A DNA stretch of 53,680 bases from Candidatus Sericytochromatia bacterium (GCA_035285325.1 JAYKJB010000138.1:1-53680); one strand, 5' to 3'. Positions 1 to 53,680 are shown, numbered from the stretch's first letter. Numbers and translations are program-made. Notes: generated by a model from the letters alone, not told the origin.

Positions 1-50
1 CACGATTAACTGGGCCAGAACCAGTCGTCCTACCATTAGACGAAGGGGGA
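1..50 (-). tRNA. tRNA-Gln(CTG), 3' part cut off by the window edge
   Basis: Read on the minus strand, the D-arm (GTC/GAC) and the anticodon arm (ACTGG / loop TTCTGGC / CCAGT) are complete and give anticodon CTG, which reads the Gln codon CAG. The sequence stops in the first bases of the T-arm. Only 1 nt separates its 5' end from the encoded CCA of the upstream tRNA-Arg, so both come from one precursor. Confidence 0.88.
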
Positions 51-51
51 A

Positions 52-127
52 TGGCGTCCCTGACAGGACTTGAACCTGTGACCTTCTGCTCCGGAGGCAG
101 ACGCTCTATCCACTGAGCTACAGAGAC
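52..127 (-). tRNA. tRNA-Arg(CCG) with encoded CCA
   Basis: The minus strand folds into a full cloverleaf: acceptor GTCTCTG/CAGGGAC with one G-T wobble, anticodon stem TCTGC/GCAGA and loop CTCCGGA, giving anticodon CCG for Arg CGG codons. The discriminator base is G at position 55, followed by an encoded CCA at 52-54. It is the first gene of a two-tRNA transcript with tRNA-Gln. Confidence 0.93.
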
Positions 128-135
128 ACAATATC

Positions 136-164
136 ACTATACTCAAGATCCGTGCCATCGTCCA
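136..164 (-). promoter_or_regulatory. sigma70-type promoter for the tRNA-Arg/tRNA-Gln unit
   Basis: On the minus strand TGGACG (-35, 159-164) and TATAGT (-10, 136-141) are separated by exactly 17 nt. Transcription would start about 2 nt before the 5' end of tRNA-Arg. The same -35 hexamer and spacing recur at 40226-40254. Confidence 0.7.
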
Positions 165-188
165 GCCATCGGGCGGCAAGCTGATATT

Positions 189-217
189 TTCGCTCAAATG
201 TCTGGAGCCGGTACAAT
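189..217 (+). promoter_or_regulatory. possible promoter for the HAD-glucokinase pair
   Basis: TACAAT at 212-217 is a good -10. The -35 candidate TTCGCT (189-194, spacer 17) is poor. The predicted start near 224 would leave a leader of about 27 nt before the GTG chosen for the next gene. Confidence 0.35.
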
Positions 218-250
218 GAAGACCTGGTTGCGATGATGGGAGCGGTGGAC

Positions 251-961
251 GTGCGTTTTTCAGCCGTGTTGTTCGACATGGACGGGGTGGTGTGCGACAA
301 CATGCCCCTCCATCGTGCGGTCTGGAAGGAATTCGCCACGGTGCGGGGCCTCTCTCTGTCCGATGCCGAGTGGCGACGGCTCGATGGCCGGCGGGCCTCT
401 GATATCATCGACACCTTGTTTCCTGAGGCACCTGGGCAGATGCGCCTGGAATTGGCCGAAGCCCGCGAGGCTCTCTATCGTCAGCGACTCGAATCCGCGG
501 TGCTGCATCCGGTCCCGGGCATCCACGCGTTCCTGGCCTGGTTGTCGGAACGCGGGGTTCGCTGCGTAATTGCCACCAGTGCCACGCCTGAAAATGTCGA
601 GCAGGTGCTCGGGCGACTGAATCTGCGAACCGCCTTTGCTGGGCAGGTCACCTCCCACGATGTTCGACGGGGCAAGCCCGACCCGGAAGTGTATCTGAAG
701 GCCGCTGCCAAAGCTGGTTTTCCAGCGTCGTCGTGTCTGGTGGTAGAGGATGCCATTCAGGGCGTGCAGGCCGCCAGGGCCGCCGGAGCGGCGTGCCTGG
801 GCGTTTCTACCAGCGTGGCCCCCGACGGACTGCAGGAGGCCGGGGCGGCCTGGGTGGTTCCTGACTTTGAAAATCTGCTCTCGGCAGGATGGCCCGACGG
901 GGCCGCCTTGGAGGCGCTATTCGTGGCACACACCCTGCATCGCGTGGATGCGGGAACCTGA
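251..961 (+). CDS. HAD-superfamily phosphatase / beta-phosphoglucomutase-like protein
   Basis: All four HAD motifs are visible. DMDGVV near the N-terminus gives the nucleophile Asp and acid Asp, TSAT is motif II, the Lys of GKPDPEVY is motif III, and VVEDA carries the metal-binding acid of motif IV. An alpha-helical cap lies between motifs I and II, as in the beta-phosphoglucomutase/phosphatase subfamily, so the substrate is probably a sugar phosphate. I chose GTG 251 because GGGAG at 238-242 sits 8 nt before it. ATG 233 in the same frame lacks a ribosome site. The glucokinase gene follows after 17 nt, which suggests a shared role in converting glucose-1-phosphate-type sugars to glucose-6-phosphate. 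That role is inferred; the exact substrate cannot be read from the sequence. Confidence 0.85.
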   Translation: MRFSAVLFDMDGVVCDNMPLHRAVWKEFATVRGLSLSDAEWRRLDGRRASDIIDTLFPEAPGQMRLELAEAREALYRQRLESAVLHPVPGIHAFLAWLSERGVRCVIATSATPENVEQVLGRLNLRTAFAGQVTSHDVRRGKPDPEVYLKAAAKAGFPASSCLVVEDAIQGVQAARAAGAACLGVSTSVAPDGLQEAGAAWVVPDFENLLSAGWPDGAALEALFVAHTLHRVDAGT

Positions 962-978
962 AGAAAGGACCTGGAGAC

Positions 979-1983
979 TTGGGCACGCTCAATTTGCTCG
1001 CCGCGGACATCGGCGGAACCAAAGTGGCGCTGGCGTTATTCGAGTGGACGCCGGGCGGCCCCTGGCGGGTGATGGCCGAGGCGCGTTACGTGAGCGCGGA
1101 TCACCCGACTTTTACGGAAATCTTGAAGGATTTTCGCCTTCACCATCCCCAGCCAGTCCAGGCCACGGGACTGGGTATTGCGGGACCCGTCTTCGAACGA
1201 CGCTGCCAGGCCACCAACTTGCCCTGGGTGGTGGACGCCCGGGAACTCGAGGCCAGCCTGCCGTTGGGGCGGGTGGCGCTGATCAATGATTTCAAGGCTG
1301 CGGCGCTGGGGGTTCTTCACATGAAGGAGCCCGACTGGGTCGAACTGAACCCCGGGGTGCCTGAGCCGCGGGCCCCGATTGCCGTGCTGGGCGCCGGAAC
1401 GGGCCTGGGCGAGGCTCTCCTGTTCCATGATGGTCATCGCTACCAGGTGGTCTCGACGGAGGGGGGACACAAGGATTTCGCGCCGCGGAATGAAGAAGAA
1501 ATGGGGCTTTTGCGCTTCATGTTGAAGCGCCACGCCCGCGTCTCCTACGAGCGGTTGTTGAGCGGGGCCGGCATTCGGGCCATCTATGACCATCTGATCG
1601 AGGCTGGCGCGGGCCCCGCGCGGGTAGACTTGCAACGTCGCTTCGAAGCCGAGGACGATGCGGCCCTGATCGCAGGTCATGCCGCCGCGGGCGATGACCC
1701 GGTCTGCATCCAGGCGATGGAGATGTTCACCCGCATTTATGGTGCCGAGGCGGGTAACCTGGCCCTCCAAGTGCTCGCTCGCGGAGGGGTTTACATTGCG
1801 GGGGGCATCGGCCCCAAGAACCTGGCCAGAATGCAAGATGGTCAATTTCAGACGGCCTACCGTCACAAGGGGCGCTTTTCGGATCTGGTGGCCTCGATTC
1901 CGGTGCGGATGGTCATCAACCCCTACGTGGCCTTGGTCGGGGCGGCGGCAGCGGCGGCCGAATTGGAGGCGCAAAGCGGCTGA
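979..1983 (+). CDS. glk: Glucokinase
   Basis: The protein (334 residues from TTG 979) matches the bacterial glucokinase family (PF02685). DIGGTK at residues 10-15 is the phosphate-binding loop, LINDF holds the catalytic Asp104, GAGTGLG is the second nucleotide-binding segment, and STEGGH is the sugar-contacting region. It should phosphorylate glucose with ATP in the cytoplasm. The TTG start is chosen because it puts the conserved N-terminus at residue 5-10 as in relatives, has AAGGA 9 nt upstream, and does not overlap the preceding gene. An ATG at 889 would add a 30-residue tail lying inside the HAD gene. Length is normal for the family. Confidence 0.92.
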   Translation: MGTLNLLAADIGGTKVALALFEWTPGGPWRVMAEARYVSADHPTFTEILKDFRLHHPQPVQATGLGIAGPVFERRCQATNLPWVVDARELEASLPLGRVALINDFKAAALGVLHMKEPDWVELNPGVPEPRAPIAVLGAGTGLGEALLFHDGHRYQVVSTEGGHKDFAPRNEEEMGLLRFMLKRHARVSYERLLSGAGIRAIYDHLIEAGAGPARVDLQRRFEAEDDAALIAGHAAAGDDPVCIQAMEMFTRIYGAEAGNLALQVLARGGVYIAGGIGPKNLARMQDGQFQTAYRHKGRFSDLVASIPVRMVINPYVALVGAAAAAAELEAQSG

Positions 1984-1984
1984 A

Positions 1985-2007
1985 GGCCGCCCCGAACGGG
2001 GGCGGCC
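1985..2007. terminator. hairpin between convergent glk and OPT transporter genes
   Basis: A perfect 9-bp GC-rich stem (GGCCGCCCC at 1985-1993 with GGGGCGGCC at 1999-2007) starts 1 nt after the glk stop. There is no T-run after it on either strand, so intrinsic termination would be inefficient. It may act as a transcript-end stabiliser. Confidence 0.45.
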
Positions 2008-2036
2008 TCCGCTGGTCAGAGAGTCGCTTGGAGGCG

Positions 2037-3980
2037 TCAGGCGGCGCCTATCACCACAAGCAAGGCGATGATCAGGACCGAGGCGATGCTTTCCCCTGCG
2101 ATGATCCCCGACGAGAAGGGGATCGTGTGCCGCTCCGCGGTGGCCGGTCTGGCCTTGGCCAACCACCACGCCGTGAAGGCTCCCAGAAAGATGGCCAGGG
2201 AGTCACTGAACGGCAGCACCAGGGCCAGGCCCAACCCGGTGGGGGAAGGCAGATAACGCTTCAGGGCAGGTCGGTAGTGCTCGATAAAGGTGATGACCAC
2301 GCCGACGGTGATCGTGAACGCTGCCAGTTTCAGGGCTGACGGAGGCAACGCCGACAAGCCGCGCGCCAGAGCTTCTGCGGTGGCCTTCCAAACCAGGGCG
2401 CCGGGAGCTGCAAATTTGTCGCCCAACACCGACGCGTTCGGGACCAGCAGGAAGTAGGCCGGGATGCAAAAGAGGGTACCGGCCAACACGCCGTACATCT
2501 GAGCCAGAAATTGCTGTCTGGGATTCGCGCCCAGCAGGTAGCCGCTCTTCAGATCGGTCAGAAGGTCCGCCGAGTGGATGGCCGCCCCCGCGGTGACGTT
2601 GGCCGTCATCAGGTTGGTGATGGGTTGGCCCGGCGCCAGGGCGCCGTAGGTAAGTTGGGTGACCTTGCCCATCGCGCCCGTCGGCGAGATGTCGGTTTCG
2701 CCCGTGACGCGCGAGACGACCATCGACAAGACGACGGCCAGCAACACGGCCAGGATGGCCATGGCCCAGTGAATCTTGAAGAGCCAAACCTGGAGGATGA
2801 CGCAGGCGATCGCCCCACCCGTAAAGCCATACAGGAACCAGGAGCCGGGCACCTCGATGCTGGCCTGGCGGGCATCCATTTGCTTCTCAGAGGCGGGTTT
2901 GAACACCTCCGTGATGCCGGAAAAACCGCGAGCCAACGAAGGCCAGATCAGGCCCAATCCCACCAGGGTGGAGACGACGAGCATGCCGGTGCCAGGCCAG
3001 GTGGTCCAGGCGGCCACTTGCTTCAGGCCCCCCTCGATCACCTTTCCGTTCGCGACCACGTGGTTCTGGATGAGCCACGGGGCGATCACGAACCAGTTCA
3101 ACACGGACCCGATCAGCACGCTGACCCCGGTCCGCATCCCGATGATGGCGCCCGCCGCATAGAGCAACAGGCTCACGTTGAGCCCGAGGGTCAGCTTTTG
3201 CCAGTTGATTCCTTGAAACTGATAGGCGGTCTGGTCGGCCGGAATCTGATTGGGCAACGACAGGAAGGCCAAACCTTTGAGCGCGGTGTACTTCTCGACC
3301 AGCACGGGGTGCAGGTCTTTGAAGTAGGAGACGACGGCGCCGATCACCCCGCCGATTCCCAAAGACTTCGCCTTCGCCAGCGCCACCTCCCCGTGGCCGT
3401 GCAGGCTCTTGATGGTCTCGGCTGCGGCGATGCCGCTCGGGAAAGGCAACTGATCGATGTTGATCATCTGACGCTTCATGGGAATCGCAATGAACACGCC
3501 CATGATCGAGATGGCACCGATCCAGAGGAACAGGTGAAAGGGTGTCAGCACCGTTCCATTCAGGAGCAACAAGGCGGGAATGGCACTGGTGAGCCCGGCT
3601 GATGCCATGAACCCGGCTGCGGAACTCACGGACTGCATGGCATTGTTTTCCAGGTCGGTGAATTCGCCACCCGGCAACACGTGTTCAAACAGACGGAAGA
3701 TCGCGTAGGCCAGAATCCCCGCCGTGATCGTGACGCCGAAGCCCCAGCCGGTCTTGAGTCCCACGTAGAGATTCGAGACCGACATCACGCCGCCGATCAG
3801 CATTCCCATCAAGACGGCCCGAATCGTCAGCTGCTTCACATTTCCGCGGTAAACGTGGTCGTACCAGTAGGCCTCCCGGTCGTCCGGGGACAGTTCCGCC
3901 ATGTGCCGTAAGGCGGCTTCAATCTCAGAGGCAGGCGTGGACGTGCCGTGAGGGGGATGCGGATGCGATTCAGCGGTCAT
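2037..3980 (-). CDS. OPT-family oligopeptide transporter
   Basis: This 647-residue protein has a hydrophilic N-terminus of about 45 residues followed by many hydrophobic helices, beginning around MLIGGVMSVSNLYVGLKTGW. That segment, with the conserved GLKTGW and PFPSG (in DQLPFPSGIAAAETIKSL), is characteristic of the OPT family (PF03169), which moves oligopeptides or metal-chelate compounds across the inner membrane by secondary transport. The substrate is not predictable here. ATG 3980 is supported by GAGGTAG a few bases upstream. The gene is isolated on the reverse strand, convergent with glk and divergent from the small membrane protein gene at 4084, with which it shares a promoter region of about 100 nt. 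Confidence 0.9.
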   Translation of the reverse strand: MTAESHPHPPHGTSTPASEIEAALRHMAELSPDDREAYWYDHVYRGNVKQLTIRAVLMGMLIGGVMSVSNLYVGLKTGWGFGVTITAGILAYAIFRLFEHVLPGGEFTDLENNAMQSVSSAAGFMASAGLTSAIPALLLLNGTVLTPFHLFLWIGAISIMGVFIAIPMKRQMINIDQLPFPSGIAAAETIKSLHGHGEVALAKAKSLGIGGVIGAVVSYFKDLHPVLVEKYTALKGLAFLSLPNQIPADQTAYQFQGINWQKLTLGLNVSLLLYAAGAIIGMRTGVSVLIGSVLNWFVIAPWLIQNHVVANGKVIEGGLKQVAAWTTWPGTGMLVVSTLVGLGLIWPSLARGFSGITEVFKPASEKQMDARQASIEVPGSWFLYGFTGGAIACVILQVWLFKIHWAMAILAVLLAVVLSMVVSRVTGETDISPTGAMGKVTQLTYGALAPGQPITNLMTANVTAGAAIHSADLLTDLKSGYLLGANPRQQFLAQMYGVLAGTLFCIPAYFLLVPNASVLGDKFAAPGALVWKATAEALARGLSALPPSALKLAAFTITVGVVITFIEHYRPALKRYLPSPTGLGLALVLPFSDSLAIFLGAFTAWWLAKARPATAERHTIPFSSGIIAGESIASVLIIALLVVIGAA

Positions 3981-4083
3981 GGGCTACCTCAGGTGGGGAT
4001 TCAAGATTCGAACCGCGCGCCAGTGGCCACGGTCAGGGCCATTTTACCCAATTGAACCCACCATCCGGCGACGTTTTGGTAGC

Positions 4084-4443
4084 ATGAGGGGCATGGCGAT
4101 CGACCCTTTGGCTCCTGCCCATCTTTCTGCTTGCCTGGCCGCGATGGCCTTGGCGGCTCCTCTCGTGGTCGCTTTGCTGCTCTACGACGCGCGCTGGATT
4201 GGCCTGAGCTGGCGAGCCGGGCAGCGTCCTCCTTGGGGCACCTGGGTCCGCATCGGAGCGGCCTTGCTGTGCCACGGCGGAGCTTGGCTGCTGGCGACCC
4301 AAGGCCCTCATTGGCCGGCAGCCAGGACCATCTGGTGGATGCACATGTTGCTCGACCCAGGCCTCAGCCTGTACGCCTTGGGCTTGTGGGAACTCGCGCG
4401 TCGGGTCCTGTCGGCGCCAGAAGTCTCGGCCCGCGCACGCTGA
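4084..4443 (+). CDS. small integral membrane protein, unknown
   Basis: I do not recognise a family. About 119 residues contain three hydrophobic stretches likely to span the membrane: LSACLAAMALAAPLVVALLL, a segment around VRIGAALLCHGGAWLLA, and one around MLLDPGLSLYALGLW. The C-terminus is short and basic. ATG 4084 or ATG 4093 are both possible starts; GAGGGG lies just before 4093. The longer open frame from 3979 would overlap the transporter start and is unlikely. Coding is supported only by the hydrophobic pattern and codon bias, so confidence is moderate. Confidence 0.5.
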   Translation: MRGMAIDPLAPAHLSACLAAMALAAPLVVALLLYDARWIGLSWRAGQRPPWGTWVRIGAALLCHGGAWLLATQGPHWPAARTIWWMHMLLDPGLSLYALGLWELARRVLSAPEVSARAR

Positions 4444-4528
4444 AGCCAGCGGTGCCGGATCTGCTAAACTTGGAGAGTGGGCTTGGATTCGGGCCATTCA
4501 GACGGCCTTGAGCCTCAGAGGAGGGGCG

Positions 4529-4801
4529 GTGCTCGACCCAGATGACCAGGTGGCCTTGGAGGCCTCCGTTCGCGCCTCGGTTCTTCAGGTGAGTGACGTC
4601 CAAGCCTTTGATGTGACGGTTGAGGCGGTCTCCGGCATTTGCGCGCGAGTTCGTGTGGCCGACACTGCCGGTGCTCTCACCCCGCTGATGGGCTTCGCGA
4701 GCAAGCAATCCGGGGAATGGTGTGTTCTCTCGCTTGGAACAGGCTTCGAAACGGCCTTCTATCACCAGCATGGGATCCCGGCTGCGTTGCAGTTGGGGTG
4801 A
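4529..4801 (+). CDS. hypothetical protein
   Basis: A 90-residue protein with no family I can name. It is acidic and has alternating beta-type segments (DVTVEAV, ICARVRVAD). GTG 4529 is preceded 4 nt away by a strong AGGAGG (4519-4524), which decides the start over the in-frame TTG at 4508. The stop at 4799-4801 is followed by the next gene's ATG after 26 nt, so the two may be co-transcribed. No signal peptide or membrane segment is visible. Confidence 0.55.
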   Translation: MLDPDDQVALEASVRASVLQVSDVQAFDVTVEAVSGICARVRVADTAGALTPLMGFASKQSGEWCVLSLGTGFETAFYHQHGIPAALQLG

Positions 4802-4827
4802 AGATTCTCTCCGTAAAGGACGATCAG

Positions 4828-5349
4828 ATGCTCAAAATTCAACATCCCGCCGCCATTGTTCGTGACCGCCAAAAGGGGGTGAACAACTGGGAGTCTGTTC
4901 GCCTCTATCGTTACGCCAACGGCGTCGAACTCCAGATCCTGGTGGGGCATCTGCCTCATGGTGAACTGCAATCCGCCGTGAGCGCCAACCGCGCGCTGAC
5001 CTTCGAGAAATCGGACAAGGAGGCCGTGTTGCGTTTTGGGGACGCGCCGCTCCCCATGGTCGATTTTCTCTCTGGCGCGCGGATCGAACAGGAGACCGCG
5101 AACACCTTCGTGCTCGATGAATGTCGCTTTCTGCCGTCGGTGCAAGCCCCCGTGCGTCAGGGCAGCGTGACCCAGCCGCTTCAAGCGGATGGCAACTTGT
5201 TGACGGCTGTCTTCTCAGATGGGACACGCGTGGAAGTGGAACCTCACGGAAATCACGGTCACGTGCGCGCCCTGCGAGACGGCAAACCACTCCGTTGTTT
5301 CTTCAATGGCAAGGACAACGTGTTGGACGTGTTCGGCCTGGCCGATTGA
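4828..5349 (+). CDS. hypothetical protein, repeated beta-strand type
   Basis: A 173-residue soluble protein of unknown family. Several segments look like paired beta strands (VELQILVGHL, GTRVEVEPHG, GHVRALRDGK), and the C-terminus ends in NVLDVFGLAD. ATG 4828 has AAAGGA at 4815-4820 with 7-nt spacing, and it starts downstream of the previous stop. A longer frame opens at 4639 but would run through that upstream gene. The protein lies between an unknown gene and a histidine kinase gene; nothing ties it to either. Confidence 0.6.
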   Translation: MLKIQHPAAIVRDRQKGVNNWESVRLYRYANGVELQILVGHLPHGELQSAVSANRALTFEKSDKEAVLRFGDAPLPMVDFLSGARIEQETANTFVLDECRFLPSVQAPVRQGSVTQPLQADGNLLTAVFSDGTRVEVEPHGNHGHVRALRDGKPLRCFFNGKDNVLDVFGLAD

Positions 5350-5390
5350 GTTTCGGAATCTCCCACTGAGACTCCCGCAGGTCTAGCGCG

Positions 5391-6314
5391 ATGCGCATGC
5401 CTCCCAAGCGTCCCTCCACCGCCGCGCCCATCATCTATGGCGTGGCGCTCGTGCTGGTCACGCTGATCCTGACGGTGATGTACAACCTGGCGCTGGTCAC
5501 CGACTGGTTTCGCGACAGGCAAGGACCGATTCAAGGGCTCGCCCCCACCCTGGGGTTGGTGCTGGGGTGGGCTCTCGGTCTTGCGGTCATGGTGGGGTTG
5601 ATCCTGTTCATCATCTCCCTGGCCAAGCAAATCCGGTTGAACCAGCAGCAGCAAAATTTCATCGACAGTGTGACCCACGAGTTGAAAAGCCCATTGACGT
5701 CATTGAAACTGCATCTGGAGACGATGCAGCGGCGAACCCTCACGGAGGAGCAGGCGGCCCAGTTTACCTGCACCATGCTCGCCGATGTCGATCGGTTGGA
5801 CCAGTTGATTGACCACGTCCTGGAGGCCGCACGGGCCGAAGCCAGGCGCCGTCCCATCGCCGTTTCCCCCCTGGATCTTGATGGGCACGTGCGAGACCTG
5901 GTGGAACGCCTGATTCAGCGCCACGGGCTGGACGGTTCAGCCGTGCGGATCGAAGGGCAGGTGGGAACCATTCAGACCGATGTGGTGGCGCTCGACCTCG
6001 CGCTCACCAACCTGCTCGAAAATGCGGTCAAGTATTCATTGGACAGCGTCCAGATCACGGTTCGGATGGAAGCTGGCCCTCGCGGTGTCACCATCGCCGT
6101 TTCGGATACCGGGGTTGGCATCCCCAAAGGGCAGTTGCGTCGCATCTTTCACCGCTTCCACCGGGTCGGCAACGAGTCTACTCGGATCCGGCAAGGAACG
6201 GGCCTGGGGTTGTTCATCGCGCAGGAAAGTGTGCGTGCGTTGCGTGGCAAGCTGCGAGCGGCCAGCCCGGGCGAAAATCGGGGCAGCGTCTTCACGCTGA
6301 CCTTGCCCAGGTGA
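5391..6314 (+). CDS. sensor histidine kinase, two transmembrane segments
   Basis: Residues 13-35 and 52-77 are membrane helices with only a short loop between them, so there is almost no periplasmic sensor domain. The HisKA segment THELKSPLTS carries the phospho-accepting His96. The ATPase domain has the N-box TNLLENAVKYS, the G1 box DTGVGIP and the G2 box GTGLGL. I see no HAMP, PAS or GAF domain; a short coiled linker (QIRLNQQQQ) joins the membrane to HisKA. Such kinases often sense the membrane itself or a partner protein. The response regulator gene begins 5 nt after the stop, so the pair is a cognate two-component system. The stimulus is unknown. Confidence 0.92.
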   Translation: MRMPPKRPSTAAPIIYGVALVLVTLILTVMYNLALVTDWFRDRQGPIQGLAPTLGLVLGWALGLAVMVGLILFIISLAKQIRLNQQQQNFIDSVTHELKSPLTSLKLHLETMQRRTLTEEQAAQFTCTMLADVDRLDQLIDHVLEAARAEARRRPIAVSPLDLDGHVRDLVERLIQRHGLDGSAVRIEGQVGTIQTDVVALDLALTNLLENAVKYSLDSVQITVRMEAGPRGVTIAVSDTGVGIPKGQLRRIFHRFHRVGNESTRIRQGTGLGLFIAQESVRALRGKLRAASPGENRGSVFTLTLPR

Positions 6315-6319
6315 ACGAG

Positions 6320-7027
6320 ATGGCGAGATTGCTGCTGGTGGAAGATGAAGACCACATCGCGCAGGGGCTCCGCTTCAACCTCGAACTGGATGGTCACGTC
6401 GTCACCTGGTTGCGGGATGGACGGCAGGCTCACGAGGTCCTGTTCGACCGCCAGGAGGCGTTCGACCTGATTGTCCTGGACCTGATGTTGCCTGGGATTT
6501 CCGGCTCTGACCTGTGTCGTGCCTTACGGACCACGGGCAATTACACGCCGGTGCTCATGCTGACGGCCAAACAGCACGAAAAAGACAAGGTTCAGGGGCT
6601 TCAGGTCGGTGCGGACGACTATGTGACCAAGCCCTTCAATCTGGAGGAGTTGCTGGCCCGCATCGAGGGGTTGCTGCGCCGCAGAGCCTGGGAGGCCCAG
6701 CGCCCACTGGCCAAGGAGGCGCAGGATGATCGACTGGTGTTCGCCAACGTGGTGATCGATTTCGCGCGACACGAAGCTACAGTGGCGGGGCAAGAGATCA
6801 ACCTTACCCCGATCGAGATGGCCATGATGAAGGCCTTCAAGGCTCACGAGGGTCGCGTCCTTTCCCGGGAAGATCTCTTGCGCGAAGCCTGGGGGACGGA
6901 GGCTTCCATCACGACTCGCACCGTGGACAACTTCATCTTGCGTTTGAGGAAGCTGTTTGAGCCCGACCCGGCGCACCCTGTGTACATTCGCTCGGTGCGG
7001 GGTCGTGGCTACAAGTTTGTCCGATGA
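6320..7027 (+). CDS. OmpR/PhoB-family response regulator
   Basis: The receiver domain (residues 1-115) has the acidic pair in VEDED, the phospho-acceptor Asp54 in VLDLMLPG, the Thr of LTAKQ and the Lys of KPFNLEEL. The C-terminal winged helix ends with the family signature RSVRGRGYKF. It should bind DNA when phosphorylated by the kinase encoded immediately upstream. ATG 6320 is chosen because AGGTGA at 6308-6313 gives a proper ribosome site. GTG 6311 would overlap the kinase stop but has no site. The next small gene starts 21 nt downstream and may belong to the same transcript. Confidence 0.93.
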   Translation: MARLLLVEDEDHIAQGLRFNLELDGHVVTWLRDGRQAHEVLFDRQEAFDLIVLDLMLPGISGSDLCRALRTTGNYTPVLMLTAKQHEKDKVQGLQVGADDYVTKPFNLEELLARIEGLLRRRAWEAQRPLAKEAQDDRLVFANVVIDFARHEATVAGQEINLTPIEMAMMKAFKAHEGRVLSREDLLREAWGTEASITTRTVDNFILRLRKLFEPDPAHPVYIRSVRGRGYKFVR

Positions 7028-7048
7028 ATTGATGAAAGAGGCCATCAC

Positions 7049-7246
7049 GTGCTGACAACCGCCATCACGGCCGCCATTGTTTCGTTGCTGAACCTCTTTG
7101 GCGTGTCACCTGAACCCATGCTGATCGGCGCCATCTGGATTGCCGTCAAAGCGCTGGTCGTGGCCACTGGCCTCGCCGTTGGGGGCAGCTTGCTGGGGGT
7201 GACCGGGAAAATGAAACGCTGGGGGCGTGACAAGCCTCAAAACTGA
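7049..7246 (+). CDS. small two-helix membrane protein, unknown
   Basis: A 65-residue peptide with two hydrophobic stretches (around ITAAIVSLLNLFGV and AIWIAVKALVVATGLAVGG) and a basic C-terminal tail (KMKRWGRDKPQN), typical of a small inner-membrane protein. GTG 7049 has AAAGAGG upstream. It follows the response regulator by 21 nt. No family is recognised, and an accidental open frame cannot be excluded in such GC-rich DNA. Confidence 0.4.
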   Translation: MLTTAITAAIVSLLNLFGVSPEPMLIGAIWIAVKALVVATGLAVGGSLLGVTGKMKRWGRDKPQN

Positions 7247-7260
7247 GCAATGGCCCAGTT

Positions 7261-7800
7261 TCAAACCTTGGCAGGTTCGGCGGGTCTGGCGTCGCCCTCG
7301 GCTCGTTTGCGGACGGAGGCTTCCAGTGGCCCCATCAACCTCGGAAAGCGCCCCCGCAGCTGATCCCAGGCCCACAAGAGATCCTTTTCGATGGCCTGAC
7401 GCTGGTCGTTGGGCAGCTTCATGGCTTTCTCAAAGGCCTTGGCTTGGCCGCGCGGATCGGCCGCACCCGAAATCAGTTCCCCGATTTCGGGGTGGCGAGC
7501 CAGAAAGTTTTCCTTGAGCCGCATGAACTCGGTTTGCAACTTCAAGCCTTCTTGCGGAGGTAGGCGCCGCATGGCCGCCTGTAGCGCCTCTTGGCGCTCA
7601 GGTCTGACATCGAACTCCTCGAAGCGGGCGGCCAGAAGCGGGTAACTCTTTCGGAGTTTCTTGAGCATTCGCTGCTGATAGGCCTCCCCCATCAGGCGCG
7701 CGGCCTGAGGTCCCCAGCGTTTCCGCGTGGCAAAGGCCGCCAGGGTCAACCCGAGAAGGACGCCACCCAAAATGACCCACACGTTGGTCCACAAATCCAT
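7261..7800 (-). CDS. membrane-anchored hypothetical protein
   Basis: A 179-residue protein with one N-terminal membrane helix (VWVILGGVLLGLTLAAFA) followed by a charged, predominantly helical cytoplasmic part rich in Arg, Lys, Glu and Leu. I do not recognise a family. It lies 51 nt downstream of oleD on the same strand with no clear terminator between them, so it could be the last gene of the lipid operon. GGGGTG about 9 nt before ATG 7800 is a modest ribosome site. A membrane anchor would suit a complex that handles hydrophobic acyl chains, but that is inference from position only. Confidence 0.65.
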   Translation of the reverse strand: MDLWTNVWVILGGVLLGLTLAAFATRKRWGPQAARLMGEAYQQRMLKKLRKSYPLLAARFEEFDVRPERQEALQAAMRRLPPQEGLKLQTEFMRLKENFLARHPEIGELISGAADPRGQAKAFEKAMKLPNDQRQAIEKDLLWAWDQLRGRFPRLMGPLEASVRKRAEGDARPAEPAKV

Positions 7801-7851
7801 GCGATTTTTTCACCCCGTTTTGCACTTCCAAAAATCATGCTACCGCTTGTG

Positions 7852-8874
7852 TCAGGGCGACGCCACCCGGCGAGCTGATGCAGCGCCATGTGAGGCCCAC
7901 CAGTCCGTCAGGCGGCGGAGGCCCTCGTCGGTCGAAACCCGGGGCAGGTATTCCAGGTCACGCCGGGCAGCCGCCAGATCAAAATAATGGCTAGTGGCCA
8001 GTTCGCGCGCGACCCAGCGGGTCATCGGCGGTTCCCCCGGGAGCGCCAGGGTTCGATAGACCGACTCCAGCACGGTGCCGGCTCCCACGGCCAGGAAGGC
8101 AGGCACGGATCCTCGCACGCGTCCGGCCCCCGCCGCGATGAGCAGACGGTCGATCAGTTCCCAGGCCGGCAGTGGCTCCCCATTGGCAATGAAGTAGGCC
8201 TTGCCCGCGCACGGGGCACCTGGCGCCAATCGCTCCGCCGCAGCCAGATGCGCCTGGACCGCGTTGTCAATGTAGGTGGCATCCACCAGGTTCGTTCCGT
8301 CGCCGATCCGGCGCAGCCTGCCCTCGCGGTGCGCCTTGAGCAAGCGGGGCAGCAGATGGGAATCGCCCGGCCCCCAGACCAGGTGCGGACGGAGGGCCAC
8401 CGTGGCGAGCTGATCATCGTTGGCGGCCAGCACCGCGCGCTCGGCCTCGGCCTTGGTCGCGGGATAGGCGGCTTCATGATGGGCTGGATAGGGCACCGTC
8501 TCATCCGCGCCCCTCATGTCCTGCCCGTGGAACACCACGCTGGGGGAACTGGTGAAAACCAGCCGCTTGACCTGTTGGTGACGGCAAGCCGCGATCACGG
8601 ACCGGGTGCCGAGCACATTGCTGCGATGAAAATCCTCCCAACGGCCCCACGCGCCGGCCAGGGCCGCGACGTGGAAGACGATGTCCTGCCCGGTGACCGC
8701 CTCCGTCAAGCGGCGTTCGTCCGCAATATCACCACGGACGGTGCGGATGCCGCTTGCGGCCAGCTCGGGGTAATCGCCGCGCTGGTAGGTGGTGACGGCA
8801 TGGCCTGCTGCCTGAAGGGCCCGGGCCAATCGACCTCCGATAAAGCCTCCGCCACCCGTGACCAGCGCGTTCAC
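7852..8874 (-). CDS. oleD: OleD, 2-alkyl-3-oxoalkanoate reductase
   Basis: This 340-residue protein is an extended short-chain dehydrogenase/epimerase. TGGGGFIGG near the N-terminus is the NAD(P)-binding Rossmann motif, SSPSVVF (around residues 109-115) supplies the Ser, and Tyr137-x3-Lys141 (YPATK) completes the catalytic set. In olefin biosynthesis OleD reduces the 2-alkyl-3-oxoalkanoate from OleA to the beta-hydroxy acid with NADPH. Assignment rests on the fold plus its place in a complete oleABCD set. Alone it would read as a sterol-dehydrogenase-like or epimerase protein. It overlaps oleC by 4 nt (ATGA), so it is probably translated by coupling, and it is the last ole gene. Confidence 0.9.
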   Translation of the reverse strand: MNALVTGGGGFIGGRLARALQAAGHAVTTYQRGDYPELAASGIRTVRGDIADERRLTEAVTGQDIVFHVAALAGAWGRWEDFHRSNVLGTRSVIAACRHQQVKRLVFTSSPSVVFHGQDMRGADETVPYPAHHEAAYPATKAEAERAVLAANDDQLATVALRPHLVWGPGDSHLLPRLLKAHREGRLRRIGDGTNLVDATYIDNAVQAHLAAAERLAPGAPCAGKAYFIANGEPLPAWELIDRLLIAAGAGRVRGSVPAFLAVGAGTVLESVYRTLALPGEPPMTRWVARELATSHYFDLAAARRDLEYLPRVSTDEGLRRLTDWWASHGAASARRVASP

Positions 8875-10496
8875 GTGATGCGCTCCGTGGCCCAGAGTGC
8901 CAGCTTCTCCCGAAAAATCTTGGCGTTGTGGCGGATGTCGACTGGAAACGAGGGATGGACCAGGACTTTGGCGATCGCCCGGGTGTGGCCGTGCGCCTGC
9001 CCGAGCTTCCAGATTTCCTCGATGAGATCCCCACTAGCCCGCTGGCCCCGCTTGAGCTCCACACACAGCACGGGGCGCTGAAATCCAGGATGGTTCGGGT
9101 CCGGCACGCCCACCAGGGCGGTTCTGCGAACCGCCGGGTGCTGGTTGAAGATCGCTTCGCACGGAATGGTGAACATGTCGCCCTGGGCGCAACGCACACG
9201 ATGCGATTTACGCCCCAGGAACCATAGCCGTCCGAGGTCATCAAAACGTCCGAGGTCCCCCATCCGGTGCCACACGCCCCCGGCTGGGTCCGCGATTTTG
9301 GCCCGCGCATCGTGATCCGGGCGACCGTGGTAACGATCGCTGACATTCGGCCCTCTGACCACGATCTCACCGGGCTCGCCAACCGGCCGGCGGAGCTGGT
9401 CGCTCCAGGTGAGAATCGGCTCATCGGAGATGCCGATAATGGCCACTTCAATGCCTTCGAGAGGGCGGCCCACGCAAGTTCCAGCGCCTCGCGCCCACGC
9501 CTCTCGGGTTTCCTGCAGCACTTCCCGTGCGGTGATGCTGGCGACGGGCAGGGCCTCCGTGGCACCGTAAGGGGTTTCGAGTCGTCCATCCGGCGCGAGC
9601 AAGGCGCCGAAATCCTGCAACACGGACGGGGCGACCGGGGCCCCTGCGCTGATGACGAGGCGCAGCGAGGGCAGACGAATGCCACGGGGCAGGGCCCAGC
9701 CAGCCACGCGTTCCAGCAGCGCGGGAGAGCCGAACATCTGGGTGACTTCGTAGGTCAGGATTGGACCGACAATCGCCGTCGGGTCGACCTGACCTGGCCG
9801 GGTGAAGTTCATGCGGGGGATCACCGCCGTGGCGCCCAGGGCAGCATCGAAGAGGGCGAAGAGCGGAAAGGTGGCCAGGTCGATACTGCCTGGCCCAATG
9901 CCGAAGTGGCTGGCCAGCAGTTCGACCTGGGCGTCAAAGGTGCGGTGGCAATGCACCGCCCCCTTGGGGACACCCGTGCTGCCGCTGGTGAACAGGATGG
10001 CGGCGATCGCCTCGGGGCCCGTCTCGACGGCCGTGAACGGGGAGGAGGGGAGCGGGCCCGGATGAAGGGGCAGGGTGCCGGGGAAACGGCCCCCGACGCA
10101 GCACAACAGACGCCCGGCGGCGCTGCCCCAGCGGCCCAGCACCCGCGCCAGATGGGCCATGGGCTGCCCGATGAAGGCGTCGGGAGCCGCTTCGCTCAGG
10201 CAGGTGCGCATGTTGGCCAGGCCCATGCCGGGATCGATCAGCACGGGGACAGCCCCCAGCTTGAACAAGGCAAAGGTCAAGGCGAAAAAATCTTCGCCCG
10301 GACGAACCATCAGGGCCACACGCGAACCCCTGGCGATACCAAGCGCCGAGAGCCGATGCGCGTATGCGTCGCAACGCTGCCGAAGCCCGGCGAAGGTGGT
10401 GACCTTTCCCCGCGCGATCACGGCGCGCCCCTCTGGTTGGAGCGCCGCTTGTCTATCGAAGCGATTGGCGATGTTGGTCGTGGCAACCGCGTTCAA
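8871..10496 (-). CDS. oleC: OleC, AMP-dependent beta-lactone synthetase
   Basis: A 541-residue member of the acyl-CoA synthetase (ANL) superfamily. TSGSTGVPKG at residues 170-179 is the ATP-binding P-loop, YGATEALP near residue 326 is the adenine-contacting motif, and GDLGRFDDLGRLWFLGRKSH holds the hinge. OleC does not make a CoA ester; it adenylates the beta-hydroxy acid from OleD and closes it to a cis-beta-lactone. The family call depends on the neighbours oleB and oleD, with each of which it shares a 4-nt ATGA overlap. Length is normal. No oleB-oleC fusion is present, unlike in some actinobacteria. Confidence 0.92.
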   Translation of the reverse strand: MNAVATTNIANRFDRQAALQPEGRAVIARGKVTTFAGLRQRCDAYAHRLSALGIARGSRVALMVRPGEDFFALTFALFKLGAVPVLIDPGMGLANMRTCLSEAAPDAFIGQPMAHLARVLGRWGSAAGRLLCCVGGRFPGTLPLHPGPLPSSPFTAVETGPEAIAAILFTSGSTGVPKGAVHCHRTFDAQVELLASHFGIGPGSIDLATFPLFALFDAALGATAVIPRMNFTRPGQVDPTAIVGPILTYEVTQMFGSPALLERVAGWALPRGIRLPSLRLVISAGAPVAPSVLQDFGALLAPDGRLETPYGATEALPVASITAREVLQETREAWARGAGTCVGRPLEGIEVAIIGISDEPILTWSDQLRRPVGEPGEIVVRGPNVSDRYHGRPDHDARAKIADPAGGVWHRMGDLGRFDDLGRLWFLGRKSHRVRCAQGDMFTIPCEAIFNQHPAVRRTALVGVPDPNHPGFQRPVLCVELKRGQRASGDLIEEIWKLGQAHGHTRAIAKVLVHPSFPVDIRHNAKIFREKLALWATERIT

Positions 10497-11407
10497 GGGG
10501 CAGGGGCCTCCACCGGGGTCTTCAGGAAACGCACGATTTCAGGTATAAGGCGATCGCCGGCGTCTTCCAGCACGTAGTGCCCTGCATCAGGGTAACGGTG
10601 GGTTTCCGCCTGCGGAAACCGCGCCTGCCAGCCGGCCAGAAAGTGATCGTCGAACACCCAGTCCTGGGCGCCCCATCCCAGCAGGACTGGCAGGTGGCGC
10701 CAATGGGGAAGGTTCGCTTCCACTGCGGCCAGATGCGGCCAGGCGGGGTCTCCGGGGGCCAGTGGGATGTCTTCGACGAAACGCAGGGTGGCGAGCCGGT
10801 TGCTCCAGCTGTCGTAGGGGGCGACGAAGGCCCGTCGCACAAGTGGGGCGAGGGGCTTCACCGTACAGACGCGGGCCGCCGTGGCGGCGAAGGCATTCAA
10901 GCCCAGGACGAGCGGGGTGCCAAGGGGGGTATCCCGCACGAGCCGGAGGGGCCAGGGGAATGGTTTGCTGCCAGGCAAGGGAAAGGCTGCGGTGTTGAGG
11001 GCCACGAGGCGCTTCACCCGTTCGGGATGGCGCGCTGCCCAGGCCATCCCGATCATTCCCCCCCAGTCATGCAGCACCAGCGAGATCGGTCCCCGCACCG
11101 CCAGACTCTCCAGCAAATGCTCAAGGTCGGACACGCGGCTTGCGAGGGTGTAGGCGTAGCGATCGTCGGTCGGCTTGTCGGACAATCCCATTCCCATGTG
11201 GTCCGGAACGATCGCACGACCGAACGGGGACCAGGCCCGCACCAGGTCTCGAAACAGGAAGGACCAGGAGGGGTTGCCGTGGAGCATCACCACCACCTCG
11301 CCATCACGCGGGCCCTCGTCGAGATAGTGCAGCCGCAAACCCTCTCGCTCGTGGTAGTGGCCGGTGAACGGATAGAGCGATTGCCACTCGCCGAGCTTGG
11401 AACCCAT
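10493..11407 (-). CDS. oleB: OleB, beta-lactone decarboxylase (alpha/beta hydrolase)
   Basis: A 304-residue alpha/beta hydrolase of the haloalkane-dehalogenase type. HGNPSW (43-48) is the oxyanion/Trp motif. The nucleophile elbow is HDWGG with Asp114 rather than Ser, and GHYVLED places the catalytic His277. An Asp nucleophile with Trp neighbours is what OleB uses to decarboxylate the beta-lactone to the final cis-olefin. It overlaps oleC by 4 nt and lies 1 nt from the oleA stop, so the four enzymes should be made together; in characterised systems OleB, OleC and OleD form a large assembly. Confidence 0.92.
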   Translation of the reverse strand: MGSKLGEWQSLYPFTGHYHEREGLRLHYLDEGPRDGEVVVMLHGNPSWSFLFRDLVRAWSPFGRAIVPDHMGMGLSDKPTDDRYAYTLASRVSDLEHLLESLAVRGPISLVLHDWGGMIGMAWAARHPERVKRLVALNTAAFPLPGSKPFPWPLRLVRDTPLGTPLVLGLNAFAATAARVCTVKPLAPLVRRAFVAPYDSWSNRLATLRFVEDIPLAPGDPAWPHLAAVEANLPHWRHLPVLLGWGAQDWVFDDHFLAGWQARFPQAETHRYPDAGHYVLEDAGDRLIPEIVRFLKTPVEAPAP

Positions 11408-11408
11408 C

Positions 11409-12446
11409 TCAGCCCTCCCATCCCAGCATCAGGCAGTTGAGGCCACTGCCGATACCCAGCCACGCCACCCGCATGCCGGCCTGCGTGAAACCCTGCTCGG
11501 CGGCCATGGCCGCCGTCACGGGAACGGCGGTGCTCCCGGTATTGCCCAGTTGCGTGTAGGTCACGAAGTCGCGTTCGAGCGGCATCCCGATCGCCTGAAG
11601 AATGGCCGCGCGATTGGCCTGACCGACCTGATGGCTGATGGTCCGGTCCGGCGCTGGCCAGTTCAGTTCCTGCAGCAACCTTTGCCAGGTGTCCCGCCCC
11701 AAGGGGACCCCTTCCCGCATGATCGGGACGGCATCGGTTTCCATCACCATCGCCTGGCGGGCTGGGCGGCGCCGGTCCAGGCCCCAGCGACAAAGATCGT
11801 GGTGTTGGGGGGCCGCCCATTGAATGCCCCCGGCCAGTCGAGGTCCAGGGGGGGCCCCGACCGTTCCATCCGTGAGCACGATCGCCGCCGCCGCTGACCC
11901 TCCCGTGAGCGTTGCCATGGCCTTCATGAAATGCCCCATGTTTCGTTCGAGCAACATCTCCGCGATCATGGCCTCGTTGATTTCGCGGGCCGACTCGCAG
12001 CCTACGACCAGGCCTGCCCGAATCTGCCCCAGTTCGATCATATTGGCCACGTGCAACACGCCGCTCAGCATACCGAGGCACGCATTCGCCACGTCCAGCA
12101 CGGCCACGGCGCCGCCGGCCCCGATCAGATGAGCCACTTCACACGCGCTGGCCGGCTCGAAATCATCCCGGCACACACTGCCGTAGACCACGGCCCCCAA
12201 CTCTCCCGGGCTCAGCTCGGCTCTTTGAAGCGCTTGAAGCCCTGCCTTGGCGGCCATGGGAGCCAGTCGCTGTCCCTCCGGCCACCAGCGTCGGGAATGA
12301 ATGCCCGTCAGATAGGCCAGTTGTCCCGGCGCCACCCGTAGGCTCTCGTAGAGGGGCGCAAGCCTGGCCTCCAGCGCTTCTGATGTGACTTCTTCCTGGG
12401 GCAGCTCGTAGCCCAAGCCGGCCAGATGCACGCGGGTGTATCTCAC
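11409..12446 (-). CDS. oleA: OleA, thiolase-fold acyl-CoA condensing enzyme
   Basis: A 345-residue KAS III-like thiolase. Cys123 in VANACLG is the acylation site, His272 in SHQVGQANR and Asn302 in GNTGS complete the triad, and Glu97 in DDFEPAS is a candidate for the OleA-specific base that deprotonates the second substrate. OleA joins two acyl chains head to head by non-decarboxylative Claisen condensation, giving a 2-alkyl-3-oxoalkanoate. The GTG start overlaps the stop of the large upstream synthase gene by 4 nt (GTGA), which makes translational coupling to a PUFA-type synthase likely. That linkage suggests, but does not prove, that its substrate comes from that synthase. Confidence 0.92.
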   Translation of the reverse strand: MRYTRVHLAGLGYELPQEEVTSEALEARLAPLYESLRVAPGQLAYLTGIHSRRWWPEGQRLAPMAAKAGLQALQRAELSPGELGAVVYGSVCRDDFEPASACEVAHLIGAGGAVAVLDVANACLGMLSGVLHVANMIELGQIRAGLVVGCESAREINEAMIAEMLLERNMGHFMKAMATLTGGSAAAAIVLTDGTVGAPPGPRLAGGIQWAAPQHHDLCRWGLDRRRPARQAMVMETDAVPIMREGVPLGRDTWQRLLQELNWPAPDRTISHQVGQANRAAILQAIGMPLERDFVTYTQLGNTGSTAVPVTAAMAAEQGFTQAGMRVAWLGIGSGLNCLMLGWEG

Positions 12447-15400
12447 GTGCTGGTCCCTTCCTCCAGGCTGAGGGAGAAATCGGTCATGCTGTAGATGGGC
12501 CGACCGTCCACCGACAGGATCCCGTCTGCCACCAAGGTCCGCGTTTCCTCATCGATTCGCTTCACGTGCATCTCCACCACCATCTCCCGATTGGTGGGGA
12601 CAATCTGGCCTCGGTACAGCCAGCTATGCTCCCTCCCCGCTGCCAGCGATCCGAAGGTCGGGCGTTCCACCCAGGCCCCCCAGCGACGCCACACCTCGGC
12701 CTTCATCAGCTGCACCAGGGCTTCGAGTCCGAGCGAGCCGGGACAGACAGGGTCCTGGTAAAAGTGGGCGGCAAAGTACCAGTCGGCCGGGTCGACTCGC
12801 TTGCGGCCCCGCATGAATCCAAGGCCGTGATCGCCCCCGTGCGTCTCCCATCGATCGATTTCGCCGACCAAGGCCAGCTTGCCGGTCGGCATGGGGCCGA
12901 ACTGCGCCGGAAAAGGAAGCCGTTGTCTGGGGTCGAGCGGTGAGGGCTCCACCCCCCTCAGTCCGACCTGCTGGGAGAGGGCTTGCTTCGTGAAGAAACC
13001 AAACATCGTCCACCCCGTGTAGACGGCCTCCCCCTGACAGGTCACGCTGAATTCGAATTCCTGGATGATCATCCCGGATGACTGCGACACTTTCGTCAGT
13101 CTGGCGTGTGTGACGAGGGTGCCGTCCTGGGGGCCGACCGGTCGGGATTGAATGGCCTTGCCCCCCAGGTTGCGGAAGGAAAGATCCACGGGCGAGGTCA
13201 AGGCAGAACCCACGTAGGCGGCCAGCCAGCCACAGGGTTGGAGCGCCACTTCAAGCAGCACGGCAAAGGGCATGGTCGGCTGACCTTCGTCCCTGAAGTA
13301 CCAGGCGTCTGTGGGAATGTCGTAATGCGCTTCACAGGCGGCCCCGGCCTCGCAGACCCAGGGAGCCCCGCTGACCTGCACGACCCGATCCAGGAACATG
13401 TAGGGGGGGCCCGGCAAACGAGCGATGACACGCTCGCGGTCAAAGATGCGATAGCGCTCACCGAAGGCCTCGGAGGGGTTCCCAACCGCAAAGGCGAGGA
13501 TGCTTTCGGGGCCATACTGGCACCGGGGCTCCTGTCGCTTCACGACGGGCGCGCGTGACGTCTCGCCCAGAGAGCGGTTGGCGCGAGCCAGCTCCCACAT
13601 GGCTTGCAGATGGACACGCCGAAGTCCGGACAGTCGGATGCTCATGTCGCTGATGAAGACGATCGGCTTGCCATCTGCCAACATCAGGGCATCTGCCAGG
13701 GCGAAGGGCGTGCCATCCGCCTCATAACCCAGTTCTTTGAAGGAGACCTCATAGGTCACGACCTTGCTGGTCGCCAAGACCTGCCCACGGCACCGCAGCC
13801 GACTTTGAACGCCAACCACCGGTTCATGCGAGACGGTCCCGGCTGGTCCGACCCAGCCCAGCCGCATCAGAAAGATTCGCATGGTGTGCAGGCAGCATTC
13901 GTACATCAGGGTGCCTGGCATGACCTGATCGTCGACGAAGTGGCATTTCAGGTACCAGGCATCCGGCACCACGTCATGCTCCGCCCGGATCAGTCCGAGC
14001 CCGAAACGGCCACCGGTCGGCTCGATCGCACAGACCCGGTCGACCAGGCGCATCAGGCCATCGGGCAGTGTCGCCGCACGCGTGAAAGGCAGGCCCGAAA
14101 AGGCTTGGCCGAACGCGCCAACCAGGTCTCCATCACGCAGAGCTGCCAGGTGTGAGGCATCCAACGGTGTCTTGCCCATGGGCAGCAGGGGGGTCCAATC
14201 CGGCGGCAGACGGCCAGGCAACGTGCGACTCTCAAGGGCGGAGAACACGATTCCCTTGCCTTCGGCCAGCTGTTCCGCCGTGAAGAATCCGGCGCAGCCC
14301 TCTCGCATGGTCATCAGCGGGCGGCCCGCGACTGTCGCGTCGAATCGGAAGAAGAACAGCGTCACCCCGCTCTGTTCGATGAAGCGATCGATGGCGATGT
14401 CGTAGCGAATCGTTTCACCAGGGCCCGGGAGCGGCCCATGGAAGGTGACCACCGCGTCGAGCAGGCGATAGACCGCCAGACCGCGCGTCTTGAAATCGAT
14501 CCCGAGCCAGCCACTCAGGAACAGGTCAGCCTGACCGGCTTCCACGGCCACGCACGTGGGGATGCGATGCCCGTCCAGGTACCAGGCCCCCGCTTTGACG
14601 TCATGTTCCGTCACAATGGTGCCCTGCGTGAGGGAACCGGGTTCTCCCGTGACAGAAAGAATCCGATCAACCAGCATCAGCGGCTCATCCGGCAATCTCA
14701 CGCGCGTCGGATAGGCGTCAATCGGCGCGAAGTAGGCCCCCAGCACCGGCTCGATCTGGCCCCTGGCATAGGCCAGGCAGCCTGCCCGATCGAGCCAAAC
14801 CGGCGCGTCGGAAACTGACTCCGTGCGCGGCAACCAGCGTGTGATCAGCGCATGGATCGCCCGAATGCTCTCCTCGCCGCTCCGATTCTCGGCCTCCAGC
14901 GCGGCATAAGCTTCCCGGGCCTGGTGGTTGGCCACCGTTACGCAGGCGAGGCCATCGTTGGCGCGGTCCATCCAGCGCCGAAGCGCCGACACCGTGTCCT
15001 GACGCTCAGCCAGAGCGACTCCCGGGGAGTGAACGGGAGCGCCATGCTCGACGCGGGGTTCCGGCCGCACGGCGGCCATCAGCGCCTCCCCGCCAGTGGT
15101 CCTTGGGGAGTGGAACGGCTCGGCTCGCTTCCCCGTCTCACGCCGCGGTAGACGGGCTGAGACGGCGCCTGGTGAAGGCTTCTCGGCGAGAGGTTCAGGC
15201 TCGCGTGACGACGGAGCGACCAGGTCGGTTCTTGGCTTGCCGCGCCGCCGAATGCGCGCGGTGACGATGGGGGCGGGCGAGGGTTGGGCCGGGGAAGCGG
15301 GGGACTCGGACGGGGCGATCGCCACCTCCGAGGGTCTGTTCGCCGCTGCTGCAACCGCCAGGCCGCCGGCGTGAAGGGGCACGCGTGCCACGGGGCCTGT

Positions 15401-18400
15401 GGGCCGAACCTGGGCGGCCCACGGCGTCGCGAGTTGGCCATAGAGGGGGGTGAGGTCAATGGCCACTCGCTCGGCATGAAGGTGCCCCAACAAGCGGAGC
15501 AGGGACAGTTCCCCTTCGACGCCTCGGACACAGGCAGAACGCGCTGCGTGGGGGGCATCCCCGAGAATCGCCTGAATCATCCGCGTGCAAGAATGGCGCG
15601 GGCCCAGTTCAACAAAAATCCGCACGCCGTCCTGGTAGGCCGTGCGCACGAGGGTCGGGAATTCGAGCGTGGAGAGGGCCTGTCCCACCAGTGCCTGGGC
15701 GGCGGCAGCGCGCGTGACGTCATACGCCCGACCCCAGAAACCACTGTAGAAACGCACCCCATGCGGCGGGTTGGTGGGCAAGTCGTGCAAGGCGCGATAG
15801 GCCCCCTCGACCTGTCCGGCCACCTCACAGTGGACCGTGGTGACGCCCTGAATCGGGATAAAGGCGCAGCGCAGCTTCTCCACCAAGGCTTCCACTGCGC
15901 TGGGGGCTCCGCCGACGACACATTCACCCGGCGTGTTGACGATCAGCAGATAGGCCTGGGGAATCTCCAACAGGGCCTGGCGCACCAGCTGAGCAGGGCG
16001 ATCGACGAGCCCGCTGACCCAGGCCGCCGGCATACCAGCGGGCAAGCCCCACGTTCGTGCGGCTGCCGCACAGCGGCCACCCAGCTCGACCGTGAACAAC
16101 TTGCTGGCCACCATACGACGGGTCAGTTCGTCCCGGTCTCGCCAGGTGCGCGTGGCCACAAGTCCGGCTGTTTCACCGAGGCTGTAGCCCATCACCGCCC
16201 GGGCTCCCACGCCAAACAGGCGCAGCAAGTCGTGCATCAAGGCGCCGTGCGCCACTTGGGCCAGTAAGGTGGTGCGATGATCCTGAGACAGGGCAGTTTC
16301 GGTCTCGGCCTGCCAGCCCTCCGGCCAATCACGCCGCCAGGGCACCAGCCTGGCGGGCCGAACCTGGGTCGCCAGCAGCTGAGAATCGGTGTCCTGGAGA
16401 CGCGCGACTTGCGGGAATGCGGTCCAGAGGTCGGTCCCCATTCCGGGCCAATGGTTGCCGCTGCCAGGGAAGACGAAGGCCAGGTCCGCGTCAGGACCGT
16501 GGGGTGCTGAACTGAAGAACACGCTGGCCACGGGTGAACGGGGATCGCCGGCTGGAAGATGCTCTCCAGCCAACACACGCCGGGCTTCACGGATGCGTTC
16601 CTCCAGTTCCACGTGATCACGCGCCACGATGGCCAGGCCCAGGTTGCCTTCTCCCACCCCGTGTTCCTGCCACCAGCTGCGCGCCACGTGTGCGACGCTC
16701 GCCTCCCCACGTTCCGCTCGCGCGTGCAGGGTGAGTCGTTCCAACTGGCGGGTCAGCGCGCGGGTGTCATCACCCGCCAGGGCAAAGAGAGCCCAGCGAG
16801 GCGCCCCGAGCGGGCGCAGGCGCTCACGATTGGACTGCTCGACGGCTGCCGGGGGCTGCAGCGCGGCGGCCAGCACCACGTGGCCCGCGCCTCCCTCGCG
16901 TCCCAGGATATTGACACCGGCGCGGCGCGGCCCCTGGGCCCGATCGAAAAACCAGTACTGTGACATCCTTGGGGTGTGAAGGGCCTCGAGGGCTGGTGCC
17001 GCCTCCTGATGGCCGGCCCACCCGGGCAACACCTCGTGATAGAGGGCCAGTGCCGTGCGCAACAACGACACCATGCCACAGGCCAGCCCGGCGCGTCCCA
17101 CCCGCTGAGACGCGCGAGCGAGTGCCAGACTGGCCGGCGCCGCTTGCGACCAGATGGTCGAGACAGCCTCGTGCTCAGCTTTCGATGCCGTCCCGTCCAG
17201 TTCGAGCAAGCCGGCCGCAGCGGGCAAGAGTTGCGCTTCGTCCCACGCGGCTGAAATGGCGCGTGAAATGGCATCTGCATCCGGCCCCGCCAGGGGGCGG
17301 TTCAGGCGAGGCGAACTGGCGCTGGCCAGGCCTTCAATCACCGCGTAAATGCGGTCGCCATCTCTTTGGGCGTCCTCCAGACGCTTCAGCACCAACGCAC
17401 CCGCCCCCTCTGCCGTGGGCAGGCCGTCCCCCTCACGTTGGCGAGATGCCAGCAAGCGCGGGTCCCCCGGGACGTCCACGGCTCCCACCAGGGCCAGCTC
17501 GATTTCGCGCCGCTGCAGCGCTCGAATTCCCGCTTCGAGTGCCCGATAGGCGGACATCTCTTCCGCTTGAACGGTGTGAGTCGGCCCACCGAAACGAAAC
17601 TCTCGGGCCAATCGACTGGCCACCATGCCCCCGAGCGCCCCCAGGGTGCGGTCCGCCGTCAGGGCCGGCAACGGAGAGCCCTCTTGGCGGCTCAAACGGT
17701 GCCAGCGCCGGTGATAGTCGGTCGAACGGGCGTCCAGGCCGATGCCGATGTAGGCGCCGGCCCGTGGGTGACGCACCCGGCGGTCTTGATAGGCAGGTCC
17801 GACGTCCCGGAGGGCTTCATCGGCAGCCAGCAGCATCAGGGCCTGCTGGGGGAGCAATTCTGGCCAATCGCGTGGCGGAATGCGAAAACCGGCGGTGGCC
17901 ACCTCCAGATCTCCCGGGAGGTAACAACCCGCCAGACTCTCCGGCACGGAGGGCAGGTCGATGCCCGCTCGGGCTTGCACGGTTCGCCGCTTGTGCGGAG
18001 GCAAGGGCACCCCCGCCAAAGCGAACTCCTGAAATTCTCTCAGGTTTTTGAAAGCGCCAATCCGGCAGCCCATGCCAACCACGGCGACGGGCGAGGGGGG
18101 CGGCTCTTCCTGGGGGGACGCTTTGTCCTTTCGACGCAGGCGTTTGGCCAACATCTGCGACAATCGGGCCGTCGAGAGCGTGACTTCTGCTCCGCCCGGC
18201 GCGCCGTACTCCTCCAGCAGAACATGGGCGTTGATGCCCCCGAAACCAAACGCACTGACCGCAGCGCGGCGCGCCCGCCCCCTCGTTTCCCACCACGGTT
18301 CGGGCGCGGATAACACGCGCATGCCATGTTCGGCCATCTTCCATTCCGTGGGAGACTGCTTGAACTGAGCGGTCGGAGGCAGCACGCCGTTCCTCAGCGC

Positions 18401-19495
18401 GAAGAGGGTTTTGATGAAACCAGCGGCTCCCGCGGCAGTCAGCAGGTGCCCGACATTGGATTTGACCGAGGTGAGCACGCAGGGCGTGTCCAGGTCGGCT
18501 CGCAGCGTCTGCAAGCTGGCCACCTCCACGGCGTCACCGCGTGGCGTACCTGTGGCGTGACACTCCACCAGATCGACGTCACCAGGCTGCCAACCCGCTT
18601 GGCGGTAGGCCTCACGCATGGCTCGCAATTGCCCCTCGGAGTGGGGCGCCAGCAGGCTTCCCTCCAGATCGTTGGAGGTTCCGATGCCACGGATCACCCC
18701 CCAGATCTGATCCCCATCTCGCTCCGCATCGGCCAGGCGTTTGAGGGCCACCAGACCGGCTCCCTCTCCGACCACCAGGCCATCTCCTTCCGCATCGAAG
18801 GGGGCACACCGTCCGCTCGGGGACAGGGCGCGCAACTGACTGAACCCCATCTGGGTGTAGAGGCTGTCAGGCCGGGACAAACCACCCGCGAGCATCAGAT
18901 CGGCTCGGCCAGCGGCCAATTCAGCACAGGCCAGCTTGATGGCGTAAAGCGAGGAGGCACAGGCCGCGTCGATGGCATAGCCACCCAGTCCCAGTCCCAG
19001 CGCGCGGGCCACCAAGCCTGACACCAGGCCGGCCCCCCGATAGGCGGCCGGGCGCGGCGACCCTTCTCCGTCCAGGGTGGCAATGGCGTCGGCCGAAGCC
19101 CCGCTGTCCGGCAGCACGATGTTCCCCATCACGAGGCCGGCCCGCTCCAGATTCGCCGGGGCTGCCCGCAAACTGCGCCAACAACGCGTGGCTGCGGTCA
19201 ATCCAACCGTATAGAGGGGGTCGAGCGTGCCAAGCGTCTCCGGCGGGATTCCCAGCTCCTCCCGGCCCATCAGGGCTTCATCGAGCAGGCACGCCCGTGA
19301 CGACAGGACACGGTCCGGGGTACCTGGGGTGGGGTCGACAATGGCCGCGCTAGGGAGCACCCAGCGCCCCTCCGGCACATCCCGACTGGCGCAGCGCCCC
19401 AGCAGAATGTTGGACCAGAAGGTTTCCAGGTCTGGAGCGTCGGGAAAGACCCCGCCAGCCCCGATGACGGCAATGGGCGCCCAGTTTCCGTTCAT
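12443..19495 (-). CDS. pfaC: PfaC/PfaB-type PUFA synthase subunit (KS-CLF-AT-DH-DH)
   Basis: From ATG 19495 the protein has 2350 residues. Domains in order: ketosynthase (1-470, Cys179 in DAACASS, His in ECHATGTP); a chain-length-factor KS (540-900) whose active-site Cys is replaced in VQAEEMSA (Glu646); acyltransferase (1030-1330, GYSLGE with Ser1105); a Pro/Ala-rich linker; then four hotdog folds (about 1590-1760, 1790-1960, 2010-2170, 2190-2345), i.e. two FabA-like double-hotdog dehydratases. The second and fourth hotdogs keep the catalytic-type CHFVDDQVMPG and AHFYQDPVCPG segments. The arrangement matches Pfa3 of myxobacteria but lacks the C-terminal AGPAT domain. The start overlaps pfaA by 4 nt (ATGA). 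The open frame reaches back to 20257, but that extra 254-residue segment lies within pfaA in another frame. Confidence 0.93.
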   Translation of the reverse strand: MNGNWAPIAVIGAGGVFPDAPDLETFWSNILLGRCASRDVPEGRWVLPSAAIVDPTPGTPDRVLSSRACLLDEALMGREELGIPPETLGTLDPLYTVGLTAATRCWRSLRAAPANLERAGLVMGNIVLPDSGASADAIATLDGEGSPRPAAYRGAGLVSGLVARALGLGLGGYAIDAACASSLYAIKLACAELAAGRADLMLAGGLSRPDSLYTQMGFSQLRALSPSGRCAPFDAEGDGLVVGEGAGLVALKRLADAERDGDQIWGVIRGIGTSNDLEGSLLAPHSEGQLRAMREAYRQAGWQPGDVDLVECHATGTPRGDAVEVASLQTLRADLDTPCVLTSVKSNVGHLLTAAGAAGFIKTLFALRNGVLPPTAQFKQSPTEWKMAEHGMRVLSAPEPWWETRGRARRAAVSAFGFGGINAHVLLEEYGAPGGAEVTLSTARLSQMLAKRLRRKDKASPQEEPPPSPVAVVGMGCRIGAFKNLREFQEFALAGVPLPPHKRRTVQARAGIDLPSVPESLAGCYLPGDLEVATAGFRIPPRDWPELLPQQALMLLAADEALRDVGPAYQDRRVRHPRAGAYIGIGLDARSTDYHRRWHRLSRQEGSPLPALTADRTLGALGGMVASRLAREFRFGGPTHTVQAEEMSAYRALEAGIRALQRREIELALVGAVDVPGDPRLLASRQREGDGLPTAEGAGALVLKRLEDAQRDGDRIYAVIEGLASASSPRLNRPLAGPDADAISRAISAAWDEAQLLPAAAGLLELDGTASKAEHEAVSTIWSQAAPASLALARASQRVGRAGLACGMVSLLRTALALYHEVLPGWAGHQEAAPALEALHTPRMSQYWFFDRAQGPRRAGVNILGREGGAGHVVLAAALQPPAAVEQSNRERLRPLGAPRWALFALAGDDTRALTRQLERLTLHARAERGEASVAHVARSWWQEHGVGEGNLGLAIVARDHVELEERIREARRVLAGEHLPAGDPRSPVASVFFSSAPHGPDADLAFVFPGSGNHWPGMGTDLWTAFPQVARLQDTDSQLLATQVRPARLVPWRRDWPEGWQAETETALSQDHRTTLLAQVAHGALMHDLLRLFGVGARAVMGYSLGETAGLVATRTWRDRDELTRRMVASKLFTVELGGRCAAAARTWGLPAGMPAAWVSGLVDRPAQLVRQALLEIPQAYLLIVNTPGECVVGGAPSAVEALVEKLRCAFIPIQGVTTVHCEVAGQVEGAYRALHDLPTNPPHGVRFYSGFWGRAYDVTRAAAAQALVGQALSTLEFPTLVRTAYQDGVRIFVELGPRHSCTRMIQAILGDAPHAARSACVRGVEGELSLLRLLGHLHAERVAIDLTPLYGQLATPWAAQVRPTGPVARVPLHAGGLAVAAAANRPSEVAIAPSESPASPAQPSPAPIVTARIRRRGKPRTDLVAPSSREPEPLAEKPSPGAVSARLPRRETGKRAEPFHSPRTTGGEALMAAVRPEPRVEHGAPVHSPGVALAERQDTVSALRRWMDRANDGLACVTVANHQAREAYAALEAENRSGEESIRAIHALITRWLPRTESVSDAPVWLDRAGCLAYARGQIEPVLGAYFAPIDAYPTRVRLPDEPLMLVDRILSVTGEPGSLTQGTIVTEHDVKAGAWYLDGHRIPTCVAVEAGQADLFLSGWLGIDFKTRGLAVYRLLDAVVTFHGPLPGPGETIRYDIAIDRFIEQSGVTLFFFRFDATVAGRPLMTMREGCAGFFTAEQLAEGKGIVFSALESRTLPGRLPPDWTPLLPMGKTPLDASHLAALRDGDLVGAFGQAFSGLPFTRAATLPDGLMRLVDRVCAIEPTGGRFGLGLIRAEHDVVPDAWYLKCHFVDDQVMPGTLMYECCLHTMRIFLMRLGWVGPAGTVSHEPVVGVQSRLRCRGQVLATSKVVTYEVSFKELGYEADGTPFALADALMLADGKPIVFISDMSIRLSGLRRVHLQAMWELARANRSLGETSRAPVVKRQEPRCQYGPESILAFAVGNPSEAFGERYRIFDRERVIARLPGPPYMFLDRVVQVSGAPWVCEAGAACEAHYDIPTDAWYFRDEGQPTMPFAVLLEVALQPCGWLAAYVGSALTSPVDLSFRNLGGKAIQSRPVGPQDGTLVTHARLTKVSQSSGMIIQEFEFSVTCQGEAVYTGWTMFGFFTKQALSQQVGLRGVEPSPLDPRQRLPFPAQFGPMPTGKLALVGEIDRWETHGGDHGLGFMRGRKRVDPADWYFAAHFYQDPVCPGSLGLEALVQLMKAEVWRRWGAWVERPTFGSLAAGREHSWLYRGQIVPTNREMVVEMHVKRIDEETRTLVADGILSVDGRPIYSMTDFSLSLEEGTST

Positions 19496-22400
19496 GGTGT
19501 CATCGGGGCTGACAGGGTGTTGCGCCGAAAGGCCTCCACCAGGCCGGTCGCAAAGGTGCATTCCGCCCCTCGGAATTCGGCAACCAGCTGGCCGGATGGA
19601 TCGAGGAAGGCCACATCGGCCAGCACTGTACCGACCCGACGGGCCGTCACGTGGACAGCCACCGAGTAACTGGGGGCCTGGAAGGGGCGATACATCCGGA
19701 AACTGCTGACTCGGCAGGGTAGACAGGCCGCCCCAAGCGTTTCGACACTCCACAAGATCAGCATCTGGAACATGGCGTCGATCGCAAGCGGTTCCGTCAG
19801 CCACGTATCGCGAACCGGGGCTTGCATCCACTGCTGGGGATTTCCGGCAGCCTGCACCTTGCCGAGCACGCCTTCGGGACCGAGCACATCGACCGTCAGC
19901 AGGCCATGGAAAGTGGGCCCGTGGAACAGCACGCTGCGATAGGCCTCTTCCACACTTCGGAAGTACGGCCAGGCATCCAGGCCCCCCTGCCATCCGTGGG
20001 ACCAGTGTCGTTCCGGTCCGGCTGCGCGGTCGGCCCCCAACAGGACCGTGGTGTGCGACAGTGGACGCTCCCGTCCATCGCCATACAGTTCGACCTTGAC
20101 CCTCTGCTGGCCTTCCGGATCGCTCACAGGCTTGCCGGCATCGAACCGCAGGCCATACGGCTCCACCTCCAGGACCACCCCTTTCAGCAACTCGAAGTCG
20201 TCGAATCCAATCAGGGCCGCCCCGGGGCGCAACTGACTGGCGGCATGGACCATCCACTCGAGCATGATGGCCACCGGCAGGACCGCCTTGCCATTCAGCA
20301 CGTGGTCCCCCATGAACGGGTGGGTTCGAACGGCCAGGTCACGCCGCATCACCGTTTGCAGCCTTTCCTCGGCAGGCGCAGGCGCCACCACTGGAGCCGC
20401 CTGGTTCTCGGAGGCGACGCGCAGGCCGTCGGTCGGGCCCAGGACGATCAGCTCGGGAGCCGCTGGGCGATCGCGACCCAGTTCCGCAGCCAGCCACACG
20501 GAACCCTCATTCAGCGGCAAAATCCCTACCCCTTCGGCCGCGAACATCGCCTTGAGCGCAGGGGTGACCATGCCCCCATCCCAGGGGCCCCAGCCGACGG
20601 ACATCACCCGCAGAGTCGGTTGCGTGGCCGACAGTCGCCGGGCGAACTTGTTGAGGACCTCATTGGCCATGGCGTAATCGCTCTGTCCCAGTCGGCCCAC
20701 CCGGGCCGTGATGGAAGAGAACAGCACCAGATGGCGCAATTCTTGGACGTCCAGCGCCTGCCAGAGCGCACGCAGCCCGGCCACCTTGGTGTCAAATACC
20801 CGGTCGAACTGCGCGGGCGTCTTGTCGGCGATCGCCTTGTCGGCGAGGACGCCCGCTCCGTGGACCAGCATCCGCACCGGGCCGAAATCCTGCCTGAGCG
20901 AGGCAAGGGTGTCGGTCAGGGCCTGGGTGTCACGCACGTCCACGCTCACATAGCGCGCGGTCACGCCAAGCGCCGCGAGACGGGCCAGCGTGCGAGCCAC
21001 TTCTCTCGCTGCGGCGACCTCTTGCCAGCGCGCGGATATTTCGCGGGGCGCCAGGGGATGGTCCGAGTGGTCCGAGATGGCGCGCTTGATGGCCGCTTCA
21101 TCCTGGGCCTGTGCCAGCCAGGTTGGCTCGCCTTCCGGCAGCTCGGTGCGTCCCAACAACACGACCACAGGGCGATAGGCCAGCGCGATTGCCACAGCCA
21201 CTTCGGCCGTGACCCCCCGCCCGCCCCCGGTCAACACCACCAGATCCCCGGGTTGCAGGCTGAGGGGACGGGCTGACGCGGGGCCAGCGGGTTCAAGCAC
21301 CAGCGTGAAGCGGCCATTGGGACCCAGCGCCACCTCACTCGGACCAGGAAGCGTGATCTCATCCACCAAGGCCAGCGCAGCTGCCGCGTCATCCCACCCT
21401 GGATGGAGGTCAAACGCCTGACAGATGGTGTCAGGCCATTCGTGAGCGGCCGTCTTGGCCAGGCCCGCCAACGCGCCCGCCAGGGGGCTGAAAGGCAATG
21501 AGGCATCGACCAGGCCAAAGGCACCATCCATACGGGCCACGGTCACGAACCAGCCGCGGTTGGCCTGAAGCAGCGGTGCCGCCGCCACTGTGAGCTGAAA
21601 GGCCCGCTTGACGAGCCCTTCGTCTGATGCGCTCCACGTCGGTCCATCCCCCTGGGGGGCGACCAGGACCAGGCCAGCCAGTTCACCCGGCACCGTCCAT
21701 TCGGACGAATCCTGGAGGTTCACGGCCACGGCTGTCAGACCGGCCGCTCGGAGGCACTCGACCAGGGTGGTCACGAGTCCATGCCCAGGCGGCCCCGCCA
21801 CCCAGACCGTGGCCCCAGGAGCCAACTTGGGTTGCGCCAGCCGATCCGTGACTGGCAGCGGACTCAGGCTGGGGACTTCGCAGCTCAATCCCAGAGCCGT
21901 CGCCGGGTCTGCCGCCCGCTGGGCCAACTGCCAGCGCGCGCTCAGAGCGGGCGAAGGGGCGGGGTTGAAATCCGCGGGCACCAAAGGCCGAAGCCCGCTG
22001 TCTGGCTCCGGCACCGCTGGTAACAAGGGCGCCTCGGCCAGATGCTGGACGGCCGCGGTCAGGGTCTGCCACGACACCTGGGAGGCGGTCATGGGTGGGT
22101 TGGCGCCGTTCACCGCCGGGGGGGCTTCACGGTCCACCGGGGGCTGCTGGCTCCCGGTCGCGCTTTCCATGGCCGTTACCACGTCGCGCAGGGTGTGCAG
22201 GGAACCCGCCTGTTCAGGGCCGAGAGGACGCGCTCCCGGGAGGCGCTCCACCAAGGCTGACAGGATCTCGACCCGCTTGATGGAATCGATGCCCAGGTCA
22301 CCTTCCAGCGCCATGTCCAGCTCGAGCGTGTCGATCGGATAGCCCGTCTTCTCCGAAACCACCGCCAACAAAGCGTCGGTGGCCGCGTGGGCCCCTGAAA

Positions 22401-25400
22401 CTTCCTGCGCGCCGCCATTCGATGGTGGCAGGCCGGCAGAGGCTGGAGGCCGTTCGGGCATGAGCGGCTCCGGCCAGGCAGGCAGGCCGAGCTGGTCGTT
22501 CACGGGTTCCGCCTGAGGGCCCGCGAGGGCCGGCGCAGGCCCGGCAGGCAGCGCCTCAGCCGGCGCAGCCTGAGCCGCCAGCGCCTCGGCCACGTCCCGC
22601 AGGGTCCGTAAGCCACCCGCCTGTTCCGGGCCCAGCGGGTGCGCGCCGGGAATGCGTTCGACCAGGGCGGAGAGAATTTCCACGCGTTTGATCGAGTCGA
22701 TTCCCAGGTCGCCCTCCAGCGCCATGTCCAGTTCCAGGGTGTCGACCGGGTAACCCGTTTTCTCAGACACCACGCCCAGCAGGGCTTCCACCGAGTGGGC
22801 AGCAGCCGACGGGGCGGGCGACTCCAGAGGGGCAGGCCCCGTCTCAACGGGAGCAGTCCCGGCAGGCGGGGGTAGCGATGGACGGCTCTCCGTTCGTTCC
22901 GGCTGTGAGGGAGTCGCAAGAGGGGCTGAAGTGGCACCGTTGGCTTGGAGGGCCGGGCCCACTTGGGCCGCCAGGGCGACCGCGACGTCACGCAGGCTGC
23001 GCAGGGCGCCAGCCTCTTCAGGTCCCAGCGGACGGGTACCGGGGAGGCGCTCGATCAGAGCCGACAGGATTTCGACCCGCTTGATGGAGTCGATACCGAG
23101 GTCTCCCTCCAGGGCCATATCCAATTCCAGGGTTTCTGGCGGGTAACCCGTTTTCTCCGACACGACGGCCAGCAACTCGGCCCGCACACCGTCCAAGGGC
23201 ACCGCGGTTTCTTGCTTCGGCAGCTGCGCGGGAGCCGGTTCGGGCTGACGCAACGGCGCAGGAGGCATCGCGCCCGACCGTTCTGGGGGCGAGACTGGCG
23301 TCTCCGCTGCCGGGGCGGAGGCGACCGTTGGCTGGGGGCGTCTCGGGAGGGGGAGTGGCCGGACGTCGATAGGGGGCATCACGCTGCCCGGATTGGCAGG
23401 CTGGACCGGCGCGACCGGCGGCAAGCTTGCCACGGATTCCTGCCGTGCAGGCGGCTCGGGCAGCGGTTCAACGGCGGCTTGCGACGGGGCCGACGGTTTG
23501 GCCGCCTGAAACCGCATTCCCCTCAGGGCGCGACGAGTGGCCTCAACGGTAGCGGCTGCCGCCGGGGCGATCGCCGGGCGCGCGCCGGCTGCCGTTGCCT
23601 CCCCTGGGGGCTCGGTCTCGCCTCCGAGCTTCGCCAGCAGTTCCCGTTGTTGGTCCATCAGGCGTCGGAAGGTTTCTTGGGACGCCCGCTGGCTCTCCAA
23701 GAATGCCTGATGCATGGCGGCAGCCTCCTGCTGGGAGGCTTGCCACGCCGCGATCGTGTCCGTCGAGGCCTGAATCAGCGCCTTGACAGCTTCATGGTCG
23801 GCCACAGGGGTAGCCGCTTCAGGTCCACGCCATTCAGAGTGAGGAGAGGTCACGAGAGACTCCGCGGTTGCAGTCGGGCGACGACGGTCACCCGCAGCAG
23901 GGGGCAGTGAAGTGGGACGCCGCGGATCTCGGTAGAGAGCCCCGCTGACCATCACCTTCATTTTAGGCCTTTTCCGCTCCCGTAGGGAGGCAACGGCGGC
24001 TGCGCCCCCCTGCCACTGCGTCAGGTCGATCGGATGACCGACGGCGCAAAGCTGGGCCATCGCGCGGGCCAGGTCGGCCAACCCGTCCCGCTTTCCCTGG
24101 GAGGCGTCCAGCGCGATCGCCGTATGCGGGCGATCACCCAGAATGGCGCGAACCATTCCGGACAGACGTGAGCCAGGCCCCACCTCCAGAAAGACGCGGA
24201 CACCGGCGGCATACATCGCTTCGATCTGACCGATCCAGTCCACCGGCCTGGCCAACTGCGAGGCAAGCAGGGCGCGGCTTTCAGCGGCGTCGCCCGGATA
24301 AAGACCACCCAGGGTGTTGCTGTATACCGGAAAGGAGGCGGGCGGCAGGGGCATGCGGGCCAGGGCAGCCGCCAGGGGGTCGGCAGCATCCGCCACCAGG
24401 GGAGAATGGAAAGCGGCACCCACGGCCAGCGGCGCGACGCGCATCCCGGCTGCCTTCAACTCCGTCTCCGCGCGCGCGATGGCGGCGCGGGAGCCCGAAA
24501 TGACGCCTTGGTTCGGTGTGTTGCGATTGGCCAGCACGAGCCCCTCACCGTGACGGGCCAGCCAGGCCTCCAGTTCGGTCAGCGGGGCCAGGACGGCCAG
24601 CATGCTGCCTCGCGCCTCCGTTCCCGCGGCCATCAAGCGACCTCGCAACACCGAAAGCTCCAGAAATTCGGTGCGCGACAGGCGACCGGATGCCATCAGG
24701 GCGGTGAGCTCCCCGTAACTGTGTCCCGCTGCAGCCACAGGGCGGAGGCCCCAGTTGGCCAGGATGGACCACATCCCCAACGACACGGCACCAATCGCGG
24801 GTTGCGCAACATCGGTGGCCCTGAGCTGCTCCTCCTGTTCGGTCACGCCTGCGGCATCATAGGCGGTGAGGGGGTAGATCCGGTCGATCAGGCGGCTGCC
24901 GTGAGGCAATTCGCCCCCGGCTTCCAGGCCGAAAGCGACCTCGGCCTCTTCCAGAGCTTCAAGGGCTTCAGGGAAGGCGCAGGCGAGCGTTCGCCCCATC
25001 CCCACATACTGCGCGCCCTGCCCGGGGAACAGCACGGCAAGGCCTCCCGCCGAAGGGCCCGAGGCATAGCAGGCGCCGTCGGGGAACTCGAAGTCTCGTC
25101 CTTCGGCCGTCCTTGCCAGCAGGCGGGCCACGAGGTCAGCCACCTGAGTGCTGTCGCGTTCGACCACAAACGCGAGACGGTGAGCGGCTCCCGGGTGGAA
25201 ACCGGCCCGTGCATCACAGGCCGCGACTTCCAGGTCTTCCCAACTCTCCAGCGTTCCAAAGGGCTTGAGCGCCGCGTGTAGGGCGTCGAGCGAGTCGGCG
25301 GAGAGGGTCACCAGCTGGACCCGGCCGTCCCAATCCGTGGCGCGGCGTTCCGGTTTGTGTTCCTCCAGGACGACGTGGAAGTTGCTGCCACCAAACCCGA

Positions 25401-26760
25401 AGGAACTCACCGCCGCCCGGCGTGGGTGAGCACGCCGACGCAGCCAGGGACGGGGTTCTGCAGGAAGATAAAACGGGGATTGAGCGTCCTGAATGCCGGG
25501 CAAGGGCTGCTTGACCTTGCACGTGGGGGGAAGCACCTTGTGGTGGAGCGCCAGCACGGCCTTGATCAGGCCAGCGGCTCCAGCCGCCGCCTTGGTGTGG
25601 CCGATCTGGCTCTTGACCGATCCCAGGGCACAGTGGGGTCGGTGGGCCTCGGCCTCGCCGTAGATGCGACGCAGCGCGGTGACTTCAATGGCATCGCCGA
25701 CCTTGGTCCCGGTTCCGTGTCCTTCGAGCAATTCGATCGTCGCCGGCGTGACCTCCGCTGCGGCATAGGCCGCCGTCAGCGCCCGTTGCTGTCCGTCGTC
25801 ATCCGGCGCGTAGATGGCCTTGCCTCGACCATCGCTGGCCGTCCCAACCCCCTTCAGCACGGCATAGATGGTGTCGCCATCTCGCTCAGCCTCGTCCAGG
25901 CGTTTGAGCACGACCATCCCCACCCCCTCACCGAGAATGGTGCCGTCGCCCTCTGCATCAAACGGTCTGGCATTGCCGGTGGGGGAGAGGGCAGGCGTCT
26001 TGGAAAAACACATGTACATGAAGATGTCGTTGAAGGCATCCACGCCGCCCGTGATCACCATGGAGGAGCGGCCGGCGGACAGCTCGAGGGCCGCCAGATG
26101 AATGGCTGACAGGGACGAGGCGCAGGCCGCATCCACGACGCAGTTCGTCCCGCCCAGGTCGAGGCGATTGGCAATTCGCCCGGCGACGACATTTCCGAGC
26201 AGGCCCGGGAAGGAGGCTTCCTGCCACGGTACGTAGGTGGCCTCCAAGCGTGCCACCACGTCATCGGCCTGGTCAGCTGGGACGCCAGCCTCCAGCAACG
26301 CCCGGCGCCAGTGGGGATGTCCCAGACGGGCACCCAAGGGAATCACCAGTTGCAAGGTTCCCGTGACGCCCAGCACCACGCTGACCCGGCTGCGGTCGAA
26401 TGACCTGTCGGGTCCATAACCCGCATGTCTGAGCGCCTCGCTGGCGACCACCAAGCCCAGCACCTGAGCCGGGTCGGTCGCCTCCAGCGCGTGGGGTGCG
26501 ATGCCGTAAGCGGTGGGGTCGAAGGGCACAGGGTCAATGAAGCCTCCCCGCTGGGCATAGGTGTGGTCGGGGCGCTTGGGGTCGGGATCGTAATAGTCTG
26601 CTGGCTTCCAGTGGGTCTCCGGAACGGGGCCGATCCCGTCGACGGCTCGCTTGATGTTGCCCCAGTAGTACCCGAGGTTCTGGGCCTTGGGAAACAGACA
26701 GGCGAGCCCCACGATCGCGATGGGGGTGGAGGCTGCCTTGGCGTCAATCGATTGAGTCAC
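19492..26760 (-). CDS. pfaA: PfaA-type PUFA synthase subunit (KS-MAT-3xACP-KR-DH)
   Basis: A 2422-residue megasynthase. Ketosynthase (1-450): Cys213 in DAACASS, His348 in EGHGTGT, and KSQIGH. Malonyl-type acyltransferase (570-870): GQGAQ and Ser681 in GHSYGE. A Pro/Ala-rich linker leads to three ACPs, each with GIDSIKRVEIL; the phosphopantetheine serines are 1225, 1356 and 1493. Ketoreductase: nucleotide loop LTGGGRG (about 1842) and catalytic Tyr2029 in GQSDYAMAN. A C-terminal hotdog dehydratase begins with GDHVLNGKAVLP (His2153). This is the standard PfaA/Pfa2 layout: the ACPs carry the growing chain through cycles of condensation, reduction and dehydration. No phosphopantetheinyl transferase gene is in the window, so activation must come from elsewhere. 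GTG 26760 is used; its ribosome site is weak. Confidence 0.95.
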   Translation of the reverse strand: MTQSIDAKAASTPIAIVGLACLFPKAQNLGYYWGNIKRAVDGIGPVPETHWKPADYYDPDPKRPDHTYAQRGGFIDPVPFDPTAYGIAPHALEATDPAQVLGLVVASEALRHAGYGPDRSFDRSRVSVVLGVTGTLQLVIPLGARLGHPHWRRALLEAGVPADQADDVVARLEATYVPWQEASFPGLLGNVVAGRIANRLDLGGTNCVVDAACASSLSAIHLAALELSAGRSSMVITGGVDAFNDIFMYMCFSKTPALSPTGNARPFDAEGDGTILGEGVGMVVLKRLDEAERDGDTIYAVLKGVGTASDGRGKAIYAPDDDGQQRALTAAYAAAEVTPATIELLEGHGTGTKVGDAIEVTALRRIYGEAEAHRPHCALGSVKSQIGHTKAAAGAAGLIKAVLALHHKVLPPTCKVKQPLPGIQDAQSPFYLPAEPRPWLRRRAHPRRAAVSSFGFGGSNFHVVLEEHKPERRATDWDGRVQLVTLSADSLDALHAALKPFGTLESWEDLEVAACDARAGFHPGAAHRLAFVVERDSTQVADLVARLLARTAEGRDFEFPDGACYASGPSAGGLAVLFPGQGAQYVGMGRTLACAFPEALEALEEAEVAFGLEAGGELPHGSRLIDRIYPLTAYDAAGVTEQEEQLRATDVAQPAIGAVSLGMWSILANWGLRPVAAAGHSYGELTALMASGRLSRTEFLELSVLRGRLMAAGTEARGSMLAVLAPLTELEAWLARHGEGLVLANRNTPNQGVISGSRAAIARAETELKAAGMRVAPLAVGAAFHSPLVADAADPLAAALARMPLPPASFPVYSNTLGGLYPGDAAESRALLASQLARPVDWIGQIEAMYAAGVRVFLEVGPGSRLSGMVRAILGDRPHTAIALDASQGKRDGLADLARAMAQLCAVGHPIDLTQWQGGAAAVASLRERKRPKMKVMVSGALYRDPRRPTSLPPAAGDRRRPTATAESLVTSPHSEWRGPEAATPVADHEAVKALIQASTDTIAAWQASQQEAAAMHQAFLESQRASQETFRRLMDQQRELLAKLGGETEPPGEATAAGARPAIAPAAAATVEATRRALRGMRFQAAKPSAPSQAAVEPLPEPPARQESVASLPPVAPVQPANPGSVMPPIDVRPLPLPRRPQPTVASAPAAETPVSPPERSGAMPPAPLRQPEPAPAQLPKQETAVPLDGVRAELLAVVSEKTGYPPETLELDMALEGDLGIDSIKRVEILSALIERLPGTRPLGPEEAGALRSLRDVAVALAAQVGPALQANGATSAPLATPSQPERTESRPSLPPPAGTAPVETGPAPLESPAPSAAAHSVEALLGVVSEKTGYPVDTLELDMALEGDLGIDSIKRVEILSALVERIPGAHPLGPEQAGGLRTLRDVAEALAAQAAPAEALPAGPAPALAGPQAEPVNDQLGLPAWPEPLMPERPPASAGLPPSNGGAQEVSGAHAATDALLAVVSEKTGYPIDTLELDMALEGDLGIDSIKRVEILSALVERLPGARPLGPEQAGSLHTLRDVVTAMESATGSQQPPVDREAPPAVNGANPPMTASQVSWQTLTAAVQHLAEAPLLPAVPEPDSGLRPLVPADFNPAPSPALSARWQLAQRAADPATALGLSCEVPSLSPLPVTDRLAQPKLAPGATVWVAGPPGHGLVTTLVECLRAAGLTAVAVNLQDSSEWTVPGELAGLVLVAPQGDGPTWSASDEGLVKRAFQLTVAAAPLLQANRGWFVTVARMDGAFGLVDASLPFSPLAGALAGLAKTAAHEWPDTICQAFDLHPGWDDAAAALALVDEITLPGPSEVALGPNGRFTLVLEPAGPASARPLSLQPGDLVVLTGGGRGVTAEVAVAIALAYRPVVVLLGRTELPEGEPTWLAQAQDEAAIKRAISDHSDHPLAPREISARWQEVAAAREVARTLARLAALGVTARYVSVDVRDTQALTDTLASLRQDFGPVRMLVHGAGVLADKAIADKTPAQFDRVFDTKVAGLRALWQALDVQELRHLVLFSSITARVGRLGQSDYAMANEVLNKFARRLSATQPTLRVMSVGWGPWDGGMVTPALKAMFAAEGVGILPLNEGSVWLAAELGRDRPAAPELIVLGPTDGLRVASENQAAPVVAPAPAEERLQTVMRRDLAVRTHPFMGDHVLNGKAVLPVAIMLEWMVHAASQLRPGAALIGFDDFELLKGVVLEVEPYGLRFDAGKPVSDPEGQQRVKVELYGDGRERPLSHTTVLLGADRAAGPERHWSHGWQGGLDAWPYFRSVEEAYRSVLFHGPTFHGLLTVDVLGPEGVLGKVQAAGNPQQWMQAPVRDTWLTEPLAIDAMFQMLILWSVETLGAACLPCRVSSFRMYRPFQAPSYSVAVHVTARRVGTVLADVAFLDPSGQLVAEFRGAECTFATGLVEAFRRNTLSAPMTP

Positions 26761-26784
26761 GTGGGGTCCCGTTCTGTGTGGGGG

Positions 26785-28440
26785 TCAAGCCAGCGCTTGT
26801 TCCAGGGCAAGGTCGGAGAGCACCGGCGCAACCGGCAACCCGACAGGCAGCTGCAGCGCTGCCCCTGAAGCCTGACACCGCAACAACTCCCAGCGCTTGA
26901 GCGCACACGCTCCCACCAGGAGGTTGTGCGCCACTCTCACCACCCCACGCGCAGCGGGTTCAGCCAGCGCGGTTCCGGCCGTCCAGGCGTTGAAGGCGCC
27001 CATGGCGGGACCACACCAGACCTGGTAGTCCAGCTTGCGGGTCGGTTCACCCGCATTGGCCCAGCGCGACGCGTGCCCGAGATACCAGCGGAACACCAGC
27101 GCCATCCGATGGCGGGGGTCGCGCTCCGCTCGCGCAATCTGGCTCGGATCACGGGTGGTGAAATATTGCCGCGTTTCCTCCCAGATGCTCTCCAAGGTGG
27201 CTCGAAAGTAGTCCTTCTCCAGCGACTTGCGCACCTCTTCCGGGAGTGCCTCCAGGCTGTCGTGGCTGCGGTAAAGCTCATAGAGCCGTGTGGCGCGCAT
27301 GGGGAACATGGTCCCGCGTTTGAGGACCTGGACCTTGACGCCCATCTCGAACATATCACCTGCAGGCGCCATCGCCACATCGGCCTGCTGCGCTTGTGCG
27401 AGCATCGCGCGCACAGCGTCGGAACTGCCAGACTCCACGCAGGCCTGATTGATGGAGCCTGTCACGACGTAGTCTGCACCGAGCGCAAACGCGGCCGCCA
27501 CACTCTCCGGGGTGGCAATGCCTCCGGCGAGGCCCACTCGGGGCCGCCGGGCATAACCGTACTGCTTGGCCAGGGCGTCACGCAGGGCCAACATGGTCGG
27601 AAGCAGCGAGAGGGCCGGCCGATTGTCGGTGTGCCCCCCGCTGTCAGCTTCGGCGGTCAGGTCGTCGGCCACGGGGAGCGCCCGCGCCCATTCCGCCTGC
27701 TCGGCCGACAGGTGCCCCTCCTCCACCAGCTTGGTCAGCATGCCTTCCGGCGGTGGGGCCAGAAATTTGGAGGCCACCTCCACCCGTGAAACCTTTGCAA
27801 TCACGCGATTCGGGGCATGGGGACGCCCGTCTTCGCCAAGGCGGATCCCCGCCGTGCGATAGCGCACGAGCGGCAAGGTCAAGTCCAGGTAGGCCGCCGC
27901 TTCGACGAGTCGAATCCCGCGTTGGAGATACAGGGCCACCGTATCCCGTTCATGGTCCGGCTCGTTCGGCGCATGCAACAAATTGAACCCGTAGGGAGCT
28001 TCTCCCAAGGCCGCCTGAATGCGGTCGATCGCCGCCTCCACCCGTGGGAGAGATAGGCCGCCGGCTCCAAAGAATCCAAGCATTCCATGCCGCCCCATGG
28101 CCTCCACGATCGCTTCCGAGCCAATCCCATTGGCCATCGCGCCGGCCACGTAGGGGTATTTCAGGCCGTGGTCCCGCAGAAAGTCGGGCGCCCCCAGCTG
28201 CGCGGGGCGCAGGGCAGGGATGATTCCCAGGACCGGCGCATCGCCGTCACCTTGCCGCTCGGAGAGGAGGCTGCCTCCCATCCCGAGGCATGCGCCTCCG
28301 TTGCGCTCCAAAAGGACCATAGAGCGGCCCAGAGAACGCAGTCCCAAGGTCCATTCCCCCTCGGTTTCGAGGACGGTTCCGGCGCCTTGACGCCACGCGG
28401 CGATCGCCGTGCGAGGAGGCTCTGTGGTCAGCGGCGACAT
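26785..28440 (-). CDS. pfaD: PfaD-type enoyl reductase (FMN TIM-barrel)
   Basis: A 551-residue protein of the PfaD/PUFA enoyl-reductase family, related to nitronate monooxygenases. Visible family features are GAGGLSLPRVEAAI, the substrate-loop region GFNLLHAPNE, and the FMN phosphate-binding segment GGIATPESVAAAFALGADYVVTGS followed by NQACVESG. It reduces the enoyl-ACP intermediates with NAD(P)H and so decides which double bonds are kept. ATG 28440 is well placed after AAGGAG. It lies 24 nt before pfaA and 17 nt after the dehydrogenase gene. The gene order ER, then pfaA-type, then pfaC-type is that of myxobacterial pfa1-pfa2-pfa3. Confidence 0.95.
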   Translation of the reverse strand: MSPLTTEPPRTAIAAWRQGAGTVLETEGEWTLGLRSLGRSMVLLERNGGACLGMGGSLLSERQGDGDAPVLGIIPALRPAQLGAPDFLRDHGLKYPYVAGAMANGIGSEAIVEAMGRHGMLGFFGAGGLSLPRVEAAIDRIQAALGEAPYGFNLLHAPNEPDHERDTVALYLQRGIRLVEAAAYLDLTLPLVRYRTAGIRLGEDGRPHAPNRVIAKVSRVEVASKFLAPPPEGMLTKLVEEGHLSAEQAEWARALPVADDLTAEADSGGHTDNRPALSLLPTMLALRDALAKQYGYARRPRVGLAGGIATPESVAAAFALGADYVVTGSINQACVESGSSDAVRAMLAQAQQADVAMAPAGDMFEMGVKVQVLKRGTMFPMRATRLYELYRSHDSLEALPEEVRKSLEKDYFRATLESIWEETRQYFTTRDPSQIARAERDPRHRMALVFRWYLGHASRWANAGEPTRKLDYQVWCGPAMGAFNAWTAGTALAEPAARGVVRVAHNLLVGACALKRWELLRCQASGAALQLPVGLPVAPVLSDLALEQALA

Positions 28441-28457
28441 GAAAGGGCTCCTTGCGT

Positions 28458-29465
28458 TCAGGCGGGGTAGGCGTCGCTGTAGCGCACGGGCAGGTCTGCC
28501 ACCGTGCGGAGACCAGGGGGGGCCGCCGCCACCAACGGAATCGCATTGAGGATCGCGGCGGCCGTTGCCAGGTCACCATGGGTGCCGCCCGGAATCTCGA
28601 GCGTCAGGTCCGGCACCCCACGCAACACGATCCGGTCTGACGGCGCAGAGGCGCCCACATACATCTCCAGGACCAGCCGCAGAACTTCCTCTTCCCCACG
28701 CGACGCCACGCAAACTTGGCGGACTCCCGCCACCTGACCAGCCTCGACCGTCAGGTAATCGGTCGTGGTGGTGGCCCGAGCCAGCACCGGGTCAATCGTC
28801 TCGCTGATGGTGTCCACCGGTACGCCCCACGCGTCGGCGATCAGAGCGGCCGACTCCGGCAACCCGTGATGCTTGATCCTCCCCGCTTCCACTTCCGCCC
28901 GGAACTGGGCTTCCGTCATTCCGGCACCCACCTTTTTCTGCAGAGGCAGACGGCGACGACCTGCGTCCACGACCCGGGTGATGGTGGCGCCTTCGACGCG
29001 CTGGCACACGGAGGAGAGCGTCAGGACCAGCTTGTCCATCACAAACCCTGGGTTCACGCCCGTGGCGTGGAGCGTCACGCCGTGGGCCACCGCAATCTCA
29101 TTGAGTTCCCGCGACAGGGCGGGATGTTTCCGCAACGGATAGGCCAGTTCTTCGCACGTCGAGACCACGTTTCGGCCTGCCGAGAGGCAAGACACCAACT
29201 GGTCTCGGACCGAGACCAGGTAGCTGCCGGTGCAATGCACCACCACATCGGCGGGCACCTCGAGCCCTTCCGCCAGGCTGCCCAGCACCGGGACTCCCAG
29301 CGATTGAGAGAGTCCCAGGATCTCGCCCAGGTCTCGGCCGACCTTCTCCGGGTCGGCGTCCACGGCGGCCACGATCGTCGCGTGCGGCTTTTCCGCTACC
29401 AAGCGCCCGATGGAAGCCCCGATCGGCCCCAAGCCAAACAGTACAACCCGCAAACCCTCTGCCAC
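28458..29465 (-). CDS. DapB-fold NAD(P)-dependent oxidoreductase, 2,4-diaminopentanoate dehydrogenase-like
   Basis: A 335-residue protein with an N-terminal Rossmann domain (LFGLGPIGASIGR), VVHCTGSY for substrate approach, GVNPGFVMD, and a C-terminal half resembling dihydrodipicolinate reductase relatives and 2,4-diaminopentanoate dehydrogenase. The real substrate cannot be told. GTG 29465 is preferred because GGGAGG lies 6 nt upstream; GTG 29486 has no such site. It is the first gene after the promoter at 29517-29545 and is followed by pfaD after only 17 nt, so it should be the leading gene of the lipid operon. This enzyme family is not part of the known Pfa or Ole pathways, so its role here is an open question. 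Confidence 0.8.
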   Translation of the reverse strand: MAEGLRVVLFGLGPIGASIGRLVAEKPHATIVAAVDADPEKVGRDLGEILGLSQSLGVPVLGSLAEGLEVPADVVVHCTGSYLVSVRDQLVSCLSAGRNVVSTCEELAYPLRKHPALSRELNEIAVAHGVTLHATGVNPGFVMDKLVLTLSSVCQRVEGATITRVVDAGRRRLPLQKKVGAGMTEAQFRAEVEAGRIKHHGLPESAALIADAWGVPVDTISETIDPVLARATTTTDYLTVEAGQVAGVRQVCVASRGEEEVLRLVLEMYVGASAPSDRIVLRGVPDLTLEIPGGTHGDLATAAAILNAIPLVAAAPPGLRTVADLPVRYSDAYPA

Positions 29466-29490
29466 GCTGGTCCTCCCAAAGCTCACCGCC

Positions 29491-29511
29491 GGTCGCGCGG
29501 AGCGCGCGACC
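29491..29511 (-). promoter_or_regulatory. perfect inverted repeat at the predicted transcript start of the lipid operon
   Basis: A 9-bp perfect stem with a 3-nt loop (GGTCGCGCG GAG CGCGCGACC). It begins right at the transcription start predicted from the adjacent promoter, so the mRNA would carry it at its extreme 5' end. It could stabilise the message or be a repressor operator. No T-run follows, so it is not an intrinsic terminator. Confidence 0.6.
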
Positions 29512-29516
29512 CGTTG

Positions 29517-29545
29517 ATTTTAGCAGCCTGGGAGGGAACTGTCCC
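29517..29545 (-). promoter_or_regulatory. sigma70-type promoter of the dehydrogenase-pfa-ole operon
   Basis: On the minus strand GGGACA (-35, 29540-29545) and TAAAAT (-10, 29517-29522) are 17 nt apart. Four of six and five of six bases match consensus. It is the only convincing promoter seen upstream of the gene run that ends at oleD. Confidence 0.6.
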
Positions 29546-29603
29546 GCCTGAGGGGATGGGGGCAGTGGAATCCGGACGCCGACCTGGAGGGCTCAGAACG
29601 AGT

Positions 29604-30257
29604 TCAGCGCAGAGGCGTCGTGCTCTGGTCGCCCTTGGGTGGGTTGATCAGGGTGACCCAGGCCGCGATGGCCAGGTCCTCGAATTCCGCCTGACTCAGC
29701 TGGCCGTCCTGGGTCTTATCAGCGGCCTGAAAGGTGGCGGCGTCGATGGCGGTGATCCGGACCGCGGTTCGAATGCCTTTCAGTGTGAGCGTCAGGTTGG
29801 CGCGTTGCAGGGCGGCGTCATTCGATTCACTGGGGCTCAGCAGCGCATTCTTGTCGGTGTCGAGGTGCTCAAACGCCTTGAGCAAGGACCGCCGGTAGAT
29901 CCGGACAAAGTCTCCCACGTTCTGGTGGAACAGGCCGAACACGCCTCCCCGAGAGGCCCACGTGCGAAACTCGCGCTCGGACAGCTTGCCGTTGCGATCG
30001 TCATCTGCGCGTTGATAATCTCGCACGTCGATGAAGGGCCCTGCCTCGAACTCGTCGATCATCAGGTCTGCGTTGGCGTCAGCCTTGGCAAACGCCGCGG
30101 CGTATACCTTATTGAAACCCTCCGCGAGGCCTGCCTCACTTCGAACTCCCAGGCTCCCCGGCACACTTACCACGGGGCCAGGGTTACCGGCGCGGGCACA
30201 GCCACTGGCGACCAGCAAGGCGACGGAAAAGACGACGGCTGTGGCCACTTTCAACAA
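29604..30257 (-). CDS. EF-hand lipoprotein
   Basis: From TTG 30257 the protein has a signal sequence (LLKVATAVVFSVALLVASGC) ending in a lipobox with Cys at about residue 20, so it should be a membrane-anchored lipoprotein. Four calcium-loop-like segments follow: DANADLMIDEFE, DDDRNGKLSERE, DTDKNALLSPSE and DKTQDGQLSQAE. It is therefore probably a calcium-binding or calcium-sensing surface protein of about 217 residues. The open frame extends upstream to 30413, but the extra residues have no signal features. TTG 30254 or GTG 30248 are alternative starts. It sits between the lipid operon and a second lipoprotein gene, all on the same strand. Confidence 0.75.
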   Translation of the reverse strand: MLKVATAVVFSVALLVASGCARAGNPGPVVSVPGSLGVRSEAGLAEGFNKVYAAAFAKADANADLMIDEFEAGPFIDVRDYQRADDDRNGKLSEREFRTWASRGGVFGLFHQNVGDFVRIYRRSLLKAFEHLDTDKNALLSPSESNDAALQRANLTLTLKGIRTAVRITAIDAATFQAADKTQDGQLSQAEFEDLAIAAWVTLINPPKGDQSTTPLR

Positions 30258-30466
30258 GCTCGGACCCTCAAGGCGTACGGGAGGACACGACAGGGTTATC
30301 GCGAAGAAGTCACGCCCGCTTGCGTCTTTTTGGTAAAAAACACACCAAGGAAGGACTAAGGCGTCAAATTTCGGCGATCGGGTCGGTGGTTCCACCCCGG
30401 ATGAGTTGATCAAGGCGGTTCATCAAGGTAAGGCTCCAGTCAAGCGGGGAACGCGTCGGAGGTCAG

Positions 30467-30496
30467 GGGAAGGCAGACCCGGCGGTCCGTCTTCCC
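30467..30496 (-). terminator. hairpin after the second lipoprotein gene
   Basis: Imperfect stem pairing 30467-30479 with 30484-30496 (GGGAAG/CTTCCC outside, GACC/GGTC inside), beginning 1 nt after the stop codon. No T-run follows on the minus strand, so it may be a weak terminator or an mRNA-end structure. Confidence 0.35.
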
Positions 30497-30497
30497 T

Positions 30498-31139
30498 TCA
30501 AAACAGATGGGTGCGCGTCTGAAAGGGGTAGCTCGGAAACTGCATGCCGAGGGGGCCGAGGCCCACCACCGTGAAGGTGTAGGAGCGAAACCGGGAAAGG
30601 CCCTCGATGGTGACCTGCTGCAACTTTTCAGACTTGTTGAGGTGGTAGACCCCGTCATAACCGCGGCGCTCCAGGCCGAAGGTCTTGCCGAAATACACGA
30701 TCCCCTTGGCGTCAGCATCCGTGCGCCAGGCAATCGTCACCGAGGTGGCAGTCTTTTTCATGATGCCCACCCCATAGGGGCGCCAGGGATCGAGGATGTT
30801 CTGGCTTTCCGCCTCACCCGCGGCAGTGCTGCGGCGAACCGCCAGGTCGAACTGAGGGGCCTCCGGGATGGCTACCGAGTCGGCAGGGGGCAAGGGAATG
30901 GCCTGCGGGAGGACGTTCCCCTGGGGGGGCACGGCGGGAGCGGACAAGCTGCCCTCCGAACGAATCGATGGCGATGTGGCCTGTTCGAGGCTGACGCCGA
31001 TCGACGCGCCGGCAGCCTGAGGCGCCGAGGCCGGCTTGAGCTCAGTCGTCCGCAGGACCGCCTGCGTGGGGCCGTCCGCGCATCCCGAGGCGACGAGAAC
31101 CGAGAAGGTCATGGAAGTGAGAAGCAAACGTTGATGCAC
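30498..31139 (-). CDS. lipoprotein with fibronectin-III-like C-terminal domain
   Basis: GTG 31139 follows GGAGG by 8 nt. The N-terminus is a lipoprotein signal with lipobox LVASGC (Cys at residue 20), almost identical in its last residues to that of the EF-hand lipoprotein next door. A low-complexity region rich in Pro, Ala and Ser (about 25-95) forms a spacer. The C-terminal 100 residues look like a fibronectin-III/purple-acid-phosphatase N-domain: PYGVGIMKKTATSVTIAWRT, VYFGKT, VTIEGLSRFRSYTFTVVG. It is 213 residues long. It is probably a surface or periplasmic binding module; no catalytic part is present. Confidence 0.8.
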   Translation of the reverse strand: MHQRLLLTSMTFSVLVASGCADGPTQAVLRTTELKPASAPQAAGASIGVSLEQATSPSIRSEGSLSAPAVPPQGNVLPQAIPLPPADSVAIPEAPQFDLAVRRSTAAGEAESQNILDPWRPYGVGIMKKTATSVTIAWRTDADAKGIVYFGKTFGLERRGYDGVYHLNKSEKLQQVTIEGLSRFRSYTFTVVGLGPLGMQFPSYPFQTRTHLF

Positions 31140-31176
31140 GGCAGGAACCTCCAGTACTTAACCAGTAAATTATGCA

Positions 31177-31182
31177 ATTATA
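31177..31182 (-). promoter_or_regulatory. -10 element upstream of the lipoprotein gene
   Basis: A perfect TATAAT on the minus strand lies 38 nt before GTG 31139, in an AT-rich island (about 31150-31245) that stands out from the GC-rich surroundings. No good -35 is seen at 17 nt. The core ATTATAAT also gives TATAAT on the plus strand at 31179-31184, so the same site could serve the divergent ankyrin gene. Confidence 0.5.
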
Positions 31183-31270
31183 ATCTCCTGTTAATGAATT
31201 ATTCTGACCTGCTTATCGGGTTAAATTTTAGTTAAAAATTACAGTGCCGACCCGTCGCCGGCCGGCCCTC

Positions 31271-31370
31271 GGCGCGCCTTCAGGCAAACGCGAGAACATA
31301 ATGGGAGCGCGCCTTTTGGGGCGAAGAAGGCGCCCCTCGTCGGGTATAGGGAACTTGCGTCCCCGTTTTT
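31271..31370 (+). promoter_or_regulatory. possible structured leader RNA upstream of the ankyrin gene
   Basis: Mutually exclusive pairings are visible: GGCGCGC (31271-31277) with GCGCGCC (31307-31313); GCGCCTT (31309-31315) with AAGGCGC (31327-31333); GGGGCG (31318-31323) with CGCCCC (31331-31336). A terminator-like stem GGGAAC/GTCCC with loop TTGC (31349-31363) is followed by five Ts (31366-31370), 48 nt before the gene start. The set resembles an attenuator, but no known riboswitch consensus fits. Confidence 0.35.
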
Positions 31371-31418
31371 CCGAACAGGGACTTGGTGTCCATTCCGTTC
31401 CGCGAGGAAGTTCCGACG

Positions 31419-32570
31419 ATGCGAGTCGCGCCTTTGCTCATCGCCGCCACGATGATTCTGTGTTCCAGCCTGAGCGCCCCTGAGCCCGTCTCGGCTGCCA
31501 GTGCCACCGAACTTGGTCTGGCCGCTTCCAGCGGCGACGTGGCCCGGATCAAGGCCTTGGTGGCCAAGGGGCAGAGTCTGGACACCCCGGACAGCGAAGG
31601 CTACACGCCCTTGATGTGGGCGGCCCTGAACGGGCAGGTCAATGCCGTGGCCACCCTGGTTTACCTGAAGGCCAATCTCGACCTCCAGGATCGGGAGGGC
31701 TACACGGCGCTGATCTGGGCGACCCAGAACAAGTACGAGACCGTGGTTCGACAGCTGGTGAATGCGGGTGCAGCACTCAATACCCGCGACAATCACGGTT
31801 ACACGGCCCTTCACTGGAGCGCGCAGGACGGACAGTTGGCCGTCGCGAGGATTTTGTTGGCCAAAGGGGCTGACCCGAATGTACGGGACAACGAGGGCTA
31901 CACCCCCTTGATGTGGGCTGCCCAGCAGGGGCACGGGACGCTGGTGTATGAAATGCTCGCTTATAACGCCAATCCCGACCTGAAGGACAAGCGGGGATTT
32001 GCCGCGCACGATCTGGCCAGCGCTTACAACCATCCGGGCATACTCGCTCAGCTCAAGGCGTTCAAAACGAAGTCTCAGGCACGCCCGGCCGCACAGCCGT
32101 CTAAACCGGTTGCTGCCTCCCTTCCCACTCCCTCTGCCACGACCATCTCCCTGGCCGCTCCGGGCACCGAGGCCCGGATGTCACCCTTGAGCGGCAGGCC
32201 TGAAGTCGTCCCGGTCCGCAGCGATTTTGAACCCAAGGTGCTCGCCGTCGTGGGGGGAACGGAGGGAAATCCAGCCAAAGCCGCTTTCGTCGTGCCGGAT
32301 TTGCAGAAGCAACTGGCCCGCTACGACGTGGACCGGAACCGGGTGATCGATGGGCGGGACTGGCGCAACCTGACGACGATGCAGAGCCGGGTGGCCCTGG
32401 CCAAATTGCTCTATCAGTCGCGGACCGGGCAAAAGGAATGTGGGAACGACACCGTCAATCAGGTCATCTCAAAGATCGACTGGGTATACCAGGAGGCCAC
32501 TCGGCGCGAATTGACGCTCAATCAGGCCTGGGATACCCCGTCCCACCACTTTGAGCCTATCCGATGGTAA
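31419..32570 (+). CDS. exported ankyrin-repeat protein with EF-hand-like loop
   Basis: ATG 31419 follows GAGGAAG and opens a signal peptide (RVAPLLIAATMILCSSLSA, cleavage probably after PVSA). Residues about 28-195 hold five ankyrin repeats with the family pattern GYTPLMWAA, GYTALIWAT, GYTALHWSA, GYTPLMWAA and RGFAAHDLA. A Pro/Ala/Ser linker leads to DVDRNRVIDGRD, which fits a calcium-loop or dockerin-type pattern, and a Cys-containing tail. Ankyrin repeats bind proteins, so this 383-residue protein is probably a periplasmic or exported interaction scaffold. It is divergent from the lipoprotein genes, one of which also carries EF-hands; a shared calcium-linked function is possible but unproven. 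Confidence 0.85.
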   Translation: MRVAPLLIAATMILCSSLSAPEPVSAASATELGLAASSGDVARIKALVAKGQSLDTPDSEGYTPLMWAALNGQVNAVATLVYLKANLDLQDREGYTALIWATQNKYETVVRQLVNAGAALNTRDNHGYTALHWSAQDGQLAVARILLAKGADPNVRDNEGYTPLMWAAQQGHGTLVYEMLAYNANPDLKDKRGFAAHDLASAYNHPGILAQLKAFKTKSQARPAAQPSKPVAASLPTPSATTISLAAPGTEARMSPLSGRPEVVPVRSDFEPKVLAVVGGTEGNPAKAAFVVPDLQKQLARYDVDRNRVIDGRDWRNLTTMQSRVALAKLLYQSRTGQKECGNDTVNQVISKIDWVYQEATRRELTLNQAWDTPSHHFEPIRW

Positions 32571-32638
32571 GCTGATGGACCGGTCCGTCGCCCCCGGCCT
32601 CGTTTCGGCCCAATCGGCGGCGTGGAAAGAGGTTCATC

Positions 32639-34165
32639 GTGTCTTCCCCGCTTCATCAGGCCATTTCCTCCCTGGCGGACCCGAATTCGTCCGCTCTGGT
32701 CGTTTTCTCCGACACCACCCTCGTCTTGCCCGAGGCCTTCCAAGCCTGGGACCTTGAACTTGGTGGGCTGGTGGCTTCCGTCCTGGCCGCCGGTGACTTC
32801 CGGGGGCGGGCCGATGAGTGTTTACTCATTTACGCTCCGCAGCTTCCCGTCCGTCGAATCGCCCTCGCGGGCCTTGGTACACCGGATCGGACGAACCTGG
32901 AGGGCCTTCGTCGGGCGGCTGGAATTGCGGCCCGCGCGCTGCAGGAGGCTGAGGTCACTGCAGCCGTTTACCATCTGCCGACGGGCTTGCGGGCGACCCG
33001 GGAGGATGGCGACGCCGCTCCGGCGGACCTGGCAGCGGCTGTGGGTGAAGGCGCTCGCCTGGCGGTTTTCGAATTCGTGCGTGCCAGCAAGGCGCTGCTT
33101 GAACCCAAACCTCGGCTCACGGTGTTCGAATGGGTGGGAGAGCCGCTGCATCACGCGGCCCACCAGGCTGGTTGGACCCGCGCCGCGCAGATTGTCACGG
33201 CGATCGACCACGCCCGGCGTCTGATTCTTCGCCCAGGGGGCGACCTGACGCCGGCCGTGTTCGCCGACGAGGCGTCTCGTCTGGCTGGGGAGGCGGGCCT
33301 TCGGGTGGCGGTCATGGACGAGCAGGAACTCGCTTCGCGGGGCTTCAACGGAATTGTGGCGATTGGGCGGGGCAGTGAGCAGCCGCCTCGATTGATCACC
33401 CTCCACCATGAGGGGGGTGAGCCGGGGGTGCCCCCCATTGCCATCGTCGGAAAAGGGGTGACCTTTGATTCAGGCGGCATCGGGATCAAACCTTCCCGTG
33501 GAATGGAAAAGATGAAGTACGACATGGCCGGTGGCGCGGCCGCCCTGGCCATTGTGCTGGCCGCGGCGTATCTGCGCCTGCCGGTGAACCTTGTGGCGGT
33601 GATTCCCAGCGTGGAGAACATGCCGAGTGATCGCGCGCTGTGTCCCAATGAAGTACTCACGATGTATGGAGGCCTGACGGCTGAGATCAACGACACGGAT
33701 GCAGAGGGTCGCGTGATCTTGGCCGACGCGCTGGCCTATGCGGCCAAGGACCTCGGCGCGAGGGCGATCGTCGACATGGCCACCTTGACTGGCGCGGTAG
33801 CGATTGCCCTGGGACGGACCATCTGTGGGGTGATGGGCACCGAGTCTGCCATGACCGCTGCCCTGATACGATCGGGACGCCTGGCTGGTGACCCGGGTTG
33901 GGAACTCCCTTTGAACGAGCCCCGCTTCGACGACATGGTCAAGTCCGACATTGCGGACCTCGTCAACTACCCTGGCGGTGAGGCGAGTTCCATCACGGCC
34001 GCCTCGTTCATGAAGCCGTTTACTTTCGGCAAGCCTTGGGTTCACCTGGACATCGCCGGGGTCGGTTGGTCCAACAAGGTCGATGGGTATCGCATCAAGG
34101 GGCCCACCGGAGCGCCGATCAGGATGGTGCTGCACTGGCTGCAAGCCGGTGCCCCAGGGGCGTGA
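32639..34165 (+). CDS. pepA: Leucyl aminopeptidase (family M17)
   Basis: A 508-residue cytosol aminopeptidase. The N-terminal half is the poorly conserved macrodomain-like region. The C-terminal catalytic domain shows GKGVTFDSGG (Lys272, Asp277), KMKYDMAGG (Asp295) and NDTDAEGR (Asp354, Glu356, Arg358), the full set for binding two metal ions and for catalysis. It removes N-terminal residues from peptides in the cytoplasm. GTG 32639 is preceded by AAAGAGG. It follows the ankyrin gene by 68 nt but is probably functionally separate. Family length is normal and no key residue is missing. Confidence 0.95.
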   Translation: MSSPLHQAISSLADPNSSALVVFSDTTLVLPEAFQAWDLELGGLVASVLAAGDFRGRADECLLIYAPQLPVRRIALAGLGTPDRTNLEGLRRAAGIAARALQEAEVTAAVYHLPTGLRATREDGDAAPADLAAAVGEGARLAVFEFVRASKALLEPKPRLTVFEWVGEPLHHAAHQAGWTRAAQIVTAIDHARRLILRPGGDLTPAVFADEASRLAGEAGLRVAVMDEQELASRGFNGIVAIGRGSEQPPRLITLHHEGGEPGVPPIAIVGKGVTFDSGGIGIKPSRGMEKMKYDMAGGAAALAIVLAAAYLRLPVNLVAVIPSVENMPSDRALCPNEVLTMYGGLTAEINDTDAEGRVILADALAYAAKDLGARAIVDMATLTGAVAIALGRTICGVMGTESAMTAALIRSGRLAGDPGWELPLNEPRFDDMVKSDIADLVNYPGGEASSITAASFMKPFTFGKPWVHLDIAGVGWSNKVDGYRIKGPTGAPIRMVLHWLQAGAPGA

Positions 34166-34214
34166 CGGAGGGCAACGATTGTTGCGGATCCGCAGGTATC
34201 CGCGCGTCAGCCGC

Positions 34215-35003
34215 CTAAGACGATAAGCCCAAGGCCTTGGTGGCCCGCCCTAAGGCTGCTCCAATGGGGCGAGACAGCGTACCGCCCAGCAAGAACTGGT
34301 CCAGCAGAGAGACCGCCGTGGCGGAAATCCCGATCACCGTCATGGGTACCACCAGCGGAGCCAGGGCCAGTCCGCCCACCGCCACACCCGCGGCTCCGCC
34401 CGCTGCCAGCAGCCCCGCCGCGCCGCCCGTCACGCTGAGCACGGCCAGCCCGGTGGCTTCCTGCTTTTTGACCGGATCATTTTCCATGGCTGCCCGTCCG
34501 ACATCCAGGGCAGCCACGCCCGCGCCCAGCAAGGGGGCGGTGCGGGCCAGGCCATTGAACACCTTGGCCACAGCCGGTGCCTTCGCCGTCAGCACGCCAG
34601 CCAGGCGAACGGCCTCATCCGCGAATTGGGCCGCGAAACGTCCGGCGTAAGAAAGCTTGCCCAAGCCCCCAGACTGCGAGGCTGCTCGCAACACGCGGGC
34701 CGTCGAGGGGACCGCGCGCGCGGCGTCTGCAGCCCCCGCGGTACCGGCCAGGCCATCCACCGCTTTCCGAGCGGGACTGGAGGCCAGCGGGTTGCCCGTC
34801 GGTTCGGCGCCCTCCCGAGACGACGCAGCAGCGACGGCGGACCCGGCGACTTGTTCGGGCTTCGCCTGGGTGGCCATCGCATCCCGGCCAAAGGCGCCCT
34901 TGGCCGACCCGTCCGGCGCGCCACGCTCTGCAGGGCCGGCTTTGGGGGCTGCGGTCGGGCTCGCAGCAGGGAATCCGGAATGCTTGGGATCGTCGGCTCG
35001 CAC
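34215..35003 (-). CDS. Ala/Gly-rich hypothetical protein with hydrophobic C-terminal half
   Basis: No family recognised. The N-terminal 90 residues are low-complexity (Ala, Pro, Gly, Ser, Lys). The middle part contains helical Ala-rich stretches (RFAAQFADEAVRLAGVL), and the C-terminal third has glycine-rich hydrophobic segments (GLAVLSVTGGAAGLLAAGGA and LALAPLVVPMTVIGISATAV) that could insert in a membrane. GTG 35003 is chosen after the purine-rich GAGAGAGAG. ATG 35054 and GTG 35087 are in frame but lack ribosome sites. The composition resembles the unknown protein at 44102-45804. It is convergent with pepA, 49 nt apart. Confidence 0.55.
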   Translation of the reverse strand: MRADDPKHSGFPAASPTAAPKAGPAERGAPDGSAKGAFGRDAMATQAKPEQVAGSAVAAASSREGAEPTGNPLASSPARKAVDGLAGTAGAADAARAVPSTARVLRAASQSGGLGKLSYAGRFAAQFADEAVRLAGVLTAKAPAVAKVFNGLARTAPLLGAGVAALDVGRAAMENDPVKKQEATGLAVLSVTGGAAGLLAAGGAAGVAVGGLALAPLVVPMTVIGISATAVSLLDQFLLGGTLSRPIGAALGRATKALGLSS

Positions 35004-35223
35004 AACACACTCTCTCTCGCCGGGGAACACGCCACACCCAGCTGCTTGTTTCATCCCCCACGGTGAAACGAACTGTCGTCGGATCACAAAAACTTAAGCA
35101 AGGTTTTATTTTGAGAGCCTCGCTCCGCCGTGTGCCTGGCGCGATCTTCAGACTCGGCCGCTCGCGCTCGGGAGCAGCGAGGGCTGAGTGACCGGGGCCT
35201 GCGGCGTGTCTCCCGCCACCCCG

Positions 35224-36354
35224 TCAGGCGTCGTCGTCACTTCCTTCGAGTCGGTCTTCCGGCGTGGCGGCCATTCCCTCCCCATCGACATCGGAATGGT
35301 CCTTGAGCACTTCCCGCAAGACGGCCGTGGCATAACCGCCCGGAGGCAGGCTGAAACGCAGCCAAAATCCCGTTTCAGTGGGGCTGACCTCGGCGTCACC
35401 CAGCGGAATCCGGATGGCGCGACGAGAACCCGGCAAGGGCCTGAAACCCGCTCTTTCCAGGCCCAGCGTTGCCAACACCTGGTCTTCTTCGGCCCGGGCC
35501 CGATCGGCGGCTTCGTGAAATTTACGCCCAAACAGCGGCCCGGTCGCACTGATCTCAAAGTCCGCGGCCCGGCGATTCTCGACCTCGGCGTCCCCCACCT
35601 GGAACTTCCCCCCGCTGACGTGCTTGATGGCGATGTCCCCCCTGAACACCTCTGCAAAGGACCCAATGGCCAGTCGATGCGCCAACCAATCATTGAACAC
35701 CCAGCTCTGCACGGCCTGACAGAGCAGCGTTTCGCGCCACCCTCGGGGCTTCCGCCCCCGCGCCAGAAGTTGCAATCCCTCCCAGGCATTGTCTCCGTCA
35801 CGGCCGAAGCGCTGAGGCCCGAAATAGTTGGGTACCCCGGTCCGTTGAAGGCGGCTCAGTACGGCCCTGGCTTGATCTGCCTGCCCATCGGCGCCGCGTA
35901 CGTGAATCTGGAAGTGGTTGCCGCCTGAATGACCCGCTTGAAGCTTCTTTCCGTGACGGTCCACCTCCAGCAGACGAACCCCGGGAATCTCGGGCCAATG
36001 GTCTATGGAGATCCCGGTGGACGCCGGCAAGGATAGCCATTGGGTGGTGACAGCTCGGCGATCCTTCAGGCCTGCGTGACCCACCGCGTGGACATCAAGC
36101 CCGAATGCTTCCTGCAAGGCGTCCATGACGTCACGGGTCGTCCGGTCCCGCTTCTCGATCCGGACCACCACGTGGTCTCCCTCGCCGTCGAAAGGCGCGG
36201 CCTGTCGCTCGTCCACGCGAAAGTCGTCCACTTCCTGGCGAATGCGGCCCCCGGTACCGGGTACATCCGAGGTAAGGAAAGGCCAACGAGCAGGATCGTA
36301 GAGCCAATGGTCGCGTACAAGGTGGTTCGGCAGGGGCATCATAGGCCCCATCAT
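35224..36354 (-). CDS. truD: TruD, tRNA pseudouridine-13 synthase
   Basis: A 376-residue TruD-family pseudouridine synthase. The hallmark GHAGLKDRRA places the catalytic Asp98; RIRQEVDDFRVDE near the N-terminus and GVPNYFGPQRFGRDGDN in the middle are strongly conserved family segments. It converts U13 of tRNA-Glu to pseudouridine. ATG 36354 is used with AGAGG 4 nt upstream; the following ATG codon is equally possible. The gene is divergent from panE with only 44 nt between starts, so both promoters must lie in or overlap this short gap. Confidence 0.95.
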   Translation of the reverse strand: MMGPMMPLPNHLVRDHWLYDPARWPFLTSDVPGTGGRIRQEVDDFRVDERQAAPFDGEGDHVVVRIEKRDRTTRDVMDALQEAFGLDVHAVGHAGLKDRRAVTTQWLSLPASTGISIDHWPEIPGVRLLEVDRHGKKLQAGHSGGNHFQIHVRGADGQADQARAVLSRLQRTGVPNYFGPQRFGRDGDNAWEGLQLLARGRKPRGWRETLLCQAVQSWVFNDWLAHRLAIGSFAEVFRGDIAIKHVSGGKFQVGDAEVENRRAADFEISATGPLFGRKFHEAADRARAEEDQVLATLGLERAGFRPLPGSRRAIRIPLGDAEVSPTETGFWLRFSLPPGGYATAVLREVLKDHSDVDGEGMAATPEDRLEGSDDDA

Positions 36355-36398
36355 ACGCCTCTGAGAGGCGGCCGGGGCGATGTTGCCGGGAGGGGTGC

Positions 36399-37367
36399 TT
36401 GAAACTCAGAGAGGCACCTGCCAATCCCCCTGTCTGGATCATTGGAGCCGGGGCGATCGGTCTCTACATGGCGGCCCATCTCAGTCACGTCACCCGCGTG
36501 ACCTTGGCGGCTCGTGCGGCGCGCGCCACCTGGCTGGCAGAGTCCGGCTTCCAGCTGGCTGGCGCGGAGAGCGGGGACTTTCGCCCGGAGGTGGTGCCCA
36601 TCGATCAGGCCTTTGCCATCCCGGAAGAGGCCATCGTCGTGGTGGCGACCAAAGCCACCGACCTGGAAAAGCTGGTCGGCGTTCTCTCGCCGAATGTGGC
36701 GGCCGGGCAGACCGTCGCCCTCGTCCAGAATGGCCTTGGCGTCCATAAATTTGCCCGATCATATCTGCCCACCGCTCATCTGGTTCGCCTGACATGCTGG
36801 GTGGGCGTCTCCCTCGAGCAGGGGCGTCGAGCCGTGGTGGCCGGCGCGCCGCTGTTCGAGTCAGGATATGATCAGCCGGAAGTCGGCAAGGCCTCCGAGC
36901 AGGTTCTGGCGCTGTTGAATGCCGCCAATCTGCGCGCCAGACACGGTGGTAGCGTGGCGGAGGTCGAGTGGCGCAAGGCGTTGTTGAATCTCAGTGTCAG
37001 CGGCATCTGTGCGGTGCTGGATGAACGGAACGGGGCCATCCTGGGGTCCCCGGAATTGAGGGAAATCGTGGAGGATATCCTCGCCGAGGCCATGCCCGTC
37101 GCCGCGGCGGAGGGGGTGGTGTTGGGCCCCCAGGACGCGGACCGTGTCTTCACGGCCCTCGACAACACCCGTGACAACTGGAACGCCATGATTCAGGATC
37201 TGCGTCGAGGAGCCAGCACCGAGATGCCATTTCTGAACGCGGCGGTGGACCGCCTGGCCAGGCGGCATGGCTTGCGAGCTCCGGTCAATGCCACGATCGC
37301 CCGCCTGATCACGCACATCACCCGCGGAGGGAGACGCGCCGGCGGTGGTGCGCGGGCCACGGATTGA
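36399..37367 (+). CDS. panE: 2-dehydropantoate 2-reductase (ketopantoate reductase)
   Basis: A 322-residue PanE/ApbA protein. IIGAGAIG at residues 14-21 binds NADPH; VQNGLG contains Asn111; EWRKALLNLSVSG carries the catalytic Lys193 and the conserved Asn197; QDLRRGASTEMPFLNAAV is the C-terminal signature of the family. It reduces ketopantoate to pantoate for CoA synthesis, which also supplies the phosphopantetheine arm that ACPs need. The TTG start at 36399 is decided by GGGAGG at 36388-36393, 5 nt upstream. Some family members act on other 2-keto acids, so the substrate is probable rather than certain. Confidence 0.9.
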   Translation: MKLREAPANPPVWIIGAGAIGLYMAAHLSHVTRVTLAARAARATWLAESGFQLAGAESGDFRPEVVPIDQAFAIPEEAIVVVATKATDLEKLVGVLSPNVAAGQTVALVQNGLGVHKFARSYLPTAHLVRLTCWVGVSLEQGRRAVVAGAPLFESGYDQPEVGKASEQVLALLNAANLRARHGGSVAEVEWRKALLNLSVSGICAVLDERNGAILGSPELREIVEDILAEAMPVAAAEGVVLGPQDADRVFTALDNTRDNWNAMIQDLRRGASTEMPFLNAAVDRLARRHGLRAPVNATIARLITHITRGGRRAGGGARATD

Positions 37368-37452
37368 TGGGCTTCGTGGCATGCCTCAGCCTGCCGTCGA
37401 CGCAACAGGAAAGGGCGGCGAACGCCACCTGCCTCCGCAGGCTCGCCTGGAG

Positions 37453-37890
37453 CTAATTCGCAGTCTCGGGGCGGATCACCAGCACCGCCCCCCGCCATTG
37501 GTGCAGAACCGCATCCGAGATGCTGCCCATCAGCAGGCGTTCCAGGCCGTTTTTTCCGTGTGCCCCCAGGACGAGGATGTCCGCGGCGAGTTCACCCGCC
37601 AGTGCCACGATTTCATGGGCAGGGTCTCCTTCACGTCCGTGCGTCTTGGCCTTCAAACCGAGGTTCCCCAGCACCGCGAGGGCGTTTTGGAGGTGGGATT
37701 CAGCTTGAGTCATTTCGCGATGGACCTGGGCGGCCGCAGCAAAACCCACCTCACCAGCCGCAATCAGTGGTACCACATTCGCGACACTGACCACGTGGAG
37801 TTCCGCTGCTTGCAGCGGCAACAGCGTGGCTGCCCGTCGGATGGCCTGATGGGAGCAGGGACTACCATCGGTCGCGATCAAAATTTTCAC
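37453..37890 (-). CDS. Universal stress protein (UspA family)
   Basis: A 145-residue single Usp domain. It begins VKILIATDGS, the usual first strand and loop, and ends with GAHGKNGLERLLMGS, the G-x2-G-x9-GS motif of ATP-binding members, followed by VLVIRPE. GTG 37890 has AGGAGGTGG just upstream. Such proteins are induced by growth arrest and other stresses; a specific role cannot be given. It is divergent from the two-component cluster starting at 38111, with 220 nt of shared upstream DNA in which I see no convincing promoter pair. Confidence 0.93.
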   Translation of the reverse strand: MKILIATDGSPCSHQAIRRAATLLPLQAAELHVVSVANVVPLIAAGEVGFAAAAQVHREMTQAESHLQNALAVLGNLGLKAKTHGREGDPAHEIVALAGELAADILVLGAHGKNGLERLLMGSISDAVLHQWRGAVLVIRPETAN

Positions 37891-38110
37891 TGGCCACCTC
37901 CTTGGACGCATCGAGCCGACGGCTCGGCCCCTTGACGGCCCCCATCGGTCGGGCGTGCGTCTCAGATATCCTAGCGGGCCTGGGGTTCACAGGCTTGGGG
38001 GGATTTTACGGAACTGTTTGTCACCGGAAGAAGGACCTCCGCAAGAAACCCCGATGCTTTGCCACGAGCACAGTGATACCTTGGGAGGCGGCGAGGGAGG
38101 CAACGCTGAC

Positions 38111-38767
38111 ATGGCCGAGAAGACACGCATACTCATCGCGGATGACCACGCCGTGGTGTTGGCCGGCCTGTCGGCGATTCTCTCGCTGGAGCCAGACTTC
38201 GACCTGGTGGGGCAGGCGCGCGACGGAGACGAAGCCGTGCGACTCGCGCTCGTCAGTCGTCCCGATGTCGTGGTGTTGGACTTGCAGATGCCCAAATTGG
38301 ACGGCTTTCAGGCGTTGGCGCGGTTGCGTGCTCATCTTCCGGAGACCCAGGTGCTGATCCTCACCTCGTTGGATGACGAGGCCTCCATCTACCGCGTCCT
38401 GCAAGCCGGAGGTTCTGGTTATGTCCTCAAAAAAGCCGCAGAAGTGGAACTCGTGGGAGCTGTGCGGGAGGTTCGCAGAGGGGGCGCCTTCATTCGACCC
38501 CAGTACGAGGCCCACCTGGCCGCCGATTTTCTGGAACGCCTGGAGGCTGGCGGCGCAGACCCCCAAACCTTCGAGCGTTTGACGCCGCGCGAGCGTGAGA
38601 TTCTTGGCTTCGTGGCCAAAGGGTTAACCAACCAGCAAATTGCCAGCCACCTCGTGATCAGTGTCCGCACCGTAGAAACCCATCGCGCCCATTTGATGGA
38701 CAAGCTGGGCTTCAAAAAACGCTCCGAACTGGTGGACTATGCCATTCGAAAGGGTTTTTTGACGTGA
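38111..38767 (+). CDS. NarL/LuxR-family response regulator
   Basis: From ATG 38111 (GGGAGG 10 nt upstream) the protein has 218 residues. The receiver has ADDHAVV, phospho-acceptor Asp57 in VLDLQMP, TSLDDE and the Lys of LKKAAE. The C-terminal LuxR helix-turn-helix reads TPREREILGFVAKGLTNQQI and SVRTVETHRAHLMDKLG. It is a DNA-binding transcription factor controlled by phosphorylation. No full kinase lies directly next to it on this strand. Its stop overlaps the start of the small dimerisation-domain protein by 4 nt (GTGA), so the two should be produced together. Confidence 0.93.
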   Translation: MAEKTRILIADDHAVVLAGLSAILSLEPDFDLVGQARDGDEAVRLALVSRPDVVVLDLQMPKLDGFQALARLRAHLPETQVLILTSLDDEASIYRVLQAGGSGYVLKKAAEVELVGAVREVRRGGAFIRPQYEAHLAADFLERLEAGGADPQTFERLTPREREILGFVAKGLTNQQIASHLVISVRTVETHRAHLMDKLGFKKRSELVDYAIRKGFLT

Positions 38768-39066
38768 GTGACGAAAAAATCCTGTCGCTGAGGAACCCCT
38801 CGGATTCAGCCTCGGCTGAAGCCGCGCTGGCCCTTTTCGGCCATACCATGCGCACGACCATCAACGCGGCCTTGGGATTCTCGGAAGTACTTACTCAAGG
38901 CCATTTTGGTCCCATCAGCGAGGTCCAACGAGAGGCCCTGCTGCGGATCAGTCGCAACGCGCGCACGATGGTTCATGTGCTCGACGATTACATCGAGGGC
39001 CGGCGGGAGAGGGGCGAGGCGTTTCCCCACTCTGAGACACAGGAGCCAGCCCCACCAGTGGAATGA
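38764..39066 (+). CDS. stand-alone HisKA (DHp) dimerisation domain protein
   Basis: This 100-residue protein consists almost entirely of a histidine-kinase dimerisation helix hairpin. FGHTMRTTINAALGFSEVL aligns with the usual SHELRTPLNAILGFSEL, with His27 kept, followed by the second helix REALLRISRNARTMVHVLDDY. No ATPase domain follows; the protein ends in a short acidic tail. The acidic residue normally next to His is Thr28 here, which argues against normal kinase chemistry. The GTG start overlaps the response regulator stop. It may be a phosphotransfer hub, a phosphatase or a dimerisation antagonist for the neighbouring kinases. It is not a fragment created by a visible frameshift. Confidence 0.7.
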   Translation: MSDEKILSLRNPSDSASAEAALALFGHTMRTTINAALGFSEVLTQGHFGPISEVQREALLRISRNARTMVHVLDDYIEGRRERGEAFPHSETQEPAPPVE

Positions 39067-39084
39067 CACTCAACCGGCCGCGTG

Positions 39085-40182
39085 TCAGGCTCCGCCCTTC
39101 TCCAATGGTAGGCTGAAGCTGAAGACACTGCCGCCACCGGGGGCGTCCTCCACGCGAATGGCCCCACCGAGCGCCGTCATGGCCCGGTGACAGAAGGCCA
39201 GACCCAGTCCATAGCCGCGCTGGCGACCACCGCTCTCGCCGCCGCCCTGCGCATAACGGTCGAAAATCCGGGCCTTGTCGACATCCGGAATGCCAGGCCC
39301 GGTGTCGTGGACTTCCACCAGCAGCCTGTCCTCCACGGTCCGGGCGCATATCTGGACAGCCCCTTCCGGAGTGAATTTGAGGGCGTTGGCCAGCAGGTTT
39401 TCGATCAGGCGCTTGACCAGGTCGGGGTCAGTCCTGACCGCCGGAAGATCGGGGGGTACAGCGGCACTCATGGCCAGGCCTCGAGACACCGCCATGGGGC
39501 GCAGGATGGTCAAGCAACGTTTGATCAGCGGCCCCAGTTCGACCCGCTGAAAGTTGGGAACGAACCCCTCCTCCTCCAAGGCGCTGGCCTGCAGGAGACC
39601 ATCCACAAGGGCGGCCACCTCCTCCGTGGCCGTGGTGGCATGGTCCAGCATGATCCAGCGCGTCGATCCCTCTTCTTCCTGACGCTTGAGCACGCCCAAC
39701 GTGAGCCGAACGCCATCCAGAGGAGCGCGCATGTCGTGGACCAGCATCGAGGCGAAGTCACGCCTCAACCTGTCGAGCTCGCGTTCCGCTTGCGAGAGGC
39801 GCAAAACACTTCGGAGGCGGACGACGAGCTCATCCATCTGAATCGGTTTGGTCAGGTATTCGGTGGCTCCCAATTCGAGGCCCCGCTCGACCAGGGCGGC
39901 TTCACGTGCGTTGGCTGTCAGGATGACCACTGGAATGCGTCGTGTTCTGGCTGACTGGCGCAACTGCTCAAGGACCTGGAATCCATCCATGCCTGGCATG
40001 GCAAGGTCCAGCAGAATCAGGTCGGGGCTGTGCTCTCTGGCCATTTTCAGACCGGTCGGTCCGTCTTGGGCCAGCAAGACGCCAAATCCGCGTGCATCCA
40101 GGATGGCGTCCATGAGCGCCAGGTTGTCCTCCTGGTCGTCGATCACGAGAATTTGACGCGCGGATTCGTTTTCAGTCGGCAT
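39085..40182 (-). CDS. response-regulator/histidine-kinase hybrid (REC-HisKA-HATPase)
   Basis: A 365-residue soluble protein. The receiver (10-125) has Asp59 in LLDLAMPG, TANAR and Lys112 in TKPIQ. A coiled linker leads to HisKA with His149 in VHDMRAPLDG, then an ATPase domain with NLLANALKFT, DTGPGIPD and GYGLGLAF. The receiver-first order means another kinase can control this kinase's output. ATG 40182 has no ribosome site, but a perfect TATAAT ends exactly 6 nt upstream, so the mRNA would start at the ATG (leaderless). The longer open frame to 40332 would run through the divergent promoter. It is convergent with the HisKA-only gene, 18 nt apart. Confidence 0.88.
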   Translation of the reverse strand: MPTENESARQILVIDDQEDNLALMDAILDARGFGVLLAQDGPTGLKMAREHSPDLILLDLAMPGMDGFQVLEQLRQSARTRRIPVVILTANAREAALVERGLELGATEYLTKPIQMDELVVRLRSVLRLSQAERELDRLRRDFASMLVHDMRAPLDGVRLTLGVLKRQEEEGSTRWIMLDHATTATEEVAALVDGLLQASALEEEGFVPNFQRVELGPLIKRCLTILRPMAVSRGLAMSAAVPPDLPAVRTDPDLVKRLIENLLANALKFTPEGAVQICARTVEDRLLVEVHDTGPGIPDVDKARIFDRYAQGGGESGGRQRGYGLGLAFCHRAMTALGGAIRVEDAPGGGSVFSFSLPLEKGGA

Positions 40183-40188
40183 GTCGCC

Positions 40189-40194
40189 ATTATA
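40189..40194 (-). promoter_or_regulatory. -10 element of a leaderless transcript
   Basis: TATAAT on the minus strand is followed by GGCGAC and then ATG at 40182, so position +1 coincides with the A of the start codon. No convincing -35 is seen at 17 nt. It is the divergent partner of the promoter at 40226-40254. Confidence 0.6.
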
Positions 40195-40225
40195 GTCGGC
40201 TTCTGACTTGACGCGTGCAGCATCG

Positions 40226-40254
40226 TGGACGCTCGCGGTGCTGGAACCTATAAT
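40226..40254 (+). promoter_or_regulatory. sigma70-type promoter for the GAF hybrid kinase
   Basis: TGGACG (40226-40231) and TATAAT (40249-40254) with a 17-nt spacer. The predicted start near 40261 leaves about 19 nt of leader, containing GGGGGAGG, before GTG 40280. Confidence 0.7.
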
Positions 40255-40279
40255 GTGGCGGAGCAGGGGGGAGGCAGGC

Positions 40280-42292
40280 GTGCAGGCATCTTTGCGCGAA
40301 CAAAAACTGCAGCAGCTCGTGGAAGCCGGCATGTTGCTCCATCAGGGCTTGGACCTCGATGCGGTGTTGCAACGTTTGGTGGCGTTGGCCTCGCATCTGG
40401 TGGATGCCAAGTACGCCGCGTTGGCCTCGCTGGATGAGAACGGCCGGATCGAGCGTTTTCTGCACCACGGGCTGACGGAAGAACAGGTGGCGGCCATGCC
40501 ACACCTCCCCGAAGGCAAGGGACTTCTGGGCGCGTTGCTCACGGAGGGGCGCCCCCTGCGGGTGGCGGACATGCCCAAAGACCCGCGCTCGTCAGGGTTT
40601 CCTGCCAACCACCCTCCCATGAGAGGCTTTCTCGGAGTGCCCATTCTTCGTCGAGGTAAGGTATTCGGGCGCCTTTACTGCACGGAAAAACGCAGCAGCG
40701 ATGCCTTCACCGCGGAAGATGAGGAATTCGCCATCATGCTGGCGGCGCAGGCGGCGGTGGCCATCGAAAACGCTGAACTTTACGAGCAAGCTCGTTCCGC
40801 CAGTCGCCTCAAGAGCGAGTTTCTGGCCAATATGAGCCACGAGTTGCGCACCCCCATGAACGCCATCTTGGGGTTCACCGAACTGGTGTCGAATGGGGCG
40901 TTGGGGCCTGTAACGGACAAGCAACGGGAAGGCCTCGGACGGGTTCTTCGCAACGCTCGGAATCTGCTCGAGCTGATCAACGGGGTGCTCGATCTGTCCA
41001 AGATCGAAGCAGGCAAGATGGAGCTGGCTGAAGCCGACTTTGCGCCTCGTGGCCTGGTTGAAGGCTGTATCACCGCACTTGAATCCTTGGCGTCGAACAA
41101 GGGCCTGTCGATCGAGTTGGCCGTTCAGGACTCGCCTGCGCGCGTCACGGGCGACGAGGGAAAAGTGCGGCAAATTGTGGTCAACCTGCTCTCGAATGCC
41201 ATCAAATTCACGGAACGCGGCACCATTCAGGTGCGTCTGTCCGGAGAGCCTCAGGGCTGGAGCGTGGCAGTCACCGATACAGGAATCGGCATTGCGCCTG
41301 AGCATCAGCGATTGATCTTCGAGGAATTTCGCCAGGTGGACTCCTCCAGCACGCGCCAGGTGGGCGGCACGGGCCTCGGTCTGGCCATCAGCCTCAGAAT
41401 GGCCCAGATGATGGGGGGCACGGTTCGCGTGGAGAGTGAACTGGGAGTTGGAAGCACGTTCACCTTGTCACTTCCGCTGGCCCCCGGGATGGAAGACTCT
41501 TCGACGCCGGGAGCCTGCTTGGCGACGGGTGAGCGGCCGCCCGGAACCGTGGTGTTGGCGATCGACGATGACGCCGATGTTCTGGCCCTGATGGTCAATC
41601 GATTCCAAGGCAGCGAATTCAGTGTCTTGACTGCCCTGGGCGGAGAAGCGGGGCTCCAGGCGGCGGAGCGGCTATGCCCCGACGTGATCACGCTGGATGT
41701 CATGATGCCGGGACTGGACGGTTGGGAGGTGTTGCGACGCTTGAAGGCCAATCCGGTCCTCGCGGAAATTCCCGTGGTGATGATGAGCATCGTGGAGGAT
41801 CGGGCGATGGCGTTTGGCCTGGGTGCCTCGGATTGTATTGTCAAACCCATTGCCAGTGAGCGCCTGCTGGAAACCTTGCGACGAACCATCAAAGGGGTTC
41901 CCGGTCAGGCGCATCAGGTCCTGATTGTCGACGACGAACCCGATGCGCGCGCGCTGGTGCGTGACCTTGCGCGTTCGGCGGGCTTCGACGTCCGTGAGGC
42001 GTCTGATGGGCAGCAGGCGATGGCGGCCATCCGGGAACGGCGCCCTGATCTGGTCGTTCTCGACATTTTGATGCCCGAGATGGATGGCTTCCTGGTGATC
42101 GAAACCCTGGCCTCCGATGCCGACCTGCGGACCATTCCCGTGATTGTGTTGACTGCAATGACGCTCACCCCGCGCGATGAGGAGCGCCTCAGTGCGGGAG
42201 CGCAGCGCATCCTGCGCAAGGCGTCCCTGAACGCGGACTCTTTGCTGCTCGAGCTGCGTGCGGTTCTCGCTCAGAAAGGCTCTCATTCCTGA
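40280..42292 (+). CDS. hybrid sensor histidine kinase (GAF-HisKA-HATPase-REC-REC)
   Basis: GTG 40280 follows GGGGGAGG by 6 nt; the protein has 670 residues and no membrane segment. Domains: GAF sensor (15-170, with GFLGVPI and a VAIENAELYEQA exit helix), HisKA with His187 in SHELRTPMNA, ATPase with NLLSNAIKFT, DTGIGIAP and GTGLGLA, then receiver 1 (Asp473 in LDVMMPG, VKPI) and receiver 2 (Asp595 in LDILMPE). It probably senses a small soluble ligand or redox signal. The next gene, a lone receiver, overlaps the stop by 1 nt (TGATG), so signal flow His to Asp to further receivers is likely. Confidence 0.93.
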   Translation: MQASLREQKLQQLVEAGMLLHQGLDLDAVLQRLVALASHLVDAKYAALASLDENGRIERFLHHGLTEEQVAAMPHLPEGKGLLGALLTEGRPLRVADMPKDPRSSGFPANHPPMRGFLGVPILRRGKVFGRLYCTEKRSSDAFTAEDEEFAIMLAAQAAVAIENAELYEQARSASRLKSEFLANMSHELRTPMNAILGFTELVSNGALGPVTDKQREGLGRVLRNARNLLELINGVLDLSKIEAGKMELAEADFAPRGLVEGCITALESLASNKGLSIELAVQDSPARVTGDEGKVRQIVVNLLSNAIKFTERGTIQVRLSGEPQGWSVAVTDTGIGIAPEHQRLIFEEFRQVDSSSTRQVGGTGLGLAISLRMAQMMGGTVRVESELGVGSTFTLSLPLAPGMEDSSTPGACLATGERPPGTVVLAIDDDADVLALMVNRFQGSEFSVLTALGGEAGLQAAERLCPDVITLDVMMPGLDGWEVLRRLKANPVLAEIPVVMMSIVEDRAMAFGLGASDCIVKPIASERLLETLRRTIKGVPGQAHQVLIVDDEPDARALVRDLARSAGFDVREASDGQQAMAAIRERRPDLVVLDILMPEMDGFLVIETLASDADLRTIPVIVLTAMTLTPRDEERLSAGAQRILRKASLNADSLLLELRAVLAQKGSHS

Positions 42293-42663
42293 TGCGCATA
42301 CTGCTGGTCGAGGATGTCGAGGACAATCGGGCATTGGCTCGTTTTCTGTTGGAATCTCAGGGTGTTGACGTGGACGAGGCCTGCACGGGGCGCGAAGCGC
42401 TTGAGGCCCTTGGGAAGCGGCAACCTGACCTGATCCTGATGGACCTTTCGTTACCGGATATGGATGGTTGGGACGCCACGCGGTCGATCTTGACGACGCC
42501 TGAGTGGCGCAACATCCCTATCGTGGCCCTGACGGCGCACGCCATGGCGGGCGATCGGGAGCGGGTCATGGCGCACGGGTTTCGGGGCTACATGTCCAAA
42601 CCGATCGATGTGTCGACCTTTTGCGACCAGGTCCTGTCCTTCTTGCCGTCTGCCTCGGTCTGA
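42292..42663 (+). CDS. single-domain response regulator (DivK/CheY-like)
   Basis: A 123-residue receiver with no output domain: VEDVEDN for the acidic pocket, Asp51 in LMDLSLPD, TAHAM and Lys in SKPIDVSTF. Its start ATG shares one base with the stop of the hybrid kinase, so the two are translated together. Lone receivers of this type relay phosphate to another protein or bind a partner. Here it is the natural output or sink of the upstream kinase, though its partner is not identifiable from the window. Confidence 0.92.
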   Translation: MRILLVEDVEDNRALARFLLESQGVDVDEACTGREALEALGKRQPDLILMDLSLPDMDGWDATRSILTTPEWRNIPIVALTAHAMAGDRERVMAHGFRGYMSKPIDVSTFCDQVLSFLPSASV

Positions 42664-42708
42664 GAGGCACTGACCCAAGTCGGCTCATCCCCGGGAGTGG
42701 AGCGTTCG

Positions 42709-44013
42709 ATGAGTTCAGATTGGCGCATTCGTGCGTGTTCACCCGAAGAGGCTGTCCGCTTGGTTCGCAGCGGCAATCACGTGTTTCTGCACGGCGGGTG
42801 TGCCGTCGCGCTTTCGCTGGAACAAGCGCTCGCCCGTCACGCGCTCGCCCTGGAGGAGGTGGCGGTCTACCAGATGCACAAGGAGGGCGAGGAAGCGCTG
42901 CTCGACCCGGCCCTTCAGGGGCACGTGCGAATCCATTCGATGTTCTGCGGATCGCGGGTGCGGGCCGCGGTCAACGCGGGCCAGGCTGACTTCATCCCGG
43001 TCTTTCTGAGCGACATTCCCCACCTGATGCGGCAGGGACTATTGCCGATCGATGTGGCGATCGTGCAGCTTTCGCCACCCGACCACCACGGATGGTGCTC
43101 GCTGGGAACCTCGGTTGATGTGGCCCATCAGGCCGTGCTGTCGGCCCGCGTGGTGGTGGCGGAGATCAACGCGCAGATGCCTCGCACCATGGGCGACTGC
43201 GTGCTGCACGTCGACGACCTGGATGCCTTTGTCCTGACGGACCGTCCCCTGCTCACCTTGCCGCCCCGTCCGCTGGATGCCGTGTCCCGAGCCATCGGCT
43301 CGCATATCGCGGAACTGGTGTGCGACGGCGCCACCCTCCAGGTCGGGATCGGGGCGATTCCCGACGCGGCCCTCGCCGCGATGGCGGGCAAGCGCGATCT
43401 GGGCGTCCACACGGAGATGTTCTCCGATGGTCTGGTGGACCTGATTCAGCGGGGCGTGGTGACGAATGCGCGCAAGCTGCTGGCCCCTGGCCGCACGGTG
43501 ACCAGCTTCGTGATCGGGACGCGCAAGACTTACGACTTCGTGCATGACAATCCGTCGGTGGTTTTTCATCCCTCCGATGTGGTCAACGACACCAGCCTGA
43601 TTCGCCAGCAGCCCAACATGACGGCCATCAACTGCGCCCTGGAGGTCGACCTGACGGGACAGGTGTGTGCGGATTCCCTCGGCACCGAGATCTACAGCGG
43701 CATCGGGGGACAGATGGACTTCGTGCGCGGGGCGGCGATCGCCCCGGGCGGCAAGGCCGTCATCGCCCTTCCCTCCACCGCCAAGCAAGGCAGCCTGAGC
43801 CGGATCAAGCCCGTGCTGGCCCCTGGTGCCGGGGTGGTGACGACCCGGGGGCACGTGCAGTATGTGGTGACGGAGCACGGGGTGGCCGACCTGCGCGGCA
43901 AGAGTTTGCGCGAGCGCGCGGAGGCGCTCTGGGCGATCGCCGACCCGTCCCACCAGGCCGACCTGCGGGCGGCCATCCTGGCACGGCGCCAGTTCTCGAT
44001 TCCCATGCCATAA
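42709..44013 (+). CDS. acetyl-CoA hydrolase/transferase family, 4-hydroxybutyrate CoA-transferase-like
   Basis: A 434-residue family I CoA-transferase of the Cat1/AbfT type. GIGAIPDAAL (about 213-222) is the CoA-site loop. Glu236 in HTEMFSDGLVDL fits the catalytic Glu that forms the CoA thioester, and GIGGQMDFVRGA with PSTAKQGSLSRI completes the C-terminal domain. It moves CoA between small carboxylic acids such as acetate and 4-hydroxybutyrate; the actual acid cannot be told from sequence. ATG 42709 with GTGGAG at 42697-42702 is preferred to GTG 42697. No other genes of 4-hydroxybutyrate metabolism are adjacent. Confidence 0.9.
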   Translation: MSSDWRIRACSPEEAVRLVRSGNHVFLHGGCAVALSLEQALARHALALEEVAVYQMHKEGEEALLDPALQGHVRIHSMFCGSRVRAAVNAGQADFIPVFLSDIPHLMRQGLLPIDVAIVQLSPPDHHGWCSLGTSVDVAHQAVLSARVVVAEINAQMPRTMGDCVLHVDDLDAFVLTDRPLLTLPPRPLDAVSRAIGSHIAELVCDGATLQVGIGAIPDAALAAMAGKRDLGVHTEMFSDGLVDLIQRGVVTNARKLLAPGRTVTSFVIGTRKTYDFVHDNPSVVFHPSDVVNDTSLIRQQPNMTAINCALEVDLTGQVCADSLGTEIYSGIGGQMDFVRGAAIAPGGKAVIALPSTAKQGSLSRIKPVLAPGAGVVTTRGHVQYVVTEHGVADLRGKSLRERAEALWAIADPSHQADLRAAILARRQFSIPMP

Positions 44014-44101
44014 AGACCCTCAGACCGGTTCGTTCGCGACACCAAGGGTATAAGGGGCACTAGCCAGCTGTATTTCGCCAGAAACCCTGGAGGGAGTGTC
44101 G

Positions 44102-44416
44102 ATGCAGATTCAACCCAACCGCAAGGCCACTGCCAAGCTCACCCCTCCGCCACCTCCCCCACCGCCGGCCAAGCAAGCCAACTCGCCCAGCGGCCAAAAA
44201 GCAGTGAACACCGGACCATTGGAGGCGAAGCCGGAGGCCCTGAAAGGCTCGAGCACCACCAGTCGACTGGTCCTGCCGGGCACGGAACAGGCGGCGGACG
44301 TCACGGGTAAAGCGCTGAAGGGGGCCCAAGAGGGCCTGGCCGCCCTGGCCGGCCAAGGCGTCAGATGCTGGAAGCGGGCCTTCGACAAGGCCAGCAGGCG
44401 CTTGACGGTGTCGTAA
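44102..44416 (+). pseudogene. 5' part of a probably frameshifted unknown gene
   Basis: ATG 44102 follows a good GGAGGGAG (44089-44096). The 104-residue product is Pro-, Lys- and Ala-rich (a run of eight Pro near residue 15-22), then forms an amphipathic helix (GKALKGAQEGLAALAGQGV) and ends abruptly with an unrelated basic tail. The +2 frame that begins at 44365 inside this gene continues with exactly the sort of helix expected next (MLEAGLRQGQQALDG). A single-base change near 44355-44365 would join the two into one protein of about 567 residues. I read this as the N-terminal half of a frameshifted gene, or a sequencing error. A separate small gene is less likely. Confidence 0.55.
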
Positions 44417-45804
44417 AGACGCAGGTTCAGCTTGCCACCACGGTCACCAGTGCAGCCGGCGACGCGTTCCAGAGCATCGTCCTCCCTGTGCTGGACGGCT
44501 CGCCTGTCGGCGGTCGGGTCCACACGGACAAGGGCATGGGGCCCCTCGGCCCCGTGTTGACCGAGCGACTGGCCGTAGGGGAAGCGGTTTCGGTGGAGGT
44601 CGAGGCTGGCGTCACGCTACCCACGGAATTCACGGGGGCGCCCAATGTCAAGCTGGATCGGGGAGCCACGCTGACGGTTCGGCGCGTCGAGGCTCTGTAT
44701 GAACAGAATCGTCCCATCCTCGACCCGGCCACCGGGAAGCCCGAGACGCGCCTCGAGGTCAAACTCACGAACGTGTCGCGGGACGGAGCGGCCTACAGCG
44801 CGGAAGTTGGCGTCAACGCGGGGGTGACATGGGGGCAGCACCGAGTTGGCCTGACGGCGGAGGCCAAGGCTGAAGCGGAACTCGGCGCGAACCAGACCGT
44901 GACCCTGACCACGCGGCTGGACCCGAACGATCCATCGAGCGGGGCCACGCTGTCCCACGTGCTGAATTCCGTGGCGAAGGCGAGTGGTCTCAACACCGTC
45001 CCCGGGCTGACCGAAGCACTGCAGCAGGCCACCGGGGGTCCGCCCTCGCCGGCCACCAATACCATCTTCGAATCCATTTCCCAGGACATCGGGCTCTACA
45101 CCGCCGCCTCGGCCGAGGCCTCCTTGGAGGCGGGGTTGCGCCAAGCCGAAAAAGGTAGCACCGGTTTGATCCAGAATGCCGACGCCTTCGAGAAAAACGG
45201 TCTCGAAGGGCTGCTGAAATTGACCCTGGCTGCCGCATCCGCCAGTGCTGGCAGCGAGGTGGGGGTGGGCCAGGAACTCAATGGTCGCACGGGTGAGCGG
45301 ACGATGAAGATTCGGGTGGCGGCTGAGGCCGGGGCCAGTGCCACCTTGCTCAACCAGGGGGCCAACGGTCAGGTGCGCGGTGAGCGAACCATCAGCCTGG
45401 TCTCCAAGGAAGGCGTGGTCACGGGCGCTAATGTGACGATGACGGTGAGCCGGGAACAATTCGCGGCGTTGCGTAACACGGTTGAAGACGTGTACGGGCG
45501 ACCGTTGGATGAGGGTTTCATCGCCGGTTTGTCATCGGAGGATACAGTCAGGATGACGCTGTCTGTCCGTCCTGAGGTCCTGGCGAAAATGAAAACCGGC
45601 GATCCCGCTGCGCTTCAGCAGGCTGTGACTGCTCTGGTGAGCGGTGGCTTGAATCGTTCGGATTTTTCGCTGCAGGAGGGCAACATCCAGCGGGTTCGCC
45701 GAAATGAATTCCAGCTCTCGGGGGATATGGGTCTCGCCCTGTTGGGCAAGCTCGAATCGAGAGGGGGCATCACCTTTGGCCACGAGCAGATGGTTGAGGG
45801 CTGA
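44365..45804 (+). CDS. unknown protein, main part of the frameshifted gene
   Basis: The open frame gives 479 residues from ATG 44365, which has no ribosome site and lies within the upstream frame. No family is recognised. The sequence is rich in beta-type repeats alternating Val/Thr with Glu and Gly (VEVEAGVTLPTEF, AEAKAEAELGA, VTLTTRLDPN, VRVAAEAGASATLL), suggesting a large beta-sheet or beta-barrel-like body. A C-terminal part contains PLDEGFIAGLSSEDTVRMTL. No signal peptide is visible. With the 5' piece at 44102 it would make a Pro-rich N-terminus plus a helical hinge plus this body. Codon use looks normal, so loss of function may be recent or only apparent. Confidence 0.6.
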   Translation: MLEAGLRQGQQALDGVVKTQVQLATTVTSAAGDAFQSIVLPVLDGSPVGGRVHTDKGMGPLGPVLTERLAVGEAVSVEVEAGVTLPTEFTGAPNVKLDRGATLTVRRVEALYEQNRPILDPATGKPETRLEVKLTNVSRDGAAYSAEVGVNAGVTWGQHRVGLTAEAKAEAELGANQTVTLTTRLDPNDPSSGATLSHVLNSVAKASGLNTVPGLTEALQQATGGPPSPATNTIFESISQDIGLYTAASAEASLEAGLRQAEKGSTGLIQNADAFEKNGLEGLLKLTLAAASASAGSEVGVGQELNGRTGERTMKIRVAAEAGASATLLNQGANGQVRGERTISLVSKEGVVTGANVTMTVSREQFAALRNTVEDVYGRPLDEGFIAGLSSEDTVRMTLSVRPEVLAKMKTGDPAALQQAVTALVSGGLNRSDFSLQEGNIQRVRRNEFQLSGDMGLALLGKLESRGGITFGHEQMVEG

Positions 45805-45850
45805 GTAGCCTGGCGCGGATCACCTCTTGCCCCGCGGCACGGGTGGCCCG

Positions 45851-46237
45851 TCAATCGACCTCGCTGGTGGGAGGGCTTTCCAGGGAGGGCTCCCGGGCGG
45901 GCTCCTCGAAGAAGATCAGAGTCTTGACCTTGGCCTTGTCTTCGATGTCCAGTGCGTGAACGCGTCCGGCAGCGTCTTCCTGGGCCCACACGCTTTGGGG
46001 TTCCAGCACGAGGTGGGTGAAGGGGCCACTTCCACCCGCCAGGGTGACCTCGATGGCGCCTGACTCCGAGCCCTTTTGTTCCAGAGACAGCCCCACCAGT
46101 GGCAGGTGTTCCGCCAGTGCTTGGCTGCCGAGTTCTCCTCCAGACACCTGAATACTGACCGGTTGATTGAGCCGATGATTACCGAGCGAGCAGAGGAACT
46201 CCTGCCAGCGGGCCGGAGGAACCGCGTGGGTGCTCAT
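45851..46237 (-). CDS. DUF5335-like small protein
   Basis: A 128-residue soluble acidic protein. The pattern PPARWQEFLCSLG at the N-terminus, LPLVGLSLEQKG in the middle, a His-containing strand THLVLEPQSVW, and ALDIED-K-LIFF at the end recalls the DUF5335 family, whose function is unknown. The AAGGAGG site upstream favours ATG 46237 (or 46240). The longer frame to 46348 codes an Arg-rich tail with no support. It is divergent from the DUF2237 gene, with 215 nt between starts. Confidence 0.65.
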   Translation of the reverse strand: MSTHAVPPARWQEFLCSLGNHRLNQPVSIQVSGGELGSQALAEHLPLVGLSLEQKGSESGAIEVTLAGGSGPFTHLVLEPQSVWAQEDAAGRVHALDIEDKAKVKTLIFFEEPAREPSLESPPTSEVD

Positions 46238-46452
46238 CATGACCTCCTTGGGATGCCGCCGCGGCGAACCCCGTGGCCGTCCACGTCTGGATCGCGCCAG
46301 CGATGACCACAAGGGTGTCCTGCCCTGGGGGCGGATGCCAACATGCAAGCCCGCGAGATGCCGAACGGCAGCCCCTCGACTGGTTCGCGATGCTAGCTTG
46401 GCGCCAGCCGGTATGGGATACTGCGGGCTCAGCTTGAAAGGAGCCTCTCACC

Positions 46453-46851
46453 GTGCCCTCGTCATTCAGTTCCCTGGGACCGTCCGCGCAGTTCAACGTG
46501 TATGGTGAGCAACTCAAGTCCTGCAGCACGACTCCCTTGACCGGTTTCACCCGCAATGGCTGTTGTGAGGTCACGGGCGACGACGTCGGCTTTCATGCGG
46601 TTTGCGCCGTCATGACGGATGACTTCCTGACCTTTAGCCAAGCCATGGGCAACGATCTGTCGACCCCGCGCCCAGAATGGGGTTTTCCCGGCCTCAAGGC
46701 CGGCGATCGCTGGTGTTTGTGCGCGCCACGCTGGCAAGAGGCCTTTGAGGCCGGCAAAGCCCCCTACGTCCTGCTGGAATCTACTCACGTGGCGGCCTTG
46801 GAGTTTTGCCGTCTGGAGGACCTGAAGCCATTCGCCATTGACGCCCGCTGA
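46453..46851 (+). CDS. DUF2237 family protein
   Basis: A 132-residue protein matching the DUF2237 pattern closely: NVYGEQLKSCSTTPLTGF, RNGCC, DVGFHAVCAVMTDDFLTFS, GNDLSTPRPEWGFPGLK, GDRWCLCAPRW. The conserved Cys and Asp/His residues suggest a metal- or substrate-binding pocket, but no biochemical function is established for the family. GTG 46453 follows AAAGGAG by about 9 nt. Length is typical and nothing is missing. Confidence 0.9.
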   Translation: MPSSFSSLGPSAQFNVYGEQLKSCSTTPLTGFTRNGCCEVTGDDVGFHAVCAVMTDDFLTFSQAMGNDLSTPRPEWGFPGLKAGDRWCLCAPRWQEAFEAGKAPYVLLESTHVAALEFCRLEDLKPFAIDAR

Positions 46852-46862
46852 GAATGAAACGT

Positions 46863-46895
46863 GCCTGCGCGAGGGGGCGACGCCGTCACGCAGGC
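46863..46895. terminator. inverted repeat between convergent DUF2237 and helicase genes
   Basis: GCCTGCG at 46863-46869 pairs with CGCAGGC at 46889-46895 across a 19-nt interior. There is no T-run on either strand, so it is at best a weak bidirectional terminator. Confidence 0.25.
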
Positions 46896-46940
46896 AAGCG
46901 GAATCGCCTGGGAGGGAAAACCGAGGAGAATCCTCCCGGT

Positions 46941-48740
46941 TCACTCCACCACGTTGGCTTTGAGGGCGCGTCCGCGATAGTTCATGCCGTTCAGTTGGGT
47001 CGACACGCGACGGGCATCCGCGTCGCGAACGTCAAAGAAGGCGAAGTGCGGATGGATGGCGATCGCCCCGATCGCGGCCCCCTGCACATTGCCAACCCCG
47101 CACACCAGTTTGACCAGGGCACCGCGCGTCAAACCGTGAGACTTGCCCTGATTGAGCCACAGGCGCGTAAAGCCGGGTTCGTGATGTTCACTTAGCCGTC
47201 GCAGCGGGCGCTTCGGGCCTTCCTCGCCATCCGGCACGAAGGCTCTCACTTCGCCCTTGGATGGGCGGTCCGTTCCAGCCTGTCCCTTGGGGGTCTCGCC
47301 TCCGCGCGCGCCTCGCGCCGGAGCAGCTTCGCCAGGCCGGTCGCCTTTGGCACCGCGTGGACTTGGCTTGGCACGCGCAGGTCCGCTGGCCGCCGCCACC
47401 GGGCTTGGTCGACGCGGCACCACGATATCGTTCCCCGCGGACAGCGTCGCACGCGCGTCTTCGTTTCCGGCCAGCAGGGCCGCCACCAGATCGGCGGGTT
47501 CGATGTAGCCCAACAGTTCGGAGGCGAGTGCCAGATAGTCGGGGTCAGGACCGGTCGCAATGCGGGCCGTCAATTGCTCATGGAAGCGCTCCCGCAGCTT
47601 GGTTCGGACATCGGAGGGCTGGGGAACAGGTTTCGTCTTGATCTCGACTCCTGCGTTGATCAGCATGCGCCGAAAGCGCGCTGCATCGCGAGGCGGCACG
47701 AACGTCACGGCTTCCCCGCTGGCCCCAGCCCGGCCCGTTCGACCCACGCGGTGAATGTAAGACTCCGGGTCGCGCGGGACGCCGAGGTTGTAGACGTGGG
47801 AGACGCCCTTCACGTCAATGCCGCGGGCGGCCACATCGGTGGCCACCAGCAGGTCGATCAGGCCGCGACGAAACTGATTGAGCGTGCGACTGCGAGCCTC
47901 CTGAGGCAGGTCACCATTGAGAAATCCAGCCGAAAATCCCTCTTCGCGAAGTCGTTCGGCGATCTGCTCTGTCTCCAGCTTGGTGTGGCAGAAGACGATC
48001 GCCAGAGCGGGTTGGTCCACGTGCAGGACATTCACCAAGGCATCGGTTTTGGCCTCCGCAAAGCACTCGTAGGCCACGTGCTGAATCTCCGGTGCGGACT
48101 TGCCGCCCTGGGACAGGCGAATTTCCTGAGGCTCCCGCAGCGTCTTGGTGGCCAGGGCACGGATTTCGGGCGCGAGCGTGGCGGAGAACAACAATGACTG
48201 GCGGTCCGCCGGCAGCGCGGAAAAAATTCGTTCGAGTTCCTCGGCGAAGCCGAGGTCCAGCATTTCATCCGCCTCATCCAGGACCAGCGTGCGGCAGGAA
48301 GACAGATCGAGACGCTCCCGCTCGAGATGGTCGACGAGCCGTCCCGGCGTACCCACCACGATGCGGGCCCCGTGGGCGATGGCGCGTAACTGGTCCCGAT
48401 AGGACCCGCCCCCGTACACCGCCGCGACCTCGACGCCCATCGGGCGTGCGAGCTTGGTGATCGAGGTGGCCACCTGAAGGGCCAGTTCTCGCGTCGGTAA
48501 CACGATCAGGGCGTCCACGCGGGGACGCTCGGTGACCGGGAGGCGCTGGAGGATCGGCAGGGCAAAGGCATAGGTCTTGCCGGTGCCCGTGCGGGACTGC
48601 ACCAGCAGATCGCGGCCCGACAGCACGGCTGGAAAGGCCTCAGACTGGACGGGGGTGGGCGTCTGGAGGCCCTGGGCTTCCAGTCCTGCCAGCAATTCCG
48701 GGCGGAGTTCCCAGGACGTGAAGGGAAGGGTGGTGGTCAT
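46941..48740 (-). CDS. deaD: DEAD-box ATP-dependent RNA helicase with DbpA-type RNA-binding domain
   Basis: From ATG 48740 (GGAGG 6 nt upstream) the protein has 599 residues. It shows FTSWELRPELLAGLEAQG and TPVQSEAFP (Q motif), SRTGTGKT (49-56), PTRELALQ, TPGRLVDHL, DEAD at 155-158, SAT, and HRVGRTGRAG. A basic Pro/Ala linker leads to a C-terminal domain (LWLNQGKSHGLTRGALVKLV ... NGMNYRGRALKANVVE) like the DbpA/CsdA RNA-binding fold. It unwinds structured RNA, typically in ribosome assembly or cold adaptation. An open frame extends to 48956, but that part is the tRNA-Arg gene and its terminator read as protein. Confidence 0.95.
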   Translation of the reverse strand: MTTTLPFTSWELRPELLAGLEAQGLQTPTPVQSEAFPAVLSGRDLLVQSRTGTGKTYAFALPILQRLPVTERPRVDALIVLPTRELALQVATSITKLARPMGVEVAAVYGGGSYRDQLRAIAHGARIVVGTPGRLVDHLERERLDLSSCRTLVLDEADEMLDLGFAEELERIFSALPADRQSLLFSATLAPEIRALATKTLREPQEIRLSQGGKSAPEIQHVAYECFAEAKTDALVNVLHVDQPALAIVFCHTKLETEQIAERLREEGFSAGFLNGDLPQEARSRTLNQFRRGLIDLLVATDVAARGIDVKGVSHVYNLGVPRDPESYIHRVGRTGRAGASGEAVTFVPPRDAARFRRMLINAGVEIKTKPVPQPSDVRTKLRERFHEQLTARIATGPDPDYLALASELLGYIEPADLVAALLAGNEDARATLSAGNDIVVPRRPSPVAAASGPARAKPSPRGAKGDRPGEAAPARGARGGETPKGQAGTDRPSKGEVRAFVPDGEEGPKRPLRRLSEHHEPGFTRLWLNQGKSHGLTRGALVKLVCGVGNVQGAAIGAIAIHPHFAFFDVRDADARRVSTQLNGMNYRGRALKANVVE

Positions 48741-48837
48741 CGTGATCCTCCTGGCGGACCAAAGATCGGCCCCACGCAACCCGGCTTCGCCCATCAGAGG
48801 CGTCAGCTGCACGCTGCCGTAGGGGAAATGTGTAAGC

Positions 48838-48868
48838 AAAAACCCCGACACCCTGTCAGGTGCCGGGG
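48838..48868 (-). terminator. intrinsic terminator of tRNA-Arg(ACG)
   Basis: On the minus strand a stem CCCCG-CACC / GGTG-CGGGG with one internal mismatch and a 6-nt loop is followed directly by five Ts (48838-48842). It lies 9 nt after the tRNA 3' end. Confidence 0.85.
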
Positions 48869-48876
48869 GAATCGAG

Positions 48877-48950
48877 CGCGCCCACCAAGACTCGAACTTG
48901 GGACCTTTTGATTCGTAGTCAAACGCTCTATCCAACTGAGCTATGGGCGC
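48877..48950 (-). tRNA. tRNA-Arg(ACG), no encoded CCA
   Basis: A complete cloverleaf: acceptor GCGCCCA/TGGGCGC, anticodon stem TTTGA/TCAAA with loop CTACGAA, giving anticodon ACG (read as inosine after deamination). Discriminator G at 48877, followed by CTC rather than CCA, so CCA must be added enzymatically, unlike in tRNA-Arg(CCG) at 52-127. Confidence 0.95.
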
Positions 48951-48960
48951 TTGCATTCAA

Positions 48961-48989
48961 ATGCTATCAGGTCCCCCGCATAACCGCAA
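48961..48989 (-). promoter_or_regulatory. sigma70-type promoter for tRNA-Arg(ACG)
   Basis: TTGCGG (-35, 48984-48989) and TAGCAT (-10, 48961-48966) on the minus strand with a 17-nt spacer, placing the start about 4 nt before the tRNA. Confidence 0.7.
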
Positions 48990-49014
48990 GTCGAGCCGTC
49001 GATCTGGCTGCGGG

Positions 49015-52000
49015 CTAGAACTTGTTCATCCCGAATGGCAGCCCGATCGGCCCCTGCGGCGTTTGCGCGCGCTTCCGACTCAAGCTGAAGTCGATGTAAT
49101 TGCCCTGCATGACCCGTTGCCTTTCGATGGGATTCCAAAAATGTTTGACGGCCTCCCCGTCCAACCCGGCCACCATGGAATGGACCAGTTGCTGGGCGCG
49201 TTCCGCGTGGCGTTTGGCCTCCGGGTCATAGGGGCGGGAGGCAGCCTGCCCGAAATATCCCAGGGCCTCTTGAAGGCGTGAACCGGAATGGCTGGCCAAT
49301 TCGGTCAGGCGCTGGAAAGCCATTGCGGCCTCGCTGTCCCCCAGGGCGAGGCGGGTTTCTCCGAGCAAGCCCAGCAAGTCGCACAGGGACAGAATCGCGT
49401 CGGTTTTTTCAGCGAGGACGAGCCCTGCCTCCACCTCCAATTTGGCCTTTTCGTAATGTTCTTCCCGGAGCGCAATCCAGGCTCTTTCTCTGTGAACGTG
49501 GATCATCAAAGCCTGTGCGCCGCCCTCCAGCGCCTTGGCCCAGGCCGTTTCAAGGTCACGTTGAGCCCCCGCCAGGTTGCCCATACGAGCCTTGGCTTCG
49601 GCGCGCATGGCCAGCACGTGGCCTTCCGGTTCCGTATTTCCTGTCAGCTTCAGCAAGTCCAGCAGGCCGTCCGCCGTTTCCAGGGCGTCGGCGGCGCGCC
49701 CCAGATACAGCAGCAGGGCCATTCGGTGTTCCAGCACCCGGGCTTCCAGCATCTTGTTCGCACTGGCCCTGAACAATCCCTCCGCCTCCGCGAGGGCCTT
49801 GGAGGCTTCGCGCAATCTACCAAGATGCGCGTAACCAGGGGCCTTGAAGGTAATCGCCAAGGCGTGTACGAGATGCATCTGAGCTTCCGCCGCCAGGGCG
49901 TCCGCCGATTCCGCTTCAACCAGCCCGAGGTCAAACTCTCCCAATTCGTAGTTGGTGATGGCCAGATTCAGATGCGCGAAGGCCTCCTCCTCCCGTAAAC
50001 CCAGTTCGAAGGCCAGGTTGCGATTGAGGCGGAACGCATTCTCCGCCTTGCGGAACTCGCCCAGCTTGAAGAAGGCAGCGCCCAGGAAATTGTAAGCATT
50101 CTGAAGGCCAACCTTGTGGCCAAGTTCATCCAGCAGCTGGACGGCTTCTTCCAGGTGGGCAATGCCGACGTACGCGTTCTCGGGCATGGTCGCGACGTAG
50201 AGGTGACCGATGAAGGCCAGGGCCTCGGCCACCACCCCTCGATCATCCACTTCCCTGCCACGATGCAGGGCCTCCTCGGCGTGCACCACGGACTGGGCCA
50301 GGTTCCCCTGCATGTATCGCAGCATGGAAGAGGTCAGATAGCAGCGGGCTGCTGAGGCCTGGTCGCCCGATCTCAGGGAGACTTCGAGCGACCGCTCACA
50401 GCATCCGAGGGCCTCGGCCAGATTGTCTTCACTCGTGTAACAATCCGCCAGCGAGGTGAGCATGCGTGCGAGATACATCGAGGCACCCACGCGTTGGGCC
50501 AATGGGATGGCCTCGAGGTAGCAGTGTTTGGCGCCAGCGATGTCGGCGGACATTCGCCGGGTGTCCCCCAAAAGCCGCAGGGCGAGCAGGCGAGGCTTGT
50601 CCCAGCGCGGGTCCCCATCTGCCTGAAGCAGGGTCACGGCGGTGCTGAGGTACCGCTCGGCTTCGCGATTCGCGAACAACATGGCGCTTCGACGCCCCAC
50701 TTCAAGCGCGAAGGTCACGATCTTGTCCGGGCGGCAGCCCACGGTGTAATGGTCGGCCACCCCTTTGATCAGATCGAAGGGGGCTTCGCGCAGCTTGCCC
50801 TTGCCGATGCGCTTTTCAAGCACGGCGGCCACGCGAGCGTGCATGGCGGTTCGGTGTTCGGGCGTGAAACTCTCGTAGACCACTTCCTTGAAAATGGCTT
50901 GTGACCAGTCATAGTGGTTGTCGTCATCGAGCTCCAGAACCTGCTGTCGTTCCAGCGACTCCAGAGCGTCGAAAAGACGCTCTTCCCCAAAGCCAGTGAG
51001 TTCACCCAGCAGGGCGAGATCGAAGCCTCGCCCGAGCACGGCACCGATGCGTGCCACGGTGATGGCGTCCTCCGGTAGCTGCGCCATCTTGCGCAGCAGC
51101 AGCCCCTGCAGATTGCGGGGCAGGGCGCCGGGCTGCAGAGGCGCGTCCATCAACCAGCCATCCATACCGGGTGTGATCAGGCGCTCCCGCACCAGGTGCT
51201 CCAGCAAGCGCTGCACGTGGTAAGGATTGCCCTCGGTCAGTTCGGCCAACGGCCGGAGCAAAGGCGCGACCAAAGCGTCGTTTCCCAGGATGCGCGCGAC
51301 CATCTGGGCGATCTCGTTGTCCCCCAACGCGGCGATTTTCACGTTTTCGACATGCGCCACCCACTCCCCTTGGAGGTGTTCACGATGGCGGGTCGCGACG
51401 ACCCGTAGCAGGGGAAGTTGCGCCAGGTTACGTTGCAGATAATCCAACAGGTCCCGTGACAAGGGATCGGCCAGGTGCCAATCCTCCAGGATCACCACGA
51501 AGCTGCGACGAGCGGCCAGGCTGGCGAACAGATCGCCGATCGCGGCCATCAAGCGCAGCTTTTCCTTGGCCGGATCATCCATCTCAGGCGTGCTGGCCTG
51601 GGAGAGTTCCGGCAAGATTGAGGAAAGAACCGAGGCATGAACTTCCAATCGTTCCGGTATGTGTTCCTTCAGGGCGGGCACCAAGCCTCGCAAGACTTCA
51701 CGAAAGGGGGCGTAAGGCGTGCTGTCTTCGCCCCGGCCCGCGCCCGTCACCACCGGCACGATTCCGTCGACTTGCAGGCCAGCCCGGAACTCTCTCAATA
51801 GACGGGTTTTTCCGATGCCGGGCGGGCCTTCCAGCAGGATGGTGGGAGGCGCCTGGCCGTCCATCATGCGTTCCACGGCGCGCTGAAGCAGGGAGCTCTC
51901 GTGCTCTCGACCAATCAGAGGCGGCGAGAGCAGGCTTCGGCTGGCGCGACCCGCTTCGAAACCCAAGGCGGACAGGACCTCTTCCGTCGACTGGAATCGG

Positions 52001-52737
52001 TCGGAGGGGGCCTTGGCGAGCAATTTGCGTACGACCCGATCGAGAACGGGATCGCAATCCGGGACCAGCCGTCGCAATTCGGGAGGGGCTTCGTGAACGT
52101 GGGCTCGCAACATTTCCGCCCGCGAGTCGTAGGTGAAGGGAAGACGACCCGTGACCAGTTCGAAGATCAGCGCACCGATGGCATAGAGGTCGGCCCGGCC
52201 ATCCACCTCCCCTTTGAGGACGATTTCAGGCGCCAGGTATCCCAGGGTGCCGGCAATGGGCAGGTCACGTGTGCCGGCATACTCAATCAGGCCGAAGTCC
52301 ATCAGCTTGACGGTGCCATCCGGCTTGATGCGGACGTTCTGACTCTTCAGGTCGCGATGGACGAAGCCGAGTTCGTGGACGTGTCCAAGCGCTGCCAACA
52401 GGGATGGCAGCAGGCGGAGGACAGCAGCGGGTTCGAAAGGAATCCGTTCGTCCAGGCCGTGCCCAGGAACCACCTCCATCGTGAAAAACGGCGTGCCATC
52501 CTCCAGTTGCCCGTATTCATGCACCTGGCAGCAATTCGGATGGCGCAGCTGGGTCATCAAGCGGAATTCCTGCTTGAATCGCAGAGCGCCCTCGTCGCCG
52601 AGGTGGGTCGACACCTGTTTGAGTGCCACCCGTTGGGCCGTGTCCACGTCTTCAACGAGCCAGACGACGCCCATGGCGCCGGTGCCCAGCTCATCAATGA
52701 TCTTGAACCGATTGGCGATCAATTCCCCGGGTTGCAA
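49015..52737 (-). CDS. Ser/Thr protein kinase - AAA/STAND-type ATPase - TPR protein
   Basis: A 1240-residue signalling protein. Kinase domain (8-262): glycine loop GTGAMG (18-23), Lys40 in VALKQV, HRD at 127-129 with Asn134, DFG at 147-149, LAPE at 169-171. An ATPase domain follows, starting LIGREHE (274-280), with Walker A EGPPGIGKT (303-311) and Walker-B-like FVVILEDWH (about 405). The C-terminal half (about 650-1190) is a long array of TPR-like helical repeats (SLADCYTSEDNLAEALGCCE and others). This kinase-ATPase-TPR order is known from predatory and developmental bacteria, where it links phosphorylation to protein assembly. TTG 52737 has GGGGGAG upstream. No partner gene is evident. Confidence 0.92.
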   Translation of the reverse strand: MQPGELIANRFKIIDELGTGAMGVVWLVEDVDTAQRVALKQVSTHLGDEGALRFKQEFRLMTQLRHPNCCQVHEYGQLEDGTPFFTMEVVPGHGLDERIPFEPAAVLRLLPSLLAALGHVHELGFVHRDLKSQNVRIKPDGTVKLMDFGLIEYAGTRDLPIAGTLGYLAPEIVLKGEVDGRADLYAIGALIFELVTGRLPFTYDSRAEMLRAHVHEAPPELRRLVPDCDPVLDRVVRKLLAKAPSDRFQSTEEVLSALGFEAGRASRSLLSPPLIGREHESSLLQRAVERMMDGQAPPTILLEGPPGIGKTRLLREFRAGLQVDGIVPVVTGAGRGEDSTPYAPFREVLRGLVPALKEHIPERLEVHASVLSSILPELSQASTPEMDDPAKEKLRLMAAIGDLFASLAARRSFVVILEDWHLADPLSRDLLDYLQRNLAQLPLLRVVATRHREHLQGEWVAHVENVKIAALGDNEIAQMVARILGNDALVAPLLRPLAELTEGNPYHVQRLLEHLVRERLITPGMDGWLMDAPLQPGALPRNLQGLLLRKMAQLPEDAITVARIGAVLGRGFDLALLGELTGFGEERLFDALESLERQQVLELDDDNHYDWSQAIFKEVVYESFTPEHRTAMHARVAAVLEKRIGKGKLREAPFDLIKGVADHYTVGCRPDKIVTFALEVGRRSAMLFANREAERYLSTAVTLLQADGDPRWDKPRLLALRLLGDTRRMSADIAGAKHCYLEAIPLAQRVGASMYLARMLTSLADCYTSEDNLAEALGCCERSLEVSLRSGDQASAARCYLTSSMLRYMQGNLAQSVVHAEEALHRGREVDDRGVVAEALAFIGHLYVATMPENAYVGIAHLEEAVQLLDELGHKVGLQNAYNFLGAAFFKLGEFRKAENAFRLNRNLAFELGLREEEAFAHLNLAITNYELGEFDLGLVEAESADALAAEAQMHLVHALAITFKAPGYAHLGRLREASKALAEAEGLFRASANKMLEARVLEHRMALLLYLGRAADALETADGLLDLLKLTGNTEPEGHVLAMRAEAKARMGNLAGAQRDLETAWAKALEGGAQALMIHVHRERAWIALREEHYEKAKLEVEAGLVLAEKTDAILSLCDLLGLLGETRLALGDSEAAMAFQRLTELASHSGSRLQEALGYFGQAASRPYDPEAKRHAERAQQLVHSMVAGLDGEAVKHFWNPIERQRVMQGNYIDFSLSRKRAQTPQGPIGLPFGMNKF

Positions 52738-52838
52738 GTCGCCTATCTCCCCCGCAGAACGTCCCTTGTTTGGGGAAGTTCCCTGTTACTATTCCCGAAA
52801 ATCAAGGTTAGAGCCGGGCTACTCGGGAAAATCCAGGT

Positions 52839-53447
52839 TCATTTGACCTTGGGGCTGGGGGATGGAGCGGTCGATGGTTTTCCTCCCGGCGGGGGCAACT
52901 CAGGGAAACGCAGGTCGTCAAGATCCGGTTCAAGGTGGATCCCGTGCAAACCCCTGAGGGTTCCCGTGACGGTGATCTTGGCTCCCCGTCTGGCCGCGAC
53001 AGCGGCCTCACGGTGCGCAGGCAGGAGCATGGGGCGCGCCATATGGGGCAGTTGAACCTGGATGAAATAGCCCCCCGAACGTTGCACGGCATCCAGCACC
53101 GTTCCCTCGATTTTTACGCGCCTTCCCCACAACGATTGTTCGAATGCCCGGTAGGCTTCCTCGATCTGAAGTTGCGTCAGGTCAGGCTTCGGGATGGCGA
53201 GCCTCTCCTTGATCAGGGCCTCCAGCGAAGTCTCAGCCGGCGCGGAGGTCGCTGGACTGGGCGTGCCGGTGGTCGCGAGCGCCAAAGAGGGATCGAGGGC
53301 CAACAGAGACGCCAGCAGGAATCCGTTCAATCTCCCGAACCAAACGCCACCCAAGGCGAGCGCGCTGGTGCTGGAGCGGGCGAGCAGGGTGTGGCCGCAG
53401 GCGTGTGACGCACGCCTCGGCGGTAAGCGGCCGATTCCTTCCGTCAC
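52839..53447 (-). CDS. hypothetical secreted protein with OB-fold-like domain
   Basis: A 202-residue protein. After a basic N-terminal stretch, a hydrophobic segment (LNGFLLASLLALDPSLALA) looks like a signal or anchor sequence. A Ser/Thr/Pro linker leads to a domain with strands RRVKIEGTVLDAVQRSGGYF, ALPLPHM-type residues and AKITVTGTLRGLHGIHLEPD, the pattern of an OB-fold. The tail is Pro/Ser/Lys-rich. GTG 53447 overlaps the stop of the preceding gene by 4 nt (GTGA), which supports that start, although the long pre-signal region is unusual and a start nearer the hydrophobic segment is possible. Its function is unknown. Confidence 0.6.
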   Translation of the reverse strand: MTEGIGRLPPRRASHACGHTLLARSSTSALALGGVWFGRLNGFLLASLLALDPSLALATTGTPSPATSAPAETSLEALIKERLAIPKPDLTQLQIEEAYRAFEQSLWGRRVKIEGTVLDAVQRSGGYFIQVQLPHMARPMLLPAHREAAVAARRGAKITVTGTLRGLHGIHLEPDLDDLRFPELPPPGGKPSTAPSPSPKVK

Positions 53448-53680
53448 GAAACGTCGGCGGAGGATCGCTGGAGGAGCGGAAGGGCGTGTGCCTTCAACGC
53501 ATCCAACATGGCGGCCATGTGGGTGCGCGCCTCGGCGTCGTCGGATTCCAGCAGGGGGGCGTTTTGAATCATGTCCTTGCCAAAATCCGTGATGCGACCC
53601 ATCACCTTGACGAAATCATCTTTGGTGAACGTCTCTTGGGAAGCCATCCCCAACTGGTCCATCACCTCGGCCACAAACTC
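53444..53680 (-). CDS. partial hypothetical protein, 5' end beyond the window
   Basis: The frame is open to the window edge. The visible 79 residues are helical and acidic (TKDDFVKVMGRITDFGKDMI, then EARTHMAAMLDALKAHALPLLQ). GTG 53674 is in frame but has no ribosome site, so the true start is probably outside. It overlaps the next gene by 4 nt. No family recognised. Confidence 0.5.
   Translation of the reverse strand, partial: EFVAEVMDQLGMASQETFTKDDFVKVMGRITDFGKDMIQNAPLLESDDAEARTHMAAMLDALKAHALPLLQRSSADVS

Follow-up and report, generated by a model that had tools for sequence, protein, structure and literature searches.

The minus strand of the window (the whole 53,680-nucleotide stretch of Candidatus Sericytochromatia bacterium DNA that was analyzed) carries eight genes, running from 29465 to 7852 in the order ord-pfaD-pfaA-pfaC-oleA-oleB-oleC-oleD, that very probably encode, as a self-contained set, the synthesis of a long polyunsaturated hydrocarbon of the head-to-head type. 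All eight frames are open, with zero internal stops. Exact 4-nt overlaps join pfaA to pfaC (19492-19495), pfaC to oleA (12443-12446, sequence GTGA), oleB to oleC (10493-10496), and oleC to oleD (8871-8874), and the other neighbors are separated by 17 nt (ord/pfaD), 24 nt (pfaD/pfaA), and 1 nt (oleA/oleB). From this spacing and these overlaps, we infer that ord to oleD would be read as a single transcript. The coordinates and spacing agree with the first-pass annotation, which had described pfaD-, pfaA-, and pfaC-type genes running straight into oleA-oleD on one strand with 4-nt overlaps and gaps of 1-24 nt; the genes that it named between 7852 and 29465 were correct, but ord (29465-28458) had been left unnamed.

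A weak candidate for the operon start, found by consensus scan only, consists of a sigma-70-like GGGACA-17-TAAAAT followed by a 9-bp hairpin (29491..29545, minus strand), the latter preceding the ord start codon by ~25 nt; the scan of a 5-kb region returned two promoter-like sites where 0.5 were expected. At the other end, an ORF at 7261-7800 was weighed as a possible ninth gene but rejected, as it has no Pfam match and its relative in the other genome of the family, although on the contig that carries oleD, is ~13 kb away from that gene.

Pfa synthase and OleABCD genes

The first gene of the operon, ord (28458..29465), encodes a predicted NAD(P)-dependent reductase of the DAP_DH_C / dihydrodipicolinate-reductase-like (DapB_N) family (PF19328, E 4e-36). 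It scores 251 bits against NF040740, under the cut-off of 400, and its nearest solved structures are dihydrodipicolinate-reductase/amine-dehydrogenase-like. The product of pfaD (26785..28440) is assigned as the trans-acting enoyl reductase of a Pfa synthase (TIGR02814, 659 bits; cut-off, 449), with PUFA synthase PfaD 6lkc as its top solved relative (E 5e-163). According to its Pfam domains, pfaA (19492..26760) encodes a megasynthase subunit of 2422 aa with the layout KS-MAT-ACP(x3)-KR-PKS-type DH, in which the KS Cys (DAACASS), the MAT motif GHSYG, three LGIDSIK ACP sites, and the KR Tyr are intact and the C-terminal DH carries HVLNGKAVLP (HxxxGxxxxP motif).

The Pfam layout of the 2350-aa PfaC (12443..19495), a pfaBC fusion, is KS-CLF-AT-(DH'-DH)x2. 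An active KS is followed by a second KS-like domain that lacks the active Cys (QAEEM), like a chain-length factor; the acyltransferase, with motif GYSLG, is placed between CLF and DH, and four FabA-like hot-dogs were recognized, strongly in two cases and weakly in the other two. The PfaB family model matches PfaC 993-1351, under its cut-off. A separate pfaB gene is absent from the operon, the acyltransferase of that kind being fused into PfaC, and no pfaE was found within the operon. The parts that identify a Pfa synthase were all found, namely, KS-MAT-tandem ACP-KR in PfaA, KS-CLF and FabA-like dehydratases in PfaC, and the PfaD enoyl reductase, and the domains and catalytic residues appear compatible with a working synthase.

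Downstream, oleA (11409..12446) encodes a predicted acyl-acyl condensing thiolase (PRK09258, 415 bits; cut-off, 285). Its top solved relatives are the 3-oxoacyl-synthase III structures 3fk5, 3row, and 3s21, which we take to be Xanthomonas OleA structures, and its Glu97, Cys123, His272, and Asn302 align with catalytic positions and are conserved among the aligned relatives. An alpha/beta-hydrolase of the haloalkane-dehalogenase-like family, the putative beta-lactone decarboxylase, is encoded by oleB (10493..11407), with the nucleophile motif HDWGG and the His in GHYVLED intact. The predicted AMP-binding beta-lactone synthetase OleC (8871..10496; PRK09274, 655 bits; cut-off, 478) retains the loop TSGSTGVPKG and scores 582 and 527 bits against OleC beta-lactone synthetase models, which is strong but under their strict equivalog cut-offs. 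For oleD (7852..8874), a predicted 2-alkyl-3-oxoalkanoate reductase, the best match is NF042422 OleD, with 437 bits under an equivalog cut-off of 580, and the YxxxK catalytic motif reads YPATK. With the catalytic Cys and Glu of OleA and the motifs of OleB, OleC, and OleD in place, the OleABCD pathway looks complete by family and by catalytic residues. The earlier assignment of the region to a Pfa synthase followed by all four Ole enzymes thus holds at the level of families, domains, and catalytic residues.

Predicted pathway and product

In Ole chemistry, OleA carries out a condensation, OleD a reduction, OleC beta-lactone formation, and OleB a decarboxylation. Applied to the operon, PfaA, PfaC, and PfaD would assemble a polyunsaturated acyl chain, with all double bonds cis, on the PfaA subunit's three ACPs. 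This chain is probably ~C16:4, by analogy with Shewanella and Geobacter, its length and unsaturation being unreadable from sequence. OleA, probably drawing acyl groups directly from the PfaA ACPs as proposed for Shewanella, would join two chains by Claisen condensation into a beta-keto acid, which OleD would reduce to a beta-hydroxy acid; OleC would close the latter to a beta-lactone, and OleB would release CO2 to leave an internal cis alkene. Co-transcription would match the supply of the components. The most likely product would be a head-to-head olefin that is polyunsaturated, for example C31:9 or a close homologue.

Activation of the PfaA ACPs would fall to an unlinked enzyme: the sole ACPS-family protein/PPTase detected in the genome is encoded on contig C11, away from the operon, and its motif LSISH is nearer the PKS type than the PUFA type.

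Conservation and phylogeny of the pfa-ole region

The sole other genome reached in the window's family, G001, brings the family to two genera. Its first contig carries ord (66% identical) upstream of pfaD (73%) and the start of pfaA (63%), a second contig carries pfaC overlapping oleA by ATGA, and a third, beginning inside oleA, carries oleABCD. No ord was detected in the remaining pfa-ole regions tested, outside the window and G001. In a scan of named genomes, the nearest were Candidatus Ozemobacter sibiricus and one relative; O. sibiricus has pfaD-pfaA-pfaC-oleABCD in the order and orientation of the window, and pfaA-pfaC-oleABCD is kept in O. sibiricus, in others of its phylum, and in the second genus of the window's family.

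The Ozemobacter phylum was sampled with 40 genomes. An OleA-like gene occurs in 33 of these and a close OleA in 20, and pfaC lies directly upstream of ole genes in at least 13 of the 40 (13/20 with close OleA). PfaC was found in 18 of the 20 genomes with close OleA versus 4 of the 20 others (Fisher p 1.7e-5, a statistic that ignores kinship). The search for this gene order that the first-pass annotation had proposed thus recovered it in a second genus and, in another phylum, in 13 genomes or more, and because of this recurrence the adjacency of pfa and ole goes beyond chance; a chance juxtaposition was rejected.

In the OleA tree, the window, G001, CSSED10-310, and 20 Ozemobacter-phylum genomes form one clade (100/99), and the PfaA KS tree contains a matching clade (99/97), apart from the genome's second Pfa cluster. 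Pfa KS and OleA distances correlate (r 0.90, 11 genomes), as they also would under vertical descent alone. Of 386 genomes sampled from the window's own phylum, 8 have an OleA at E 1e-40 or better, and a close OleA occurs only in the window and G001. None of the sampled genomes of this phylum is shared with the phylum of O. sibiricus or with that of a Lentisphaeria record. As the clade spans phyla while most of the window's phylum lacks OleA, these data suggest that pfa and ole may have been transferred as one unit. The KS phylogeny that had been proposed along with the gene-order search was answered in part: the KS of the window groups with Ozemobacter-phylum clusters and apart from the Beijerinckia Type P cluster, the one typed plasmid reference, which was accompanied by untyped relatives. 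PDB searches for a KS suited to assigning a type returned no named PUFA-synthase KS. The OleA of the window sits on a long branch (1.05 changes per site) and is ~54% identical to that of G001, compared with 73% for the Pfa KS, and its substrate may therefore have shifted.

The pfaC/oleA junction and the proposed hand-over of the chain

The first-pass annotation had gone further and taken the GTGA overlap as a sign of equal translation and physical hand-over of the chain, an argument that did not survive comparison with relatives. The 4-nt pfaC/oleA overlap occurs only in the window's family, as GTGA in the window and ATGA in G001; the homologous gaps elsewhere are 11, 33, 36, 43, 46, 51, 134, and 172 nt, and about 4-5 nt in genomes G473 and G748. 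Overlaps of the same type join other gene pairs of the window, among them an unrelated histidine kinase/response regulator pair (5391-7027, overlap at 6311-6314), and oleA is preceded by its own GGAGGA Shine-Dalgarno site. Because the overlap is common to other pairs and absent in relatives outside the family, and oleA has its own Shine-Dalgarno site, neither equal translation nor physical hand-over can be inferred from GTGA.

That translational coupling would itself place OleA on the synthase is therefore very unlikely in our judgment, even though the overlap is retained across the two genera of the family and oleA still adjoins pfaC in G473 and G748, where oleC and oleD lie elsewhere in the genome. 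Gaps of about +4 to +172 nt in other relatives speak against it, as does the work with Shewanella genes, in which pfa and oleA were on separate constructs and OleA functioned in trans, in effect the separate-plasmid case (PMC6463001). G473 and G748 were also considered as pfa-oleA-only clusters making ketones, which was rejected since oleC and oleD were located in both genomes.

Direct hand-over from ACP to OleA is nevertheless plausible from published evidence rather than from the overlap in the window: OleA and Pfa in an E. coli fadD mutant yield a 31:8 ketone, and an inactive OleA still lowers EPA (PMC6463001). The compact operon described here suits cloning to test directly whether OleA takes up chains from Pfa ACPs.

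A second Pfa cluster and alternative fates of the chain

The genome contains a second pfaD-pfaA-pfaC cluster, on contig C84, with a different KS lineage that falls, in the KS tree, with a sequence from an Azospirillum plasmid; G001 has a counterpart of it. No ole genes were found on the C84 stretch read, the contig ending ~0.8 kb past pfaC. Two Pfa synthases of different origin make a division of labor possible. We tentatively propose, as something short of probable, that the ole-linked Pfa serves solely for hydrocarbon with OleA as its only off-loader, while the ole-free C84 Pfa would supply a separate lipid. If so, a Pfa synthase would have turned into the part that builds chains for a dedicated hydrocarbon machine, the whole being inherited as a unit across phyla. 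The presence of both synthases in one genome also permits a test of whether OleA discriminates between them.

Two other fates of the chain have to be weighed against a dedicated hydrocarbon route. OleA might use ordinary type II fatty acyl groups, with Pfa directed to an unrelated secondary lipid and the adjacency reflecting joint regulation only. Many OleA enzymes accept saturated or monounsaturated chains, linkage by itself is no proof of flux, and in some relatives pfa and oleABCD are on different contigs. We nonetheless regard this reading as highly improbable, given that Pfa and this OleA clade co-occur with congruent trees across phyla and that Geobacter bemidjiensis Bem, with the same gene order, produces C31:9 (PMC4882568, PMC3098273).

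Alternatively, the Pfa synthase could mainly make free or membrane PUFA, from which Ole takes a side stream as in EPA-producing Shewanella, where both products are made and deletion of ole shifts EPA only about twofold (PMC6463001). This seems unlikely here, though less so than the use of ordinary acyl groups: the ole genes lie within the same operon as pfa, the ole-free second cluster could supply membrane lipid, and neither a phospholipid acyltransferase nor a thioesterase gene was found within the operon. The dedicated polyunsaturated long-chain hydrocarbon pathway that the first-pass annotation had put forward has, by contrast with these alternatives, good support: the genes present, their conserved order, the agreement of the trees, and precedent in the literature all favor it.

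Comparison with known pfa-ole systems

Linkage of pfa and ole genes is frequent (Shulse & Allen 2011), and the two pathways are linked through OleA (Allemann et al. 2019; PMC6463001). In G. bemidjiensis, pfaD, A, B, C, oleA, B, C, D, and pfaE are in tandem (Yoshida et al. 2016; PMC4882568), a system likened to the window by its published description rather than by sequence and sharing its gene order and functions. Because the same order has been published, the operon is a further example and not a new kind. The window differs by having no pfaE in the operon, an extra ord in first place, tighter spacing, and a different lineage, differences that we consider minor. In Type I clusters, including that of G. 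bemidjiensis (Shulse & Allen), the pfaB acyltransferase is fused to pfaC, and such a pfaBC fusion appears in the window as well; a nearby PUFA-type PPTase, usual but not required for Type I, is absent, and the typed reference in the KS comparison was the Beijerinckia Type P cluster, which leaves the window as a candidate Type I member.

In Shewanella oneidensis and S. pealeana, OleA joins Pfa-derived chains into the C31:9 hydrocarbon, which in Shewanella is pfa-dependent; unlike in the window, pfa and ole form separate operons and the synthase also makes EPA (PMC6463001). Photobacterium profundum SS9 (Type A) likewise has its pfa and ole genes next to each other on the chromosome, but as two operons with a pfaT thioesterase gene between them and a separate pfaB, and no PUHC was detected in this strain (PMC6463001). 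The closest sequences outside the family are those of O. sibiricus and its relatives (OleA 51-52%, OleD 58%, PfaC DH region 54%), which, unlike the window, have no 4-nt pfaC/oleA overlap and no ord, and often carry pfaD elsewhere.

Relative to these systems, two observations are new. One is that pfaC adjoins ole genes in both genera of the window's family and in no fewer than 13 of the 40 Ozemobacter-phylum genomes, the Pfa and OleA trees being congruent; the other is that the window's genome holds an additional, ole-free Pfa cluster whose KS belongs to a different lineage. They extend the pfa-ole route to uncultured lineages, for which we found no published account, and present it as a module that keeps its gene order and a shared tree over deep divergence.

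Operon start and OleA divergence

The first gene of the operon encodes a DAP_DH_C reductase (ord), both in the window (28458-29465) and in G001, the second genome of the family (locus L144, 4215-5192). In both of the family's genera this gene and pfaD are linked, and in G001 a class-IV-aminotransferase-like gene, assigned by eye, lies between the two. In the window, a perfect, GC-rich 9-bp hairpin (29491-29511) lies shortly before the start codon of ord and adjoins a weak promoter-like site.

OleA (window 11409-12446) has evolved much more quickly than its Pfa partners, with about 54% identity between the window and G001 versus 73% for the KS domain. Despite this rapid divergence, the catalytic residues of the window OleA are retained. 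Outside the window, contig C76 of the same genome carries two neighbouring genes, encoding an OleD-like reductase (L043, 876-1865; 41% identity) and a distant KAS III-like protein (1898-2869; 24% to OleA).

Elsewhere in the window, tRNA-Arg(acg) (48876-48950) overlaps the start of the long frame of a DEAD-box helicase (46941-48956), and the true start of the helicase gene therefore probably lies further inside this frame.

Pfa and ole genes at other loci

An additional pfaD-pfaA-pfaC cluster was found in the window's genome (contig C84, 40198-56705; L062 and L063). Its KS belongs to a different lineage from that of the window's Pfa, no ole genes were found in the stretch of C84 read, and G001 holds a counterpart on contig C382.

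In genomes G473 (L169) and G748 (L170), oleA alone sits about 5 nt or less after the pfa genes; oleB was not seen beside them, and oleC and oleD are located elsewhere in the same genomes. Where the ole pathway is split, oleA remains attached to pfa. In G421 (L120), oleABCD adjoins pfaD-pfaA-pfaC with divergent transcription, which is a second type of linkage.
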